This document shows positions 1-64,000 of a DNA stretch of 64,000 nucleotides, piece by piece. The stretch comes from Tetradesmus obliquus (lineage: Eukaryota > Chlorophyta > Chlorophyceae > Sphaeropleales > Scenedesmaceae). The DNA is taken from positions 2,046,001 through 2,110,000 of the forward strand of contig CP126193.1 in NCBI GenBank assembly GCA_030272155.1. Direction: 5' to 3'. Below the pieces are notes generated by a model that was given only the letters and a program-made list of their open reading frames with translations, searched no databases and was not told where the DNA came from. Every line of letters begins with the position of its first letter. Position 1 is the first letter of the stretch. The position numbers and the translations under genes are program-made.

Positions 1-257
1 TTAGCAGCATACCAGCAGCCGCCCAAGGTCCATGGTGCCCACGCAGAGCAGCTCAGCAGTGCACCTCTTTTACTGCAGCCTGCCTTGAGCTACTGCAGTG
101 CACCTCTTTTACTGCAGCCTGCCTTGAGCTACTGCAGTGCACACGCACAAGGAAGCACCGGCACCGGCAGCAGCGTAAGAAACAGTGCAACAAACGTTTT
201 GGTCTGCTGCCAGGCCACACTCCACGTACTTCATACATCACCATGCTACCTTCTCCG

Positions 258-300
<43 letters not shown>

Positions 301-585
301 CCACGTGACTGTTGAGAAGTACCTTGAGGCCGAGGGCCTGCCCTACACCGTGTTCCAGCCGCTGTACATCTACGGCCCACACACCGCCAAGGACTGCGAG
401 CAGTGGTTTGTGGACCGCATCATCAGGTGGGGCTGGCACAGCAGCAGCAGCAGCAGCAGAACAGCAGCAGCAGCAGCAGCAGCAGCAGGAGGGTTTATAT
501 GGGACAGCATCATCAGGCTATCACAGCAGTGATTCGTGGACCGCATCATCAGGTGGGGCTGGCACAGCAGCAGCAGCAGCAGCAG

Positions 586-620
<35 letters not shown>

Positions 621-924
621 GGTTTATATGGGACAGCATCATCAGGCTATCACAGCAGTGATTCGTGGACCGCATCATTAGGTGAGGCTGGCACAGCAGC
701 AGCAGCAGCGGCAGGGTTATATGGGACAGCATCATCAGGTTATCACAACAGTGGTTCGATGACCGCGTCATCAGGTGGGGCTGGCAGCAGCAGCAGCAGC
801 AGAACAGCAGCAGCAGCAGCAGCAGGGTTATATGGGACAGCATCACCAGGCTATCACAGCAGTGATTCGTGGACCGTGTCATTAGGTGAGGCTGGCAGCA
901 GCAGCTGAACAGCAGCAGCAGCAG

Positions 925-959
<35 letters not shown>

Positions 960-1843
960 GACATGTTATGTGACCACATCATCAGGTTATCACAACAGTG
1001 GTTCGATGACCGCGTCATCAGGTGGGGCCGGCAGCAGCAGCAGCAGCAGCAGCAAATCAGCAGCAGAAGCAGCGTGGCACGCCATGGGATTGCATCAACA
1101 GGTTATCACAGTAGTGGTTCATGGACAGAAGGTGCCGCTGGCAGCGTCAATGTTGAAAGCGGTAGTGGTGGCAAAGGTGCAGCAACAAATTTAGGGGCAG
1201 TTCAGATAGCGGCAGTTCAAGGGCGTGGCGGCATGCAGTGGCCGTTGTGCTGCACCAACCTCATAACCAGCGTGTGCATTGCTGTCATTGCAGGGACCGC
1301 CCCGTGCCCATCCCCACTCCCGGTGTGCAGCTGGTGACGCTGAGCCACATGCTGCTTGTGAATTCCCAACACATACTCCCAGCCCACCACACATCATGCA
1401 TGCTTACGTGCCAAACTTTTTGCAATTTGTTTGCAGGGACCGCCCCGTGCCCATCCCACTGCGGCCGTGCAGCTGGTGACGCTGACACCCACATGCTGCA
1501 TCTGCACTCTCAATACATGACCCCACCACCCATGATGCTATCTCACGCTGTCCTTTTCTATTCTCATTGCAGGGACCGCCCCGTGCCCATCCCCACTCCC
1601 GGTGTGCAGCTGGTGACGCTGAGCCACGTTGCGGATGTGGCGTCCATGCTGGCGGCAGTGCCAGGCAACCCCGCAGCCATCCGCCAGCACTACAACATCT
1701 GCAGCGACAGGCAGATCTCCTTCACCGGTGAGACCAGTGACTTGCCTGGACCTGCGCCCAGTGGGGTGTCTCCAAGGGCATCTCTTCCAATGCTACACAC
1801 TGCTTCTCAGGGACAAATTGCTTGTCTACAATGTGTGCTCAAG

Positions 1844-1877
<34 letters not shown>

Positions 1878-2871
1878 CATCGCCAAGGCTGTGGGCAAGG
1901 CGCTGGGCAAGGAGCCGCGCATCGTGCTGTACAGCCCAGAGGAGGTCGGCACAGGCAAGAGCGGCAAGGCGGAGGGCTTCCCCTTCAGGTGAGCAAACAT
2001 TGTTAATTGGTGTGCTGTTGAGGACCTGTTCCGCAGGTTGGTGGATTGTTGTTAGTCCCAGCGGTGTTGCGGTGGTTTGCACAGGCAAGTGCGGCAAGGC
2101 GGAGGGCTCCCCCTTCAGGTGAGGTGGCTGGGGCTCTTGGATTATGTCAAGCTGGAGTTATGGGTGCAATGAACAGTGGATTGGAGTGATGGTGGTGTTT
2201 GAAGTTCATGGACAGGGACAAGAGCGGCAAGGCGGAGGGCTCCCCCTTCAGGTGAGGGCGACTCAAGATGAAGACCTCTTCAGGCTGGTGGTTTGTTTGC
2301 AACTGCCGTGCTGGTTGTCATGCCGCTGGAGTGTGTGCGGATTGAGTTGTTCAACCTGCCCAGGCAATGGTGCGCTGATGGTTGCCATGGGCTTTGCATC
2401 ATGACCTCAGGAAGCCGTCGCGCGCCTTGTACAATAATGGTGAATTGACACAACACAATCCAGTTGAAGTTTTGAAGCAGCATTAGAAAATGTAATCCAA
2501 TGCCAAAAGTAGAAGTTCAACCAAGAAGCAGACCCCCTCCGCAGCCCCAACACCAGCCACCTGCTACGGCCTCACTCTGGCCAAGGCGGTCTCCAAGCAA
2601 CAAGCAGCTCTATGACGTATGCTAACCCTGCGCTTAACACTGTGCTCAACACACATGTGTCAAACTGAAGTTGCCTTTGTAACGCAGGACCATCCACTTC
2701 TGCGCATCATCAGACAAGGCCAAGCGCGAGCTGGGCTGGAAGCCCAAGCACACTTTCCTGGAGGATGTGCCGGCGCTGGTGCGCGATTACACAGCAGCAG
2801 GGCGGCAGCACAAGGACGTGGACTTCTCGGTGGATGACAAGATCCTGTCTGCGATGCGCGTGTACGCGTGA
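1..2871 (+). CDS. CSP41a: CSP41a-like chloroplast stem-loop RNA-binding protein (3' part of gene)
   Basis: The 5' end is outside the window. Exons by splice motif are 1-58, 300-426, 1573-1727, 1877-1988 and 2688-2871. All junction phases agree, giving 211 residues plus TGA. Visible blocks are GHVTVEKYLEAEGLPYT, YGPHTAKDCEQWFVDRIIR, DRPVPIPTPGVQLVTLSHV, YNICSDRQIS, RELGWKPK and a C-terminal VDFSVDDKILSAMRVYA. These match the C-terminal half of the CSP41 family: an atypical short-chain dehydrogenase/epimerase fold that binds and cleaves chloroplast RNA and associates with plastid ribosomes. The NCSDR-like block and the DDKIL tail favour CSP41a over CSP41b. The N-terminal Rossmann half and transit peptide are not visible. 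Nearly every exon edge in this gene has extra copies in the adjacent intron (see the repeat entries). I chose the third copy of exon 3 because only it continues into conserved sequence and a donor. Confidence 0.85.
56..142 (+). repeat. 39-bp tandem repeat over the exon 1 donor of CSP41a
   Basis: Units at 56-94 and 95-133 plus a partial third. Each starts with GCAGTGCAC, so the exon-end/GT donor context of base 58/59 is repeated twice inside the intron. Confidence 0.8.
408..1160 (+). repeat. Donor-side exon-edge echo array of CSP41a exon 2
   Basis: The real exon end plus donor (GACCGCATCATCAG/GTGGGG) is at about 412-432. Degenerate copies follow near 536, 664, 757, 866, 992 and, weakly, 1109, separated by CAG runs and a GGTTTATATGGGACAGCATC block. 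Spacing varies from roughly 95 to 130 bp, mostly because the CAG runs differ in length. Some copies have lost the ideal donor (ATTAGGTGAG). Confidence 0.85.
1294..1630 (+). repeat. Acceptor-side exon-edge echoes of CSP41a exon 3
   Basis: Three copies of TTGCAG/GGACCGCCCCGTGCC start at 1294, 1437 and 1573, each with its own pyrimidine tract and AG. The first two keep about 45-60 bases of exon sequence and then decay. The third is the functional exon. Confidence 0.88.
1950..2257 (+). repeat. Donor-side echoes of CSP41a exon 4
   Basis: The exon end AAGGCGGAGGGCTTCCCCTT plus CAG/GTGAG (ending 1988) recurs at about 2079-2122 and 2212-2255, each followed by a good GTGAG donor. Splicing at either copy would change the transcript. 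Confidence 0.85.
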
Positions 2872-3040
2872 ACATGAAGTTCGTGCAAAAGATCACAGCA
2901 GCGGCAGTGGGAAGTTCGTACTGGGAAGTGCACGGATGTCCGAGAGTGTGCAGCAGGGCGGCAGCATAAGGACGTGGACTTCTCGGTCGACGACAAGATC
3001 CTGTCTGCGATGCGCGTGTACGCGTGAACATGAAGTTCAC
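2785..3040 (+). repeat. Tandem duplication of the CSP41a terminal coding segment
   Basis: The last about 90 bases of coding sequence through the TGA and ACATGAAGTTC are repeated about 156 bp downstream (about 2945-3037). The second copy lies in the 3' UTR and still encodes DFSVDDKILSAMRVYA plus TGA. Confidence 0.85.
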
Positions 3041-3579
3041 GGCAGTGGCAGTGGGAAGTTCACGGCAGGGGCAGTTGGAAGTTCACAGCAGGGGCAGTGG
3101 GGATTTCATAGGGACATGCACACCAGCTTGCAGCATACTGTTGTGCTCAGTCTGGTGTATGCGGAGGTGCCTGGTTTGATGCGCGAGAGCAGGAGGTGTC
3201 TGCATAATCGGCTGCTTGCAGCAGCATGCAGATGCTAGTAGCACATGCATGGCTGCACCAGAACGCAGCTGTGCACAGCAGAGTGCTTCGCAGTTGCGAG
3301 AACTGCCTGAATTCTGGCTTTCATGCAGCTCTGCGCAGCAAAGCTCTCTACCAGCAGCAGCATGGATCTTCATACTAAGTATGCCGATGCAGCGGTGACT
3401 TGCTGCAGTATGCTTGGTGTGGCTGGCCCAGATCCACTGCTAGAAGTGCTAGCCCTCCCCTCAGAGGGCAGCAGGCGCTCACAGTGGCAGTCCTACATTG
3501 ACTGAGCGTTGACTGAGCGACTGAGCGATTGCATTTGGTGGCAACCAAGAAATGCATGCATGCAAACAGGCGACACAGA

Positions 3580-3584
3580 TGTAA
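3580..3584 (+). terminator. TGTAA poly(A) signal for CSP41a
   Basis: I see no other TGTAA between the stop codon (2871) and this site. TGTAA is the known chlorophyte polyadenylation motif. Confidence 0.5.
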
Positions 3585-3895
3585 CACGACGAATTCATGC
3601 GTCTCCAGGATGTCGAGGGACCGTGGGTAATTGCATGTGTGGGTAGGCAGCAGCCGCTACAGCATGCAGCTCAAGCACACATGGGGGCTTGCTTGGTATC
3701 GGTAGCTAGTGCAGCCGCTGCACTCGGAGTTGCAGAAGAGATTGGACCAAAAATATACTTACGCAGAGCGCGGGGCGGGTAGACTGGATAGACGGCCACT
3801 CATGAGACGTGCACGGCAGTGGCGGTTGCTGCTGGCGTGTCTGCTGCTGAGCCTGCAGCAACCTTTTATGCGTCAGAGTCTGGTACTTGCTGGTG

Positions 3896-6800
3896 TTACA
3901 AACCACGGCAGCATTCTGCCACGTGTATACATGGTCTGCAGACCGTTTCTACACAACACAACACCTGCTGGCATGCGCACGACAGCAGCCCTCCATCTGC
4001 AAGGTCCAGTTGACCCCACAGGAAACAGATCTTCGAATTCCCGTGTGCTGCATGGGCGTGACGCAGCACCAACTTTTCAAACCGAAGCACAGGACGCGAC
4101 CATTTGTACGGCAACAACGCAACAGATGTGTGGCGCTCAGCATCAACCGACGCACGTGTGCGGTCATGCAACCGCAGCAGCCACCGGCACATACGATGTG
4201 CATGCTCATGCTGTACACGATAGTAGGACTGCCTCCAGCACACAAGTGCTGAGAGAAACAAGCACACAGGCGTGTCTGCATGCGGACCGCCGTCCACAAA
4301 CAAAGTACTAGTGCTGGTGTGCTGTGCAAGTGTACACCTGACCCGAGCACCTGAAGCAGGAAACCCCCAAGTAACATACACCCCGGAGCTGAAGTAGAAG
4401 CTTCCATGCATGAAGTTGCAACCCAAACCAGCACGCATCATCCCCGCCACGGCGCATGCTTGCAGCAAAACATTCAACATTCGACATGAAAACCGCTCTT
4501 GCTGCCCTGCACCTTATTGATTCGGCTGGCACAGGCAGCTGCCATCTCTGCAGAGACAGCAGCACAGCACATCCACAGCACAGCAGCACGCACCAGAGGG
4601 CTCTGAGGTGTAGCCCCACAAGTGGGTGAGGCGACACGGAGCAAAAACATCCGCATTTCAAGCTTTCAAAAGATTCCGAGCAGGGACGCTGAACAGCAAC
4701 CAGTAGGACGCAAAGCGCCACTACGGCGACTGTGCTGCTGCTGCTGCTGCTGCTCTGCTGCTGCTGCAAAGAACGCACGCAAGCACCCCACACGGTTTGA
4801 AACGGTTAAATCTCAAAGACACACCCCGTCACCAGACGCGTCCCTCAAGGGGCACCAGAAAACAAGCACGCACAAAGCAGAGAGTGGCCACCGCCAACAA
4901 CCTATCATAACATGTGCGTGGCCGTGCTTCACTTGTATTGGGGAGCACAAAAAGAACAAGCCCTCCCAACGTGAGTCTGCATGTCGCAGATTGCTGGCAT
5001 GACATCAATGGGCGTGCAAGCTACTGTACACCGGCATGCACGTTGCCAGCAGCAAGCATCATGATGATCAGAGCAGCCACTGCTGCTGTTGCCTGTGCGG
5101 CCACAGCAGCGGCACATCTGAGAGCACACACGTGCCAGATGCTCACAGGGATGGTCACAATGCAGATAGGCGACACAGACAACGGCGGCATGAAAACCAA
5201 CACTAAGCGCTAGCTCCCATGTATGCTCGGTGAGCATACTGCTGGCAGCTGGAGATGCTGTGACATACCGCACACAGGGAGTAGCCTGTCCTGCGAAGTG
5301 CCAGCCCTGCCACAATGTACAGCACACATCCCCGGTTGAGGTACACGCATGCAGAGCAGAGCTGCCGACTGCGGTGAACGCCGTCGCACAAGCAAGAGAA
5401 GACCACGTACCCTGCCATGACCCTAACGCGAGTAGGCTGCGCCAAGCTAAAGCACTGCAAGCGCCACACCAAACCGCAAAACAAAGCCGGGACACACAAT
5501 ATGCTGTACCATACCAATGCCCCGAATCAAAAAGCCCCAGCCTTAGAAACGGCGTGAGTCGCATGAACTTGTCTTCGCAAGCCGCTGCGCACTGAGCATG
5601 CATTCAATAAGGTGCAAGCAAAACGGCATGGCCAGCAGCGACGAGACAGCGGCAGGTGCCGCAGGATGCGCAAAACTTCAAAGCGCACGGCACTTCAACG
5701 CTTGTGGCATCAACACAGCAGATCTGCAGTTGCTGTTGCAGCAGCAGCGCAGCTGGCACATGACGCCAGAAAGCACAATTGCAGAAGATGGGAGGCAGGT
5801 TGTGCATTGGATGTGTGCAGTACTTCAGTGTAAGCAACATCTACATGTAACGAAGGACAAAGTATCATTGTCCATCATGTGACGAAGGACAAAGTATCAT
5901 TGTCCAGGCAATTTTGCCACACACGGCAAGAATACTATAAAAAGCAGTACAGCAAGTGCAGCAATCAACGCCAGGGTGAACCCCGCTGTAAGCAGGGGTT
6001 GCTTCATTATAAGTGCTGGCGCAGGCACCATGAACACACCGGCACGTAAGCTAGAGGCGCAGCAGCAGCAATCAAAGCAGGTATGGCCAGCCAGCGCCAT
6101 CATATCTGCCTGCCTGTCTGAAGCGCTGCACAGCAACCCCTGCACGGAGGTTGCAGGCAGCACGCATGCAACAGCAGCACTCGCAGAAACCGGTCGATCA
6201 CAGGCAACCGCACCCGTGCACATGCCCTGGGCCTTAGAGTGCAACCACACATCAACAACAGCCCTGAGCAGTGAATATGCCCAGCAGCTGCGCATGATGA
6301 TGCACAACACAAACAAATGCAGAGAGCCCCTGAACAGAGCAGCATCCCACGCTTCCCAATAACCCGCATGTGCGTGAGCTGTACACTCGATGTATGCACA
6401 GACATCCACAGTGTCAAGTCCCGCCATAGCAACGTCCACAGGTGCACGCGTGCCAGCAAGTGCACACCACCCACACCACCTGGGGAGAGCTGCCAGCCAC
6501 AGCGCCACGCCGCTTCACTGCAAAACAGTTTTGACCTTGGCGCCTGGAGGAACCCAACCCCACGCAGCCATGTCTGCCGCCCCCACTTGCCACTTCCCCC
6601 ACACAGCTCTGGCATTGCAGACACCCAACAGGATTGCAATGCAAGGAGAAAGAGGCAACAAAACAGAAGCAGCACTGCCGAACCACAGTCGCGGAATGCC
6701 CCTGCGGGAGACCTCATCTGTTGCTGTACCAAGCGTGCAGCAAGCAGCGTTGCAGACTTGCCATGCAAGCAGACAGAACACCTGCTGCGGGCGTGCCGCC

Positions 6801-7594
6801 GCAGCTGCAGAAGCCACACTCACCGATGCACGGAACAGCACGTAGTCGAGACCGATGTGAGAGACTAAGGGATCTGAATGTCTACACACCTGCACCTTCA
6901 TCACGTGGCACGAGGAAGCACAGTCTCAGCAAGGCACACGTGCAGCCTACAGCCTGCAGGTTTGTGGCGGACCACAGATCCAGCAGAACCAACATGATGC
7001 CTGGCAAAAGCAGCCTGCAAAACGGTAAGCTGAAGCTCCCTTTGAGCTGCACCTCACCCCTGCATCACATAGGTGATGTGGGGCGAGACAACAGAGAGTG
7101 CAAGCCGCGCAGGCGGTGCCAGGAGGCAGACCACCGCATGGTGACGTCAGCTGTAACACCACACCGTCACCGTGTGCAGGGACACCAGCAGGCAACAGAC
7201 AGCCACCACACTTGTAGTATGCAGCGCAGATGCAGACACAGAGGTGCTTGTACAGTTGCACACGATGACATGCATACACACCAACAGTCATACACAACCT
7301 TCATGATAAGCTCAACAGCAACAGCCTGTGCATGCTTGAGGGGCAGCCAGGCTGTGTGCGGCGCAGCACACACTAGATGCCACAGCTACAAAGACACCAA
7401 GCACTGCGTAGCCTGCTTGTGCGTGCCTTTCAACCCGCCAGCAGAGCCCAGCATGACTACAAAAACAGCCATGTAAGCGCCACTTCAGGACACAACCAAC
7501 ACACGCAACACAACAAAACTCGCAATAGCTACTCAAGTGCAACATGTGCGCCAAGACTGGGACAGCAACGCTCCAGCAACGCTGCTTGGCTACC
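3896..7594 (-). other. G/T-rich (sense) region, probable long 3' UTR of the cyclase-like gene
   Basis: Bases 3896-3900 are TTACA, the minus-strand TGTAA signal. By eye there is no other TTACA between there and the stop codon at 7595, while TGTAA does occur on the plus strand. The minus strand is rich in TG, TGTG and GCTGTG and poor in CAG runs. It has long open frames (for example 4929-5603 and 5897-6508) with Cys/His/Trp-rich text and some hydrophobic stretches, but no conserved motif and no consistent splice structure. I read it as untranslated sequence; a degenerate multi-pass membrane gene cannot be excluded. Confidence 0.45.
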
Positions 7595-10500
7595 TCACAG
7601 CGCCTTCGCCTTGCCAGGCATTGCTGCGCCGCACGCATCATCATACTCCGCCGGCTCATCGACTGAGCAGCGCCGGCTGCCCGGCGCAGAGCCACCCACA
7701 AACGCCGCTCTCTCGTCAGCCTCCCAAAAGTACAGCAGCACTGTTGGCGCAACGCAGCCCACGCACAGCTGCAGCAGCAGCTCCCACAGCCATGGACCAG
7801 GAGATCCGGCAGCAGCAGCAGCAGTGGCAGGGGCGGCTGCGCCGCTCCAGCACTGCCACAGCACGCCCAGGGTTGTCGCTGCTACGTTGAGGGTGAGCGT
7901 CAGCAGGTGCGTCTTGAAGCGACCCTGGCGGGCAACCACAGGCCGGCAGGCAGCAGAGCGGCAAGATTGGAGTCAGAACCATGCATCCATGCAACCAGTC
8001 CCAGTTGCCCTAGGTGTTCTGCAAGAGGCATTGTGCTGCGCCACAACATGCTGATGGAAACTTTGGAAGCTCCATGCAGCTGCATGAGATACAACAGCAG
8101 AGGCTGTGACCAGCAGCCAAGCACGCGTCGCTGCTGATCACTAGCAAATGCTTCCCAAAGCTACAGCAACGCACATACGATTCGTGACACCCAACCAGAG
8201 CTGCAGCCCACTGACCTTGAAGCCAAGGCTCTCAACCAGCATGGCAAGTGCGCGCCTGCGCAGCATGCCAGCAGCGCTCTGATGCATGCGCAGCAAACCC
8301 TCAGCAGCAGCGCCAGCTGCCGCCATACCAGCCGCTGCACCAGGCAGCTGCCACCGCTGCTGCAGCATGACTAGCCCGATCACGCCTGCAGTGTGTGCAG
8401 CAGCGAGCACGCGATGCACAGCCCACACTGCCTCCCGTCGCCTGCAGTAGCTGCGCGGCTGCAGCAGCATCCAGCAACCGGCTACAGCTGGCACCAGCCA
8501 ATGCCCTACGCTGAGCAGCAGCTGCTGCTGCAGGCCCTGCGCGCTGCTGCCGTACGCTGCTGCTGCAAGCAGCAGCAGCGTTACAGCCACAAACACACCA
8601 TCCATGTGCGCCCACTGCTCCACCTGGCTGGCAACGTAACGGCCCTCCAACTCCGCATCTTTAAACTGCAGGTTTGGCTGCATCGCGCTGCTGGCGCTGC
8701 GTTCACCCTCGCTGTCAAGCCATGCATGCTGCTTTGCATGCTTGCTGCCGCTGCTCAAGCCGTATGCAGAGGGTGCCAGCTGGCCAAACTGCTGCTGCTG
8801 CTGCATGGCTGCTGGCTGGTCATCAGGTGACAGGTGCGCCACTGGGAGGTCATGCTGGGCACCTTTGCGCGCTGCTGCCGCTGCTGCTGCTGCGGTGCCT
8901 GCCTGCATGCCGGGTGGGCCATCTGCCGCCTGCAGGAACACACAGCAGCACATGCGACTGCGTGTCAGGACTACCCACGACATGTGGATGCAGTGCCATC
9001 GATGCCAGCGCCACACAGCAACAGCAACAAGCTCAAAGCACCATTTGCAGAGCCGCTCTTGACACATGTGCATACATGTTGTGGTTACCAAAACACTGCC
9101 GGGCGCCGAAAGCCATTGCCTGCCTCCTCGCTGCCTACCTCCCCACTGCTGCGCCGCACACGCCTGCGCTCACCTGCCCCAGCCACCTGTGCATGAACTT
9201 TGTGCCAGCAAAACACATCGGTGTGCTAAATCCCACTGCCTACATCCCAACTGCTGGGCCGCACATGCCTGGTCTCACCGGCCCCAGCCACCTGTGCAGC
9301 AGCACCTCGTGCCAGCAAAACACAGCGGTGTGCTAAATCCCACTGCCTACATCCCAACTGCTGGGCCGCACATGCCTGGTCTCACCGGCCCCAGCCACCT
9401 GTGCAGCAGCACCTCTTGCCAGCAAAACACAGCGGTGTGCCAAATCCCACTGCCTACATCCCCATTGCTGCACCACACACGCCTGTCTCACCTGCCCCAG
9501 CCACCTGTGCAGCAGCACCTCGTGCCAGCCAAACGCAGCGGTGTGCCACATCCCACTGCCTACATCCCCACTGCTGCACTTCACACGCCTGGTCTCACCT
9601 GCCCCAGCCACCTGTGCAGCAGCACCTCGTGCCCGCCGCAGAGCAGCTTGCAGGATGGCGCAAACTGGGCTGTCTCCAGCCCCAGCAGGCTCAGCACCGG
9701 GTCGGACACCTGGATGCTGTTGGGGCTGCAGAAGCGGTCCATGTCCAGCAGGTCCTGCACGTCGCTGCCAAAAACCCTGCAGGAGATTCAGTCACACACA
9801 TACAATTGAGTGAGGCAAATTGGGTGTAGGTTGCGGCAGCAGAAGGCATGGACGCATCCCCACCGGATGCGATGCCAGATGCACAACAAAAGAGAAACTA
9901 GCAAGAGAGCCGACGCAAGCAACACAGCGGGAACTGTGAAGATCAAGGACCCGCAGCTGCTGCATTCTGTTGCTGCTGCTGTTGCTGTGCGTGCTGCTGC
10001 GGGTGCTCACTCGAAGGTCCAGGAGCCCTTGCCCACCACGCCGCCTGCATACTTGCCGGCGTGAATGGTGATCTGGGTGGCCAGCGCATCACCGCCTGGC
10101 AGTGACGCCTGCAGGGGCACAGCAGGCAACAGTGTGCAGGGAGCAACGTGGTGAGTCCTGCGAGTCATTTGCTGTACATCGCACTGCATGGCGTTGCAGG
10201 AGTGTCCGCATGGCACCATGCAGACAGCAGCGTGCAGTTGCCAAGATGTTGATGCCAACAATGCAGCTAAGGTGGGTGATATGGCCGCTGCTATCCCTGT
10301 CTGATGCGTTCTTCTGCACCCTGCTTCAAAGAAGCTGTGCAGCAGGCTCGATGCCAGCCTGCGGCGCCCACCTCTGCGAGTATGCTGCTCAGGCGCTTGG
10401 CAGCGGTGAACATGACGCCTGCCTGCTGCTTGGCTGGCATCTCTGGCGTGCTGGCAAACATGCAGCAGGGGCCCAGCATCCTTATTTTGTATAGGCCCAG

Positions 10501-11080
10501 CGCAGCTGCCACGTCATCGATCTTGCATTGCACGCTGTGGCTCCAAAACAGCAGCTCCTTCGGGGTGGCCTGCAGGACACAAAGATGCTGTTTCAGTGGA
10601 CTCCGTACGCCAGTCAAACTCGCATGAGGTTACACTGGCTTGCAGGCAAAGAATGCAGGTCGTTACCGCCTTGCAGCAACAGCAGCTACCTGCGGACTGA
10701 TATCAGTCCAGGCAGTAGCCAGGCCTGCAGCAGCCTGCCTGAGCCAGCAACATCTGCTGTGCTGCAGGCATGCTGCGAAGCCTGCAGCTGCACCCCGCAC
10801 CTGCTTGCAAGCCATTCGGTGATTTCCCAGCGACATGAACATCAGCGGGTGGTGGGTGAACAGCTCCACATACGGAGGCTGCCCAGCATCCACGTCCAGT
10901 ATCTGCTCCATCCTTGGCAGCAGCGGGCTGCCAGCTACTGTAACGGTCGCTAACACGCTTTGCAGACGGCCTGATGCATCCAGGCTGAACAACGTTATGT
11001 GGTAGCGGCCACACAGCCAAAGCTCTTCGCGAACAGGTCACCCCTCGGCCTCAGCTCCACGGTCGATGCAGGGTCCCTTT
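7595..11080 (-). CDS. Membrane protein with degenerate class III nucleotide cyclase domain
   Basis: Exons, 5' to 3': roughly 11010-10801 (start unresolved), 10569-10372, 10108-10011, 9776-9599, 8929-8216 and 7924-7595. Phases agree from the first donor onward. The block RMACKQATPKELLF, ALGLYKIRMLGPCCMFAS, ITIHAGKYAGGVVGKGSWTF, EVFGSDVQDLLDMDRFC, PNSIQVSDPVLSLLG follows the order of a guanylyl/adenylyl cyclase catalytic domain (CKQ, GVYKIxTIGDCY, xIHTGxVVAGVVG, FGDTVNTASRM, IQVS). The metal-binding Asp of the GDC motif is Pro (GPCC), and the region expected to hold the D-IVGFT motif reads THHPLMFMSL, so catalysis is unlikely. A Q/A-rich linker is followed by about five hydrophobic segments (for example VFVAVTLLLLAAAAYG and ELLLQLCVGCVAPTVLLYF). 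The likely role is as a regulatory or decaying homologue. A possible 2-bp frameshift lies near 11010-11015. Confidence 0.6.
9181..9640 (-). repeat. Donor-side echo array of the cyclase-like gene (about 108-bp units)
   Basis: On the minus strand the exon end GAGGTGCTGCTGCACAGGTG + GCTGGGGCAG/GTGAG (real donor at 9598) recurs near 9500, 9390 and 9280, and in decayed form near 9185. The array lies inside the following intron. The units also share a CACTGCCTACATCCC block on the plus strand. Confidence 0.87.
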
Positions 11081-11089
11081 GACCTTATA

Positions 11090-11815
11090 TGAACGTTTTA
11101 GCTCAAAACCAAGGGCTGGCCTGAGGATCAAGAAGGCCTGAAGCGAACTGCTCGAGGCGCGTCAACACAGAGCACCACAGCATCAACAACGACGGACATC
11201 AGCACAGAATGTAATCCATCATTTTCCTGTTGCTCGTCGCAAACGCAGCGGCAATCACCGTCGAGACCGAATACTGCTCAGCTCCCTTGCTCACAACTTG
11301 AGGCAGCGGAGCACAGGCTAGTGGTTAGACAGCACGGACTAGCAATGCATTCACCAAAAAGGCCAGGAATCCGGCGAAGAGCGGGATTCGGGCTTGCTAA
11401 CCCCAAACCCTGCCACTCCACCAACCGATAGCAAGCCAGGGAAGCGACCTGCTGCTTCGCAATCAACCAAAATGCCGCATTAGCTTGCTGCCTGCAGCGT
11501 GCATCACTGCAACCTCCGACACATGGCCAACCTACTGATGCTCTGATCAACCTGCAGTCTGGCAGATGACATCAGCAAGTTGCTGCATGGCACAGCCCTC
11601 AAAGAGGACGCTGCAATTCAAACAATCCAAAGACCCACACCCCACAACAATGATATTCTCACAGCGGCCATGCTCAGCTGGCATAGCACCTTTCACGCAT
11701 CAAGCTGGACCATCACCAGCGCTAGCCTGGCATCATGTGGATCATCCGGGATGAAGCTGGGTGTGCAATGTTGAGTGCACAATAAGCACCAGCCGTCGCC
11801 GATGCTGCTCATGCA
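11090..11815. other. Spacer between ATP11 stop and cyclase-like gene
   Basis: It should hold the ATP11 3' UTR and the promoter or missing first exon(s) of the cyclase-like gene. I found no conserved coding sequence and no convincing start exon. Confidence 0.4.
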
Positions 11816-12885
11816 TCACCGTCCATTGCTGATGCCCAGCTGCTGCAGCAGCAGGCCAAAGTCAAACTTGTCTGGCGCATGGTTGAACTGGTACACCATC
11901 TGGTAGCTGCTGGGGTCCGTGTAGAGGGCACGTGTCAGCTCCATCACTGTCCGAGCCTGGAGACAGGTGACAGCAGCAGCAGCAGCAGCCACAGCATAAA
12001 CAAAAGCTGCGAGAGTCGTGAATGGTGTCTAGAGATGTGCATGCGCTTTGTGTCAAACGTGCGGCTGCAAGCACTGCATGCGCACATTGCATGTGCCACC
12101 TCGTTCAACTGCCGCACTGAAGACTCGAGGATATGCTGGCTAGCTCACTGCTTGACTCCCTGTCATTAACACACTTTAAAAAGGTATAACGCCGCACAGG
12201 CAGCCAAACACAGACCACCCACCTCTGCAGTGTTGATGAGCTCAGGGTACAGCACATCACCCCGCAGCAGCACCAGCCCGTGACTGCCGGCTAGCTCAGT
12301 GTAACACGTCAGCGCCAGGTGAGCTGGCGCATTGCTGCCCAGCTGCCTGTACTGCTCCAGCGTTGTGACAAGCGCCTGCTGCGGCTGCCATTGGATAAGC
12401 AGCGAGCAGAAGCCCTGCAGGCGCCGCACAGTTGCAGTTGCAGATTGGTGGTGATGCCGTGCTGCACGTGGTGCCTGAGTTGCTGGATGCGAGCACAGCA
12501 GCTCCCACCATCTGCCAACCCAGCCAAAAGCAAGCTGTATGCCTGTGTGTGTCTGAGCACAACAAACAGCACCAATGCTGACTGGGTACAACTGCCACCA
12601 TGCACACAGCCAGGTCATCTGCAATCATGCTGCTGCTGGACTGCCTACTAGCTTGAGAGTGTGTGACAGTGCTGCTTGCGACATACAGCTGTGCCACGCC
12701 ATTTCCCTGGCACTGCTGACGCCTAATTGTTCAAAATTGTTCCACCACCAATCCTCCTCTCACCTTAGGGGCCTTGCGCAGCGGCAGCACAAACAGTGGG
12801 CTGGCAGCAGCACGCGCTGCCAGCACTGCATGCTCATCGCTGCTCATGACTGTCGCCACATGGCTGCTTGAGGCCTCATGGTGCT

Positions 12886-12955
<70 letters not shown>

Positions 12956-13613
12956 TGGTTGGTCAGCAGGTGAGTCAGTACTGTGCCTGGTCATGTGGCA
13001 GTACATCACAGCACAGGTGCTGCAGCTTGCAGGGCAAGGAGGCAATCTCCGATGACAAGCGACATGCATTGCTGCTGCTGTGATGCTTCGCGGAGCAGTA
13101 GTCCCGCCGCGTGCATGCATATGCCTGCATGACTCATGCCAGGCTTTGCCTGCTGCAAGGGACCGCGGCTGTAGCCCCAAAGCTGCAACTGATGATTAAA
13201 CAGGTTGGCTTCCAAGATGTGCAAGAGGTGTGATGACTCACCTGCATCCAGATGAGCTCCACATCATCGGCTGTCTTGCCTTGCAGCAGCTGCAGCTTCA
13301 GGATGTCTGCTAGATCTTTGCTGGACGGCGCTGCCGCACGGCCGCTGTAGCGCCTGTGCTGCTGGCAATGCAGCTGCCCCTTCTGCTGCTGCTGCTGCTG
13401 CTGCTGCGATGGTGGCTGGGGATGGTGTAGACTGTATAGCTGGCCTGCGTTTGTGCAGAAGTGCTGGGACTGCTGGAGCTGCTGTGCACTTGCCAGGTGC
13501 TGCAGCATGTGCATGCTGCCCAGGCTTGCAGCAGCCAGTGCTGGCTGTTGCTGCGCTGCTGCAAGCAAGCCAGGCGCAACGCCTGACGATAGCATTCTTG
13601 CAGACTGTATCAT
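11816..13613 (-). CDS. ATP11: ATP11 / ATPAF1, mitochondrial F1-ATPase assembly factor
   Basis: Four exons: 13613-13242, 12883-12764, 12414-12223 and 11956-11816, all in phase; 274 residues, near the usual family length. ATP11 binds free beta subunit and prevents its aggregation during assembly of the F1 sector in the mitochondrial matrix. Diagnostic blocks in order: SKDLADILKLQLLQGKTADD with VELIWMQ; SSHVATVMSSDEH; PLFVLPLRK; ALVTTLEQYRQLGSNAPAHL; LTCYTELAGSHGLVLLRGDV; YQMVYQFNHAPDKFDF. These match the family pattern (EIWxxYH, FVLPL, LxEYQxxGxNAPxxLTLTHYTEL, KGIVLMRGEVD, FNxxPxxFDF). The first about 95 residues are Q-rich with RRYSGRA just before the domain, consistent with a mitochondrial presequence. 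It diverges from the helicase gene across about 670 bp. Confidence 0.95.
12884..12955 (-). repeat. (CTG)n run forming the acceptor tract of ATP11 exon 2
   Basis: On the plus strand this is about 70 bases of CAG with a few TAG/GTAGCAG interruptions. On the sense strand it is CTG ending in CAG directly at the exon start 12883. Confidence 0.85.
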
Positions 13614-14285
13614 GCTGTTGCGATGACAGAACTGTCTGCGAGCTGATACAATGGTGGTGGCTGGAGTGGCACTACTGTTTACTCAGGGCGCCCTTTCCTG
13701 CACAGTCCTGCAGCAAACAGGCGATTTACTGCAGTTGCCGGTCACGTTCTGTGTGATGCTTAAGCAGCACAACCGGCTGCTGATTGAATTCAATGGTTCC
13801 TAAGGCTCTTACTGGCAAGAGTGCAGTTTCACAACAGCTGCAGCAGCAGCAGTAGCAGCAGCTGCTGTCAGCAGCAGCAGGCGTGGATCCTCCTGTAACA
13901 ACAGGCAACCAGATGGAACTGCCACGTACTACGTCGACTGTGCAACTTGTCATCAGGCAAATGCGGTGTAAACTAGGCGATGTGCAGTTATATTTCGTGT
14001 GCTTTGTTACATTGGTCCGTTGAACTGCTCAGCACGCACGCGCTCCGATTGCTATCAGATCATCCAGCGGCGCACGACAAAGTATGATAAAACCAGTTTC
14101 TTGAAGTATCACGTACATGTCAGCAGGTCACATTGTCGAACTGTAGTGCCAGGCCAGCCTGGGCCCATCTGTGTTACTGCTGCTGTCAAGCTCTCGCACA
14201 CGAACACTGTTAGACGAGCAGCTGTTGGTTGTATAGCCGTCTACAAGGCTCCCTGGCGTGGCCAGGCTAGGTGTTTGGCTGAGGC
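13614..14285. promoter_or_regulatory. Shared divergent promoter region of ATP11 (-) and helicase (+)
   Basis: About 670 bases separate the two start codons. No TATA box or other element is certain. A (CAG/CTG) patch lies at about 13840-13880. Confidence 0.5.
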
Positions 14286-17200
14286 ATGCCGTCTGACCGC
14301 AAGGCAAAGCAGAAGGATGCCAAGGTACTGCTTCAAGTGGTGTACTCTAGAGTGTGACACCTTGAGCGAGTTATGCCTCCCCTGCATCTGAAGTGATTCT
14401 TGTGCAATGCAGAAGGCAGGCACAGCCCGGCCTAAGCCCAAAGCCGGCAGCTCGCCAGCAGCAGCAACAGCGGCTAACACAGCAAATGAAGCAAGCTGCA
14501 AGGCAAGTCCACCTAGCGAAAGCTGGCCAACCTGTTTGAACGATAGTCATGATAGCACCTACAGCACCTGGCAGAAACTACTGGGCACTCCTCAAGCAGA
14601 TGTCATTCGCTGTCTTGGCATCAGCCACGTGCATTAATTCTCTCAAACCTTCAAGCCCTGCAAGCAAAAACTGCAACAGCAACAGCAGCAGTCACTGCCG
14701 CAGCAGCTTAGCTCGCTCTGCCGCACCTTGTCAACACAAACATCATGTCTGCCGGCTGCCCCTACTGCTGCATTAGTTGGCCTTCCAAGGCCTGACCCCC
14801 AGGCAGCGTGCAGTACTGCACCAGGTGGCGGAGCAGTGTGGGCTGGGCCATGGCAGCTCAGGGGAAGGGGAACAGCGCTGCATCAGCATCGGGGCAACAG
14901 ACAGCAACGCGCCACAGGTGAGCAGGCATTACCACATATACATCTCCTGCAAGGCAGTATCATAGTACTGCATGCTCAACTTCAGTGCACATGAGAGTGT
15001 GTTCTGCACTCGATCATGCCCGGAGGTTGACGATTTCAGCCGCATCCTGCAAAAGCTTGTGATGCACTGGATGAATTGCGTGTAACACGTCAGCACCTGG
15101 CATGTTCCTAGTGGTTCCCCAGCTGCGTTGTGCCTTGCCTGCTTCTTGTCGGTAGCTGTCTTGCAACAAGCTTTGCAAATCATTGCTTGCTGATCATCCT
15201 GACGTCATTCACTGCAGCGTCTCCTGCAATGCAATGCACTGCCCTGCTGGGACTGCAGATTGACATTGCAGCAGCCGAGCTGTCAGATGAGGCCATTGCT
15301 GCACTGCTGCAGCAGCACCTGCAGCTTCAGCCAGACCTCTACCTCTCAGCAGCACAGCAGCCACGACCAAACTCAACAGCAAGCAGCAGTAACGGTAAAC
15401 CGCCCGCTCGGAGCAAGGCAGCCAGCGGCAAAGCGGCAGCAGCAGGCAGCAGTGTGCGATATGCGTCAGTGGATGCTTTTGTAGCACAGATGAGCAGGCT
15501 GCTGGATATGGAGCGGCAGGCAGAGGTGGCAGCTGCACAAGAGGCAGCAACACAATGCAGCACGGCTGCAGCACAGGTAAAAGGTGCTGCCTTCCCTATG
15601 CTATCTGTCATGTGTTGTTGTGCACGGGCAGCTTGCATGGGTGAAACAGGGTTGCAGAGTGCTGCTCTGTAGGTTTTGGCTTGAACAGGAGAAACATTAA
15701 ACATGTGGTGGTATTGGCAGCGGTGATGGCAGCATGGAATTCATACAAGGCTAGAAGTGCCAGAAGCTGAAAAAGGTGCAGTGGCAGCGGTCTCGTTGCA
15801 TTGGCAGCAGGCACCAGCGCTTGTCAGTGTTATTATGCTCCACCAGCACGCAATCGATGAGCATGCCAGCCCTGGCATATTCCAACACTTCTGCCTGACC
15901 AACTGCCGTCTGTTCCACAGGCGCGTGGCCGCACCCTGCTGAACCTGCGGGTCAGTGATGCAGAGGGCGGTTTACTCGGCAGAACCCTGCTGACGCTGGT
16001 GCCCAACAAGGGCTTCGGCACAACACCTGCTGTGCCGCTGCCCGCCCACAAGTTCAGCCCGCATGATGTTGTGGCGCTGAAGGCATCAAGCGCTGGTCTG
16101 GGGGGTCCTCCGCTGTGCACTGGCCTGGTGTACAGGTGGGTGGATTATTCCCTGTTCACTTCAGTCACATGATGTTGTGGCACTGAAAACGTCCAGCGCG
16201 GGCCTAGGGGGTCCTGCCCTGTGCAGTGGCCTGGTGCACAGGTGGGCTAGATGTGCCCAGCGGCCTGTGTGCTTTTATGCGCGCATGTTTATGTACATGT
16301 CTATATAACCCTAGCAGTTGCCTGTGTGCTATCGCACCATGCTGACAACAACCCTTACTCTCTCTAGACACAGCACCGCATGCGCCTGCCGTTTTCCGCG
16401 CTAGTTGATGCTACGGGCTGCCCGTGCCTGATGTTGCTGCAAGGTGCAGTTGTTGCTGGTGGTGACGGTTGGCAAACGTGCCTGCATGCATTCTCACTTG
16501 ACATATCGGCTTCTGCCTGATGTTACATCAATGTTTTTGCTACATCTCAACCTTGTGCAGGGTGCGCGATGCGTCGCTGGTGGTGGCAGTTGATGACCCG
16601 CCTGAGGAGGGGCTGGAGCAGCCACTGCGCCTGGAGAAGCTGGCCAACGAGGTGGGGGGGTGGGGGGGGGGCAAGGTGGCGCGGATGGGGTGGGGGGGGG
16701 GGGTTGGCGGGGGGTGGGGGGGTGGGGGGTGGCAGCCATTGCTGCTGGTGGGGGTAGTGGTGTGTACTGCGCATGGAGAAGCTGGCCAACGAGGTGGGTG
16801 GGGGGGGGCAAGGTGGCGCGGATGGGGTGGGGGGGGTGGGGGTGGGGGGGGGGGGCGGGGGGGGGGGGGGGGCAGCCATTGCTGCTGGTGGGGGTAGTGG
16901 TGTGTACTGCGCCCGGAGAAGCTGGCCAACGAGGTGGGGTGGGTGGGGTGGCTGGGGCGGGTGAGGTGGGTGGGGTGGGTGGGGAGGAGCGTCCCTGTGG
17001 CTAGAGACGCTGGCGAGGTGGGGGGCCTGCAGCCATGGCTGCTGATGTGAGGCAGTAACACAGCGGGGTATGCACACACACATGACCTTGCACGTGCACT
17101 CCTGCACATCTTGCAGCTGGCCAACTCAAAGCAAGTCTGGAGGTGCGTACGGCGGCGCACTGACAACTGAAGAACTGAACACACACTGCTCACCACAGTC

Positions 17201-20200
17201 ATCACTATGTTTGGACCAGCCTGCAGCGATTTGTCAGTTGCCATCCCGACCCCAGGGACAATGTGCGCCTCCCTGATTACAAGCTGTCTGCTGCTGCTCA
17301 CAGGTCACCTACAAGCGCTTGCAGGACACGCTGCAGCAGCTGTCAGCGCCAGGCAACAGCAGCCGCGCTGAGCTGCTGCCAGGCATGGCCCTACTGGATG
17401 CAACGTTTGACCGCAGGGAGCCTCGCTTTGCAGCAGCAGCGCCGGCCTGGAAGCCAGTCAACGCTCGGCTGGATGACTCGCAGCGGCGAGCAGTGGACCT
17501 TGCGCTGCGTGCGCAAGATGTGGCGTTGATACATGGGCCGCCGGGTGAGCTTGTGCTGCTGCTGCCGTGGGAGCACATGACAGGGTTTGGGCGCACGCCA
17601 TACATCTAAGCCAGCAATGCATGCTATTTGTCTCTATTTTGACAGTAAACAACCAGCTGAGATATTTCCATGGCATGTCGCTTTCTGCCTTTGCAGGCAC
17701 AGGCAAGACCACTGCTGTTGTGGAGGTCATCCTGCAGGAGGTTGCGCGAGGCAGCCGCGTCATTGCAGCAGCAGCGTCAAACATTGCAGTGGACAACTTG
17801 GTGGAGCGCCTGGCAGCAGCAGCGCCAAAGCTGAAGCTTGTGCGGCTGGGGCACCCCGCGCGCCTGCTGCCGCAGGTAACGCACATGCAGTGCTTGCTCA
17901 CTTATCGTTGCATGGAGGCACGCGTGATGCACATTGAGTTAACACCGTGTGCTAGCAGCACACCTTCTTCTCACCCCTGCTTCTGCACACCACTCTGTAA
18001 CTTTGACCGGTGGTTGGTTCTGCTGCTGCTGCTGCCGCCGCTGCTGCTGCTGCTGCTGGCGCTGCTGCTGCCAGGTGATCGACAAGAGCTTGGAGGCTCA
18101 GGTGCTGCGCAGCGACAACAGCAGCCTCGCGCGCGACTGCAGGCGCGACATGCAGCAGCTCAACAGGCGCGTCATGCGAGGGGCTGTTTTGTCGGGAACT
18201 GTCGCATTGCTGCAACATGCGCATGAAGATGCTGCTATTAGTCAATGGTGTAGCCGGTACAGCCCTATCTTTGAAAAGGGCTCCGCCTTGCACCCGCACG
18301 CTGCAGCAACAGCAAATACAGTGGAGGTACCCTAACCAATCGGTCATTTGGCCAGGGTGCTGTGCTGAGGTGTGCGTCGTGACTGCTGCAGGTATTTTTC
18401 AGGCTCGAACCAGTAGGAACAATTGAACTGAATGTTAAGCAGCTTGCACCCAGTCAAAATATACTTCTGTATTTCAAACTTGTGGCTGCTGCTGCAGGCA
18501 GCTGCTGAAGCTGGAGCCCTGGAAGCGTGCTGAGCGGCGCCAAGTGCGCGCTGAGCTGCGGCAGCTTGCGAAAGAGGAGCGGCAGCGGCAGCAGAAGGCA
18601 CTGCAGGTACGGCACGGCATGCGCCAGGGTTGTTGGAGGCTGCTGAGGCATCCTGTGGGCATGTGGTTACAGAGTTGTATTGCGCAACATTCTTAAGACC
18701 TTGATGCTGGTGTAGGTGCTTGCTGTTGTGTCAATTGCAGTACAGAAGCAGGGAAACATCATGGCGCCCCATCTTGGTGGGGGTTGCTTCAACCGCCTAT
18801 GTGTTTTGCTTCAACCGCCTAACTGTGTCTGTGCATCTTGTGGGAAGTGCTGCATGGCCAGGCTTTGGTGTGTTGCGCCAAATGCCTGATTGCCTTGCTG
18901 CTTACTTGTTGCACTTGCAGGAAGTGCTGGATGGTGCGCAAGTCATGTGCTGCACGCTGACTGGCGCGCTGCACCCGCAGCTGCATGGCCAGACCTTTGA
19001 TGTGGCAGTTATTGATGAGGCTGCTCAGGCGCTGGAGGCGGCCTGCTGGAGTGCCCTGCTGAAAGCCAGGAGGGCAGTGCTGGCAGGTGTGCACTGGTGT
19101 GCACACGAGCAACACATGCATGAGGCAGGAATCTTGGCAGTGATGACAGCAAACCTGGCAAAAAGGACTTGCTGGTTGTGATGCCAGCCTACCGCTAGTG
19201 AGCTGCTTTTGCTGCTTGTTGCCTTTGATCAATGGTGTGGTTGCAGTGGCTAGCAAGCAGCAAGGCGATCAGGCATTTGAAGCAACACACCAAAGTGGGG
19301 CCAACCAGCACTTCCCGCAAAATGCACGGATCCAGCGACAAGTACGCAGCAAGGCAATCAGGCATGTGAAGCAACACACTAAAATGGGACCATGCAGTAC
19401 TTTCTGTGTACTGTTCACAGAGAGTTTGCATATAGCATGCAAGCATGTAGACATCCTGAGCACTTGCGAACGAAATTTGCGTCGAAATAATCAACTTGGC
19501 AGGACTTGAAAAGACAAAGCGCTACTGTGTGTGGACCCGGCTTCAGCACCGGCCCCTGATCACTGGCATACCTGCCTGTGCTGCCCAGTCCCTCACACCA
19601 GCTGTGCTGCATGCCTTCACTCATCACATGCCTGTGCTGCCTAGTCCCTCACAACAGCTGTGTGCTGCACGCCTGCATTGCTGGCCTCTTGTGGCTGCTG
19701 CCATACTGTTGACATACACTGCCAGGTGACCACTTGCAGCTGCCTCCCACTGTGATGAGTGAGGCAGCAGCCAAGGCAGGGCTGTCAGCCACGCTGTTTG
19801 AGAGGCTGCAGGGCAGCCTGGGTCCTGCGGCCAGCTGCATGCTGACTGTGCAGTACCGCATGCATGCTGCCATCATGGATTGGTCGAGCCAGGAGCTGTA
19901 TGGGGTGAGCTGTGCCAGGCTGCTGCTGCCGTAAAATGACAGTTTTAGGCATGGTAAAAGCACAACCGCTGCTGTAGCTTAGCTGCAAGCTTTGGTGATC
20001 AATGCTGTGTTGAACACATGCTACGGCCCTTTTGCAGAATCCTGCATCACACAGATGCGCCCTGCGTCCATTTTTGCGCTCTCAGCTAAGTGTTCAAGGT
20101 GCGGCGCAGATGTGCAGGCATGCCGACCCAGCTTGAGTACTCAACGTCAGTCATGCGTCATTTGCCGCGTGTGTTTGCTGTGTGTTGCAGGGCCAGCTAG

Positions 20201-20669
20201 AGGCCCATGAGTCGGTTGCTGCACACACACTAGCAGACCTGCCATCAGTCAGCAGCAACAGCAGCGCCAGTGCCGATGCAGCAGAGCTTCCCACCATGCT
20301 GCTGATTGATACTGCTGGGTGTGAGTTTGACGAGTATCAGGAGCAGGATGGGGACAGTAGGTACAACCAGGGAGAAGCGCAGGCAGCGCTGGCGCATGTG
20401 CAGCGGCTGCTGGCAGCAGGGCTAGCGCCTGCAGACATCGGCATCATAACGCCTTACAGTGCACAGGTGCGGGGTGTCCATGTTTTTTTGTTACGAGGAA
20501 TGCATGCGCACGTGGATGTGTTTTGACAGAGATGCAGCCTCAAGAATAGAACAGTGCTGCGTGCGTAGCGAGCACAGCGGCAGCAATGTGTACAGCCCTT
20601 TGTGCGCCTGCTGCGCCCTAAGCTGTTTTGCTGCTGCCTGCTGTTTGCCTGCTGCTACTGCTGCTGCTG

Positions 20670-20705
<36 letters not shown>

Positions 20706-20812
20706 CTGCTGCCTGCTGCTGCTGCTGCTGCTGCTGCAGGTGGCGCTGCTGAGGGAGCTGCGGCCTGCTGCTGCTGCCTACTGCTGCTGCCACCTGCTTC
20801 AATTGCCTGCTG

Positions 20813-20871
<59 letters not shown>

Positions 20872-21441
20872 AGGTGGCGCTGCTGAGGGAGCTGCGGCCT
20901 GAGAAGCTGTCAGGCAGCCTGGAGATCTCCACTGTGGACGGATTCCAGGGCCGTGAGAAGGAGGCCATTGTGATCAGCATGGTGCGCAGGTAAGCCGCGT
21001 GTGCCAGGTGTTACATATTTAGAAAAAACGCAGTCAAGTTGGGGTAGGCGACATCCGGCTCTGCATGCGGCTTGCAGGAGAGTATGCGGGGCATAACGTA
21101 CGTGAAGGGCAGATGGTGGTATCAATTGTTTTTGTTATCAATTGTTTTTGATTGTTTTACGCCGTTTCCTGACTGACCTATGATGCTCTCAGGTTGACTG
21201 AAGAGACTGGTGTGTGCCGTGCCTGGCTGCTTGCTGCTGTGCCTGCAGCAATGCCTCTGGCGAGGTGGGCTTCCTGGCTGATGCGCGGCGCATGAATGTG
21301 GCCGTTACGCGCGCGCGGCGGCACGTGGCGCTCGTCTGCGACAGCGAGACAGTGAGCAAGGACGCGTTTTTGGGGCGGCTGGTGGCGTATGTGGAGCAGC
21401 ACGGGCACTACGAATCTGCGGCAGAGCTGGTGCCCAGCTGA
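14286..21441 (+). CDS. IGHMBP2: IGHMBP2/SMUBP2-type SF1B helicase with N-terminal R3H domain
   Basis: Fifteen exons: 14286-14324, 14413-14502, 14777-14917, 15259-15576, 15921-16135, 16561-16651, 17304-17544, 17697-17875, 18075-18170, 18502-18606, 18921-19086, 19726-19904, 20191-20466, 20874-20989 and 21249-21441; about 815 residues, all phases consistent. Helicase motifs: Walker A GPPGTGKTT (split by an intron), Ia [95 protein letters not shown]. The domain 1B-like block is [19 protein letters not shown]. Exon 3 encodes an R3H domain ([26 protein letters not shown]), which in human IGHMBP2 lies after the helicase core. The family unwinds RNA/DNA 5'-3' and is linked to ribosomes and translation. 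Intron 2 appears to use a GC donor. No AN1 zinc finger is seen. Confidence 0.93.
16055..16250 (+). repeat. Donor-side echo of helicase exon 5
   Basis: The last about 80 bases of exon 5 (CATGATGTTGTGGC through GGCCTGGTGTACAG/GTGGG) recur at about 16168-16245 with scattered substitutions and an intact GTGGG donor. Confidence 0.87.
16634..16990 (+). repeat. G-rich minisatellite carrying echoes of helicase exon 6 end
   Basis: GGAGAAGCTGGCCAACGAG/GTGGG occurs at about 16633 (real), 16773 and 16914, spaced about 140 bp. Between copies lie long G runs (GGGGTGGGG, up to about 13 G) and a CAGCCATTGCTGCTGGTG block. The G runs could form quadruplexes in DNA or pre-mRNA. Confidence 0.88.
20650..20873 (+). 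repeat. (CTG)n tracts with an acceptor-side echo of helicase exon 14
   Basis: Two CTG runs each end in CAG/GTGGCGCTGCTGAGGGAGC + TGCGGCCTG. The first copy (exon-like start at about 20741) runs into CTG repeats; the second (20874) is the real exon. Confidence 0.87.
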
Positions 21442-21555
21442 GGCGCATCAGCAGTTGCTGGAGGAGAGGAGTCAGCAGCAGAGCGAGGAGCAGCACAGGC
21501 GCTATGAGTCAGCACTGCGGCAGGAGAGCTGGTGCCCAGCTGAGGCGCAGCTGCA

Positions 21556-21690
21556 CTTGCAGGAGAGGAACCTGCAGGAGAGGAACTTGCAGGAGAGGAA
21601 CCTGCAGGAGAGGAACTTGCAGGAGAGGAACCTGCAGGAGAGGAACTTGCAGGAGAGGAACCTGCAGGAGAGGAACTTGCAGGCTGTTGT
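21556..21690 (+). repeat. 15-bp tandem repeat just after the helicase stop
   Basis: About nine units alternate CTTGCAGGAGAGGAA and CCTGCAGGAGAGGAA. Upstream, the terminal coding segment GAGCTGGTGCCCAGCTGAGG recurs at about 21528, another exon-edge echo. In the frame offset from the helicase the stretch encodes LQERN repeats. Confidence 0.85.
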
Positions 21691-21702
21691 GTCCGCTCCC
21701 AG

Positions 21703-21707
21703 TGTAA
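21703..21707 (+). terminator. TGTAA poly(A) signal for the helicase
   Basis: First TGTAA after the stop codon at 21441; a second follows at 21729-21733. Confidence 0.5.
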
Positions 21708-21733
21708 AGTGACGAATTCTATGGCAAGTGTAA

Positions 21734-22754
21734 ACAAGCAAGTGGTTGTCAGCGACCCAGGCAGCGGTACGTAAAGAGACGAACGTGAAGTCCTTAGCAA
21801 GGATGACCAGTGTTCTTTGTTGCTTGGCTGCTGATCATCAGAAGTTACATGATGTACCCTGCCATTACATCAGCACTGCAGATGGCCAGTCAGCACGACT
21901 CGAGGCTAAATGCATGGCATAAGCATGGCAAGTGTACCGGTTTATACGGTAAACTTCTGCAGGTGAGCCCAGCCCGGCCAATGGCATCGGCAGCTGCCAA
22001 CAGCTGCGGCTGTAAAGTTGTTGCCACCCGGCCGGCACCGTATGGGGCAGGGCACAGTGCTTCTACTGCGTTTCAAGTTGGTGAATGGCCTGGGCTTCTG
22101 GCACCTGGTGCACTGCACCGGCAGCCTGAGGTTGCAGACCAGCCAGCCTGAGTGTGGCTCTGGTATGCCCTGGCGCAACAACTGAGCTGCAAGTGTAGCA
22201 CAGGCTGAGCTCTGTACCCGCTTCAGGATCGCAGCTGCTGTCACGTGCGAGCTTGTGATTAATTCCACTGCGAGCCAGGGCGCCAATGCAGATCAAGCAG
22301 CACGGCAGTACTGTACCTGCAGTCACATCCAAGCCACGGGCATCTGAACTGGGTACCTCTGGATGAATTAGTTTCAGTAAATATGCCATTCGGCTGTACC
22401 AAACTCATTGTCACTGACGCGCAGGGTGTTCAGAGCATGACAGGGTTTTCCTGCACATGGTCACATGGTTCTCTGCAAGCAAGCAGAAATGTCTTGCGGT
22501 GGACGAGTGTGAAACACGACACATCTGTAGGCAGGCACTAAGCCGACTTAAGGCAGGTTCATTGACTTTCTGGTGGGATGGGCTTGGAGCCCTGCCACAG
22601 CAGCTAGCAACTCGAACCTTTGAATTAATTATCACACATCACCACATTGTTGTCAATGCTTGAGTAAATACACCAGCAGACATTCGGGCGTTCAAACACT
22701 GCAAGCACAGTACAATCTTGTCTAGCCTGTCTATAGTGCCAACGCACAGACCTC
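21734..22754. other. Intergenic region
   Basis: No conserved coding sequence seen. It holds the end of the helicase 3' UTR and the presumed promoter of the next plus-strand gene. Confidence 0.45.
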
Positions 22755-24368
22755 ATGGCCAGCGTACAAGCTGTTTCCAGTCAAGAGGGATACGCTCAGG
22801 TCGTCCTGGTGAGTGGGCTTGCATTCTTTGGCTGTGGCGCGGGCTGGCACTGGTTGCAGCTGAACTATGCTGATGCCTGATCACAGCTAGTCAAGCAGCT
22901 CCTTTAACAACCTCTTGCTGTCTCGCGAAACTATTCAGCGGAAGCAACTTTGCAGCAGGCACCTCACTTTCTTGGATTCACTGAACTACCAGACTGCATT
23001 TTCTGTTGGGTGGCCAGGAGCAGTGATCGGCAGCACCAACCCTGTCGATCATGCATCTCTGAGTAATTAAGTACATATTGACCCATGCACCGAGACATAC
23101 GGTTAACGACACTGTTGGTCACCAACACGATACGCCGTTGCAGGGCTGCCAGTGGGATGGAATGGCCAGTGCGCAACCCCAGCAGCTGCAACGCTTTTCT
23201 CAAGCTGATGCAGGCTTCAGCCAGCCGGCGAGGCAGGTGCGCAGAGCCTGCTCAGCATTGGGGCAATTTCTGGCAGTGCGAATGGTCGCGGCCAGAGTCG
23301 CAGATCATCGCCAGACGCCCTTCATTTGAATTACTTTAATTCAACAGGCACACGCACGCGGTCTTGACGGCCTGGCGCCTGTCTGCTTGTCCGTACTGTG
23401 AAACTGCACAAACAACCCCACCAACCTACCGTGATGTTGTGCCTGCTGGGGCAGTGACAGCAGTCGTGAGCTCTCCAGGCACACCACAACGACATCAAAT
23501 CGACATCCACAAACATCCCACCTGGTCAACAACTGTCCTGCAACTGCCTGTTGTCCTTGTGATGCCTGCAGCCTTCTGGTGGGTCACCCTGCGGCTCCTC
23601 TGTCAGCTCTGACTGCGCCATGGAGTACAGCCAGTGCTCGCCATCACAGCAGCTGCAGCAGCCGCACCAGAAGCAGCAGCAGCAGGAGCGCCTGAGCCGC
23701 GACGACAGCGGCAGCATCGCAGAAATGGACGACGGCTGGTTCTCCAAGTGCAGGTGCGAGGGCAGCAGCTGCATGGTGGCCCATTGCTCAGCAAGCATAA
23801 CCTCGCAGTGCATGCACAATAGCCACCACCAGTGGCGCATGCCGTCTGGCGACATATTTGACACACATTCTCAGCAAGCGCTGCAGGCCGGCCACACTGA
23901 CCTGCTTGCTGCTTGCCTTGCAATCACTGCAGGGGCTGCGGCTGCATGACAGCCCATGAGCAGTCCATCAAAGGCGCAGACGTGCCCTTCTGCAGGAGGT
24001 GAGCTCAGCCGCAGGCACTGCTGCGCACCACAGCAGGCGCTGGGTGTTAACGCCTCAAACAGCAACGTGCTGTGTGTATACTTGTGTCTGCCTGAGCCTC
24101 ACACCTGGTAGCAGCAGCAGCTGCTGGGTGTCCCCTGTGATCTGGTGCACACCAGCAGCACCTCGCAGTGTGACATTGCACACATATCCAGAGCTGCATA
24201 CACGACTGGGAGTGAATGCATGCTGACTGACAGTTGCTGTCTGTCTGTCTGTCTGCAATCTGTTGCAGGTGCCAGGTCACGCTGGACGCCGCCTGCCCCC
24301 GCATGCGCACCAAGATGGTTGACACGCTGCTGTACGTGCACCAGGCATGGTCCAGCGCAGGCATCTAG
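22755..24368 (+). CDS. Small Cys-rich (C-x2-C ... C-x2-C) zinc-ribbon protein, unknown function
   Basis: Five exons: 22755-22808, 23144-23236, 23572-23753, 23933-23998 and 24269-24368. All phases agree, giving 164 residues. It starts MASVQAVSSQEGYAQVVL at a first exon followed by GTGAGT. The first 120 residues are Q/S-rich and probably disordered (QQLQQPHQKQQQQERL). The C-terminal 55 residues are ordered: WFSKCRGCGCMTAHEQ, then ADVPFCRRCQVTLDAACP, then MVDTLLYVHQAWSSAGI. The C-x2-C, 17 residues, FC-x2-C layout resembles a treble-clef or ribbon fold. The plant FLZ (DUF581) finger is the nearest pattern I can name, but spacing differs and I do not claim it. It could be a protein-interaction or nucleic-acid-binding adaptor. 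Confidence 0.62.
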
Positions 24369-27300
24369 GCGCACCTACAGTTGCAGACACAGCCGACAGT
24401 TTCCGTTTCAGTCGATGCAATAATGCATGTGTGGCGGGTCCTTTCCTGCAAGCAACTGCCAGCTGGTGCAGTGCCGAGACTGGAAGTTTTCCAGGAGACT
24501 GGCAGTGGCTGCAGCTGCACCACTGCCGCGCAACTGCCGCAGCAGCCTCTGGGTAGCGGGAGCAGTTCCAATCATCATAAATGATGGCGGCAGCAGCAGC
24601 TGGTGGCTGGCAGCAGAGTTAGCCAGGTCGTGCAGCATTGTGGCTGCAAAAGCGCAGCGCGAGCACCAGCAGCAGCAACACAATGCAGCAAGAGTGCTGT
24701 GGCGCAGGTAGGGAGCCATGCTGCAGAAAGCAGCATGATTAAAAGTAGGAATGCAGTGAGGCTGTGGCACTTTGTAAGCTGGTAGCCAGTTAGCTAGCCA
24801 GTTAGGAGCAGCAGCAATTCACACATCAGCAGTTCAGGTTCACTCTGGGGTCTGCGGTCGGGTGCAGGTGCAGCTTCTGCACAGCCTGATGTTGTTGACT
24901 TGTGGTCAGCTGTAGTTTTTGCGGAGTATCCGGGGCAGTGCCACATGAGCACGCCTGGCAGCGCCTGCGTGCCGTGCCGGCGTGTGTGTGGTGCAACTCA
25001 AGAGTGGGATGTGCCACTCTTGAAGCTGCCTGCAGGATATAGGCTGGGAGGTCACGTGTGCACTGCAATTTGCGTGCGCCATGGGGTACTACCACTGTAC
25101 CGCCCTACGCCGGCAGCTGGTGTGCGACAGCTGTGTTGCTGTGATGCAGCTGCGCTGGCTGCTCTTCAAGAGCAGTGCTTACATGCGCGAAGTTTTACGC
25201 ATGATTGATTCTCATACGTCAGGTCTGTGCTGGTCTATGAGCTTTTGGTTGTGCCTGCGTGCTGCAAAGCAGAGCAGGCGCATGGTGTCATTGAAAGAGA
25301 AGTGTGGGATGCGCATAGACGGATAGGACTCAACCTAGAATGTCTATGTCTGTGATAGTGATGGGATGCTTATGACAGTGATGACGATGATGATGGCGGC
25401 AGTTGGGAGGGCACCCTTCGTATGCTGTGACAGCTGCTGCAGTAGTGCAGATACAACTCGGCGCCAGTGTGGTGCATTCCTGGGGATTTTTTTCTTGCGA
25501 CCATGCGCATCTGTGGCTGCACCTTGGGTGTGCAGCACCTTGGCGCACTGCATGCCAACAGCGCCAAGCGGCTGTGCCATCACGGCAGCGGTTGCTGCGC
25601 GCTCTTGCAGCAGGCTGAGAGCATCAGTGTTACGGCTGAAAGCAGTCAGCTCCGTTGTACGTTGCCAACATCAGTTTGTGTGTACACAAGTGCTGTGTGT
25701 GTGGCATGCTCAAGCAGGTCATTGGCAAATGCTGGCCTGGCTTGTGAGTGGATGCAGTCTGGTCAGAGCCGCCACCAGGCATCCTGTGGCCTGTGTGGCT
25801 CAATGTACGTTGAGGAGCGCATCTGGCAGTATTTGGCAGTATCTTTGACTGCAGCGGCAGATGCTGCTCGAGTTCAAAGTCCTACTTGGGTCCTCGCTGC
25901 GTGTGTGAGATGCTTGGCTGTGTTGCCCCATGCCCGCATGCCAACACAACCTCACCAGCCTGATTGCTGGTGAGAGGCCTCGTGTTGCTGGCGGGTGGCG
26001 GCTGAAGCTGTGAATGCATAGGTGTAGGCGTGCTGTGGCGCAGACACACATGCATGCTCAGCCTGCTTCACAGCCAGCGTTGCAGCCGTGTCCATGCGGC
26101 TTCACAGTGCCACGCCAGCTGTGTACAAGCACAGCAACAGCGTGCCTGCCAGCCACCTGTGTGGCTCTTCTCACTGCTGCGCACGCAGCGCGTCAGCCCG
26201 CAGCTGCCGTGGCTGCAAGTGGCCGCGCCTATGTACACTGCATGTGCTCTCGGGCTGTGGTGGGCTGCGCAAGCCGCGGCCTGAAGCGTTAGAAAGGCGT
26301 TGCTGTAGGCGTAGGTACATTGTTTTCCCCTTGTGTGTGTGACCTGGTGGTGTGGGTTGGTTTACATGTATGTGTGTCTGCATATCAGGCAGCTGAATGT
26401 TAGGCATTCAGGCGTGTGTGTGTGTCTGGGGTCTTTGCAGCAGATGAGTAGGTAGGCTGAGTACATCTGCTGCCATTTTCAATTCAGTGCAAAGCACACT
26501 GCAGCTGCTGACAGATGCACTCAGCAGCCTGCGAGTGGTGTTTTCAGTAAGAGAGTGGCTGCGCCAGGCGCGTGAGGCCTGTGTGCTGGCATTTTGCATG
26601 ACTGCTAACAGCTGAATTTGCTAACCCATACTATGCTGGCATCTTTCAAAGGTATGTGCACGGGCGCAGTGGCTGTGCTGCTCCTGTATCGAGCTAGCCG
26701 CCGCTGTGCGCCGCACGCTGCTTTGGCCACTGTCGACGGCACATTGTGTCAGTGATTGGATGCGCACCCCATTGACGATGTGTGCTTGCACAGCAAGCAG
26801 TTCTCCCTGCTAGCTTCTGTGGCTCGCCTGCGGTTGGTTGCTTCATACTACACCCTGTGCTGCGTGCCAGCTGCGCAGAGGCAACGGCATTTGCGCCATG
26901 CGGCAGTTGACCTGGGTGGTTCGGCTGGCGGCTGTCAGCTGCCTTCGAGCACTGCAGCCAACCAACACCGGTACCCAACGCTGCAGGTGCCGCTTGCCTG
27001 CAACTGTGCAAGCAGCCTGTTCCCTCACCTTGCTGCTGCATGGTCAGGTGGAAGTTCAGCAGAGGCGTGGCTTTACCACATACCATGGCTGCACGCGGGC
27101 TCAGCTGAGCTCCAGCTGCTATCACAGCCGATGTATTGCAGCTAACAGCCTTGCAGCGTTTGTTTGTGTGCAGATGTTTACGCCTGTGCTGCCTCTTTCG
27201 CTCTCCTATGTGAGAGCATGTTGCCAGGCGTTCCCTCCTCCTGTTGGTAGCGCATGGCCAGGTTAAGGTTGATGCCGAGCAGCTGTTCGCCTCTTGCAGT

Positions 27301-29472
27301 GGTGAGATGGCTGCCAGTGTGTTTGCTCCTGGGTGGTTTTCTTGCCCTGCGTAGCTGGTGTCTCCGCAACTGAACTGATCTAGGCAGTGTGTTTATGCTG
27401 GCCAGGTGTTGGTGTCTGCAGTATGCGTGGCTTGCTTTGGCAAGCGGTGTTGCGTTGCAGCAGTGCCGTGGCCTGCCTGCAGCTCAGCTGCCAGCCGTGC
27501 AAGCATGTTACTGCGGTTACTTGGATGTGGTTTTTTAGCGTTTGCAGAGGTGAGCTGGCATGCCTGCAGCAGTGAATGTCTGGACAGACAGCCTCCACTG
27601 CTTAGTCAAAAGGTTGGCTTCTGAGATAGGCTGGCAGGCAGAGAAGCATGGTCGGTTGGATGCCTTCTGCATGCTGTACGCATGACAAACACACACTCAC
27701 TCAACGCACACACTCCACATTCACACTGTTTATTGCGAGCTCATCCTGGGTGGTACATGCTGCACGGCTGCCAGCAGGTTTTTCAGGCGATCTTGGATGT
27801 GCTGGGTGCATGCAGCCTCGTTGACAGCTGCTGCTTGTGTTGGCGCAGGGGCCATCCCCACGCCTTGCACATTACATGTGGAGCGCCTACATGCGTTTGT
27901 ATGCATGGTTTGTGATGTGTGGATGTGTGTCGGAACTCCACCCTGCACACATCATTGAGCATGGATGCGGCTTCAGCGTTATGCTGGGGGCACAGCAAGG
28001 TGTTCATTTGACAGCACAGCAGCAGCTGGGTTGTGTGGACAAGGGCGCCGCTGTTAGGATACACAGCACCCCTGTATGCAGTGCCGGCTGTGAGCCGCAT
28101 GGGCACGTGTTATGTCATATGTTCTTTATTTGTTTACGTAGGCTATTTGTGTAGGTAGGATACACCATCATAGGTTGTTACGTAGGCTATATATGTATCA
28201 CGATATACAAAAACGTCATGTTTGTGCTACGTACTGGTTGAACTGGCCTGGCACAGGTGTGTGTCCCTAGCCATCACCTGCACTGCCAAAGTTGAGCCGA
28301 GGAATGCAGCAGCCAGGCACAATGCATCTTAGCTTGACCTGCCAGCACTCTGCTTTGTGCGTGAGCTCATGCCACGCAAGCAACCACTTGCACCGGATGC
28401 GTCTCAGCGACACATGCATGTGGTCGATGCATGGCCGGTTGCAGCCGTGTGAGCAGCAAGACGATGATGGAGGGGCATGCTCCTGCCATCCTCACGCAAT
28501 GGCGTGGTACCACCTGACGCTGGTGTTCGCAGCAGCAGCTGCATCACCTGCTGCTGCCCTGACAGCTTGTGTCTGTCTGTGCTGGGTAGGGCTGCTTGGC
28601 ACTGGTGTTGTGTGGCGCTGCTGGTACCATGTACGGCAACAGCAGCAACTGTGCATGGCTGTGGCCCTGCAGAGTGCCCTGCTCGCAGCGTGTGTGTACG
28701 AATGGACCGGCATGTTGCTTGTCTCAGTAGCAGTGGGCCTCACTACTAGTAGTACTGCATGTGCTGCATTGCTATGCACCTTAGGGTGCGGCTGGGAGCG
28801 TTAGATGTCCAGGCGCAGAGTTTGCAGCTTTCGCTGCGGGCGTTGCACTTAATGCTCTTCTTCGCGTGCCACCACGTGGTTGCTAGCTGGGAGCTTGAGT
28901 GCTTGGTTACGTCGGGGAGAGTCATTCTTGGTCGCCTAGGCAGCCTGTGACTTCACGGCAGCAGGGGTATACGTGGGCATATCTATCAGTCACAACGGTT
29001 TGCTGAGCTCCTGTTGGCTGGCCCTTGCAGCCCCCCTGCCCTGTACTGTTGCAGCAGGTGTGTAGGGCATGGGCGTGCACTGGGTACTGAGTTACGAGTG
29101 CTTCTTGCGGTATGTCTGCTGAGCACCGCTGCTGATGATCACAGTGCGAGGGGAGGACGGCTTGCAATGCTGCATCAGCTGATGCAGCTTCACTGCACAT
29201 GCTGTTACATGCATGGTGTGGTGCACTGCCGTGCCCAGCAGCTGCTTACTACACAGTATGTAGGGCAGTGGCTGGAGCTACGGCACATGTTGTGGCAACT
29301 TCAAGATGTCTGTCGTATGGGCATCAGTCGAACTGCGTGTTTGCTCCCTTTTGAGGATGGGTATGCTGTGTTGCTTGGGCTTCGTATTCTTGGGATGGAA
29401 ACATTTGGATTGATGCGGGCGCGATACATGCTTGTGTACTGTACTTTGAGACGTATGGCCACCAAACTGTAA
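24369..29472 (+). other. Long G/T-rich region, probable extended 3' UTR on the plus strand
   Basis: After an early TGTAA (about 24773) I see no further plus-strand TGTAA until 29468-29472. The plus strand is rich in TG and TGTGTG and nearly free of CAG runs, mirroring 3896-7594 on the other strand. Open frames such as 28292-28804 and 29014-29472 have hydrophobic, Cys-rich text without conserved motifs. I see no gene I can support; a separate lncRNA or fast-evolving gene is possible. Confidence 0.4.
29468..29472 (+). terminator. TGTAA poly(A) signal, plus strand
   Basis: Ends the G/T-rich region, about 160 bases before the opposing signal of the next minus-strand gene, as expected of convergent transcripts. 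Confidence 0.4.
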
Positions 29473-29633
29473 CAGTGGCAACCACACAGAGGTCCAGCTT
29501 CTCGCTGCTAGTAGCAGAGCAGCAAGACCGGTTTTAATTGTCTCCAACAAAGAGATCACTGCGAGCAGGCAGCGCCTGGAGGCTGCACCGCCGAGCATCT
29601 GAGGATGGTTGATCACACCGTGACGATTACGTG

Positions 29634-29638
29634 TTACA
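29634..29638 (-). terminator. TGTAA (TTACA on +) poly(A) signal for the 29772-31680 gene
   Basis: About 135 bases downstream of the stop codon at 29772. Confidence 0.5.
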
Positions 29639-29771
29639 TCTGACAACATCAAAAGTTGTCACGCATAACACTGCTGTTTGCGCTCATGCTGATGTGGTGC
29701 ACCTCCTCTCACGGCAGCACTTCTCATAAGCAGCACTCCCGTGCACAAATCCTAATCCTCAGGTGACAGTG

Positions 29772-31680
29772 TCACCGAGAGAAGTGCGCCACCAGCAGAG
29801 ACGCTAGCCCCACAAGCACTGCCGCGCCCGCACCATACACCGCCCCAGACAGCAGCCAGCGGCGCTTCAAGCCTCGCAGCAGCTGCTGCGCTGCGCTGCT
29901 TGTGAGGCTGTAGGTGTCTATGATGCCTGCCCAGGGACCCAGCGTGCCCAACTGCAGCTGCTTGTGCTGCACATAGCGCCAGCGGTGCTGCGTCTGCGTG
30001 AAAAACATAGGTGTGCCAATGGTCGTCAGGAAAGGCAGGCAAGAGAGTGAAAGTGCTGTTTAGTATGGCAGTGGTGCTGCACAAACAGATGTGCTGTAGA
30101 TGCTGGCGTGACTTCCGTTATTCTGCAGGATAGATTGTGTCTGGCGTGGTGCGTGCAGCTGAACCTTACCTCAAAAATTGGTCGGGAGGCAGCAGCAGCA
30201 AGAGAGGCTGCAGCTCACGGCAGTCATGCCGCTGCACACGTTACCCAACATATTCAATTCAAAACAGTTCAAATATATTGATCCCTGAGCCAGGTCTCAC
30301 CTCTGTGAACAGCACAGCAGCCAGGGGCAGGCACTGGCCCAGCAGCAGGTACTGACCAGCCACAGCAGCCGCCGGCAGCAGCAGCTGCTGCTGCGTGCTG
30401 AGCTGCAGCCACAGGAAGGCGCAGGCCTCAAACAGCAGCAGCGGCAGGCAGCTGGCCAGCCGCACCTGCAGTAGAACAAACCCGGCACACACATCCAAAC
30501 AAATGTACAGCGCTGCTCAGGGGAGAGAAGTGGGCCAGTGTATGGTGTATTGAGCGACTGGCGTTGCTGCGGTCGAGCTGTGCCAGGCGCTGTTGCAGCT
30601 GGCACAACAACGGACAGCATGCAGATCCTGTCATGAAAAGAGCAATTCAAACACGTTTGTGATTATCTATGTATGTGATCTGCACATCTGAAACGAGCAG
30701 CGCTCGTTTGCGTGCAAAGGAAAGGGCCCTGTGGCAGCTATAGCTACCTGGTCAAACAGCAGCAGGTAGCCCCGGGACACAAAAGCTGTGAAGGGCGTCT
30801 GCTGCTGCAGCAGCTCCCGTGGCCTCATTATGCTGAGCCACCAGAAGGTGACAAACACGCAGGCGACCTCCAACAGAACACTGGCTTGCTCGTGCCGCGC
30901 AGCAAACCAGCTGGGTTTGAGGAAGGCGGCGGCTGTTGCAGCGATGAAGCTGGCAGTGAGGGCTGCCATCAGCACCGCCACTGACAGTGCACGCCACCTG
31001 TATTGGTTGGCGAGGTGCAGGGAGGCAAGCAGGCAGGCAGTGGGAGGACAGGGAGGCAGGGTTGTGGGAGATTGGAGAAGGTGTGAAGCCGCTTCACACC
31101 CCTGCGGCAGGGTGGTCGTTGCAAGCAGTTTGAAGCAGCATGTGCAGGCAGTGTAGGGCAGATGGTAACAGAATGGGCGTTGCACAGACACTATGCACAG
31201 GAGGCCTCTGCCGCATTGTCATCGGCAGAATAGGGCCAGAGCAGCAGCAGTTGCGCCGCCAGGGATGCACGTGGCGATGCCTGTATCAGCTGAGTTGGGC
31301 TCATACACCCGTGCTGCGGCACCCCATTGCCCGACACTCACGGCCATACATCGCTGCTGTTGCAGCTTCTCGCACCTCAAGGAGTATTCTGCGCTGAGGA
31401 GCAGCAGCAGCTTAGCTAGTGCCACAAGTGAGGCACAGCAGGACAGCAGCAACCTGCACCGGGTGGCCGGTGCACGCAGCTGCCCAACATACTCCAGATA
31501 TCCCAGTTCGTACCTGCGTCGTGATTGTATACGCGAGCGTTAACGGTCGGACATGCCTGCTTGGGAGCGCTACAGCAGCTCCCGCTCCTCATCCCGGCAG
31601 CATGCCACACGTGCCTTACAACAGCGTGCTCGACGTGAAGAAACCTACCTGGAATTGCTGAAGATGAGCTGATGCCACAT
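29772..31680 (-). CDS. Multi-pass membrane protein, unknown function
   Basis: Five exons: 31680-31649, 31513-31376, 30997-30748, 30465-30301 and 29993-29772. All phases agree, giving 268 residues. The start MWHQLIFSNSRYELGYLEYV was chosen because an in-frame TAG lies just upstream. Hydrophobic segments include LLLSCCASLVALAKLLLLL, ALSVAVLMAALTASFIAATA, VLLEVACVFVTFWWLSI, LASCLPLLLFEACAFLWLQL, LLLPAAAVAGQYLLLG, LPLAAVLF and SGAVYGAGAAVLVGLASLL, so about six or seven spans. I recognise no family. The absence of Q runs inside the exons, unlike neighbouring genes, fits a membrane protein under constraint. Confidence 0.65.
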
Positions 31681-32797
31681 TCGCGTCGCGTTGAACTATT
31701 ACTGCAGAACTTCACGGTGCTGCTGCTGCTGCTGTTGGGCAATGCTGCAGGCACGTGTTGATGGTCTACAGCCGTTAGGCGATACGTACACTACTAATTG
31801 AATGCACCTCATCACTAAAGAAAGCATAGCAAAACCAGCACCACCTTTTCTCCGGTAGGCTGTTGTTTGCGGCAGGGTTCTCCAGTTCATGTTGCAATGA
31901 CACAACGCCGCTGAAGTTCAGCAGCATGCAGCAAAGCATCTGCAACTTCGCAAAAACAGCATCCTCTGCTCATGCAGCACTAAGCTGGATTCCCAATGCA
32001 GCGCAACTTATACAGAAACCTACCCACAGCACGCACCCAAAATCATGCCACATTGTGGCCCACACACAACACCACAACAGCCACTACAACTTGTGGCAGC
32101 AGCCATGGCAGCCTCTGCGGATCGGACAGGTGGACGCTGTATGCAGCACCACAAGCAGATCATATGTACAAGACCGTACAACTATGCAAGCTCTCCATGC
32201 GTTAAGACAGATGCAGCATGCATATGCATCACACACTGACACACCCAATATGTGAACTTCAAGTTGCTGTCCCTTGCTCGCCCGCCCCTGTACAGCAACC
32301 TGCCACTCTAAGCAGCGATTGCTTGCAAGCAATGCATGCGCTGCCAACTATAATGCAGGATAACATGTGCTGTGCTCTCCACATATGTCTGCGGACACTG
32401 CTCTTTACCTGCATTTCCACCGTTTGGTGCCGAATTTTCATGCACCACCATGCTGTGCACACGCGATGCCATTGGCACAGTATGGGCCACAACATTGACG
32501 CTTAAAGCCAGACTGTGCGATGCAAACTGCCGTCGATCTTGTCGTGTCAGGTCAACATGGCCTCCTGATGATGGTCAGCAAGCATGACTCTTTAACCGGT
32601 CTGCTGACTGGGCTGACAATTGAACTGACAACCGCACAGCACCCGGTTTTCCCCATAATGTTGCAGCCACACACACACATCAACTCTGAGATTGCCCACA
32701 GACTTGCACTGTCAGGCTTCCTCTTGATGCACCCCACACCCACAACAAGCCTGTGCAGAGGACCACCACCACAGCAATACACCACACAACTACACTG
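31681..32797. other. Intergenic region
   Basis: Contains the presumed promoter of the 29772-31680 gene and the end of the giant gene's transcript. No coding sequence I can support. Confidence 0.45.
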
Positions 32798-32802
32798 TTA
32801 CA
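32798..32802 (-). terminator. TGTAA (TTACA on +) poly(A) signal of the giant CDCA7-like gene
   Basis: About 57 bases past the stop codon at 32859. Confidence 0.55.
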
Positions 32803-32858
32803 ACTGTTCAGGTGCATGCACATCGCAGCAATGGAGGTGTTGGTCAAATGCAAACACA

Positions 32859-34768
32859 CTACTGCTGGCTGGGCAGGGTCATGTACTTCACTGTTGCCTG
32901 GGAGTCAGCCGGCAGGCACAGCGACGCAGCAGGCTCGGCAGCAGCAAGCGCACCTGCAGAAGCGGCAGTGGGGCTTGCTGCTGCCGCTGCTGCTGCAGCA
33001 GCAGGTGCGCTGTTGCCGGGCACTGCCTCAACGCGTTGCTGCCTGGCTTGAATCTCGGCCAGCACAGACCTGCCACCGCCACCGCCTACTGCCTGCTGCT
33101 GCTGCTGCTGCTGCTTGCCAGATCCTTGCTGCTGCTGATTCTTTGGATAGCGCCTGAGTGACTCCTGTTGAGCTGACCTGTACATACGCAGCTCTGTCCT
33201 CCACCAGCCAGCAGGCGCAACAGCAGCAGCCACCACTGCAGGTACACGCGCTGCATCTGCATCTGCACTGCCACCCTCGCCGCCAACAGCCTGGCTCTGC
33301 TGCTGAGTTCCACCTCCCTGTTGCCCCGCTGCTGCTGCTGCTGCTGTTTGTGTGTCACTTGTCAATCCCGAACTGCTGGCGCCGCCGCCGCTGCTGCTCT
33401 TGCTATTACCGCTGTGCCGCTGCAGCACTTGAGGATCCAGGAACAGCTCTGATGTGCCACTGCAGCGGAAGTTCCTGCCGCACTCCAGGCCCTGGTGTAT
33501 CAGGTGATGCAGGTCAGACACACCAGCCAAGCTGCCTGCCTGCAGCTGCCCTGCTGCCAGCAGGTCGCGGGCCCTGCATGCAGCACATGCGGCATAGCGG
33601 CATGACGAGAAGAAACACAGTAGCATGGGAATAAGCGTCAATGCACATCAGCCAGCTGGCGGCCAGCATCCCGCTAGCCGCCAGGCAATCACCGCGCAAG
33701 GTGCAAGCAAGTGGCTGTAATGATCATGCATGGGACCTTTGGCGGCATCGCAAGGCCCAAGATCCAGAAGGTTTCAACTGCCATGTCTACATGCATCAGC
33801 CAGTCCACATGCCGGCATCCAACCGCACCAAGCCACTCGGCCCATTGCAGCAAACAGCGCCGCTGTGCCACTCAGCGCTGTTGACGAAGTATCTGCAATT
33901 GCAAGTAAGCATGCTGACCACAATCAATTGAATTGGCCGTCGAAACCATTTAGCGTATCAGGCAGGAAGTGTGCCACTCACCGCTCCGCGCACCGCTCCT
34001 TCAGCACAACAACAATGCTGAGCTCCTGGTAAGTAGCCGTGCTGTAGATGCTGAGGATGAGCAGGTAGCTCAGCTCATCAGATTTGGTGCGCCGGCAGCG
34101 CACCACCTTACCCAGCAACGACGTCAGCGCGTCCGGCGGCGGCAGCTGCCGCTGCTCCCGCTGCTGCTGCTGCTGCTGCTGTCGCTGCCGCTGCGGCTGC
34201 TGCAAATGTGACTCCAGCTGCTGCTGCCCCTGCTGCTGCTCCCGCTGCTGCTGCGGCTGCTGCAGCTGAGACTCCTGCTGCTGCTGCTGCTGCTGGTGCT
34301 GCTGCTGCTGCTGCTGCTGCCGTCGCCTCTTCTGGCTGCTGCCGCGAGATATGCTGCTGGTTGCCTCATCATCATCGGCGCTGGCAGCAGACGCAGCAGC
34401 AGGTTCTGCAGGCATCCTCTCTCTTGCTTGTGCTGCCACTGCTGCGGCGCACGTGGCAGCCGCACCAGCTGCATGCCCTGTTGCTGCTTCTGCTGCTGCA
34501 CCTCGCTGTCCCTGCATCTGCTGCTGCTGCTGAGTCGGCTGCTGCGAGGCCATGTCCACAATGCAGCTGGCAGCCCGCCCCCCACCCTGAGAAAACACCT
34601 GACTATCTGCTGGCACCACCACCCGCCTGCGCTTCTGCTGCTGCACATCATCAGAGCCTCCTTGCTGCTGCTGCTGCTGTCCTTGGAGTGCTGCAGTGTG
34701 TGGAACAGCAACGCTAGCTGCTTGGCTGCTGCATGGGGCAGCAGCAGGTGCTGGCCTGCCTTGCTGGC

Positions 34769-34799
<31 letters not shown>

Positions 34800-35465
34800 A
34801 GGAGACGTCCTGTGCTGCTTCTGCTGCTGCTGCTGCTGCATTGGCGGCCCGCCTACTGCTGACGCAGCCGGCTGTCTTGCTGGCTGACGCTGCTGCTGCA
34901 TTGGTCGTACAGGAGGGGGCATTGCCACATGGTCTGGCAGCTTCCACTGCTGCTGCCAGTGCTGCGGCAGCGGCAGCAGCAGCTGCTTGTACAGGTGCAG
35001 CAGCGGCCGTGCGCTGCCGCCAGCGTGCAGCAGCAGCTGGTGCAAGCAGGGCATAGCGCGCAGCAGCTGCTGCTGTTTGGTGCCCTGCTGGTGTGCCAGC
35101 TGGCAGCAGTAGCCTAGGCATGCATTTGCAAAAGTCCAGCAGTAGTCAGCCGGCCGTGTCAGGCCCCTGATGCTTGTTGCAGCTGCACTGGCAGCAGCAC
35201 CAGCACCAGCAGCAGCAGTGCCTCCTGCGGCTGGTGCGCGCGGCCCTCCATTGCTGCTGCTGCCATGCGCTGCAGGTGCCGCTGTTGCTGCTGCTGCTGT
35301 CATTGCTAGCCAGGTGTTGAGCTGCGGTGGCACCTCTGCAAGCGGCCCTGTTAGCTGGAACAACGCATTGACTGCTGCATTTGTATCTGCAGGCTGCAGC
35401 GGCAGCAGCAACGGCTGCAACAGCATCTGCGCCGCAGATTCTCCTGGTTCTGCGCTTGAAGGCTC

Positions 35466-35503
<38 letters not shown>

Positions 35504-37374
35504 TGACGGCTGCTTCAGCTGCTGCTGTGTCGGCTCCTGTTGCAGCAGCTACGCTGGAGAGGCTAGCTTGCAGGCTGGCCTTGAGCAGCAGCAGCATCAG
35601 CTGCTGCAGCTGGCCTTGCGACAGCGGCGACATTGTGCGCAAGGGGCCAGATCTGCATGCAGCAGAGCATGCCCAATGTGGGGTGAGAACTGATGCTACT
35701 GTGGTTATCTGAGTACACACTGGCCTTTCACAGCACTGGGCACATGCAGGCATGTTGAGCGCCCGGGACAGGCAACACACATCCACACACTAGGCTGCAT
35801 ATCTGCATGTGACAGCGCCGCAGGTCCTCCACGAGACAGCATCGCTCTTTGCCAGAGCCAGGTACACCCGCTAACCCCAGTCACATCAAGAGAGGTGCAA
35901 ACACTAACACACATACACGCCAATTCACATAGCAAAAGCTGCCGAGACAGCAGGCTCACCTGAACCTGATTGCACTGCTGCCAGCCTCGCCCGCTGCCCC
36001 TGCCTGCTCCACCTGCGGCAGCAGCACCTGCCCGCCCGGCCCATTCAGCAGCACCTGCAGCAGCAGCAGCACCTGCCGCTGCACGGCCTGGCAGCTGCTG
36101 CTGCTTGTGAGCTGCTTTGCGAGAGGCCTAGCCAAGCACGGCAGCAGCAGCTGCAAGTGCTGCTGCTGCTGCTGCTGCTGCTGCAGGGGAGGCTGCTGGA
36201 AGATGCAGCGGATCAGGTGCAGGGCGTTGACTGCTCTTGTGTGTGCTGCTGGTGTGCCCTTGTCACTGCTGGCCTCAAGCACTAGCCGCAGGTGTGTGCT
36301 CAGCAGCATGTGCAGCAGCCCAGGAGAGCAGTAACCCTCCGGCAATGCAGCTGCTGCTGCTGCTTCAGCAGATGGTGCTGCTGCCGAGCTGCTATCCCCT
36401 GCTGCTGCTGGTGCTGTGTTGAGTCCACTGCAGTTAGTGATGGCTTTCGCCACAAACTCCATAAGCATCAGCTCATGTGGTGGTAGTGTATCCTCAGCCG
36501 ACGGCGCTGCCAGCAGCACTGCCAGCAGCTCACTCAAGCATGGCAGCGACAGAGCAGCAGCAGCCCCTGTGCCCTGGCGCTGCTGCTGCTGTTGCTGTTG
36601 CTGAGGTGCCCTGCCCCACACTTGTGCTAGCGTTGTGCTGCTGCTGCTGCTGGTAGTTGCAGCAGCGGGCCAATGTGCAGTGTTGATGCCATCTAGCAAG
36701 CAGCCCTGGCCGGCAAGTGTGACCAGCAGAGTGAGGTAGGCTTGCAGATCAACCAGCGCACTGCCCTGCATGTGGGAAAACGCGCACAAAACGTGTTGTG
36801 GAATGTGCGTGTGCATTGTGTGTGTTTGCAGTCGCCACAGTCCAGGCGGAGAGTCGTGCCTAGACAATGTAGGCAGGTGTTGGTGATTTAGCAGGCAGAT
36901 GCCACGATAGCAGACAAAACCACACTTCAGCACAAATGCAGAGCCCTCGCCCTTCGCCCACCCACGCTGCACATACACACACAGCAACCCAATGGTGGTA
37001 GAGTGAAGGCGCATGGGGTGTCCTCATCGACACACACATCCCCTCCCTCAACTCACGCAGGTGATAAATCCTGACACGCCATGCATAGCGCTTCATTACA
37101 TCATTTCAATCATTAATTCACAGCAACCCACCTCCAGCAGCAGCTGAGCCTCCTGCACCTCCATACTAGCCACAGGGCCCCCTGCACTGCTGCTGTTGGT
37201 CATGCCGCTGCCCCCTGCCAGCCCACACACTGCTACAACCCCCGCCTTAATCCAGCTGCCTGCTACAGCCAGCAGCTCTGTCAGTGCCTTCCGCAGATCA
37301 TTTATAACTGCTGCTGGTACTGCAGCCGCCGGCGCGCCACGCTGCTGCTGCTGCTGCTGGTAGCCTCCTCGCCA

Positions 37375-37411
<37 letters not shown>

Positions 37412-40400
37412 TGTTGTTGCCCTGCGAGCCCGTTGCATCTGTTGAGGGCGGCTGCTGTCACTTCAACCAGCGCCAGCAGCCCCGGCATGCAGCCGCGCTG
37501 CCATTTCAGCGCTGCGTGCGGCTGCGGCTGGGACTCAAGGTAACCCTGGCGGGTGCGCAGCACCTGCACAGCAGCAGCAGCAGCAGCAGCAGCTGTGACT
37601 GGTGACTGGTGACTGTACATGCAGGGTCGGCATCAGTAGCAATTTTGTGTGCCGCCCAGCGAGCAACACCTGCTGTGCCACTGGAGGACCGCGGGTAGGC
37701 GCAAACCTCACACGACATACCTCAGGTATGAAACCTGCATTGGTAGCTGACACAACAGATCCAGATCCATGCACCAACACATCTGCGATCCAATGGTACA
37801 GCGCCTGCCAGCTACCCGCACACTTGCTGCGTCACACACACAACCGGACCCACCTTGCACAAGCCACTCAGCATGTCAGCCAGCCTGGCAGGTCCTGAGG
37901 GAACCTGCCCAGCCAGCACACACCCCACCCGCACCAGCAGCGCAGCCCCTGCCGTGACACTGCAGGACCGCAGGCAGGCTCAAGCCTCATCGACATACCC
38001 CTGCCATGGTTGCTGACACACACAAAAACCAGAATGCACCAACACATCTGCAAATCAGCCCAATAGCAGCACCTGCCAGCTACCCGCACACTTGCTGCGT
38101 CACACACACAACCGCACCCACCTTGCACAAGCCACTCAGCATGTCAGCCAGCCTGGCAGGCCCTGAGGGAACCTGCCCAGCCAGCACACACCCCACCCGC
38201 ACCAGCAGCGCACCCCGCAACTGCCCAGCCACATCACCCTCCAGCTGCTGCTGCACAGCATCCAGCCACTGCAGATCAAGCAGATCTGCAGTAGCAGGGT
38301 GCATTGCCAGTAGACAGCTCAGCTGCAGCGCAGCGCGCCTAAACTGACGGTACGGCAAGTCAAACAGTGTGCGGATCCACAGCTGTAGCAGCCACTCTGC
38401 AGGCATGCAGCGCAGTGGCGCAGCGCTAGCACTTGGTTGTGCGCTGTAGCGCTGCGCGCCTGCTGCTGCACCTGCTGCTAGCTGCCACTGCAGCAGCGAG
38501 GGCGCATGCCGGATCATTTCGCGAGCAGCACTCAATACCATACAGCGTTGAATTGGGCAATCGTGGAACTCAAAGAAGTTCATCAAGCTGGCGGCTGGCG
38601 CCAGCAGCTGCGCCTCCAATGTTTGCCAAGTCACAGCGCCGGACTGCAGCTGCAGCGCATACACTGCTGCCAGCGCCTCCACCTTGCTCGCCCCGAGCTG
38701 CTGGCTGTGCTTGCGCAGGTGCTCCTGCTGCTGCAGGGCCTGCTGCTGCTCGGTTGCTGCTGCTGCAGGGCCTGCGCCGAGTGATTTGCCTAGCCACCCC
38801 TGCTGCTGCGGCTGCCACAAGATCGGCCGCTGCTGCTGCTGCTGCTGCTGCTGGATGTTAGGCACCTGCTGCAGCTGATCTGCTGCTGCTGCTGGCGGCT
38901 GCAGTTGGGGCGTCAGTGTCTCCCTGACCCAGTTTTGCCGTTGGCAGTAGTCAGCAGCAACAAGCTGCTCCAGGTGCAGCAGTACATGCTGCTGTACAGC
39001 CTGCTGCACCTGCTGCACCTCTGCAAGCCGATCTGCTGCTGGCAGCTGGCTATACAGCACCTGCTGCAACATGTGCAGCTGCACATTGCCATCGTGCTGC
39101 TGCTGCTGCTGCCAGTGCGGCTGCTGCTGCTGTTCAAAGAGCTGGCGCAGCTGCTGGGCGTCCTGCACTGGCCAGTCTGCGTATTGCAAGTCTGGCGCTG
39201 CCTGCCGGATGAGTGCTGTGATGGCTTTGAGTGCATTCTCGCGAGCCTGCAAGGCAGCAGGCACAGGAGAAGCATGCGGCCAGACACAAGATGGGTTGAC
39301 ATGAAGCACTTGATAGGCAGCTCAATCAAGCCCTTGCACAGCGCACAACCACAAACCAACCCCTACAGCACAACATTCCAGGACTCCAGCTCTAGATGTT
39401 ATCTCTCACCTTGGCTGTCCAGTCCACCTGAGGGTCAAGCAGTGCCCCCGGCCGGCAGGCAGCACACGACCCAACACAACCCCTACAGCACACCAATTGC
39501 AAACTGTTATGTCTTAGCTGTTGTGCGCCTTACCTTTGCTGTCCAGTCCACATCAGGGTCAAGCAGCTGCTGCAGCTGCCTGTAGCACGCGACCCGACAC
39601 CCCCCCTACAGCACACCATTTGCAAACTGTAATGTCTCAGCTGTTGTGTACCTCACCTTGGCTGTCCAGTCACCTCAGGTAAGGCAGGGCCCGCAGGTGC
39701 AGACAGCACACACCACAAACAACCCCTACAGCACAACATTCTACAACATTCCAGAACTCCAGCTGTCATTGTTATCTCTATTCTGTCTCCGCTGTAGTGT
39801 CTCACCTTGGCTGTCCAGTCCACCTCAGGGTCAAGCAGCGCCCCCGGCTGCAGGCAGCACTCGACCCAACACAACCCCTACAGCGCAACATCTGTTGTGT
39901 CTCCGCTGTCGTGTCTCACCTTGGCTGTCCAGTCCACCTCAGTATTCAGCAGCTGGGACAGCTGCAGCCAGCACACAACCCGACGCAACCCCTACAGCAC
40001 AACATTCCATACTCCAGCTGTTGTGTCTCACTGTCTCACCTTGGCTGTCCGGTCCACCTCCGCGGCACGCAGCGCCCCCAGCTGCATGCGACAAACACAA
40101 CCCTACAGCAAAACAATTCATAACCAATATGACCAGCTGTTGTGTGCCTTACCTTGGCTGTCCAGTGCACCTGAGGGTCGAGCAGTGCCCCCGGCCGGCA
40201 GGCAGCACACGACAGAATACCACGCCTACAGCACACCATTCCAGGACTCCAGCTGTAATTGTTGTCTCTCACCTTGGCTGTCCAGTGCATCTGAGGGTCG
40301 AGCAGTGCCCCCGGCCGGCAGGCAGCACACGACAGAATACCACCCCTACAGCACACCAATCCAGGACTCCAGCTGCAATTGTCATCTCTCACCTTGGCTG

Positions 40401-41613
40401 TCCAGTGCACCTCAGGGTCAAGCAATGCCCCCAGGCGCAGGCAGCACACGAACAAATACAACCCCTTCAGCACACCATTTGCAAACTGTTATGTCTCAGC
40501 TGTTGTGTGCCTTACCTTGGCTGTCCAGTCCACCTCAGGGTCAAGCAGCTGCCCCAGCTGCAGCCAGCACACAACCACAAACAACCACTACAGCACACCA
40601 TCCTTTGGAGGCTGAACTCTAGCTGTTGCGTCTCACCTTCACTGTCCAGTCCACCTCAGGGTCAAGCAGCGCACCCAGCTGCGCCCCCTGCAGCAGCGCG
40701 GCCGCAACGCACCGCGGCAGCCGCCGAGCCTTGGCCGCCAGCAGCAGCAGCAGCTGCTGCAGCGCCTTGCAGTCTGCTGCTGCCAGCGCTTGCAGCTGCG
40801 TCTGCCGCTGCTCGCGCTCCAGCTTCTGCTGCTGCTCCTGCAGCTGCCGGCTGGCACGTGCTGCTGCCAGGTCGTGCGCGGCGGCTGGCTGTGGCGGGCT
40901 GTGGGCGGCTGGCCAGCGAATGGGCCCCACAGAGATGGGCTGCAGTTGCAGTTGCACACATGACAAATACTGTGTCCAGTTCATGTGGTTTTATGAATGT
41001 TAATGATTGTTGTGGGACAAGGGAGCTTCAGAAGAAGCACGCTGGAGGGCGGCTGACCACCAACAAACATGGACGCAGTAGAAACGCAACGGCTAGTAGT
41101 CTGAATCAAAGGGAAGGTCATCTGCTGCCGGTTGAGGGTGCACAAGAATCTGTTGATGATGACGTTGATGCGCTATCGCTGCACTCATGTGTGGCATACA
41201 CAGTATGATGCACAGGCATTTGCAAGAGCACTCATCAAGGTTGATCCAGTTGATCCAGGTTGGCATAACTGTCGTTCAACACACGGCCTCACCCCCAGCA
41301 AGTCTTCAGGCGTGCGCAGCCAGCGCTGCAGTGCCTTCATCTCAGCAGATAGCTGCCCCACCAGACCCAGCAGGCTTTGCACAAGCTCCAGCATGCATTC
41401 CTGCGCGTTGCCAACAGCGGAAAGCGCCTCATGCGCTGCCTGCTGCACTGCTGCTGCTGCTGTGGCTGCTGCAGGGGCCTGGCCGGTGTGTGGATGTGCA
41501 GTGTGCTGCTGAGCATGCGCTGCTGCTGCTGCTGCTGCCAGGGCCTCTTCTGGGCTGGCTCGCTGTGCCAGTGTGTCTAGCAGCTTGATGTGGGCAAGCA
41601 GCAGCATCGACCT

Positions 41614-41661
<48 letters not shown>

Positions 41662-42784
41662 AGCAGGACGGCACAGGTGCTGGGGTGAAGTGCAGAGCAA
41701 GCATGGGTGGCATCGAGCAGCACCAAAGCGCTCATCAGTATGCAGGCATACGCCAACATGGTCAACAGGCACTTCGATCAATCGCCCAAAGTGGTCAAGC
41801 CCGAGCTATTTGAAAAGAGCATGAAAGGGGTTCATAGCAAGGGCCCGAAGCACATCACTGCTGCACAACGCAACGCCAGCAGGCTGGCCTGAACATCTTT
41901 TGTACCTGGCTTAGGGCTCGAAGCACATCACTGATGCACAAAAGCACCTCCATCTGGCTGGCCCGAACATGCTTCGCACCTGGCCTGAGGGTCGCTGCAG
42001 CCGAAGTCCAGGAACGTCTCCTTGCCCCGCAGCCGTTGCACCACGTCAAGCACGGCAGCATGCTGCGGCAGCGGCACCAGTTCCGCCACCAGCTGCAGCA
42101 GGCTCAGCGCGGCCCGCAGCACCTCGTGGCTGCCGCTGCACGCTGTTGCATAGAGGTAGGGCAAATACAATGCAAACAGGCAGCAAGCTTAAGCAGCAGC
42201 ATCATGATCAAGTAGGATGCAGCAACGCGTGGCTGCCGCTGCACACTGCTGTGCAGCAGTTGAAACATGCATTGTAAAGCAGGCAGGCAGCAGACCTTAT
42301 GCAGCAGCATGGTGAGTGAATTGGTTGCAGCGGCCGTGCAGGTACAGTCAGCGGTGCCGACTGCACCTTGACGCTGTTTGGAAGTCAGGCATGCTCAATG
42401 CACGATGCACTGCGTGCATCGCTGGATTATGTGCAGCATCCCAAAGCACTGACACTTGTTACATTCTTTAACAACATTCAAATTTACCAAAAGCAGCAAA
42501 GCCTCACCTTCAAACAGGTGGTTCACCACCATATCCACATCCCAGTCGCTGCCGCAAAAGGCCTCCATCAAAGCGCGCTCACACTCCCTCGCCACAGCTT
42601 CAGACCCGTACCCAGCATACTGTGCATTTCCGCCGCGCTGGCACCGCCGCACCAGCTGCTGCCACAGCTGCAGGGTGCGGATGTGCTGCGCTAGCACGGA
42701 GGGCAGCAGGTCCTGGGGGGCAAGCTCAGACGTGGGAGGCGCGGAGGCTGCCATGCAGGCAGCTGCGCCATAGAGCGTTGGAGA

Positions 42785-42832
<48 letters not shown>

Positions 42833-43454
42833 AGCGGTCTGCTGCTCGGCGCTTTCGAGAGCCACTGGCTGCTGCAGGCCATACTGCTGCTGCTGCTGCT
42901 GCTGCTGCTGCGTATTGCTGCCTGCTGGTACTGCAGCAGCGTCCTGGTCGGCGAACCTCATACGCTTGCTGGCTGGCTCGCCTGCAGCGTCATCAGCAGC
43001 AGCGCCGCCAGCACCACCTAGCTCTGCATCTGCTGCTGCTGCTGCTGCTGCAGCAGCCATTGGCATGACCCAACCAGCACCACCACCACCACCTGCTGCT
43101 GCTGCTGCTGCTCGGCCAGCGGCCACGCCACTAGAAGAGCCAAAGCCTCCTCCTGTGCCGCCAGCTCTCCTGGGAGACAGCAGGATGTTTGGCCCACCCT
43201 GCTGCTGCTGCTGAGTAAGGTGTGGCCTGCTGGCTGCTGTGCGGCCTGTCTGCTGCTGCCCGGGGCCTGAGCTACCTGACAGCCAGCCTGGCTGCTGCTG
43301 CCAGGTTGAGCCCTGCTGAGGAGCCCTGGGGGGCCTGGAAAGCGAGTAGTCCCGCGCAGCTGCTGCTGCTGGTGCTGCTGCGGCGGCGTAGCCAGGAGCA
43401 TCTGCGCCTGGAAAGGCCCCGGGTGCGTAGGTGTCATCTATCTGCCAGCGGTGT

Positions 43455-43496
<42 letters not shown>

Positions 43497-43933
43497 GAGC
43501 TGGGCTGCCCAGGCATGCGCTGCTGCTGCTGCTGCTGCTGGTCGCGGGGTGCATCCTCTGCAGGAGCCTGGCCATAAGCACCTCCGCTACTCCCTGAGCC
43601 TGCAGGCCTGCTCAGGCCTGCTGCTACACCACCGGCAGCAGTACTTTGCTGCGGCTGCTGCTGCTGCTGCTCAGCACTTGGGGGCCTTCCCTGCAATCTG
43701 ACTAATGCGGCAGCTGCTGCTGCTGCTGCAGGCTGCAGCAGGCTTTGCATCCCCACCACACCCAACCCCCAGCCAGTGTGCTGCGCACCAGGAGGCCCCA
43801 GCACTAGCATGTTAGCATTGCCAGCAGCAGCAAAGGGCGGCACGAATGCAGTTGGGCTGGTGACACCTGTAGGGCTGGGTGACCTGCCAGGGAACTGCCC
43901 TGGAAGATCTAGAGGGCTAGGGGACCTGCCATA

Positions 43934-43966
<33 letters not shown>

Positions 43967-46261
43967 GGCAGCGCCAGGAAAGCCATCTGTAGGGCTGATG
44001 CTGCGTGGCAAGGCCCAACGTGGCCGCTGCAGCCGACCAGCAGCAGCAGCAGCAGCAGCACTGCCGCCCCTGCTGCTGCGAGCACCCCCTGCAGTCTGCT
44101 GGCGCTGCTCATCTGTAGCCGCTGCCACTGCTGCTGTTGCTGCTGCTGCTGCTGCTGCACTTGAGCCAGACCCAGCCAGCGAGCCTGCTCCTGCTGCTGC
44201 TGCTGCTGCCAAGTCAGCAGAGTGAGACAGCAGCTCATCATCATCCTCGTCTCCTGCAAGGTTAGGGTCCAATATGCTGCTGATGCCGCCCGCTGCATCT
44301 TGCTCCTCCTGCAACAGCGCCGCAACATCTTCATCTTCTAGTGGTGCCGCAAGCTCTGCTTCACATGCAGCCAGCATCGCACGCGCCTGCTCCTTCATTG
44401 CACGCCGCCTGCGGAAGCCCTCTGCTTGCAGGGCAGCAGCAGTAGCGCCAGCGCCCGGCACATCGGTATGTGCCTGCTGCTGCTGCTGCAGCGCTGCTGT
44501 GTGGTTGCGCTGCTGCTGCTGCCGCTGTGCCAAGGCGTCCACACTGGGCATGGGTGCCACATGGCCTGAGGCATCCAGGTGCGTCAAGATGAGGTAGTGC
44601 GCCACCTGCGACCACACAACAAGCAGCATTAGGAGAACTGCATTGCTCGGTGAACTGCAGTGAAGCGCTGCAGTTGTAGACTGCGTGGCGTGCACAGCTG
44701 CCACATGCTGTACGTGGCGTGTTTTACCACTGCTCCGCCTTGACCCTGTCGATGCTTCCTACTGCACAGCTAAAGCACCAGAAGCACCAGAAGCAGCACA
44801 ACTCACAGATTTGTAGCCCAGGTTGCGGGCCTCGTGCCAGAGCTGCTTGGTGTCCTTGAGCCCCCTGCGGCTGCGCTGGCAGTTGGCCCCCGAGCAGTTG
44901 CAGATGTCACGGCAGCAGGGGCAGCGCCAGTCGCTGCGCGCCAGCACCTGCGGGGCCACAACGCAACATTGCGCAACAGTGACAGCGTGAAAACAAAAAA
45001 AATGATTGATAAAGCTGCAGCACTGCTGTACAACGGCCTCGTGCTGCACAACCAGAACACTTAGTGCTGCACTTGGTGCAGCAGGGAGAAGTGCTTGCAG
45101 GGTTTGCTGGCTGGCTGGCCGGCAGCTGCGCCTCACCTCATCGATGTCCTCGCCCATGCGTATGCGCAGGCAGTTGCCGCACCAGATGCCCCTGCCCGGG
45201 CCGCCATCAAACACCCTGTTGCGCTCGCAGGCGCAGCTGGTCTTGACACATGCCCACTTCTGCCTGCAAGCACGGGCAATGCCACGCAGTCCAGTGTGCA
45301 AGCAACGGGTTAGCAGTAGGGAAGTAAAGCATCTGTCTGTTCATGAGGTGCAGCAGTGCAGGCCACAGGAGGCATTCAGTTCCACTGCTGTCAGCAGGGG
45401 TTTGTGCAGAAAGCAGCAGCAGCAGCAGCAGCAGCGGCAGCAGACTCACCGGCAGAAGTGGCATGTCCTGCACTCCCTGCAGCCTGGCCCGTGCAGCACC
45501 TTGCACAGCACGCGCTCGCTGCCCTTGTCATAGCCCCGGGCTGTCTCAAACTTGAGCAGGCGGCGCAAGTGATCCACACCATAGTACTCCCTGTGCAAGC
45601 AGCAGCAGGCAGCAGCAGGCAGCAGCAGGCAGCAGCAGGCCATGCATGCCATGGGGTGGTGGTGTAGAACACTAGCTGCCAGGTTCATGAACTGTGGTGG
45701 CTGCTGCTGCTGTTTGCATAAGACAAGCTGTGGTGGTGACTGACACTGCTGCTGAGCACGCATGCATGGATGTGGCAATGCTCCACAAGCACAACAGCAG
45801 CAGGCTGCTTGCAACGCCCACTGTACCCTCAGCTAGCCAGCGACCAAACACATGGATGTAAAGGTGCTGTCAGCATGATGCTTGATAATAGGGATTAAAG
45901 AGGTGCAGCGCTGCTTGCAGCCCTGCCAGCAGACTCACTTGGCTCCGAAGGCCTCCTGCTCCTTGCGCAGCTCAAGCAGATGAGGCCCAGCCGGGTAGCG
46001 CCCTGTCCTTCGCAGCAGCTTCTCCACCCTCTCCTCCAGCTGTTGCGAGTTTTCCTGCCCTGTTGACTTCCTTGCCTGCTGGCTGTGCTTCTGCTGTCGC
46101 AGCTGCTGCCGTGGGCTTGGCTGCAGCGAGCTAGCGGTGCCAGCAGCAGCTGCTGCTGACCTTGGGCTGGGGCTCCGGAAGTCTCTCGTGGCACCTGACG
46201 TGTCATCGTCGCCTGAGAAGCCGGAAAAGGCATCATCCAAGTCATCAAGATCCCAAGCCAT
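32859..46261 (-). CDS. Giant CDCA7/R1-type zinc-finger protein with long Q/A-rich and alpha-helical tail
   Basis: Thirteen exons: 46261-45939, 45590-45450, 45263-45137, 44947-44807, 44605-42508, 42142-41980, 41611-41293, 40939-40637, 39246-38122, 37563-37132, 36765-35960, 35652-33982 and 33573-32859. All 12 junctions keep frame; about 2,787 residues. Residues about 145-250 form a zf-4CXXC_R1 domain: CRECRTCHFCRQKWACVK, GRGIWCGNCLRIRMGED, WRCPCCRDICNCSGANC, LWHEARNLGYKSVAHYLIL. This is the CDCA7 signature, known to bind hemimethylated non-B DNA and to recruit the HELLS/DDM1 remodeller. The N-terminus is acidic (MAWDLDDLDDAFSGFSGDDD). Exon 5 holds about 600 residues of Q/A/S/G repeats ending in FCGSDWDVDMVVNHLFEG. 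Exons 6-11 are leucine-rich and helical, HEAT-like (for example HEVLRAALSLLQLVAELVPL). Exons 12-13 are again Q-rich with KRRR basic motifs. A two-gene split is possible, but no stop or start lies between exons 5 and 6 in the spliced frame. Confidence 0.75.
37660..38215 (-). repeat. Donor-side echo of giant-gene exon 9 (period about 270 bp)
   Basis: Plus-strand block CACTTGCTGCGTCACACACA followed by CCCACCTTGCACAAGCCACTC + AGCATGTCAGCCAGCC and the next about 75 bases occurs at about 37828-37945 and again, as the real exon end, at about 38092-38215. The copy carries a perfect AAG/GTGGGT donor and flanking intron. Confidence 0.87.
39400..40660 (-). repeat. Ten-copy donor-side echo array of giant-gene exon 8 (about 120-bp units)
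   Basis: The real exon 8 end is at 40637. Copies of plus-strand CTCACCTTGGCTGTCCAGTC + CACCTCAGGGTCAAGCAG lie near 40509, 40387, 40268, 40147, 40036, 39914, 39801, 39648 (decayed), 39527 and 39407. On the sense strand each encodes LLDPEVDWTAK followed by GTGAG or GTAAG. Units also share CCCCTACAGCACACCATTCC blocks. The array fills most of the intron between exons 8 and 9. Confidence 0.92.
41845..41995 (-). repeat. Decayed echo of giant-gene exon 6 end
   Basis: Plus-strand CGAAGCACATCACTG, GCACAA, CTGGCCTGAACAT and ACCTGGC(C/T)T blocks occur twice, about 80 bases apart. The upper copy overlaps the real donor at 41979. Confidence 0.6.
42121..42262 (-). repeat. Acceptor-side echo of giant-gene exon 6 start
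   Basis: CGTGGCTGCCGCTGCAC plus (A/G)CTG occurs at about 42125 (real acceptor at 42143) and at about 42229, about 105 bases upstream on the sense strand. Confidence 0.7.
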
Positions 46262-46762
46262 GCTGTGCCTGCTGCTGCTACTACTGCTGTTCAATGCGAG
46301 CAGTAGCAGCAGCTGCCCAGAATGTCACTTGAAGTTATGCATAGACCATAAAGAACCCAGCAAACCTTTGGAACGGTGGTGCAACTCGTCAAGCTTGTCT
46401 TTCACGTTCAGTCATGCAGGAAAGGAACCGATGTTACGCACGCACGGATCACAACACAATCAAACCACCCTCTCACCACGTTCATGGGCGGATCAGACGC
46501 CAGATGCTGCTTGCACAGTGCACTGGTTTGAACTTCTAACACGTGTGAGCAGTTGTCACTTTTGCCCATCAGTTGCGTTGTGAACGACCTTCATCGTGGT
46601 AAACTTATACGTTATCTCTGTATTCCCGCTGCTTTTGAGCTTGTTGGTTGAACACTGCAGCTACCGACCCCGACATCTTTCGTGTGCGTAGCAGCTCGGA
46701 GGGAAGGCCCTGTCCTCGCATTACCTTGACTTGCTGGTTCTCCTGCCAACACAAACGACATA
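46262..46762. promoter_or_regulatory. Divergent promoter region of CDCA7-like (-) and IFT20 (+)
   Basis: About 500 bases lie between the two start codons. No named element is certain. Confidence 0.5.
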
Positions 46763-48175
46763 ATGGACAGGGTTATATACTTTGATCAGGTTTGAGTCTG
46801 GTCAATGATGATAGGCTGTGGCCATCAACAGCAGCAGGCTCTCAGGTCAATGCTCACTGGTGCTGCTGCAGGACAACCGGGTCAGAATCTTGGATGTGGA
46901 CAAGTTCAAAGCCTCTCAGGCTCTGCAGGTAATACGCAGGAGCTGAAGAACCACCTAGGAATTCAATACATGGCAGTGCCTGTTGTGTCAAAGCCTATCA
47001 CGGATGGCATCACTGCTGGCATGGCTGCCGTCAGACACTGTTTTGGGATCCTCACATGCCACCTGCTGTTACTGCACTTGCAGGACAACTGTGGGAAGTT
47101 TGTAAGCAACATGCAGCAGCTGCAGGACAGCGTGTCCAAGTATGTTGCAGCTATTGACCAGCAGGTGAGCCCTCGAGTTGTCAGCTGCAGTGCATGCACT
47201 ACGTGCGCGTAACCTGCCACGGGCGCAACCTGCCACCCAATATCCTTTGGCCTGCGCGCTGCACAGTTTAAAGGACTTCTTGCAAAGGCTGCCTCCGCTG
47301 CCGCTCTAAAGCAGCTGCAAGCAGGCCTGTAGCAGCATACAGCACTGGCAGTGTTGTCAGCCACGTGATGATAACAAAGCACAAAGGCATGCGCCCAACC
47401 AACCATGCAGAGCATGGCCAACCTTTGGCCCATAGAAGCTGTTGTCAGTAAAACTGCCTGCAGGATGATGCAGCAATTGCGTCTCGCAGCAAGTTACCAG
47501 CCAAGCTTGCCCACGAAGCTCATCGGTCATGTGCTGCTGGTGTTGCCTGCCGTGCACAGGTTGAGCGCATCGAGACTGAGAAGCTCAAAGCAGTAGGGCT
47601 GCGCAACAGGGTAGCAGCGATGCAGGAAGTGAGTGCACACTGTGGTTATGAACGGCAGAGCAGGCGCGAAACAGGCAATCCTTTCAAAGACGCTGCTAGC
47701 CGCAGTTTCACTCATGCAGCCTAAGATGGTCATCACATGTTTTACAAGATTGGCAGCTTGGCAGCTGACACGATATTGCTTCACTTGCAGGAGCGCCGGC
47801 ATAAGCAGCAGGAGCTGCTGCAACAGCTAAATGAGAAGCAGCAAGAGCTTGACAGGTGAGGCTGCGCTCTGTGCAGCTGTTGCAGGCTGTGGTGGCTGTT
47901 GCAGTTGAGGCACTCAAGTGCAGTTTGGTTGGTGCCATACAATTCCAGCAGCAGCTGTACGAGGTTTTTACTTGCAGCAGTGACCAAGACGCTGACAAGG
48001 CAAGTGCTCCTCAGTTTCTTGTCGGCACCCTCTCATGTACACTCACCGGTTTGGACCGCCTGCTGCTTTGCGCCGCAGGTTGCTAGTGGAGGAGCAGAGT
48101 TTGCAGAAAGTGCGTGCGACGCAGGAAAGCACAATAGCAAAGCTGCTGGATGCCAGCAGTACTGGCGTGTTCTGA
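46763..48175 (+). CDS. IFT20: IFT20, intraflagellar transport complex B protein
   Basis: Six exons: 46763-46789, 46872-46928, 47084-47164, 47560-47628, 47791-47855 and 48079-48175. All junctions are in phase, giving 131 residues (human IFT20 is about 132). The protein begins MDRVIYFDQDNRVRILDVDK, matching the HFDELNKLRVLD start of IFT20. Later blocks are DNCGKFVSNMQQLQDSV, KYVAAIDQQVERIETEKLKA, VGLRNRVAAMQ, then a coiled coil rich in Q/E/L and a C-terminal KLLDASSTGVF. IFT20 bridges IFT54 and IFT57/88 in the IFT-B complex and moves membrane proteins from Golgi to cilium. The tiny first exon (9 codons) is inferred from phase and homology. The early short exons are free of Q runs, unlike its neighbours. 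Confidence 0.9.
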
Positions 48176-49100
48176 CAGGTCAGGTGTTGCGGTGGCCGGC
48201 TATCGGTGCACAGTGCTGCAGCAACAGCAGCATCCACGGCGGCAGGCCCAAGGGTTTGCAACCTAGGGTTGGCAAGTACACATACTTGTGTTACAAGAGG
48301 GCAAAACGACAATGCCGATGCTGTATGCAACAGCGTAAAGCTGCTATGGCAGCCGGGCACCAGCAATGGATGCATCGCTGATAATTTTGAAGTAACAAAG
48401 CGCACTTGTTCAGTGCACACGCAGTCTACCTCACTGGCACTTGCAGTGATTGGTGTTTTGCAGCACCTGTAGACATCACATTGATTCAATTTCACATTGC
48501 TCATTGCCAGACATCGAGCGACAACAAAATGAAATCAGTTTGGGCCATTTCTGACATGGAAATGTACTGATCAGCAGATGCAGCAAGTGCTGCACTGCAC
48601 AGTGCTAAGCATATGATGATATACATCCTGCTCCTACCAGGATCACGAAGGTTGTTATTCCGCAGAACAAAGTCAAGGCCAATGTTTGAGCGGCATGCAG
48701 CATGCACCATGCTTACTGCAGCAACACACTTGTTCAGTGTGGCTGGATGCTATCCTCTCTGCTGCCGCACAGGTGCTGGCTCAGCATTTGCAACAGTGGT
48801 TTCCAGATAAAATATGCAACAACGCTCACTGGAACAGTCTGTTTTGCAAGGCTATGCCAAAGAATGATGGAAACAATCCTTCACTGTATGACGTACACAA
48901 AAGCAGCACCCTGTCAGCATCTACCCGAACTGCACTACCAAAGCGCCAGCAGCTCAACACATCAAACACAATGGCCTTGATGCCAGTGGCGTGATTGAAC
49001 CACACTCAGGACGCGGCTGTAACACCTTGCCACGCGACAAATCAAGCTGCGCTCTGACCACTGCCAACCAACACGGCTCGCACGAGACACCAAACACTCC
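48176..49100. other. Convergent 3' region of IFT20 and the acid lipase
   Basis: No coding sequence seen. The first plus-strand TGTAA after IFT20 is at 49018-49022 and the first minus-strand signal after the lipase (TTACA at about 48290-48294) lies beyond it, so the two 3' UTRs may overlap by about 730 bases. Confidence 0.4.
49018..49022 (+). terminator. TGTAA poly(A) signal for IFT20
   Basis: First TGTAA seen after the IFT20 stop, about 840 bases downstream. Confidence 0.4.
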
Positions 49101-51517
49101 TCAGTATGTCCCCTCCGCATACTGCTTTGCGTACCGGATCATGTCTGTGATGTGCTGCTGGGTCTGCCGCTGCCAGATGAAGTCCATGTGGCTGAACCCA
49201 GGGTACTCAATCGTAGCCACATGCGAGCCAGCCATCTGTAGCCGCCGCTCCTGCTCAGCAATATCTGCTGGTGTTGCCAGCACATCAACGGTGCCCTTGA
49301 GGATGACTGTCGGTGTGGTCATCAGGGACAGCTCGTACTGTGGTGGCGCCAGGCTGCCGTACTCGGCCTGGTTGCAGGAGTCCTGGAACATGGTGGTGCT
49401 GGTGCAGTCTGTTCCGTAGTCGTAGCGGCTGCGGCACAAACAACGCGGCAAAACACCACAGCGTGTGAGTCGCGGCACATATAGCTGGTGATTTTGTCAG
49501 AATAGGCTTTCAACCAGGCACAGATGATAGCAGGGATGCGAACATGCTGTAGCAAGTATACTGTCCGCGGCGTGCCGGAACCGGCATGCACCATGCAGCA
49601 CACACCAGCGTGGGGTTTACACAGGGTTTAACATCGATGGGGTTGATGCTATGGTTTGATGGGTAACGTGATGATGATGAGGGTTTAACTTCACCCACCT
49701 GAAGTCCAGCTCGGCTGTCCTGAACATGCTGGCCCAGTGGTGCAGGTTGCGCGTAGAAACAGAGGCAGGCCACGTCTGCAGGATGAGCTCAAAGTCCTCG
49801 GGCTTGATGAGGCTGCTGGGCCCAAACAGCAGGTTGTTCAGTGCAGACATGCACTCGGCACCTGCTGTGGCGCCTGCGCACTGCTTGACGTATGGGGCCA
49901 GCAGGCGGTACCACAGGAACTCGGGCATCTGCATGTCCTGGAACATCTGCAGGCGCAAGCAACACAGCGGCACAGAGTATCAGCACGGTGCATCGGCCAC
50001 GCGCGCGCCATCGCTGATGCCTACTGTGTGTGTATATCTGAGCAAGGGGGGGGGGCACTTTCTCCACTGACAGCATCATCATCCCTTTTTAGCTGGCAAC
50101 TTTAGAACATCGATATACTATATGAATTAACTACTGCAAGTTTTTACAGGGGTTCTGAGGTGGTTTTGGGGAGGGGGGGTGGGTGAGTGTCTGGGGGCCC
50201 ACTAACTTTCTTGTCTTGGGGGTCCGAATTTTTTGCCAGGAGCCCGATGAAGGCAAGAGTGGGCTCGTATGAAAGCTTAGGTCATGTACTGTTGTTTGCA
50301 CACGTTTATGTATCCTGGCCATAAATACCAGAAGATAACAAGGTGGCAGACAGACGCCAAAACGCGCCGGGGGTGGCGGCAGTAGCAGTACAGCAGAGAC
50401 ATCAGATCGTTCGTGTGATGTTGCAACCACGCCGAAGCACGGCTTTTAGGGTCCAGAAATGATATAATAGCTATAACATAATATATCTGTACTTCTGGGG
50501 CCTGACAGCGCACATTTCTGCAGTGGGGTGGGAGGGTGGGGGGGTGCCTAGGGCCCGTCAAGGTTTTTTATGATGATGTCCTACACTTTCTTGCGTGCCC
50601 CCCCCCCCCCCCCTGATCTGAGCGCAAAATGTTTGACAAATGTATACAACTCCTGGATTGCGAAGAACCCAGGCAAAAGCATAGTGATGCACATGCAAGC
50701 AATGCTGGACCAGGAGATCCCCGCCCAATATTTCCAAGTGGGCTGTCATGCAGAACACAAACCCAGCTCGTGCATTGACACATGCGCAGATGCGGCATTA
50801 GGCTGCCATGCTGCCTGCAGCTCCCAAAACAATCCGAAAGACTTACATTGTCATTGCCGACTGAGGCCATGTCCTTCACAACGCCTGGTGCGATGTCGGC
50901 GATGAATGCCACGGGGCCCATGTGCAGCGCCACTGACACTTTCTCATTGTACTCCGGCTTGGATGACAGCAGCGCATACATGATGGAGGAGCCCTGCGCA
51001 GCAACATGTGGTGAAAAACTTGTCACAAAAAGGCAAGGTATCAATGCGGCTGCCTGAGGCCAGCAAGATGCCATCAGGGCTCACACCCAGATCATACGAG
51101 GGTCTGTTCAACCCTTGCTCAACGAACACACGCGCTGTGTCTCCTGCCGAACTGAGAGATCAGCGCCTTGACTAAATACGCTGCTCACCTGGCTGTGCCC
51201 GACCACTGCCAGCTTCTTGGCCCCTGATACCTGCAGCGCCAAGTCAATCTGTGCTGGCGCATCAATCAGCGCGTACTGGTCGATGCTGTGGCGCCAGTAC
51301 AGCGGATCCCTGAAGCTGTAGTTGTAGTTGCCGCGGCTGAAGGTGTTGCCACGCGTGTTGGCCATCCACACGTCAAAGCCTGCAAGCAGAGCAAGTTGCA
51401 GGGATTAGTGTTAGTGTCACGGTTAGTGTGTGTGCATGCGGGCCTACCCCGCGGCTGAGCTGTCAAGGGCGGCCAAGGTTGTTATATACACAAGCAGGAG
51501 CACACATGCTAGTCAGG

Positions 51518-51565
<48 letters not shown>

Positions 51566-52104
51566 ATAAGCACCCAGCCCACTCACCAGCATCAGCAAAG
51601 ACGTAGGCCATGGACTCATTCGGCTGCAGCAGCGTGAAGCATGCGCTGGACAGCGTGACGCCGTGGTGCAGCAGCACGACAGGCCGGGGGCCGGGCTGCT
51701 GGCCTTTGCCGTGTGGAATGCGGTACATGTTGAGGCGCCAGCCGTCGGGTGTGTCTACTGCATGCTTCTCTAGTGGGTAGCCGTTCTTGGGGACAATGTC
51801 TGCGCAGCATGAACAGATGGAGTGAAGGTTTTGGGTATAGGATATACACAAGCTGGTGGGGTGAGTTGCGGCAGTGTATGCTAGCAGCTGAGCTGCAGGA
51901 GTGGTGCGTACCTTCCATCGTCAAGCCTCCATACTGCGTGAGTGCTGGGGCATCTGGGTTCTGTAGCAGTTTTCGCTGCTGCTGTGATGGGATGGGCCCA
52001 GCTGCTGTTTGGTGTAGGCCTCTGATGATGCGGGCGTCGCAGGAACTGAGCGCCAGGAGTGCCAGCACTACCCAAGCAAGGCACGATGCACGCTGATGCT
52101 GCAT
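49101..52104 (-). CDS. Secreted acid lipase / steryl ester hydrolase (AB-hydrolase lipase family)
   Basis: Six exons: 52104-51912, 51799-51587, 51379-51189, 50993-50847, 49946-49699 and 49428-49101; all phases agree; 439 residues, close to the family norm. The signal peptide is MQHQRASCLAWVVLALLALS. The domain starts NGYPLEKHAVDTPDGW, the N-terminal signature of lysosomal acid/gastric lipases. Oxyanion motif LLHHGVTLSS; FDVWMANTRGNTFSRGNYNY is typical of the family; nucleophile elbow GHSQGSS (Ser, split by an intron after GHSQ); acid residue in VDVLATPAD; catalytic His in YPGFSHMDF. It hydrolyses triacylglycerols or sterol esters in a vacuole/lysosome or outside the cell. The 50.0-50.85 kb intron holds G and C homopolymers. 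Confidence 0.94.
50041..50613 (-). repeat. Homopolymer-rich intron segment of the lipase gene
   Basis: G runs at about 50046-50054, 50172-50179 and 50538-50541 and a C run of about 16 at 50597-50612, with GTCTGGGGGCCC and TTTTTTGCC patches unlike the CAG-rich surroundings. Confidence 0.6.
51516..51565. repeat. (CTG)n microsatellite in a lipase intron
   Basis: About 16 uninterrupted CTG units on the plus strand (CAG on the sense strand of the gene). Confidence 0.9.
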
Positions 52105-52756
52105 GGTCCTCTGAGGGCTGATGCGTGTATATGGATGAAACGCGTCCGCTGAAGGTACGTAACTGCACAAACACTATTGATTTCCTGACACGAACACTGT
52201 GTGGCACTCTTGCTTGCAGCGTCACTCTGCTTCTCCGCGCGTTCTTCAGGTGCAAATGAAGGTGTACTTGCGCACGGTCTGGAAAGGCGTCGATATCTGC
52301 CTTTAATATCCCTCATAGCAGCTTTTATATCAATATGTGGTGCTTTGGTGCGCCTTGAGTGGGGGCAATGAGACAGTGTGAGATTTGGGCCACGCGAGGT
52401 GTGGTCACTTAGGCACGTCTAAAATGGGTGGAAATCTTTGTTACCTATTAACACAGGTTCGAAATGCTGGAATGGTCGGTGTAAGACGCCGCTTCACTGG
52501 TTTAGGCCGTTTCCCTGGAGCATCTGCCACCTGGCACTCTTTTTCTGGATGCCGTGCTTATATTCAGAGGGCACATGCCCTGTTGCCGTGCTTCGCAGCA
52601 CCGGCTCCATAACATTCCTAACACCGCAGCCGCAGCTGCCAAGAAGATGCTACACCCCTGACAAGAAGCTGCAACACTGCTGCCAGTGCTGGCGTGCCTG
52701 TGTCCCAGCTCAAACTGCTGCTGGACATCACCGCACCACAACAACACAGCTGGCGC
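52105..52756. other. Region between BUD22 stop and lipase start
   Basis: Should contain the BUD22 3' UTR and the lipase promoter. No coding sequence I can support. Confidence 0.45.
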
Positions 52757-53129
52757 CTAATCGTCGTCAAACACAACTTTCTTGCCTGCAGGCTGCGCAG
52801 CAACAGCCTTCTGCTGCAGCTTCTTTGCCTGCCAAGATGGGTGCAGCTGCTCCGCAGGCTTGCCTGCTGCTGCAGCCTGACCAGCACCCTGCTGCTGCCT
52901 GCCGCCTGCTGCTCGCCTCTCCTGCTGCCTATCCCCCTGCCGCGGACCACGCAACTGCTGCTGCTTGGGTGCTGCTGCTGGGGGTTCCTTCTGGCTGCTC
53001 TTCTGCACTCCCACTGCCTCGCCATCATCACCAAACACCACCTTCTTGGCAGCAGCAGCAGCACCAAGCTGCACCAGCTGCTTCTGCTGCTGCTTGCGAG
53101 CAGCCCACGACGGGTGCAACTCCTCAGGC

Positions 53130-53173
<44 letters not shown>

Positions 53174-53773
53174 CTCAGAACTTTCACGCTTGCTGCTGCC
53201 TGCCGCACGCGGCTGCCGCCGCTCCTGCTGCACATCCTGCTGCTGCTGGCTGTGCTTGCTAGCGCGCGCGTCCGTGTGAGGCCCGCGGCGCTCCGGCCGC
53301 TTGTCACTGGGCTGCCCCGGCTTGCTGCTGCGGCTGCCATGCTCAGGGCGCCTGTTGGGGCCCTGCTGCTGCAGCAGACAACACCACGAGGGGGCGGCCG
53401 CAGATCATCAGGCATGAAAGATAGACACGTTTGCCGTGGATGATGGCGAACACACCAAGCCCATACAGAACACGATCATGCAGTCAATGGCGACATCAAG
53501 CTGCTGCTGCTTGCAGGCTTGTGCGCAGCCCCACGACCACTCATAGCTTGAATACAGCTCACCCTCCCCGCACACATTGATCAAACACACGCACAAGCAA
53601 CCCCGCAAAGCAGCAGCAGCAGCAGCAGCAGCAGCTCACCTGCAGGTGCTTGGCGCTGCTGCCGTAGAGCTTCTCATACAGCTGCCGCCGCATGCGCTGC
53701 CCCACGCGCTTGCCGCGCTTCAGTAGCTTCTCAAGCTTGGCCCGCTTCTTCGCCTGCAACCGCTCATACCGGC

Positions 53774-53808
<35 letters not shown>

Positions 53809-53823
53809 GGAGGCGGCGGGTAG

Positions 53824-53870
<47 letters not shown>

Positions 53871-54632
53871 GGCCGGCTCATCAGACTCATCAGCATCATC
53901 TGCCGGCTGCGGCTGCTTGCCGCCCTGCTGCTGTTTCCGCTGCCTCAGCTTCTTCTGCTGCTGCTTGGTCTGCTGCTGCTCGCTGCCTTCATCATCTTGC
54001 TCTTCGCCGCTGCTGCTGCCGCTGTCATCGGAGCCCAGCAGGCCAGCAGCGGCAGCATCCAAAGCATCTGAGTCAGCGTCACTGCCAAACATAACATCAC
54101 CGACGTCGGCGTCATCGTCAGATGCGTCATCGCTGCCCATGATGACGCCAGAGTCGTCATCTGACTCAGCATCAGAGGCACCCTCTGCTGCTGCTGCTGC
54201 TTTGCTCGACCTGCAGCAAAACGACCAGGTTGTGCCAAGACAGGAAACTGCGTCAGCGCAAGCTTGACTGCAGGTGTACCAGTGCGCCTGCTGCTCACTT
54301 TCCTTGGATGCCTGCTGCCCATCACACGAACATGCATAATCAGGCATAAATGATGCACAACATAGTACCAGGCAGGCTGTGTCATGCATCCCACTGCCGT
54401 CAGTGCCATTGCTACAGCCGTCACCGCCAGAAGCCAACACTACCTCATGTGTCCCACAACCAGCAGCGATGCGGCGCTGGCAGCACAAACAATGACTCAG
54501 GCTACACACATCATCGTGATGTGCCATAGCAGCTATCAACAGCAGACAGCCAGCTGCTGGCCGCACCTGCTGCGCAGCTTTGCCAGAGCTGCAAGCGTTG
54601 CTGCATCCAGCTCATCGTCAGCAGGCGGCGCG

Positions 54633-54668
<36 letters not shown>

Positions 54669-56748
54669 GCTTCAAACAGAGCCTCCAAATCATCCTCACT
54701 GCCAGCAGCAGCAGCAGCAGCAGCGCCTGCTGTGTCCTCGCCGTCAGAGAGTGACACCTCACTGTCTTGCTGCTCACTGTCGCTGCCGCTGGCCTTCTTT
54801 AGCCGCTTGCTGCTTGGCTGGCTGGCATCTGTTGCAGCTGTTGTGGCAGCACAAACGCATGAGAGTAACAGCAGCAAACAGCAGCGCACATTGCACGTAA
54901 GGGCAGCAGTTGCAGCAGCTGGTGTCAAACTTACGGATTTGAACAAAGTTGCTGCATTCAAGATTCTGCATTAACAGCAACTTGGGGGTGCTGTGCGGGG
55001 CGCTGTAGCTGTTGTTTGTGTTGGGCAGAGCTGCAGCAGCGCAACAGGTGTGCTCCCAGCAACCCTGCAAGCACACATGCATGCAGATGCAAGTGCGGCA
55101 TACAACTTTTCAAAGGCTCCCGCATCCTGCGCCAACGACAACGCACAGCAGCTGCAGCAGCACATGCTCACCAAACTTGCGCTTGAATTCTGCTGCCTGC
55201 TGCGCCAGTTGCTTCTGCACACATGCCGCAGCCAGCAGCCGCTGGTGCACAGCAGCTGCAACACCTGCTTCGCCAGTCGCTGCTACTGCTAGTGGTACTG
55301 CTGCTGCTGACCCAGCTGCTGCGTCTTCAACGTCAGCAGCTGCTGCTTCTGTGCTGCTGTTGGCAACCAGCCCTGCCCTGGCAGCAGCCTGCCAGCAGGA
55401 AACGCAGCGAGTGCATTTAGTGTGAGACGAGCAAGCAACATGTCCAGGCAGCAAGCAGGCGGTGCTCCAGGTATGCATCATGTGAGCATGCGTCATCAGA
55501 TTGATGCGGACACCCCGCAACGCAATGGACAAAACTGCTGGCAACATCCCCACTGGTTTGCAAGCTGCAGCTACTGCAGCCGTCATCCCTGCAGGTATGT
55601 GTGTATTGCGCTGCAGCGCCGCACCTGCTGCACCAGCTGGTCCAGGTCTGCCTGCTTGGCTGCCTGCAGCTGCTGCTCCAGCTTCTGCAGCACATCAGGA
55701 CCTGCCAGCGACAGACACAGCAGCAGCAGCAGGGCTGTAAGAGCACAATGTACGCTTTTGTCACTGGGGGCTCAACGTACGAGCTGCATGCATTCTACGA
55801 CCTCTACCAAATCAGCAACTGGCTACGGAGCTGTTACCGCTGCTGCTGCCCCTACTGCTGCAAGAAAAAACTGGGTGGGACTCCAAGAGCCATACACCAG
55901 CTGTGCTCAGCAGCACAGGAGAGGCAGGTTGAAGCAGCAGAAGTCAGAGCTGCGAGTGCATTCATTGTGTTTCCAGGCTGGCACCTCAGGGCTTACCTGA
56001 CTTGCCTGCTGCTGTTGTTGCTGCCCCTGCTGCTGCTGCTGACGATGCCTCTGTGCGCGCCTGGGCCAGCCTGCGCGTGATTTTGCGGATCTCAAAGTTC
56101 TTGGCCTGCTTCAGCGCCTGCAAGGCACATCAGGCGCATGAGCAGCATTTGAGGCACATGGGGCACATAACGCACATGGCATACAATGAGATGGGCTGCA
56201 ATTGCATAACGCTTGCACATAGTTTGGACGGTGAAAATGCTGCAGTGACATTGATGCAAGGTTGGTGTTATTCAAGCAGCGGTGCAGGCACCACCAGCAG
56301 GCAGATTGCTGTGGCAGCTGCAGTCGCATACCTTGTGCACAGTCTTCAAGCTGTGGTGCAGCCATTTAGCTGGGTCTCTGCATGCAGGTAAGTTTGGGGA
56401 CACGTGTGGGAAGGTGTAAGGGAGTATAATTGCACCAGGGCAGTCACGCAGCAACGGCAGCAGCTGCTGCTGCAGCAGCAGCAACAGCCCAGCAGCATCA
56501 CAAAAGCAGGTATGCACCACAGCTGCTCAGCAGCATCTCATAAGCTTAAGCAATTGCTTCGTACCTGTCTTTGCTTTTGGCCGCCTGCTTTCCTCCTGCT
56601 TTCCTTTGCTGCTGCTGCTGCTGCTGCTGCCCCTGGTCACCGACACCCCAAAAGATACACCTGATGAGTTGCGTCGGCAAAATGAAACGAGCTGAGATGC
56701 AGGCAAGATACTATTGTGCACCTGTGCCTTGCGTATAGGCTTCGCCAT
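52757..56748 (-). CDS. BUD22: BUD22 / SRFBP1 family ribosome-biogenesis protein
   Basis: Nine exons: 56748-56722, 56632-56565, 56377-56332, 56117-55997, 55701-55625, 55241-55172, 54837-54567, 54210-53640 and 53362-52757; all phases agree; 618 residues. N-terminal block KWLHHSLKTVHKALKQAKNF + EIRKITRRL is the BUD22 signature, spread over two exons. The middle is acidic (DSGVIMGSDDASDDDADVGD) with Q/A runs. YERLQAKKRAKLEKLLKRGK is a basic coil. The C-terminus carries the family LHPSW...KKVVFDDD motif, here twice: RPEELHPSWAARKQQQK...KKVVFGDD and AEQLHPSWQAKKLQQK...KKVVFDDD at the very end. Yeast Bud22 acts in the nucleolus in small-subunit rRNA processing; human SRFBP1 also binds SRF. The tiny first exon (MAKPIRKAQ) rests on phase. 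Confidence 0.85.
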
Positions 56749-58773
56749 GTCTATCAGCTTTCGCCACTGAGCTGTGCCTTGGCTGCGCGGGCTGCTCTGC
56801 TGTCTTCGCGCGTGAGAACAAACATGTGAAACACTCTTTGACACTTCCAAAGGCGGAACACGTGCATTGGTTTGGCCAGAGGTCGCAAGGGTTTCTGCAT
56901 GTCCAGAGCACTTGACATGCAGCGCGGTGCTTTCGTTCCTGTCCCGTGGACTCAACAGTCAAATCAGTCATCAGACGCAGTAAGATCTTTACACAGAAAC
57001 GCAGTAGTTTGAACACCAAGACCTTGGTGAACAGCCATATACCCCTGCAGGTCACCCAAGGTTTGCCACCATGACAAAGCAACGCGTGACCCACCCAACT
57101 GGCAATCTTGACAGAGCTCAGCCAGCAGCTATAACACCGTACCCTTTAGGGCCAAATCTCAAAGTTCACAACCATCCATTGAGCATAACAAATGACACAC
57201 GTGAGGTACTCACATGGCCCAGGGCAGGCCCTTAGGCCCCGGCTGAAGCAGCTGCTGCACTTTCAAAATCCCCAAAGCATCACAGCGCACCAACATTGGT
57301 GAATACCATCTGCGGTGCCATGCTGCCCCTGTCATCAAGGCCTGTTGAGCGTAACACCTGACGCATACACAAGCCCCAAACTCTCCCCACAGCATCTCGC
57401 AACATCTCGCGGCTGCGCCGGCCCATGGCAACGACCATCACCCCTAGCCCAAACACACCAATGTCAGACCCGACAAAAGACCTATATACAGAATCACCTG
57501 TTGAAACAGGCGTGAATGCAGTACAATTAGTGACAACTTTGCAACTCCAGTGGATCACCGCCAGCTTGCACAGTTGCAGCTCAATCCCTTGTTATGACAT
57601 GCCACAGGAGTGCATTTTTGCACTGCATGCGCACAGCACCACTGCAGACCAGTAACAGATGGACCTGCGCTGGCACTAGGTCACCCTGTTTTCTGTAATG
57701 CTGCTGCTGCTGCTCTGCTGCTGCAGTTCCGATAGTGGGCTACACGGGCAGCCCTGTTGCTGCATCGCCCCACTGTAACATCCCCGGAACAGCATCTCAG
57801 CTGCTCATGCATGCATGCGGCAACACGTGGTGTGTCGCTGTTCACAAGACAAGCCTGTGAGGAGGCATGAGGGCTGCTTCGACTAGCAGGATGCAAAAGT
57901 AAAAGGTAATCGGTTGCCGCTGTGACAGCTGGGCATCTCCTGTGCAGCCACCAAAATCAGTCTGGCTGGCTACCAAGCCCCACAACCAGCTTAGACACCA
58001 GCATCCTGCACTGACAGGATGCTGTGTCTAAGCATGCACAGCGGTCCTTGGGCTTTGCATGCTGCGCCGGAAGAACAATGTTTCAGTTCTGCTGGAAGCA
58101 CACAGCCGAAGCATGCGGGTAAGGGAGCAACATAGCCAGTACAGCCCTTACTTGGCAGGCGACAACACCACATGCACACTGCCTGCTGGCACCGTCTGCT
58201 GCCTGCTGACTGCTTTTGAGAGGAAAGCCATGGCATCTTGCATATGATCTCCGTACTGACGCAACATGAATTACTCGAGAAAGCCACTGCTGCCACCATT
58301 CATACAGCCCACAACATTTAATTTTGGAGATAACCTGGATGTGCACCTACAGTTGCTGGAGAGCTGACTGGAACTGCTGCAGTGGATCTGCCATGCCGAG
58401 AGGCACTGCGCAGCCAGATGCTGCGGTTGCCCTGCTCCCTGCTGCTGTTGCTGCACCTTCAGCAGCAACAGTTGCCAAGCAGGCCCAACCAACATTTAAA
58501 CCCTCTGGCACTGGTAAGTGAAGGTGAGCAGCTGATGCTGTGCTTGATACTGTAGATGGACGTCCGCTTATTGCATGCAAGTTGCATGCTGAGCTGTGCT
58601 GTGTGTTGCTGCTTGCAGCCAATGGCAGGACAGGCCTTGGGCTACGCAGGCATGCACCAGCATGAAAGAGGATGTAGAAGCATCACCAGAGCACAGTGTC
58701 ACAGAACTGCAGCAGCAGGGGCAGCAGCAGCAGCAGCAGCAGGGAGCAACAGGAACTCAGGCGTCTGACATGG
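56749..58773. other. Mostly unassigned region upstream of BUD22
   Basis: A minus-strand open stretch at about 57211-57560 (FVGSDIGVFGLGVMVVAMGR, then ILKVQQLLQPGPKGLPWA) ends at a strong GCCAT/GTGAGTACC donor at about 57212, perhaps an untranslated or unrecognised exon. On the plus strand, 58380-58509 (donor CACTG/GTAAGTG) and 58620-58796 (after TTGCAG) could be the last exons of a small Q-rich protein, but the frame is ambiguous. Confidence 0.3.
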
Positions 58774-58778
58774 TTACA
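58774..58778 (-). terminator. TGTAA (TTACA on +) poly(A) signal of the GH5 gene
   Basis: About 58 bases past the proposed stop at 58836. Confidence 0.5.
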
Positions 58779-58835
58779 GACCAGGTGTCACGCTGAATAT
58801 AGAAACATGCCTTGCTCACCACGTTGCTGTGCTGA

Positions 58836-60999
58836 TCAGCACTTCTGTCTGTGTGCATCGGTGCAAGCCAAGCCTAGCACATGCAAGACTGCTGCAGCGT
58901 GTATCGCTTGTAGCTGAACACAGAAAACAGCAGCAGCAGTAGCAGCAGCAGCAGCAGCTCTCACCTCCGGCCACCAGCCGCAGTACCATGGGCGCAGCCC
59001 AAAGATGCGTATGAGCACGCGGACCTTGGTCCACTGCACCTCGCGCCACGTGGTGTTGGGGCCCACCAGGCCCTTGGTGTCACCTGCAAGGGGGTAGCAC
59101 AAAGCATGTGAGCACAGTCATCAGCGCTGATGAATATGCATGAGAGTGGAAGCACTGCAGCCACAGCATGGCGCAGAGCAGCAAACACAGCTTGCTTGGT
59201 GCTGAAGAATTAATTGGTGGGCAGCCGCCCAGCCACATGTATCAGCTCTTCACTGCACACATACGCCTGGCCAGAACACCAAGGCCCCACCCAAGAACTG
59301 CCTGCAAACATGCCTCACCTGTTTTTTTTTTGGGTTACCAGGGGGGACGGAATCCTACTGGCTCGCTACCACAGCACAACTGGGCAAGCCCAACTGCCGG
59401 GAGCGGGAGGCAGTGCCTCACCTGAGTTGGCGTTCCAGGCCCACCAGAACCATGAGGGCTGCCTGCCTGTCTTTTCACTCAGCGCGCGCAGGTAGCTGGC
59501 CACGATGTTGAGCCACAGCTTGTCTGCCTCCGTGTACAGCGTGGTGTCGGTGTTGTTGCGGCTGTTGTCGCCCCAGTCCTTGGCGCCAGACTCGCCGATG
59601 ACCACCGGCAGCGGCGGGATGCGCGCACCCTGCAGACGCAGCAGAAGCAGAAGCAGCAGCAATGTTCAGCAGTTGTTTGAGCCACCAACGAAACAAAGAC
59701 GGAAAACCTTTTGTTTACGCTGCCTGCTGTGACGCGACAGCGTTGTGCAGCCGCAAGCCTTGCCAACAGGCTGGCGACAGCTGTCCAGGCTTGATGCGCT
59801 GCTGATACTGTTACACCAATGTCTTGCGACAATGCTAGATGTAGATGTTATGTAACATGTCATGTTACTCACGGATGACGTGGAGTCCAGGCCCTGCATC
59901 TTCCAGCCCCAGCTCTGGTCCCATCTGTAGGTCACTGCGTCCACGCTGGCTGTGAGCTTGCTGATGTCACCAGTGACGGTGCCGGGGTAGATGTGGGGCG
60001 ACAGTACCAGCCGTGACATCTGCAGGACATGTTATAACATTGTCATAACAGTGTCACATGTCATGCCATGTGTCAAGACATCATCAGCAGGACAAAAGCA
60101 GCAAATCAACATCTGCATTGCTCCTAGAAGGTGTAAGCAGCACTGCTGGAAGCACAGCTTTCATAACACAGCAGCAGCAGCCAGCAGCAGCAGCAGCCAG
60201 CAGCAGCAGCAGCAGCAGCAGCCAGCCCACCTGTGACTCGCCATGCTCCACGCGCACAAAGCCAAACTTTTGTGTGAAGGCGGTGGTGAACATGTCGCTG
60301 GGGTCGCTGAGGCCGTACTTCTGGATGGCTGCCTTGTTAGTGATAAAGCCATCACCCCAATGCATGCCAGGATAGGGGTTGCCGCACTGGTCATATTTGG
60401 TGCTGTTGTCCTGGCCCAGGCCTGCGGTGACAGAAGCAGTGGCAGCAGCAGCTGAGTTGTGTTTTTGGTGCTGTTGCAAGCGAGCAGGTTGTACCACATG
60501 CTGCACTACAGCATGTGCAGCAGCAGCGCCTGCATACTCCCTGCAAGCTGTTTCACCCTCTGGATTGCATTCGCTGCAAGACACTGAGCAGCCCTGTTGG
60601 CACCCCGAAGCATGACGGTATACGTAACAACAATGTAACATTGTAACAATGCCGTCGCCCACCGTTGATGAAGATGGCCACATCAGGGTCCGACTGCCAG
60701 ATCGCTGCCGCTGCGAGGCCGTAGCTGTGCAGGATGGGTGCACATGCATTGGTGCCGTTCACCTCGTGGCATGAGTCCTGCCACTGGCAGCCCCAGCGGC
60801 TGCAGACAACGAAATGCAGCAGCAAAAGCAGATTGTCAGACGATTGTAAACCAGATGTGGCACGAGTCCTGCCACTGGCAACCCCAACGGCTGCACACAA
60901 TGAGAGCAGCAGTGAAACTGAATGTCAAACAGGTGAGGAAAACGATTGTAAACCAAAGTGTGGCAGGAGTCCTGCCACTGGCAGCCCCAGCGGCTGAAG

Positions 61000-61040
<41 letters not shown>

Positions 61041-62948
61041 GCAGCAGCGTGTGCATGTGGTCAGTGTACACTACGTAACAGTTGGCGGTGCAGCTTGGTG
61101 GGACGCATCATTTGCTGGGTCCGTGGCCGTGATCCAGAACTGGCTGCAGATGCACCGCCTCCCATGTCACCCAAAACAGGCAGGCGCATCATGTGCTCCT
61201 TGTGCCTATGGCACGACACCTGCTCATACGTGGCACACCATGTGACAGTGGTCAAAGTAACAACCCACGCACCTGGGCTCGTTGACCAGGTCTGGGAAGA
61301 TGCGCCCTGCCAGCTGCTGCTTGTAGGCCGGAATATCTGTCAGTATCTTCCAGAAGTTGCCCCAGTTCTGCGCCAGCACCGCGGGGTTCTGCATGTTGAT
61401 CTCGCTGTCTCGCGTGCTGCTGAAATCAAGCAGCACGTACAGGCCCTGGCTTACCAGGTACTGCACCTGCCACAGGAACCTGCGGTGGCGGCAGCATAGG
61501 ATGGCAGCAGTTGAATGAGATGGGGTGGAAGTGACTTGAGGTTTGTCAACAGTTGGATTAGACTAAGGATTGTGATTGATTTGAAATGAAAGTGGTGTGG
61601 TAGGTAATCAAGGTAGTGGTAGTGCTTGTGGGTGAGAAATGCGCTGTGCATAAGGCAGCAACACACAGGAGCCAAGCAGAGCCTCCATGCTGAGCACACA
61701 CCGCCACTTGATGCCAGGCAATGCTAAGCATTCTTATAACCAACAGCACCACATAGCTCAAGCAACAGCATAAGCGGGCAGCTGGCGCACCTGTACAGCG
61801 CGGGCACGTTGGGCCCCTGGGGCAGGTACCAGTTGCACATGGTCAGGTTCAAAGTTTTGCCGCTGCCGCCCTTGTAGCTGTCCAGGAAGGGCGCTGACCA
61901 GGGCCCGTCACACTGCAGCAGCAGCAGCAGCAGCAGCAGGTCTGAGCACGGACCTTATGTAATCTGGGGCACTAGCAGTACGACGGCTGCTGCGTGAGAC
62001 CAGCGTTGAGTACCAGACAACAGCTGCCACCAGCACACACGCATGATGCTGCTGCCATGCATCTCCATGCACAGCTTGCAGAACTGCAAACCAACCAGTG
62101 CCTGATAGGAGATTGCACCATGTTTGCCACCTGCATGATGCTTGTCATCGTAACCAAGTCATAACAATGTATAAATCAGCAGCTGTCGTTACCTGGGGGT
62201 TGCCTGTCTTGGGCGGCGGGTGCTGCATGCCCTTGTACTTTGGCAGGTATGGTGCAATGGCATCCAGGCTCCACTTGTCCCCGAGGCCCGCAATGAGCTG
62301 CGGGTCCATCGTCTTGTAGGCGCCGATGTACGCGTCAGAGTCCAGCTGCAGCAGCAGGCCCGGCATGCATTAAATGTGTGTTCAATGTGTGAGAGCCGGT
62401 GGTGGATTTGTGTTCAGTGTTTGAGGCGCCGATGTACGCGTCAGAGCCCAGCTGCAGCAGCAGGCATGGCATGAGTTCAAGGTGTGAGAGCAGGTGGTTC
62501 ACAGGTGTGAGGCGCCGATTTGGGCGTCAGAGTCCAGCTGCAGGTAACAACAACATGAGTTTTGGTACCCAAAGAGTACATTGGATATGTGTCAGGAGCA
62601 GGTGGGTGTTCTTGTGCAGGTGCATAACTATACTGTAACTGTCCTGTAACTATCCTCCCTAAAACATAAGATGCAGAGAGTAGAGCAGCAGGCATGGTGA
62701 GCATGGCAGAAGCAAGTCCACCATTGTTGCTGCTGGCAGACAGCGACACAGCAGCCACACAACACAGCACTGTCAGCAGCCACACCCCTAGGCCTCACCA
62801 GGCAGGGGAAGAACTCGGGATCCGAGCCAGTGGGTATGTCTAGGTTGAGGTCGCTGAACTTGAACTGCACGCGGATGGCGTTGAAGCCCAGCAGCTTGAT
62901 GCGGTGCACGATGGCCGCAAAATCGTTCGTCAGCCGCCGCTTGCCCCT

Positions 62949-62982
<34 letters not shown>

Positions 62983-63737
62983 GTGGTGACAGGTGAGTAG
63001 TAGCCACATGCGGTGCATGAAGGCCGCAAAGTCGTGCGTGAGCCGCCGCTTGCCGATGCAGGACAATGTGTGTGACAGCAAACAGATGCATCAGCACATG
63101 TTTGCAGGTCAGTGTGACAGCAGGCACACAATGACACGCCACACAAGGGAGTGGCAGCAATGCAGTGCCTGCCAGCTGTGCGGCGCAGCTGCCCTTCGTT
63201 GTTGGTTGCTAACATCTGCTGTTGAAATGCAGATGTGCCAAGCAATGCTCCTCCCTCAGCTCCTGCACAACTGCCACATTCATTCAACCCCGCATGCTGC
63301 ACGCAGCTGTCCCTCACCAGTAGGAGATGTTCAGTGCGCGCTGCCCTGCCTCCCCAACAGCAGGCGACCACTGCTTCTCCCACAGGTTCCCATAAGGCGG
63401 AATATCGCCATCTTGGGGGCAGGGTGGGTCGCTGTATGTAGTGTTGTCATCACAAAAGGCCCATTGGCCATCAAAATTGAATGACCCCACGCTCCAGCCA
63501 AACCAGTTCACGCCTCGTAGCACTGCGGGGCTGCCGGATTGCTGCTCTACGAGCTTGCCGCCAGGGGCGAGCTTCAGCGCCGGCGGCACCTGCAAACAAT
63601 AACCACAGGCATTGCATTGCACCGCTGTGTTATGTATGTTAATAAGATGCATGGTGTGGGCAGACGGCAGTGGTGACTTCTTTCATGCAACCCACACCCA
63701 GCTGCACCTCTGACACGCTGGCCAAAGGCACAACCCG

Positions 63738-63775
<38 letters not shown>

Positions 63776-63968
63776 TACATTTCAAGCTGCTGCATATTAA
63801 CAGAGCAAGCTGCTGCTGCAGTGCCCACCTTGCTGGTGCCAGCTGGCGAGGACCATGGGCTGGGGCAGGCCATTGGTACGCGGGTCTTGTTCCAGCCGTG
63901 CCTGCAGGTGCACGCGTCCGCTGGCATTGCCCTGGGAGGGTACTGCAGGATCTCCTTGTCAGCATCAA
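58836..63968 (-). CDS. GH5 family cellulase (endo-beta-1,4-glucanase type), 5' end outside window
   Basis: Twelve exons seen: 63968-63829, 63589-63318, 62946-62799, 62345-62193, 61912-61791, 61479-61273, 60799-60663, 60421-60231, 60019-59873, 59629-59422, 59083-58965 and a tentative 58913-58836. Phases agree; about 640 residues. Conserved GH5 blocks: LRGVNWFGW, LLGFNAIRVQFKFSDL, DLVNEPSRWGCQW (general acid Glu), RLVLSPHIYPGTVTG (His and Tyr), LPVVIGESGAKDW (nucleophile Glu) and SWFWWAWNANSGDTKGLV. An upstream Cys-containing stretch (MPADACTCRHGWNKTR) may be part of a binding or linker region. It hydrolyses beta-1,4-glucans, probably outside the cell or in wall turnover. The last 25 residues (LQAIHAAAVLHVLGLACTDA...) are uncertain. 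Four introns contain exon-edge echoes or (CTG)n acceptor tracts. Confidence 0.92.
60763..61005 (-). repeat. Acceptor-side echoes of a GH5 exon (start at 60799)
   Basis: Plus-strand GAGTCCTGCCACTGGCAGCC + CCAGCGGCTG occurs at about 60773-60803 (real), 60870-60898 (two changes) and 60968-60997, period about 97 bp. Sense strand: SRWGCQWQDSC after CAG. Confidence 0.88.
62320..62545 (-). repeat. Acceptor-side echoes of a GH5 exon (start at 62345)
   Basis: GGCGCCGATGTACGCGTCAG + AGTCCAGCTGCAGCAGCAGG at about 62320-62359 (real) recurs at about 62426-62465 and, decayed, at 62511-62543. Sense strand CTGCAG/CTGGACTCTGACGC, i.e. LDSDAYIGA. Confidence 0.88.
62880..63062 (-). repeat. Acceptor-side echo of a GH5 exon (start at 62946)
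   Basis: GCGGTGCACGATGGCCGC + AAA...CGTCAGCCGCCGCTTGCCCC + TGCAG at about 62899-62951 recurs at about 63010-63062 with several changes but intact GCAG. Between them lies a (CAG)n run (62948-62981). Confidence 0.86.
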
Positions 63969-64000
63969 CTGCGGCAAGCAGCAGGGACAGTGGAGTTATG

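What the first reader, a model, noticed from the sequence alone, without database searches (positions are those of the whole stretch)
1..63062. Exon-edge echoes as a general intron architecture
At least 13 introns in five genes (CSP41a, cyclase-like, helicase, giant CDCA7-like, GH5) carry repeated copies of the neighbouring exon edge with its splice site. Donor-side copies lie downstream of the real exon and acceptor-side copies upstream, as if tandem duplications always span the exon/intron junction. Periods cluster near 80-160 bp. ATP11, IFT20, the lipase and BUD22 show none that I noticed at exon edges. A possible mechanism is repeated slippage or repair across junctions. A consequence could be intron growth, junction drift and built-in alternative splice sites. 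I know of no standard annotation class for it.
Basis: partly seen in the sequence, partly recalled or inferred. Interest (0 to 1): 0.9.

Follow-up and report, generated by a model that had tools for sequence, protein, structure and literature searches.

The report
Exon-edge copies inside algal introns
In a freshwater green alga roughly one intron in four or five carries extra copies of the tip of the neighbouring exon, usually beside a splice site of its own, which seems to let introns grow without changing the protein and might reveal error-prone DNA repair at exon borders.

Summary
The window is Tetradesmus obliquus. Of 220 modelled introns (210 long enough to score), 60 hold an intronic copy of an exon edge that reaches the junction, 115 copies in all. 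Exon edges echo in the adjacent intron about 3.3 times as often as matched intron windows (47 vs 14 of 308 sides; bootstrap CI 2.2-5.8). In loci picked before any echo was seen it is 23 vs 6 of 196. Reverse complement: 0 of 338.

Plain tandem duplication does not fit. In 53 of 70 innermost copies the intron flanks show no significant similarity; pooled, the match stops at the exon border, yet the flank looks like a working splice site, acceptor tract included. Simulated random tandem duplication gives 7-10% such cases at copy identity 0.93 or more; observed 17 of 24.

Annotated proteins skip the copies at 8 of 9 echo introns checked; one has an echo-derived micro-exon. Echo introns are longer (437 vs 273 bp).

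Best guess, inferred: mis-joined repair between diverged alleles of a heterozygous diploid, anchored in the exon. A codon test that first seemed to support it failed after CpG correction.

The parts
   Evidence: self blastn 399-1485 vs 525-1622 and 1283-1348 vs 1562-1627 at 98.5%; TRF period 129; exons 214-426 and 1610-1727, which also places doubtful small exons between them
1989..2687 (+). intron of the same gene with two donor-side copies of the exon end (copies 2084-2123, 2219-2256)
   Evidence: 90.6% and 93.3% identity
8930..9598 (-). cyclase-like gene, donor-side array of 107-bp units (array 9131-9636)
   Evidence: Guanylate_cyc domain in the joined model
16136..16560 (+). helicase intron with donor-side copy 16207-16246
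   Evidence: 84.8%; AAA_11/AAA_12 domains
16652..17303 (+). helicase intron with two donor-side copies (16766-16798, 16906-16939); spacers also alike
39247..40636 (-). long intron with ten donor-side copies of the end of exon 40637-40939, about 120-bp units
42130..42507 (-). intron with an acceptor-side repeat (42219-42331 vs 42116-42223); weaker case
   Evidence: 71.1%
60800..61272 (-). GH5 intron with two acceptor-side copies (60960-60999, 60857-60895); another T. obliquus record has five extra residues here that fit a 15-nt echo-derived micro-exon
   Evidence: 95.0%; P0121
62346..62798 (-). GH5 intron with two acceptor-side copies (62510-62543, 62417-62457)
   Evidence: 91.2%
62947..63317 (-). 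GH5 intron with one acceptor-side copy (63022-63061)
   Evidence: 87.0%

Best explanation
Shown: about a fifth to a quarter of introns carry copies of the 30-50 bp exon edge, about 120 bp from the real junction, mostly abutting a splice site. Multi-copy arrays read X-y-X-y-X-R: X is the exon edge, the y spacers are often alike, and R, which follows the innermost copy, is not recognisably related to y in 25 of 27 multi-copy arrays. Annotated proteins use the outermost sites.

Inferred: R and its copy are the older intron end. A later event put a second exon edge, with the end of a different intron version (y), between it and the exon. The likeliest source of a different intron version is the other allele: T. 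obliquus is reported as a heterozygous diploid, and in paralogues here introns become unalignable while exons stay about 90% alike. A break near an exon edge would be repaired from the other allele. Synthesis would run out of the exon into the foreign intron for a short tract, fail to anneal back, and be joined by end joining. That leaves both intron ends and two exon edges, the protein unchanged and the intron about 120 bp longer. Further copies arise by ordinary repeat expansion, and the copies then decay.
For: Homology ends at the border: pooled over the 24 non-homologous innermost acceptor copies with edge identity 0.85 or more, positions -7 to -14 match at 0.17-0.38 against a generic 0.28-0.32 for two unrelated acceptors, while exon bases 2-12 match at 0.88-1.00; positions -5 and -6 are slightly above generic (0.62 vs 0.44, 0.54 vs 0.46). 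These copies have their own pyrimidine tract: 0.633 at -40..-11 against 0.657 at their real acceptors and 0.511 sixty bases upstream; profile over all 40 innermost acceptor copies; blind set n = 17, 0.649/0.673/0.488. Non-homologous innermost flank: 25 of 27 multi-copy and 28 of 43 single-copy arrays. Echo introns minus the arrays have median 230 bp, close to introns without echo at 273. Intron-internal repeats alone are rare: 6 of 220 introns, against 58 with a junction-spanning repeat. Paralogues: exons 0.97-0.99 with introns 0.78 and 0.91; exons 0.89-0.93 with introns whose local score (13) barely exceeds shuffled sequence (9-10). Between intronic copies whose spacers are alike (identity 0.77 or more, so chosen on the spacer), exon part 0.858 and spacer 0.825, 22 pairs in 8 introns: the copies look neutral now. 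Diploidy and extensive heterozygosity: Biondi 2024 as cited in PMC12636532 (passage seen); a 208-Mb assembly against about 109 Mb for another strain in PMC5552973 (whole text seen).
Against: No second haplotype could be read, so the donor allele was never seen. The excess of synonymous differences between exon and copy is largely a CpG effect: without CpG sites 0.064 at 0-fold and 0.114 at 4-fold sites, and it does not differ between pairs with and without homologous spacers (Fisher p = 0.56). The window GH5 model and the GH5 protein of another record differ at only 2 of 609 residues, so present alleles may be closer than the model needs. y and R keep a slight similarity above chance (z = 4.1 over 52 pairs, 12 pairs above z = 2). 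No convincing outside source for the flanks was found with 99 masked y and R queries against the loci held; the whole genome was not searched.
Confidence: 0.4

Rival explanations
1. Plain tandem duplications of about 120 bp fall anywhere; those across a junction stay recognisable because the exon half is frozen by selection while the spacers decay.
For: 17 of 70 innermost copies have homologous spacers and look like this; the potato RdRp case shows that a junction-crossing duplication can be tolerated (PMC4974935, abstract and passages); y and R keep a trace of similarity.
Against: Simulation gives an edge/window ratio of 0.86-1.14 against 3.3 observed, non-homologous spacers in 7-10% against 17 of 24 at identity 0.93 or more, and identity just outside the junction of 0.81-0.82 against 0.38. 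The simulation assumes one rate for copy and spacer and one event per intron.
Confidence: 0.18
2. Old duplications whose exon-edge copies and inner splice sites are kept by selection (decoy or alternative sites, micro-exons) or by gene conversion from the exon.
For: Copy-copy exon parts 0.851 identical against 0.662 for their spacers, 91 pairs of which 45 from one array; without that array 0.857 against 0.634, 46 pairs. The inner pyrimidine tract is kept. Copy-copy differences still favour degenerate sites without CpG (0.18 vs 0.093). One record has an echo-derived insert.
Against: Where copy spacers are alike, exon part and spacer have similar identity (0.858, 0.825). Inner sites score lower than real ones (3.74 vs 6.61; inner equal or better in 21 of 70). 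The unit length is not held to multiples of three (21/20/19 of 60). Annotated proteins skip the copies at 8 of 9 echo introns.
Confidence: 0.22
3. An RNA-based process (reverse splicing or reverse transcription followed by recombination) copies exon edges, since the border is respected closely.
For: Pooled homology stops at the exon border although the flanks are unrelated.
Against: Copies carry an intron-type splice site; none of the sequences I read joins two exons as spliced RNA would. No convincing outside source for y among the loci held; the whole genome was not searched.
Confidence: 0.08
4. Assembly or gene-model artefact.
For: Gene models are home-made and the finder inserts false mini-exons in arrays.
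Against: Family hits independent of the models already show repeated exon starts (chaperonin on C16; kinesin on C2). Annotated proteins confirm the junctions. The other GH5 record carries an echo-derived insert.
Confidence: 0.02

Closest known systems
Potato RdRp intron gain by a tandem duplication crossing an intron-exon boundary (PMC4974935; abstract and passages seen)
   Same: Duplication across an acceptor junction; former exon sequence becomes intronic; splicing signals inherited from the parental junction.
   Different: A single case that created a new intron, with the intron half duplicated too. Here the pattern is common, lengthens existing introns, and in most copies the intron half is unrelated.
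[quoted passage not shown] passages of PMC3443670)
   Same: Local direct duplication of exon sequence next to splice sites.
   Different: That model duplicates exon sequence to make a new intron; here exon edges beside splice sites are repeated inside an existing intron.
[quoted passage not shown]
   Same: Direct repeats and a repair origin.
   Different: Short direct repeats there; exon edges of tens of bases with a spliceable flank here.
Intronic minisatellites (general knowledge, recalled)
   Same: Arrays of about 100-150 bp units.
   Different: The phase here is set by the exon edge, and array ends lie at the exon border.

Membership tests
Tandem duplication crossing an exon/intron junction | Direct repeats containing both exon and intron sequence | tested here: inconclusive
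   Met in 17 of 70 innermost copies, no significant intron similarity in 53; simulation
Tandem duplication crossing an exon/intron junction | Protein unchanged because the outer sites are spliced | tested here: met
   8 of 9 echo introns and 9 of 9 other introns continuous in annotated proteins; the annotation itself may be predicted, no RNA data were seen
Rogers AGGT intron gain | A new intron where relatives have none | not tested
   No related genome could be read
Introner elements | A shared sequence family across genes | tested here: not met
   Edges against introns of other loci 0-0.4%. 99 masked y and R queries gave 40 forward and 3 reverse hits in the same locus and 29 labelled other (window minus-strand queries count there too); no common family was apparent
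DSB-repair intron gain with short direct repeats | Short direct repeats at the borders of the insert | tested here: not met
   Exon part median 41.5 bp, 5-95% 20-74, 60 first copies of at least 15 bp
Inter-allelic misrepair | y and R found as intron ends of two alleles | not testable with these tools
   Only one haplotype is held

The most novel reading that the evidence does not exclude
Heterozygosity itself makes introns grow. When exons are alike and introns are not, repair anchored in an exon copies a short tract of the other allele's intron and cannot anneal back, leaving a spare exon edge with a working splice site. Echoes would be a fossil record of recombination between diverged haplotypes, and a store of ready-made splice sites and micro-exons.
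Probability: 0.35. Interest if true: 0.85.

Novelty: new variant of a known kind. Interest (0 to 1): 0.62.

Why it matters
How introns lengthen and how new splice sites arise is mostly inferred from rare single cases. Here a common, countable process adds about 120 bp at exon borders, apparently without changing the protein. If echoes record misrepair between alleles, they would tie intron growth to heterozygosity, which can be tested with phased genomes. In practice, echoes mislead gene prediction: my finder added false mini-exons, and a public GH5 protein carries an insert that fits an echo-derived 15-nt exon.

Tried and rejected
Self-training of the gene finder drifted to micro-introns at first and was rebuilt with length and prior costs (54 of 58 family anchors recovered in frame).

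Mini-exon idea (copies flanked by splice sites on both sides): in the sequences that I read the outer ends of acceptor copies seldom show a donor; the few with a GT there were not tested statistically.

Coding constraint on the copies, or a fixed allelic offset: suggested, dropped after the CpG split and the pairwise comparison.

Source of the spacers: no convincing match in the loci held beyond one-period neighbours and low-complexity sequence (whose output was cut, and 43).

A negative correlation between exon part and spacer length is not used, because one is computed from the other. The 10-copy array 39247-40636 was left out of the innermost-copy, pairwise codon and spacer counts, of the junction profile and; it is in the main counts. 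Low-complexity seeds were left out. Copies over 30% mismatched, or below 0.72 identity, were set aside in the codon counts (22 of 114). In one search only introns whose joined peptide matched the protein over at least half its length were counted. One locus of an inverted gene pair (L052 with L055) was left out of the intron set; besides 58 junction-spanning and 6 internal-only introns, 12 more had other repeat pairs.

All ten paper searches, some on the organism and some on the pattern, listed no report of this pattern by title or start of abstract; the library holds open-licence papers only.
Full report
WHAT IT IS FROM. The window is positions 2,046,001-2,110,000 of contig C3 in a 104.66-Mb genome of 17 contigs. 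Chaperonin CCT-beta from this genome is 99% identical to a Tetradesmus obliquus protein (P0001), and GH5 from the window is 99% identical to another (P0121). A comparative paper lists T. obliquus GCA_030272155.1 with 104.70 Mb, 17 contigs and 56.5% GC (PMC12571836, passages seen).

GENE MODELS. No annotation was available, so I trained a small exon/intron finder on family-matched exons. It recovered 54 of 58 anchors in frame, with donors like CAG|GTGAG and acceptors like TGCAG|G. The set was 220 introns: 46 in the window and 174 in loci of kinases, carriers, chaperonins and one kinesin. Annotated proteins agree with the models at 8 of 8 chaperonin and 9 of 10 GH5 junctions that could be placed.

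THE OBSERVATION. Self-alignment finds a direct repeat across the junction in 58 of 220 introns and intron-internal repeats alone in 6. A seed search finds 115 copies that reach the junction, in 60 introns. Paired over 308 sides it is 47 against 14, and in loci taken blind 23 against 6 of 196. The nearest copy lies 77-204 bp from the junction, median 120.

ANATOMY. The identity profile is high over the last 20-30 exon bases, fades by about 55 bp into the exon, and drops at the splice motif. The splice dinucleotide is usually kept: GT in 52 of 57 donor copies, AG in 49 of the 58 acceptor copies (115 in all). Arrays have the form X-y-X-y-X-R. The y spacers are often alike, but the innermost X is followed by an R without significant similarity to y in 25 of 27 multi-copy arrays, and in 28 of 43 single-copy ones: 53 of 70 in all. 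In these, pooled, bases just outside the exon match about as well as any two splice sites of this genome would. Innermost acceptor copies nevertheless have a pyrimidine tract and A-depletion like real acceptors, and the signal is local (blind set). So two unrelated intron ends abut the same exon start.

NULL MODEL. I simulated one tandem duplication of about 122 bp per intron, placed at random in or across the intron, with the exon frozen and the rest decaying with indels. Exon edges were then detected about as often as intron windows (0.86-1.14). At copy identity 0.93 or more only 7-10% of copies lacked spacer homology, and identity just outside the junction was 0.81-0.82. Observed: 3.3, 17 of 24, and 0.38. 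In the blind loci 11 of 13 such copies lack spacer homology. Plain duplication with a frozen partner explains some copies (17 of 70) but not the class.

WHAT THE COPIES DO NOW. Between intronic copies whose spacers are alike, exon part and spacer have similar identity (0.858 and 0.825, 22 pairs in 8 introns, chosen on the spacer). Inner sites are weaker than real ones on average, and units do not keep frame. Annotated proteins skip the copies at 8 of 9 echo introns. The exception is P0121, with five extra residues, RWGCH, at the GH5 intron 60800-61272; they fit a 15-nt piece of the echo copy ended by an internal GT (the match was worked out by hand). That may be an annotation error or a real micro-exon. 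It resembles the potato case, in which a junction-crossing duplication made a new intron (PMC4974935, abstract and passages).

A TEST THAT FAILED. Copies differ from the exon mostly at synonymous sites, which looked like divergence under coding constraint before the copy became intronic. Much of this is CpG turnover: without CpG, 0-fold sites differ at 0.064 and 4-fold sites at 0.114, near what a neutral copy beside a constrained exon would give. The excess is the same with and without homologous spacers (Fisher p = 0.56). I therefore do not use it. A residual bias between copies (0.18 vs 0.093) could reflect copies taken from the exon at different times, or selection.

MECHANISM. The process must respect the exon border, bring in an unrelated but spliceable intron end, use one orientation, and move by about 120 bp. 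Recombination between alleles whose introns no longer align does this naturally, because exons are the only shared anchors. In paralogues here, exons 89-93% alike go with introns that barely align better than shuffled sequence. The species is reported as a diploid with extensive heterozygosity and one homozygous chromosome (Biondi 2024, cited in PMC12636532, passage seen), and one strain assembled to 208 Mb against about 109 Mb for another (PMC5552973, whole text). Against it, the window GH5 model and P0121 differ at only 2 of 609 residues, and I could not read the second haplotype. I put this at 0.4. Maintenance by selection or conversion (0.22) and plain duplication (0.18) are the main rivals.

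KNOWN OR NEW. Single junction-crossing duplications and intron gain by tandem duplication are known (PMC3443670, passages; PMC4974935). A wide excess of exon-edge copies with unrelated, spliceable flanks was not apparent in any of the ten search listings. I call it a new variant of a known kind.

LIMITS. Gene models are home-made; 50 of the 220 introns bridge predicted mini-exons. Copies within an intron and introns within a gene are not independent; the bootstrap over 52 loci addresses this for the main ratio only. The loci are a sample of about 0.3 Mb of one genome, so nothing here shows when or in which lineage the copies arose.

Noticed in passing
L069:5044-6078 (C2 kinesin gene): Seven head-to-tail copies (counted by eye) of the start of a kinesin exon, each preceded by a CTG-rich tract ending in CAG. 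They read as one open frame, so my gene finder took them as a single repetitive exon. None of the 83 protein hits at E <= 1e-120 is named T. obliquus.
   Followed up: partly
window 60800-61272; P0121: The GH5 protein of another T. obliquus record contains an extra RWGCH that fits an echo copy, i.e. a 15-nt micro-exon.
   Followed up: partly
window 37652-38216: 277-bp direct duplication at 84% identity that includes a predicted exon.
   Followed up: no
window 2794-3084: 156-bp repeat at 85% near the predicted end of the CSP41a-like gene.
   Followed up: no
L051/L054 and L052/L055 (C13, inverted, about 5 kb apart): Inverted carrier gene pair: exons 97-99% alike, introns 78% and 91%. Introns diverge faster than exons.
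   Followed up: yes
exon-edge copies, loci L009-L073 and window: Differences between exon and copy concentrate at CpG sites (0.405 at 4-fold CpG against 0.114 at 4-fold non-CpG), which hints at cytosine methylation.
   Followed up: partly
window 8216-14168: My model joins an ATP11 domain and a guanylate cyclase domain; these are probably two neighbouring genes.
   Followed up: no
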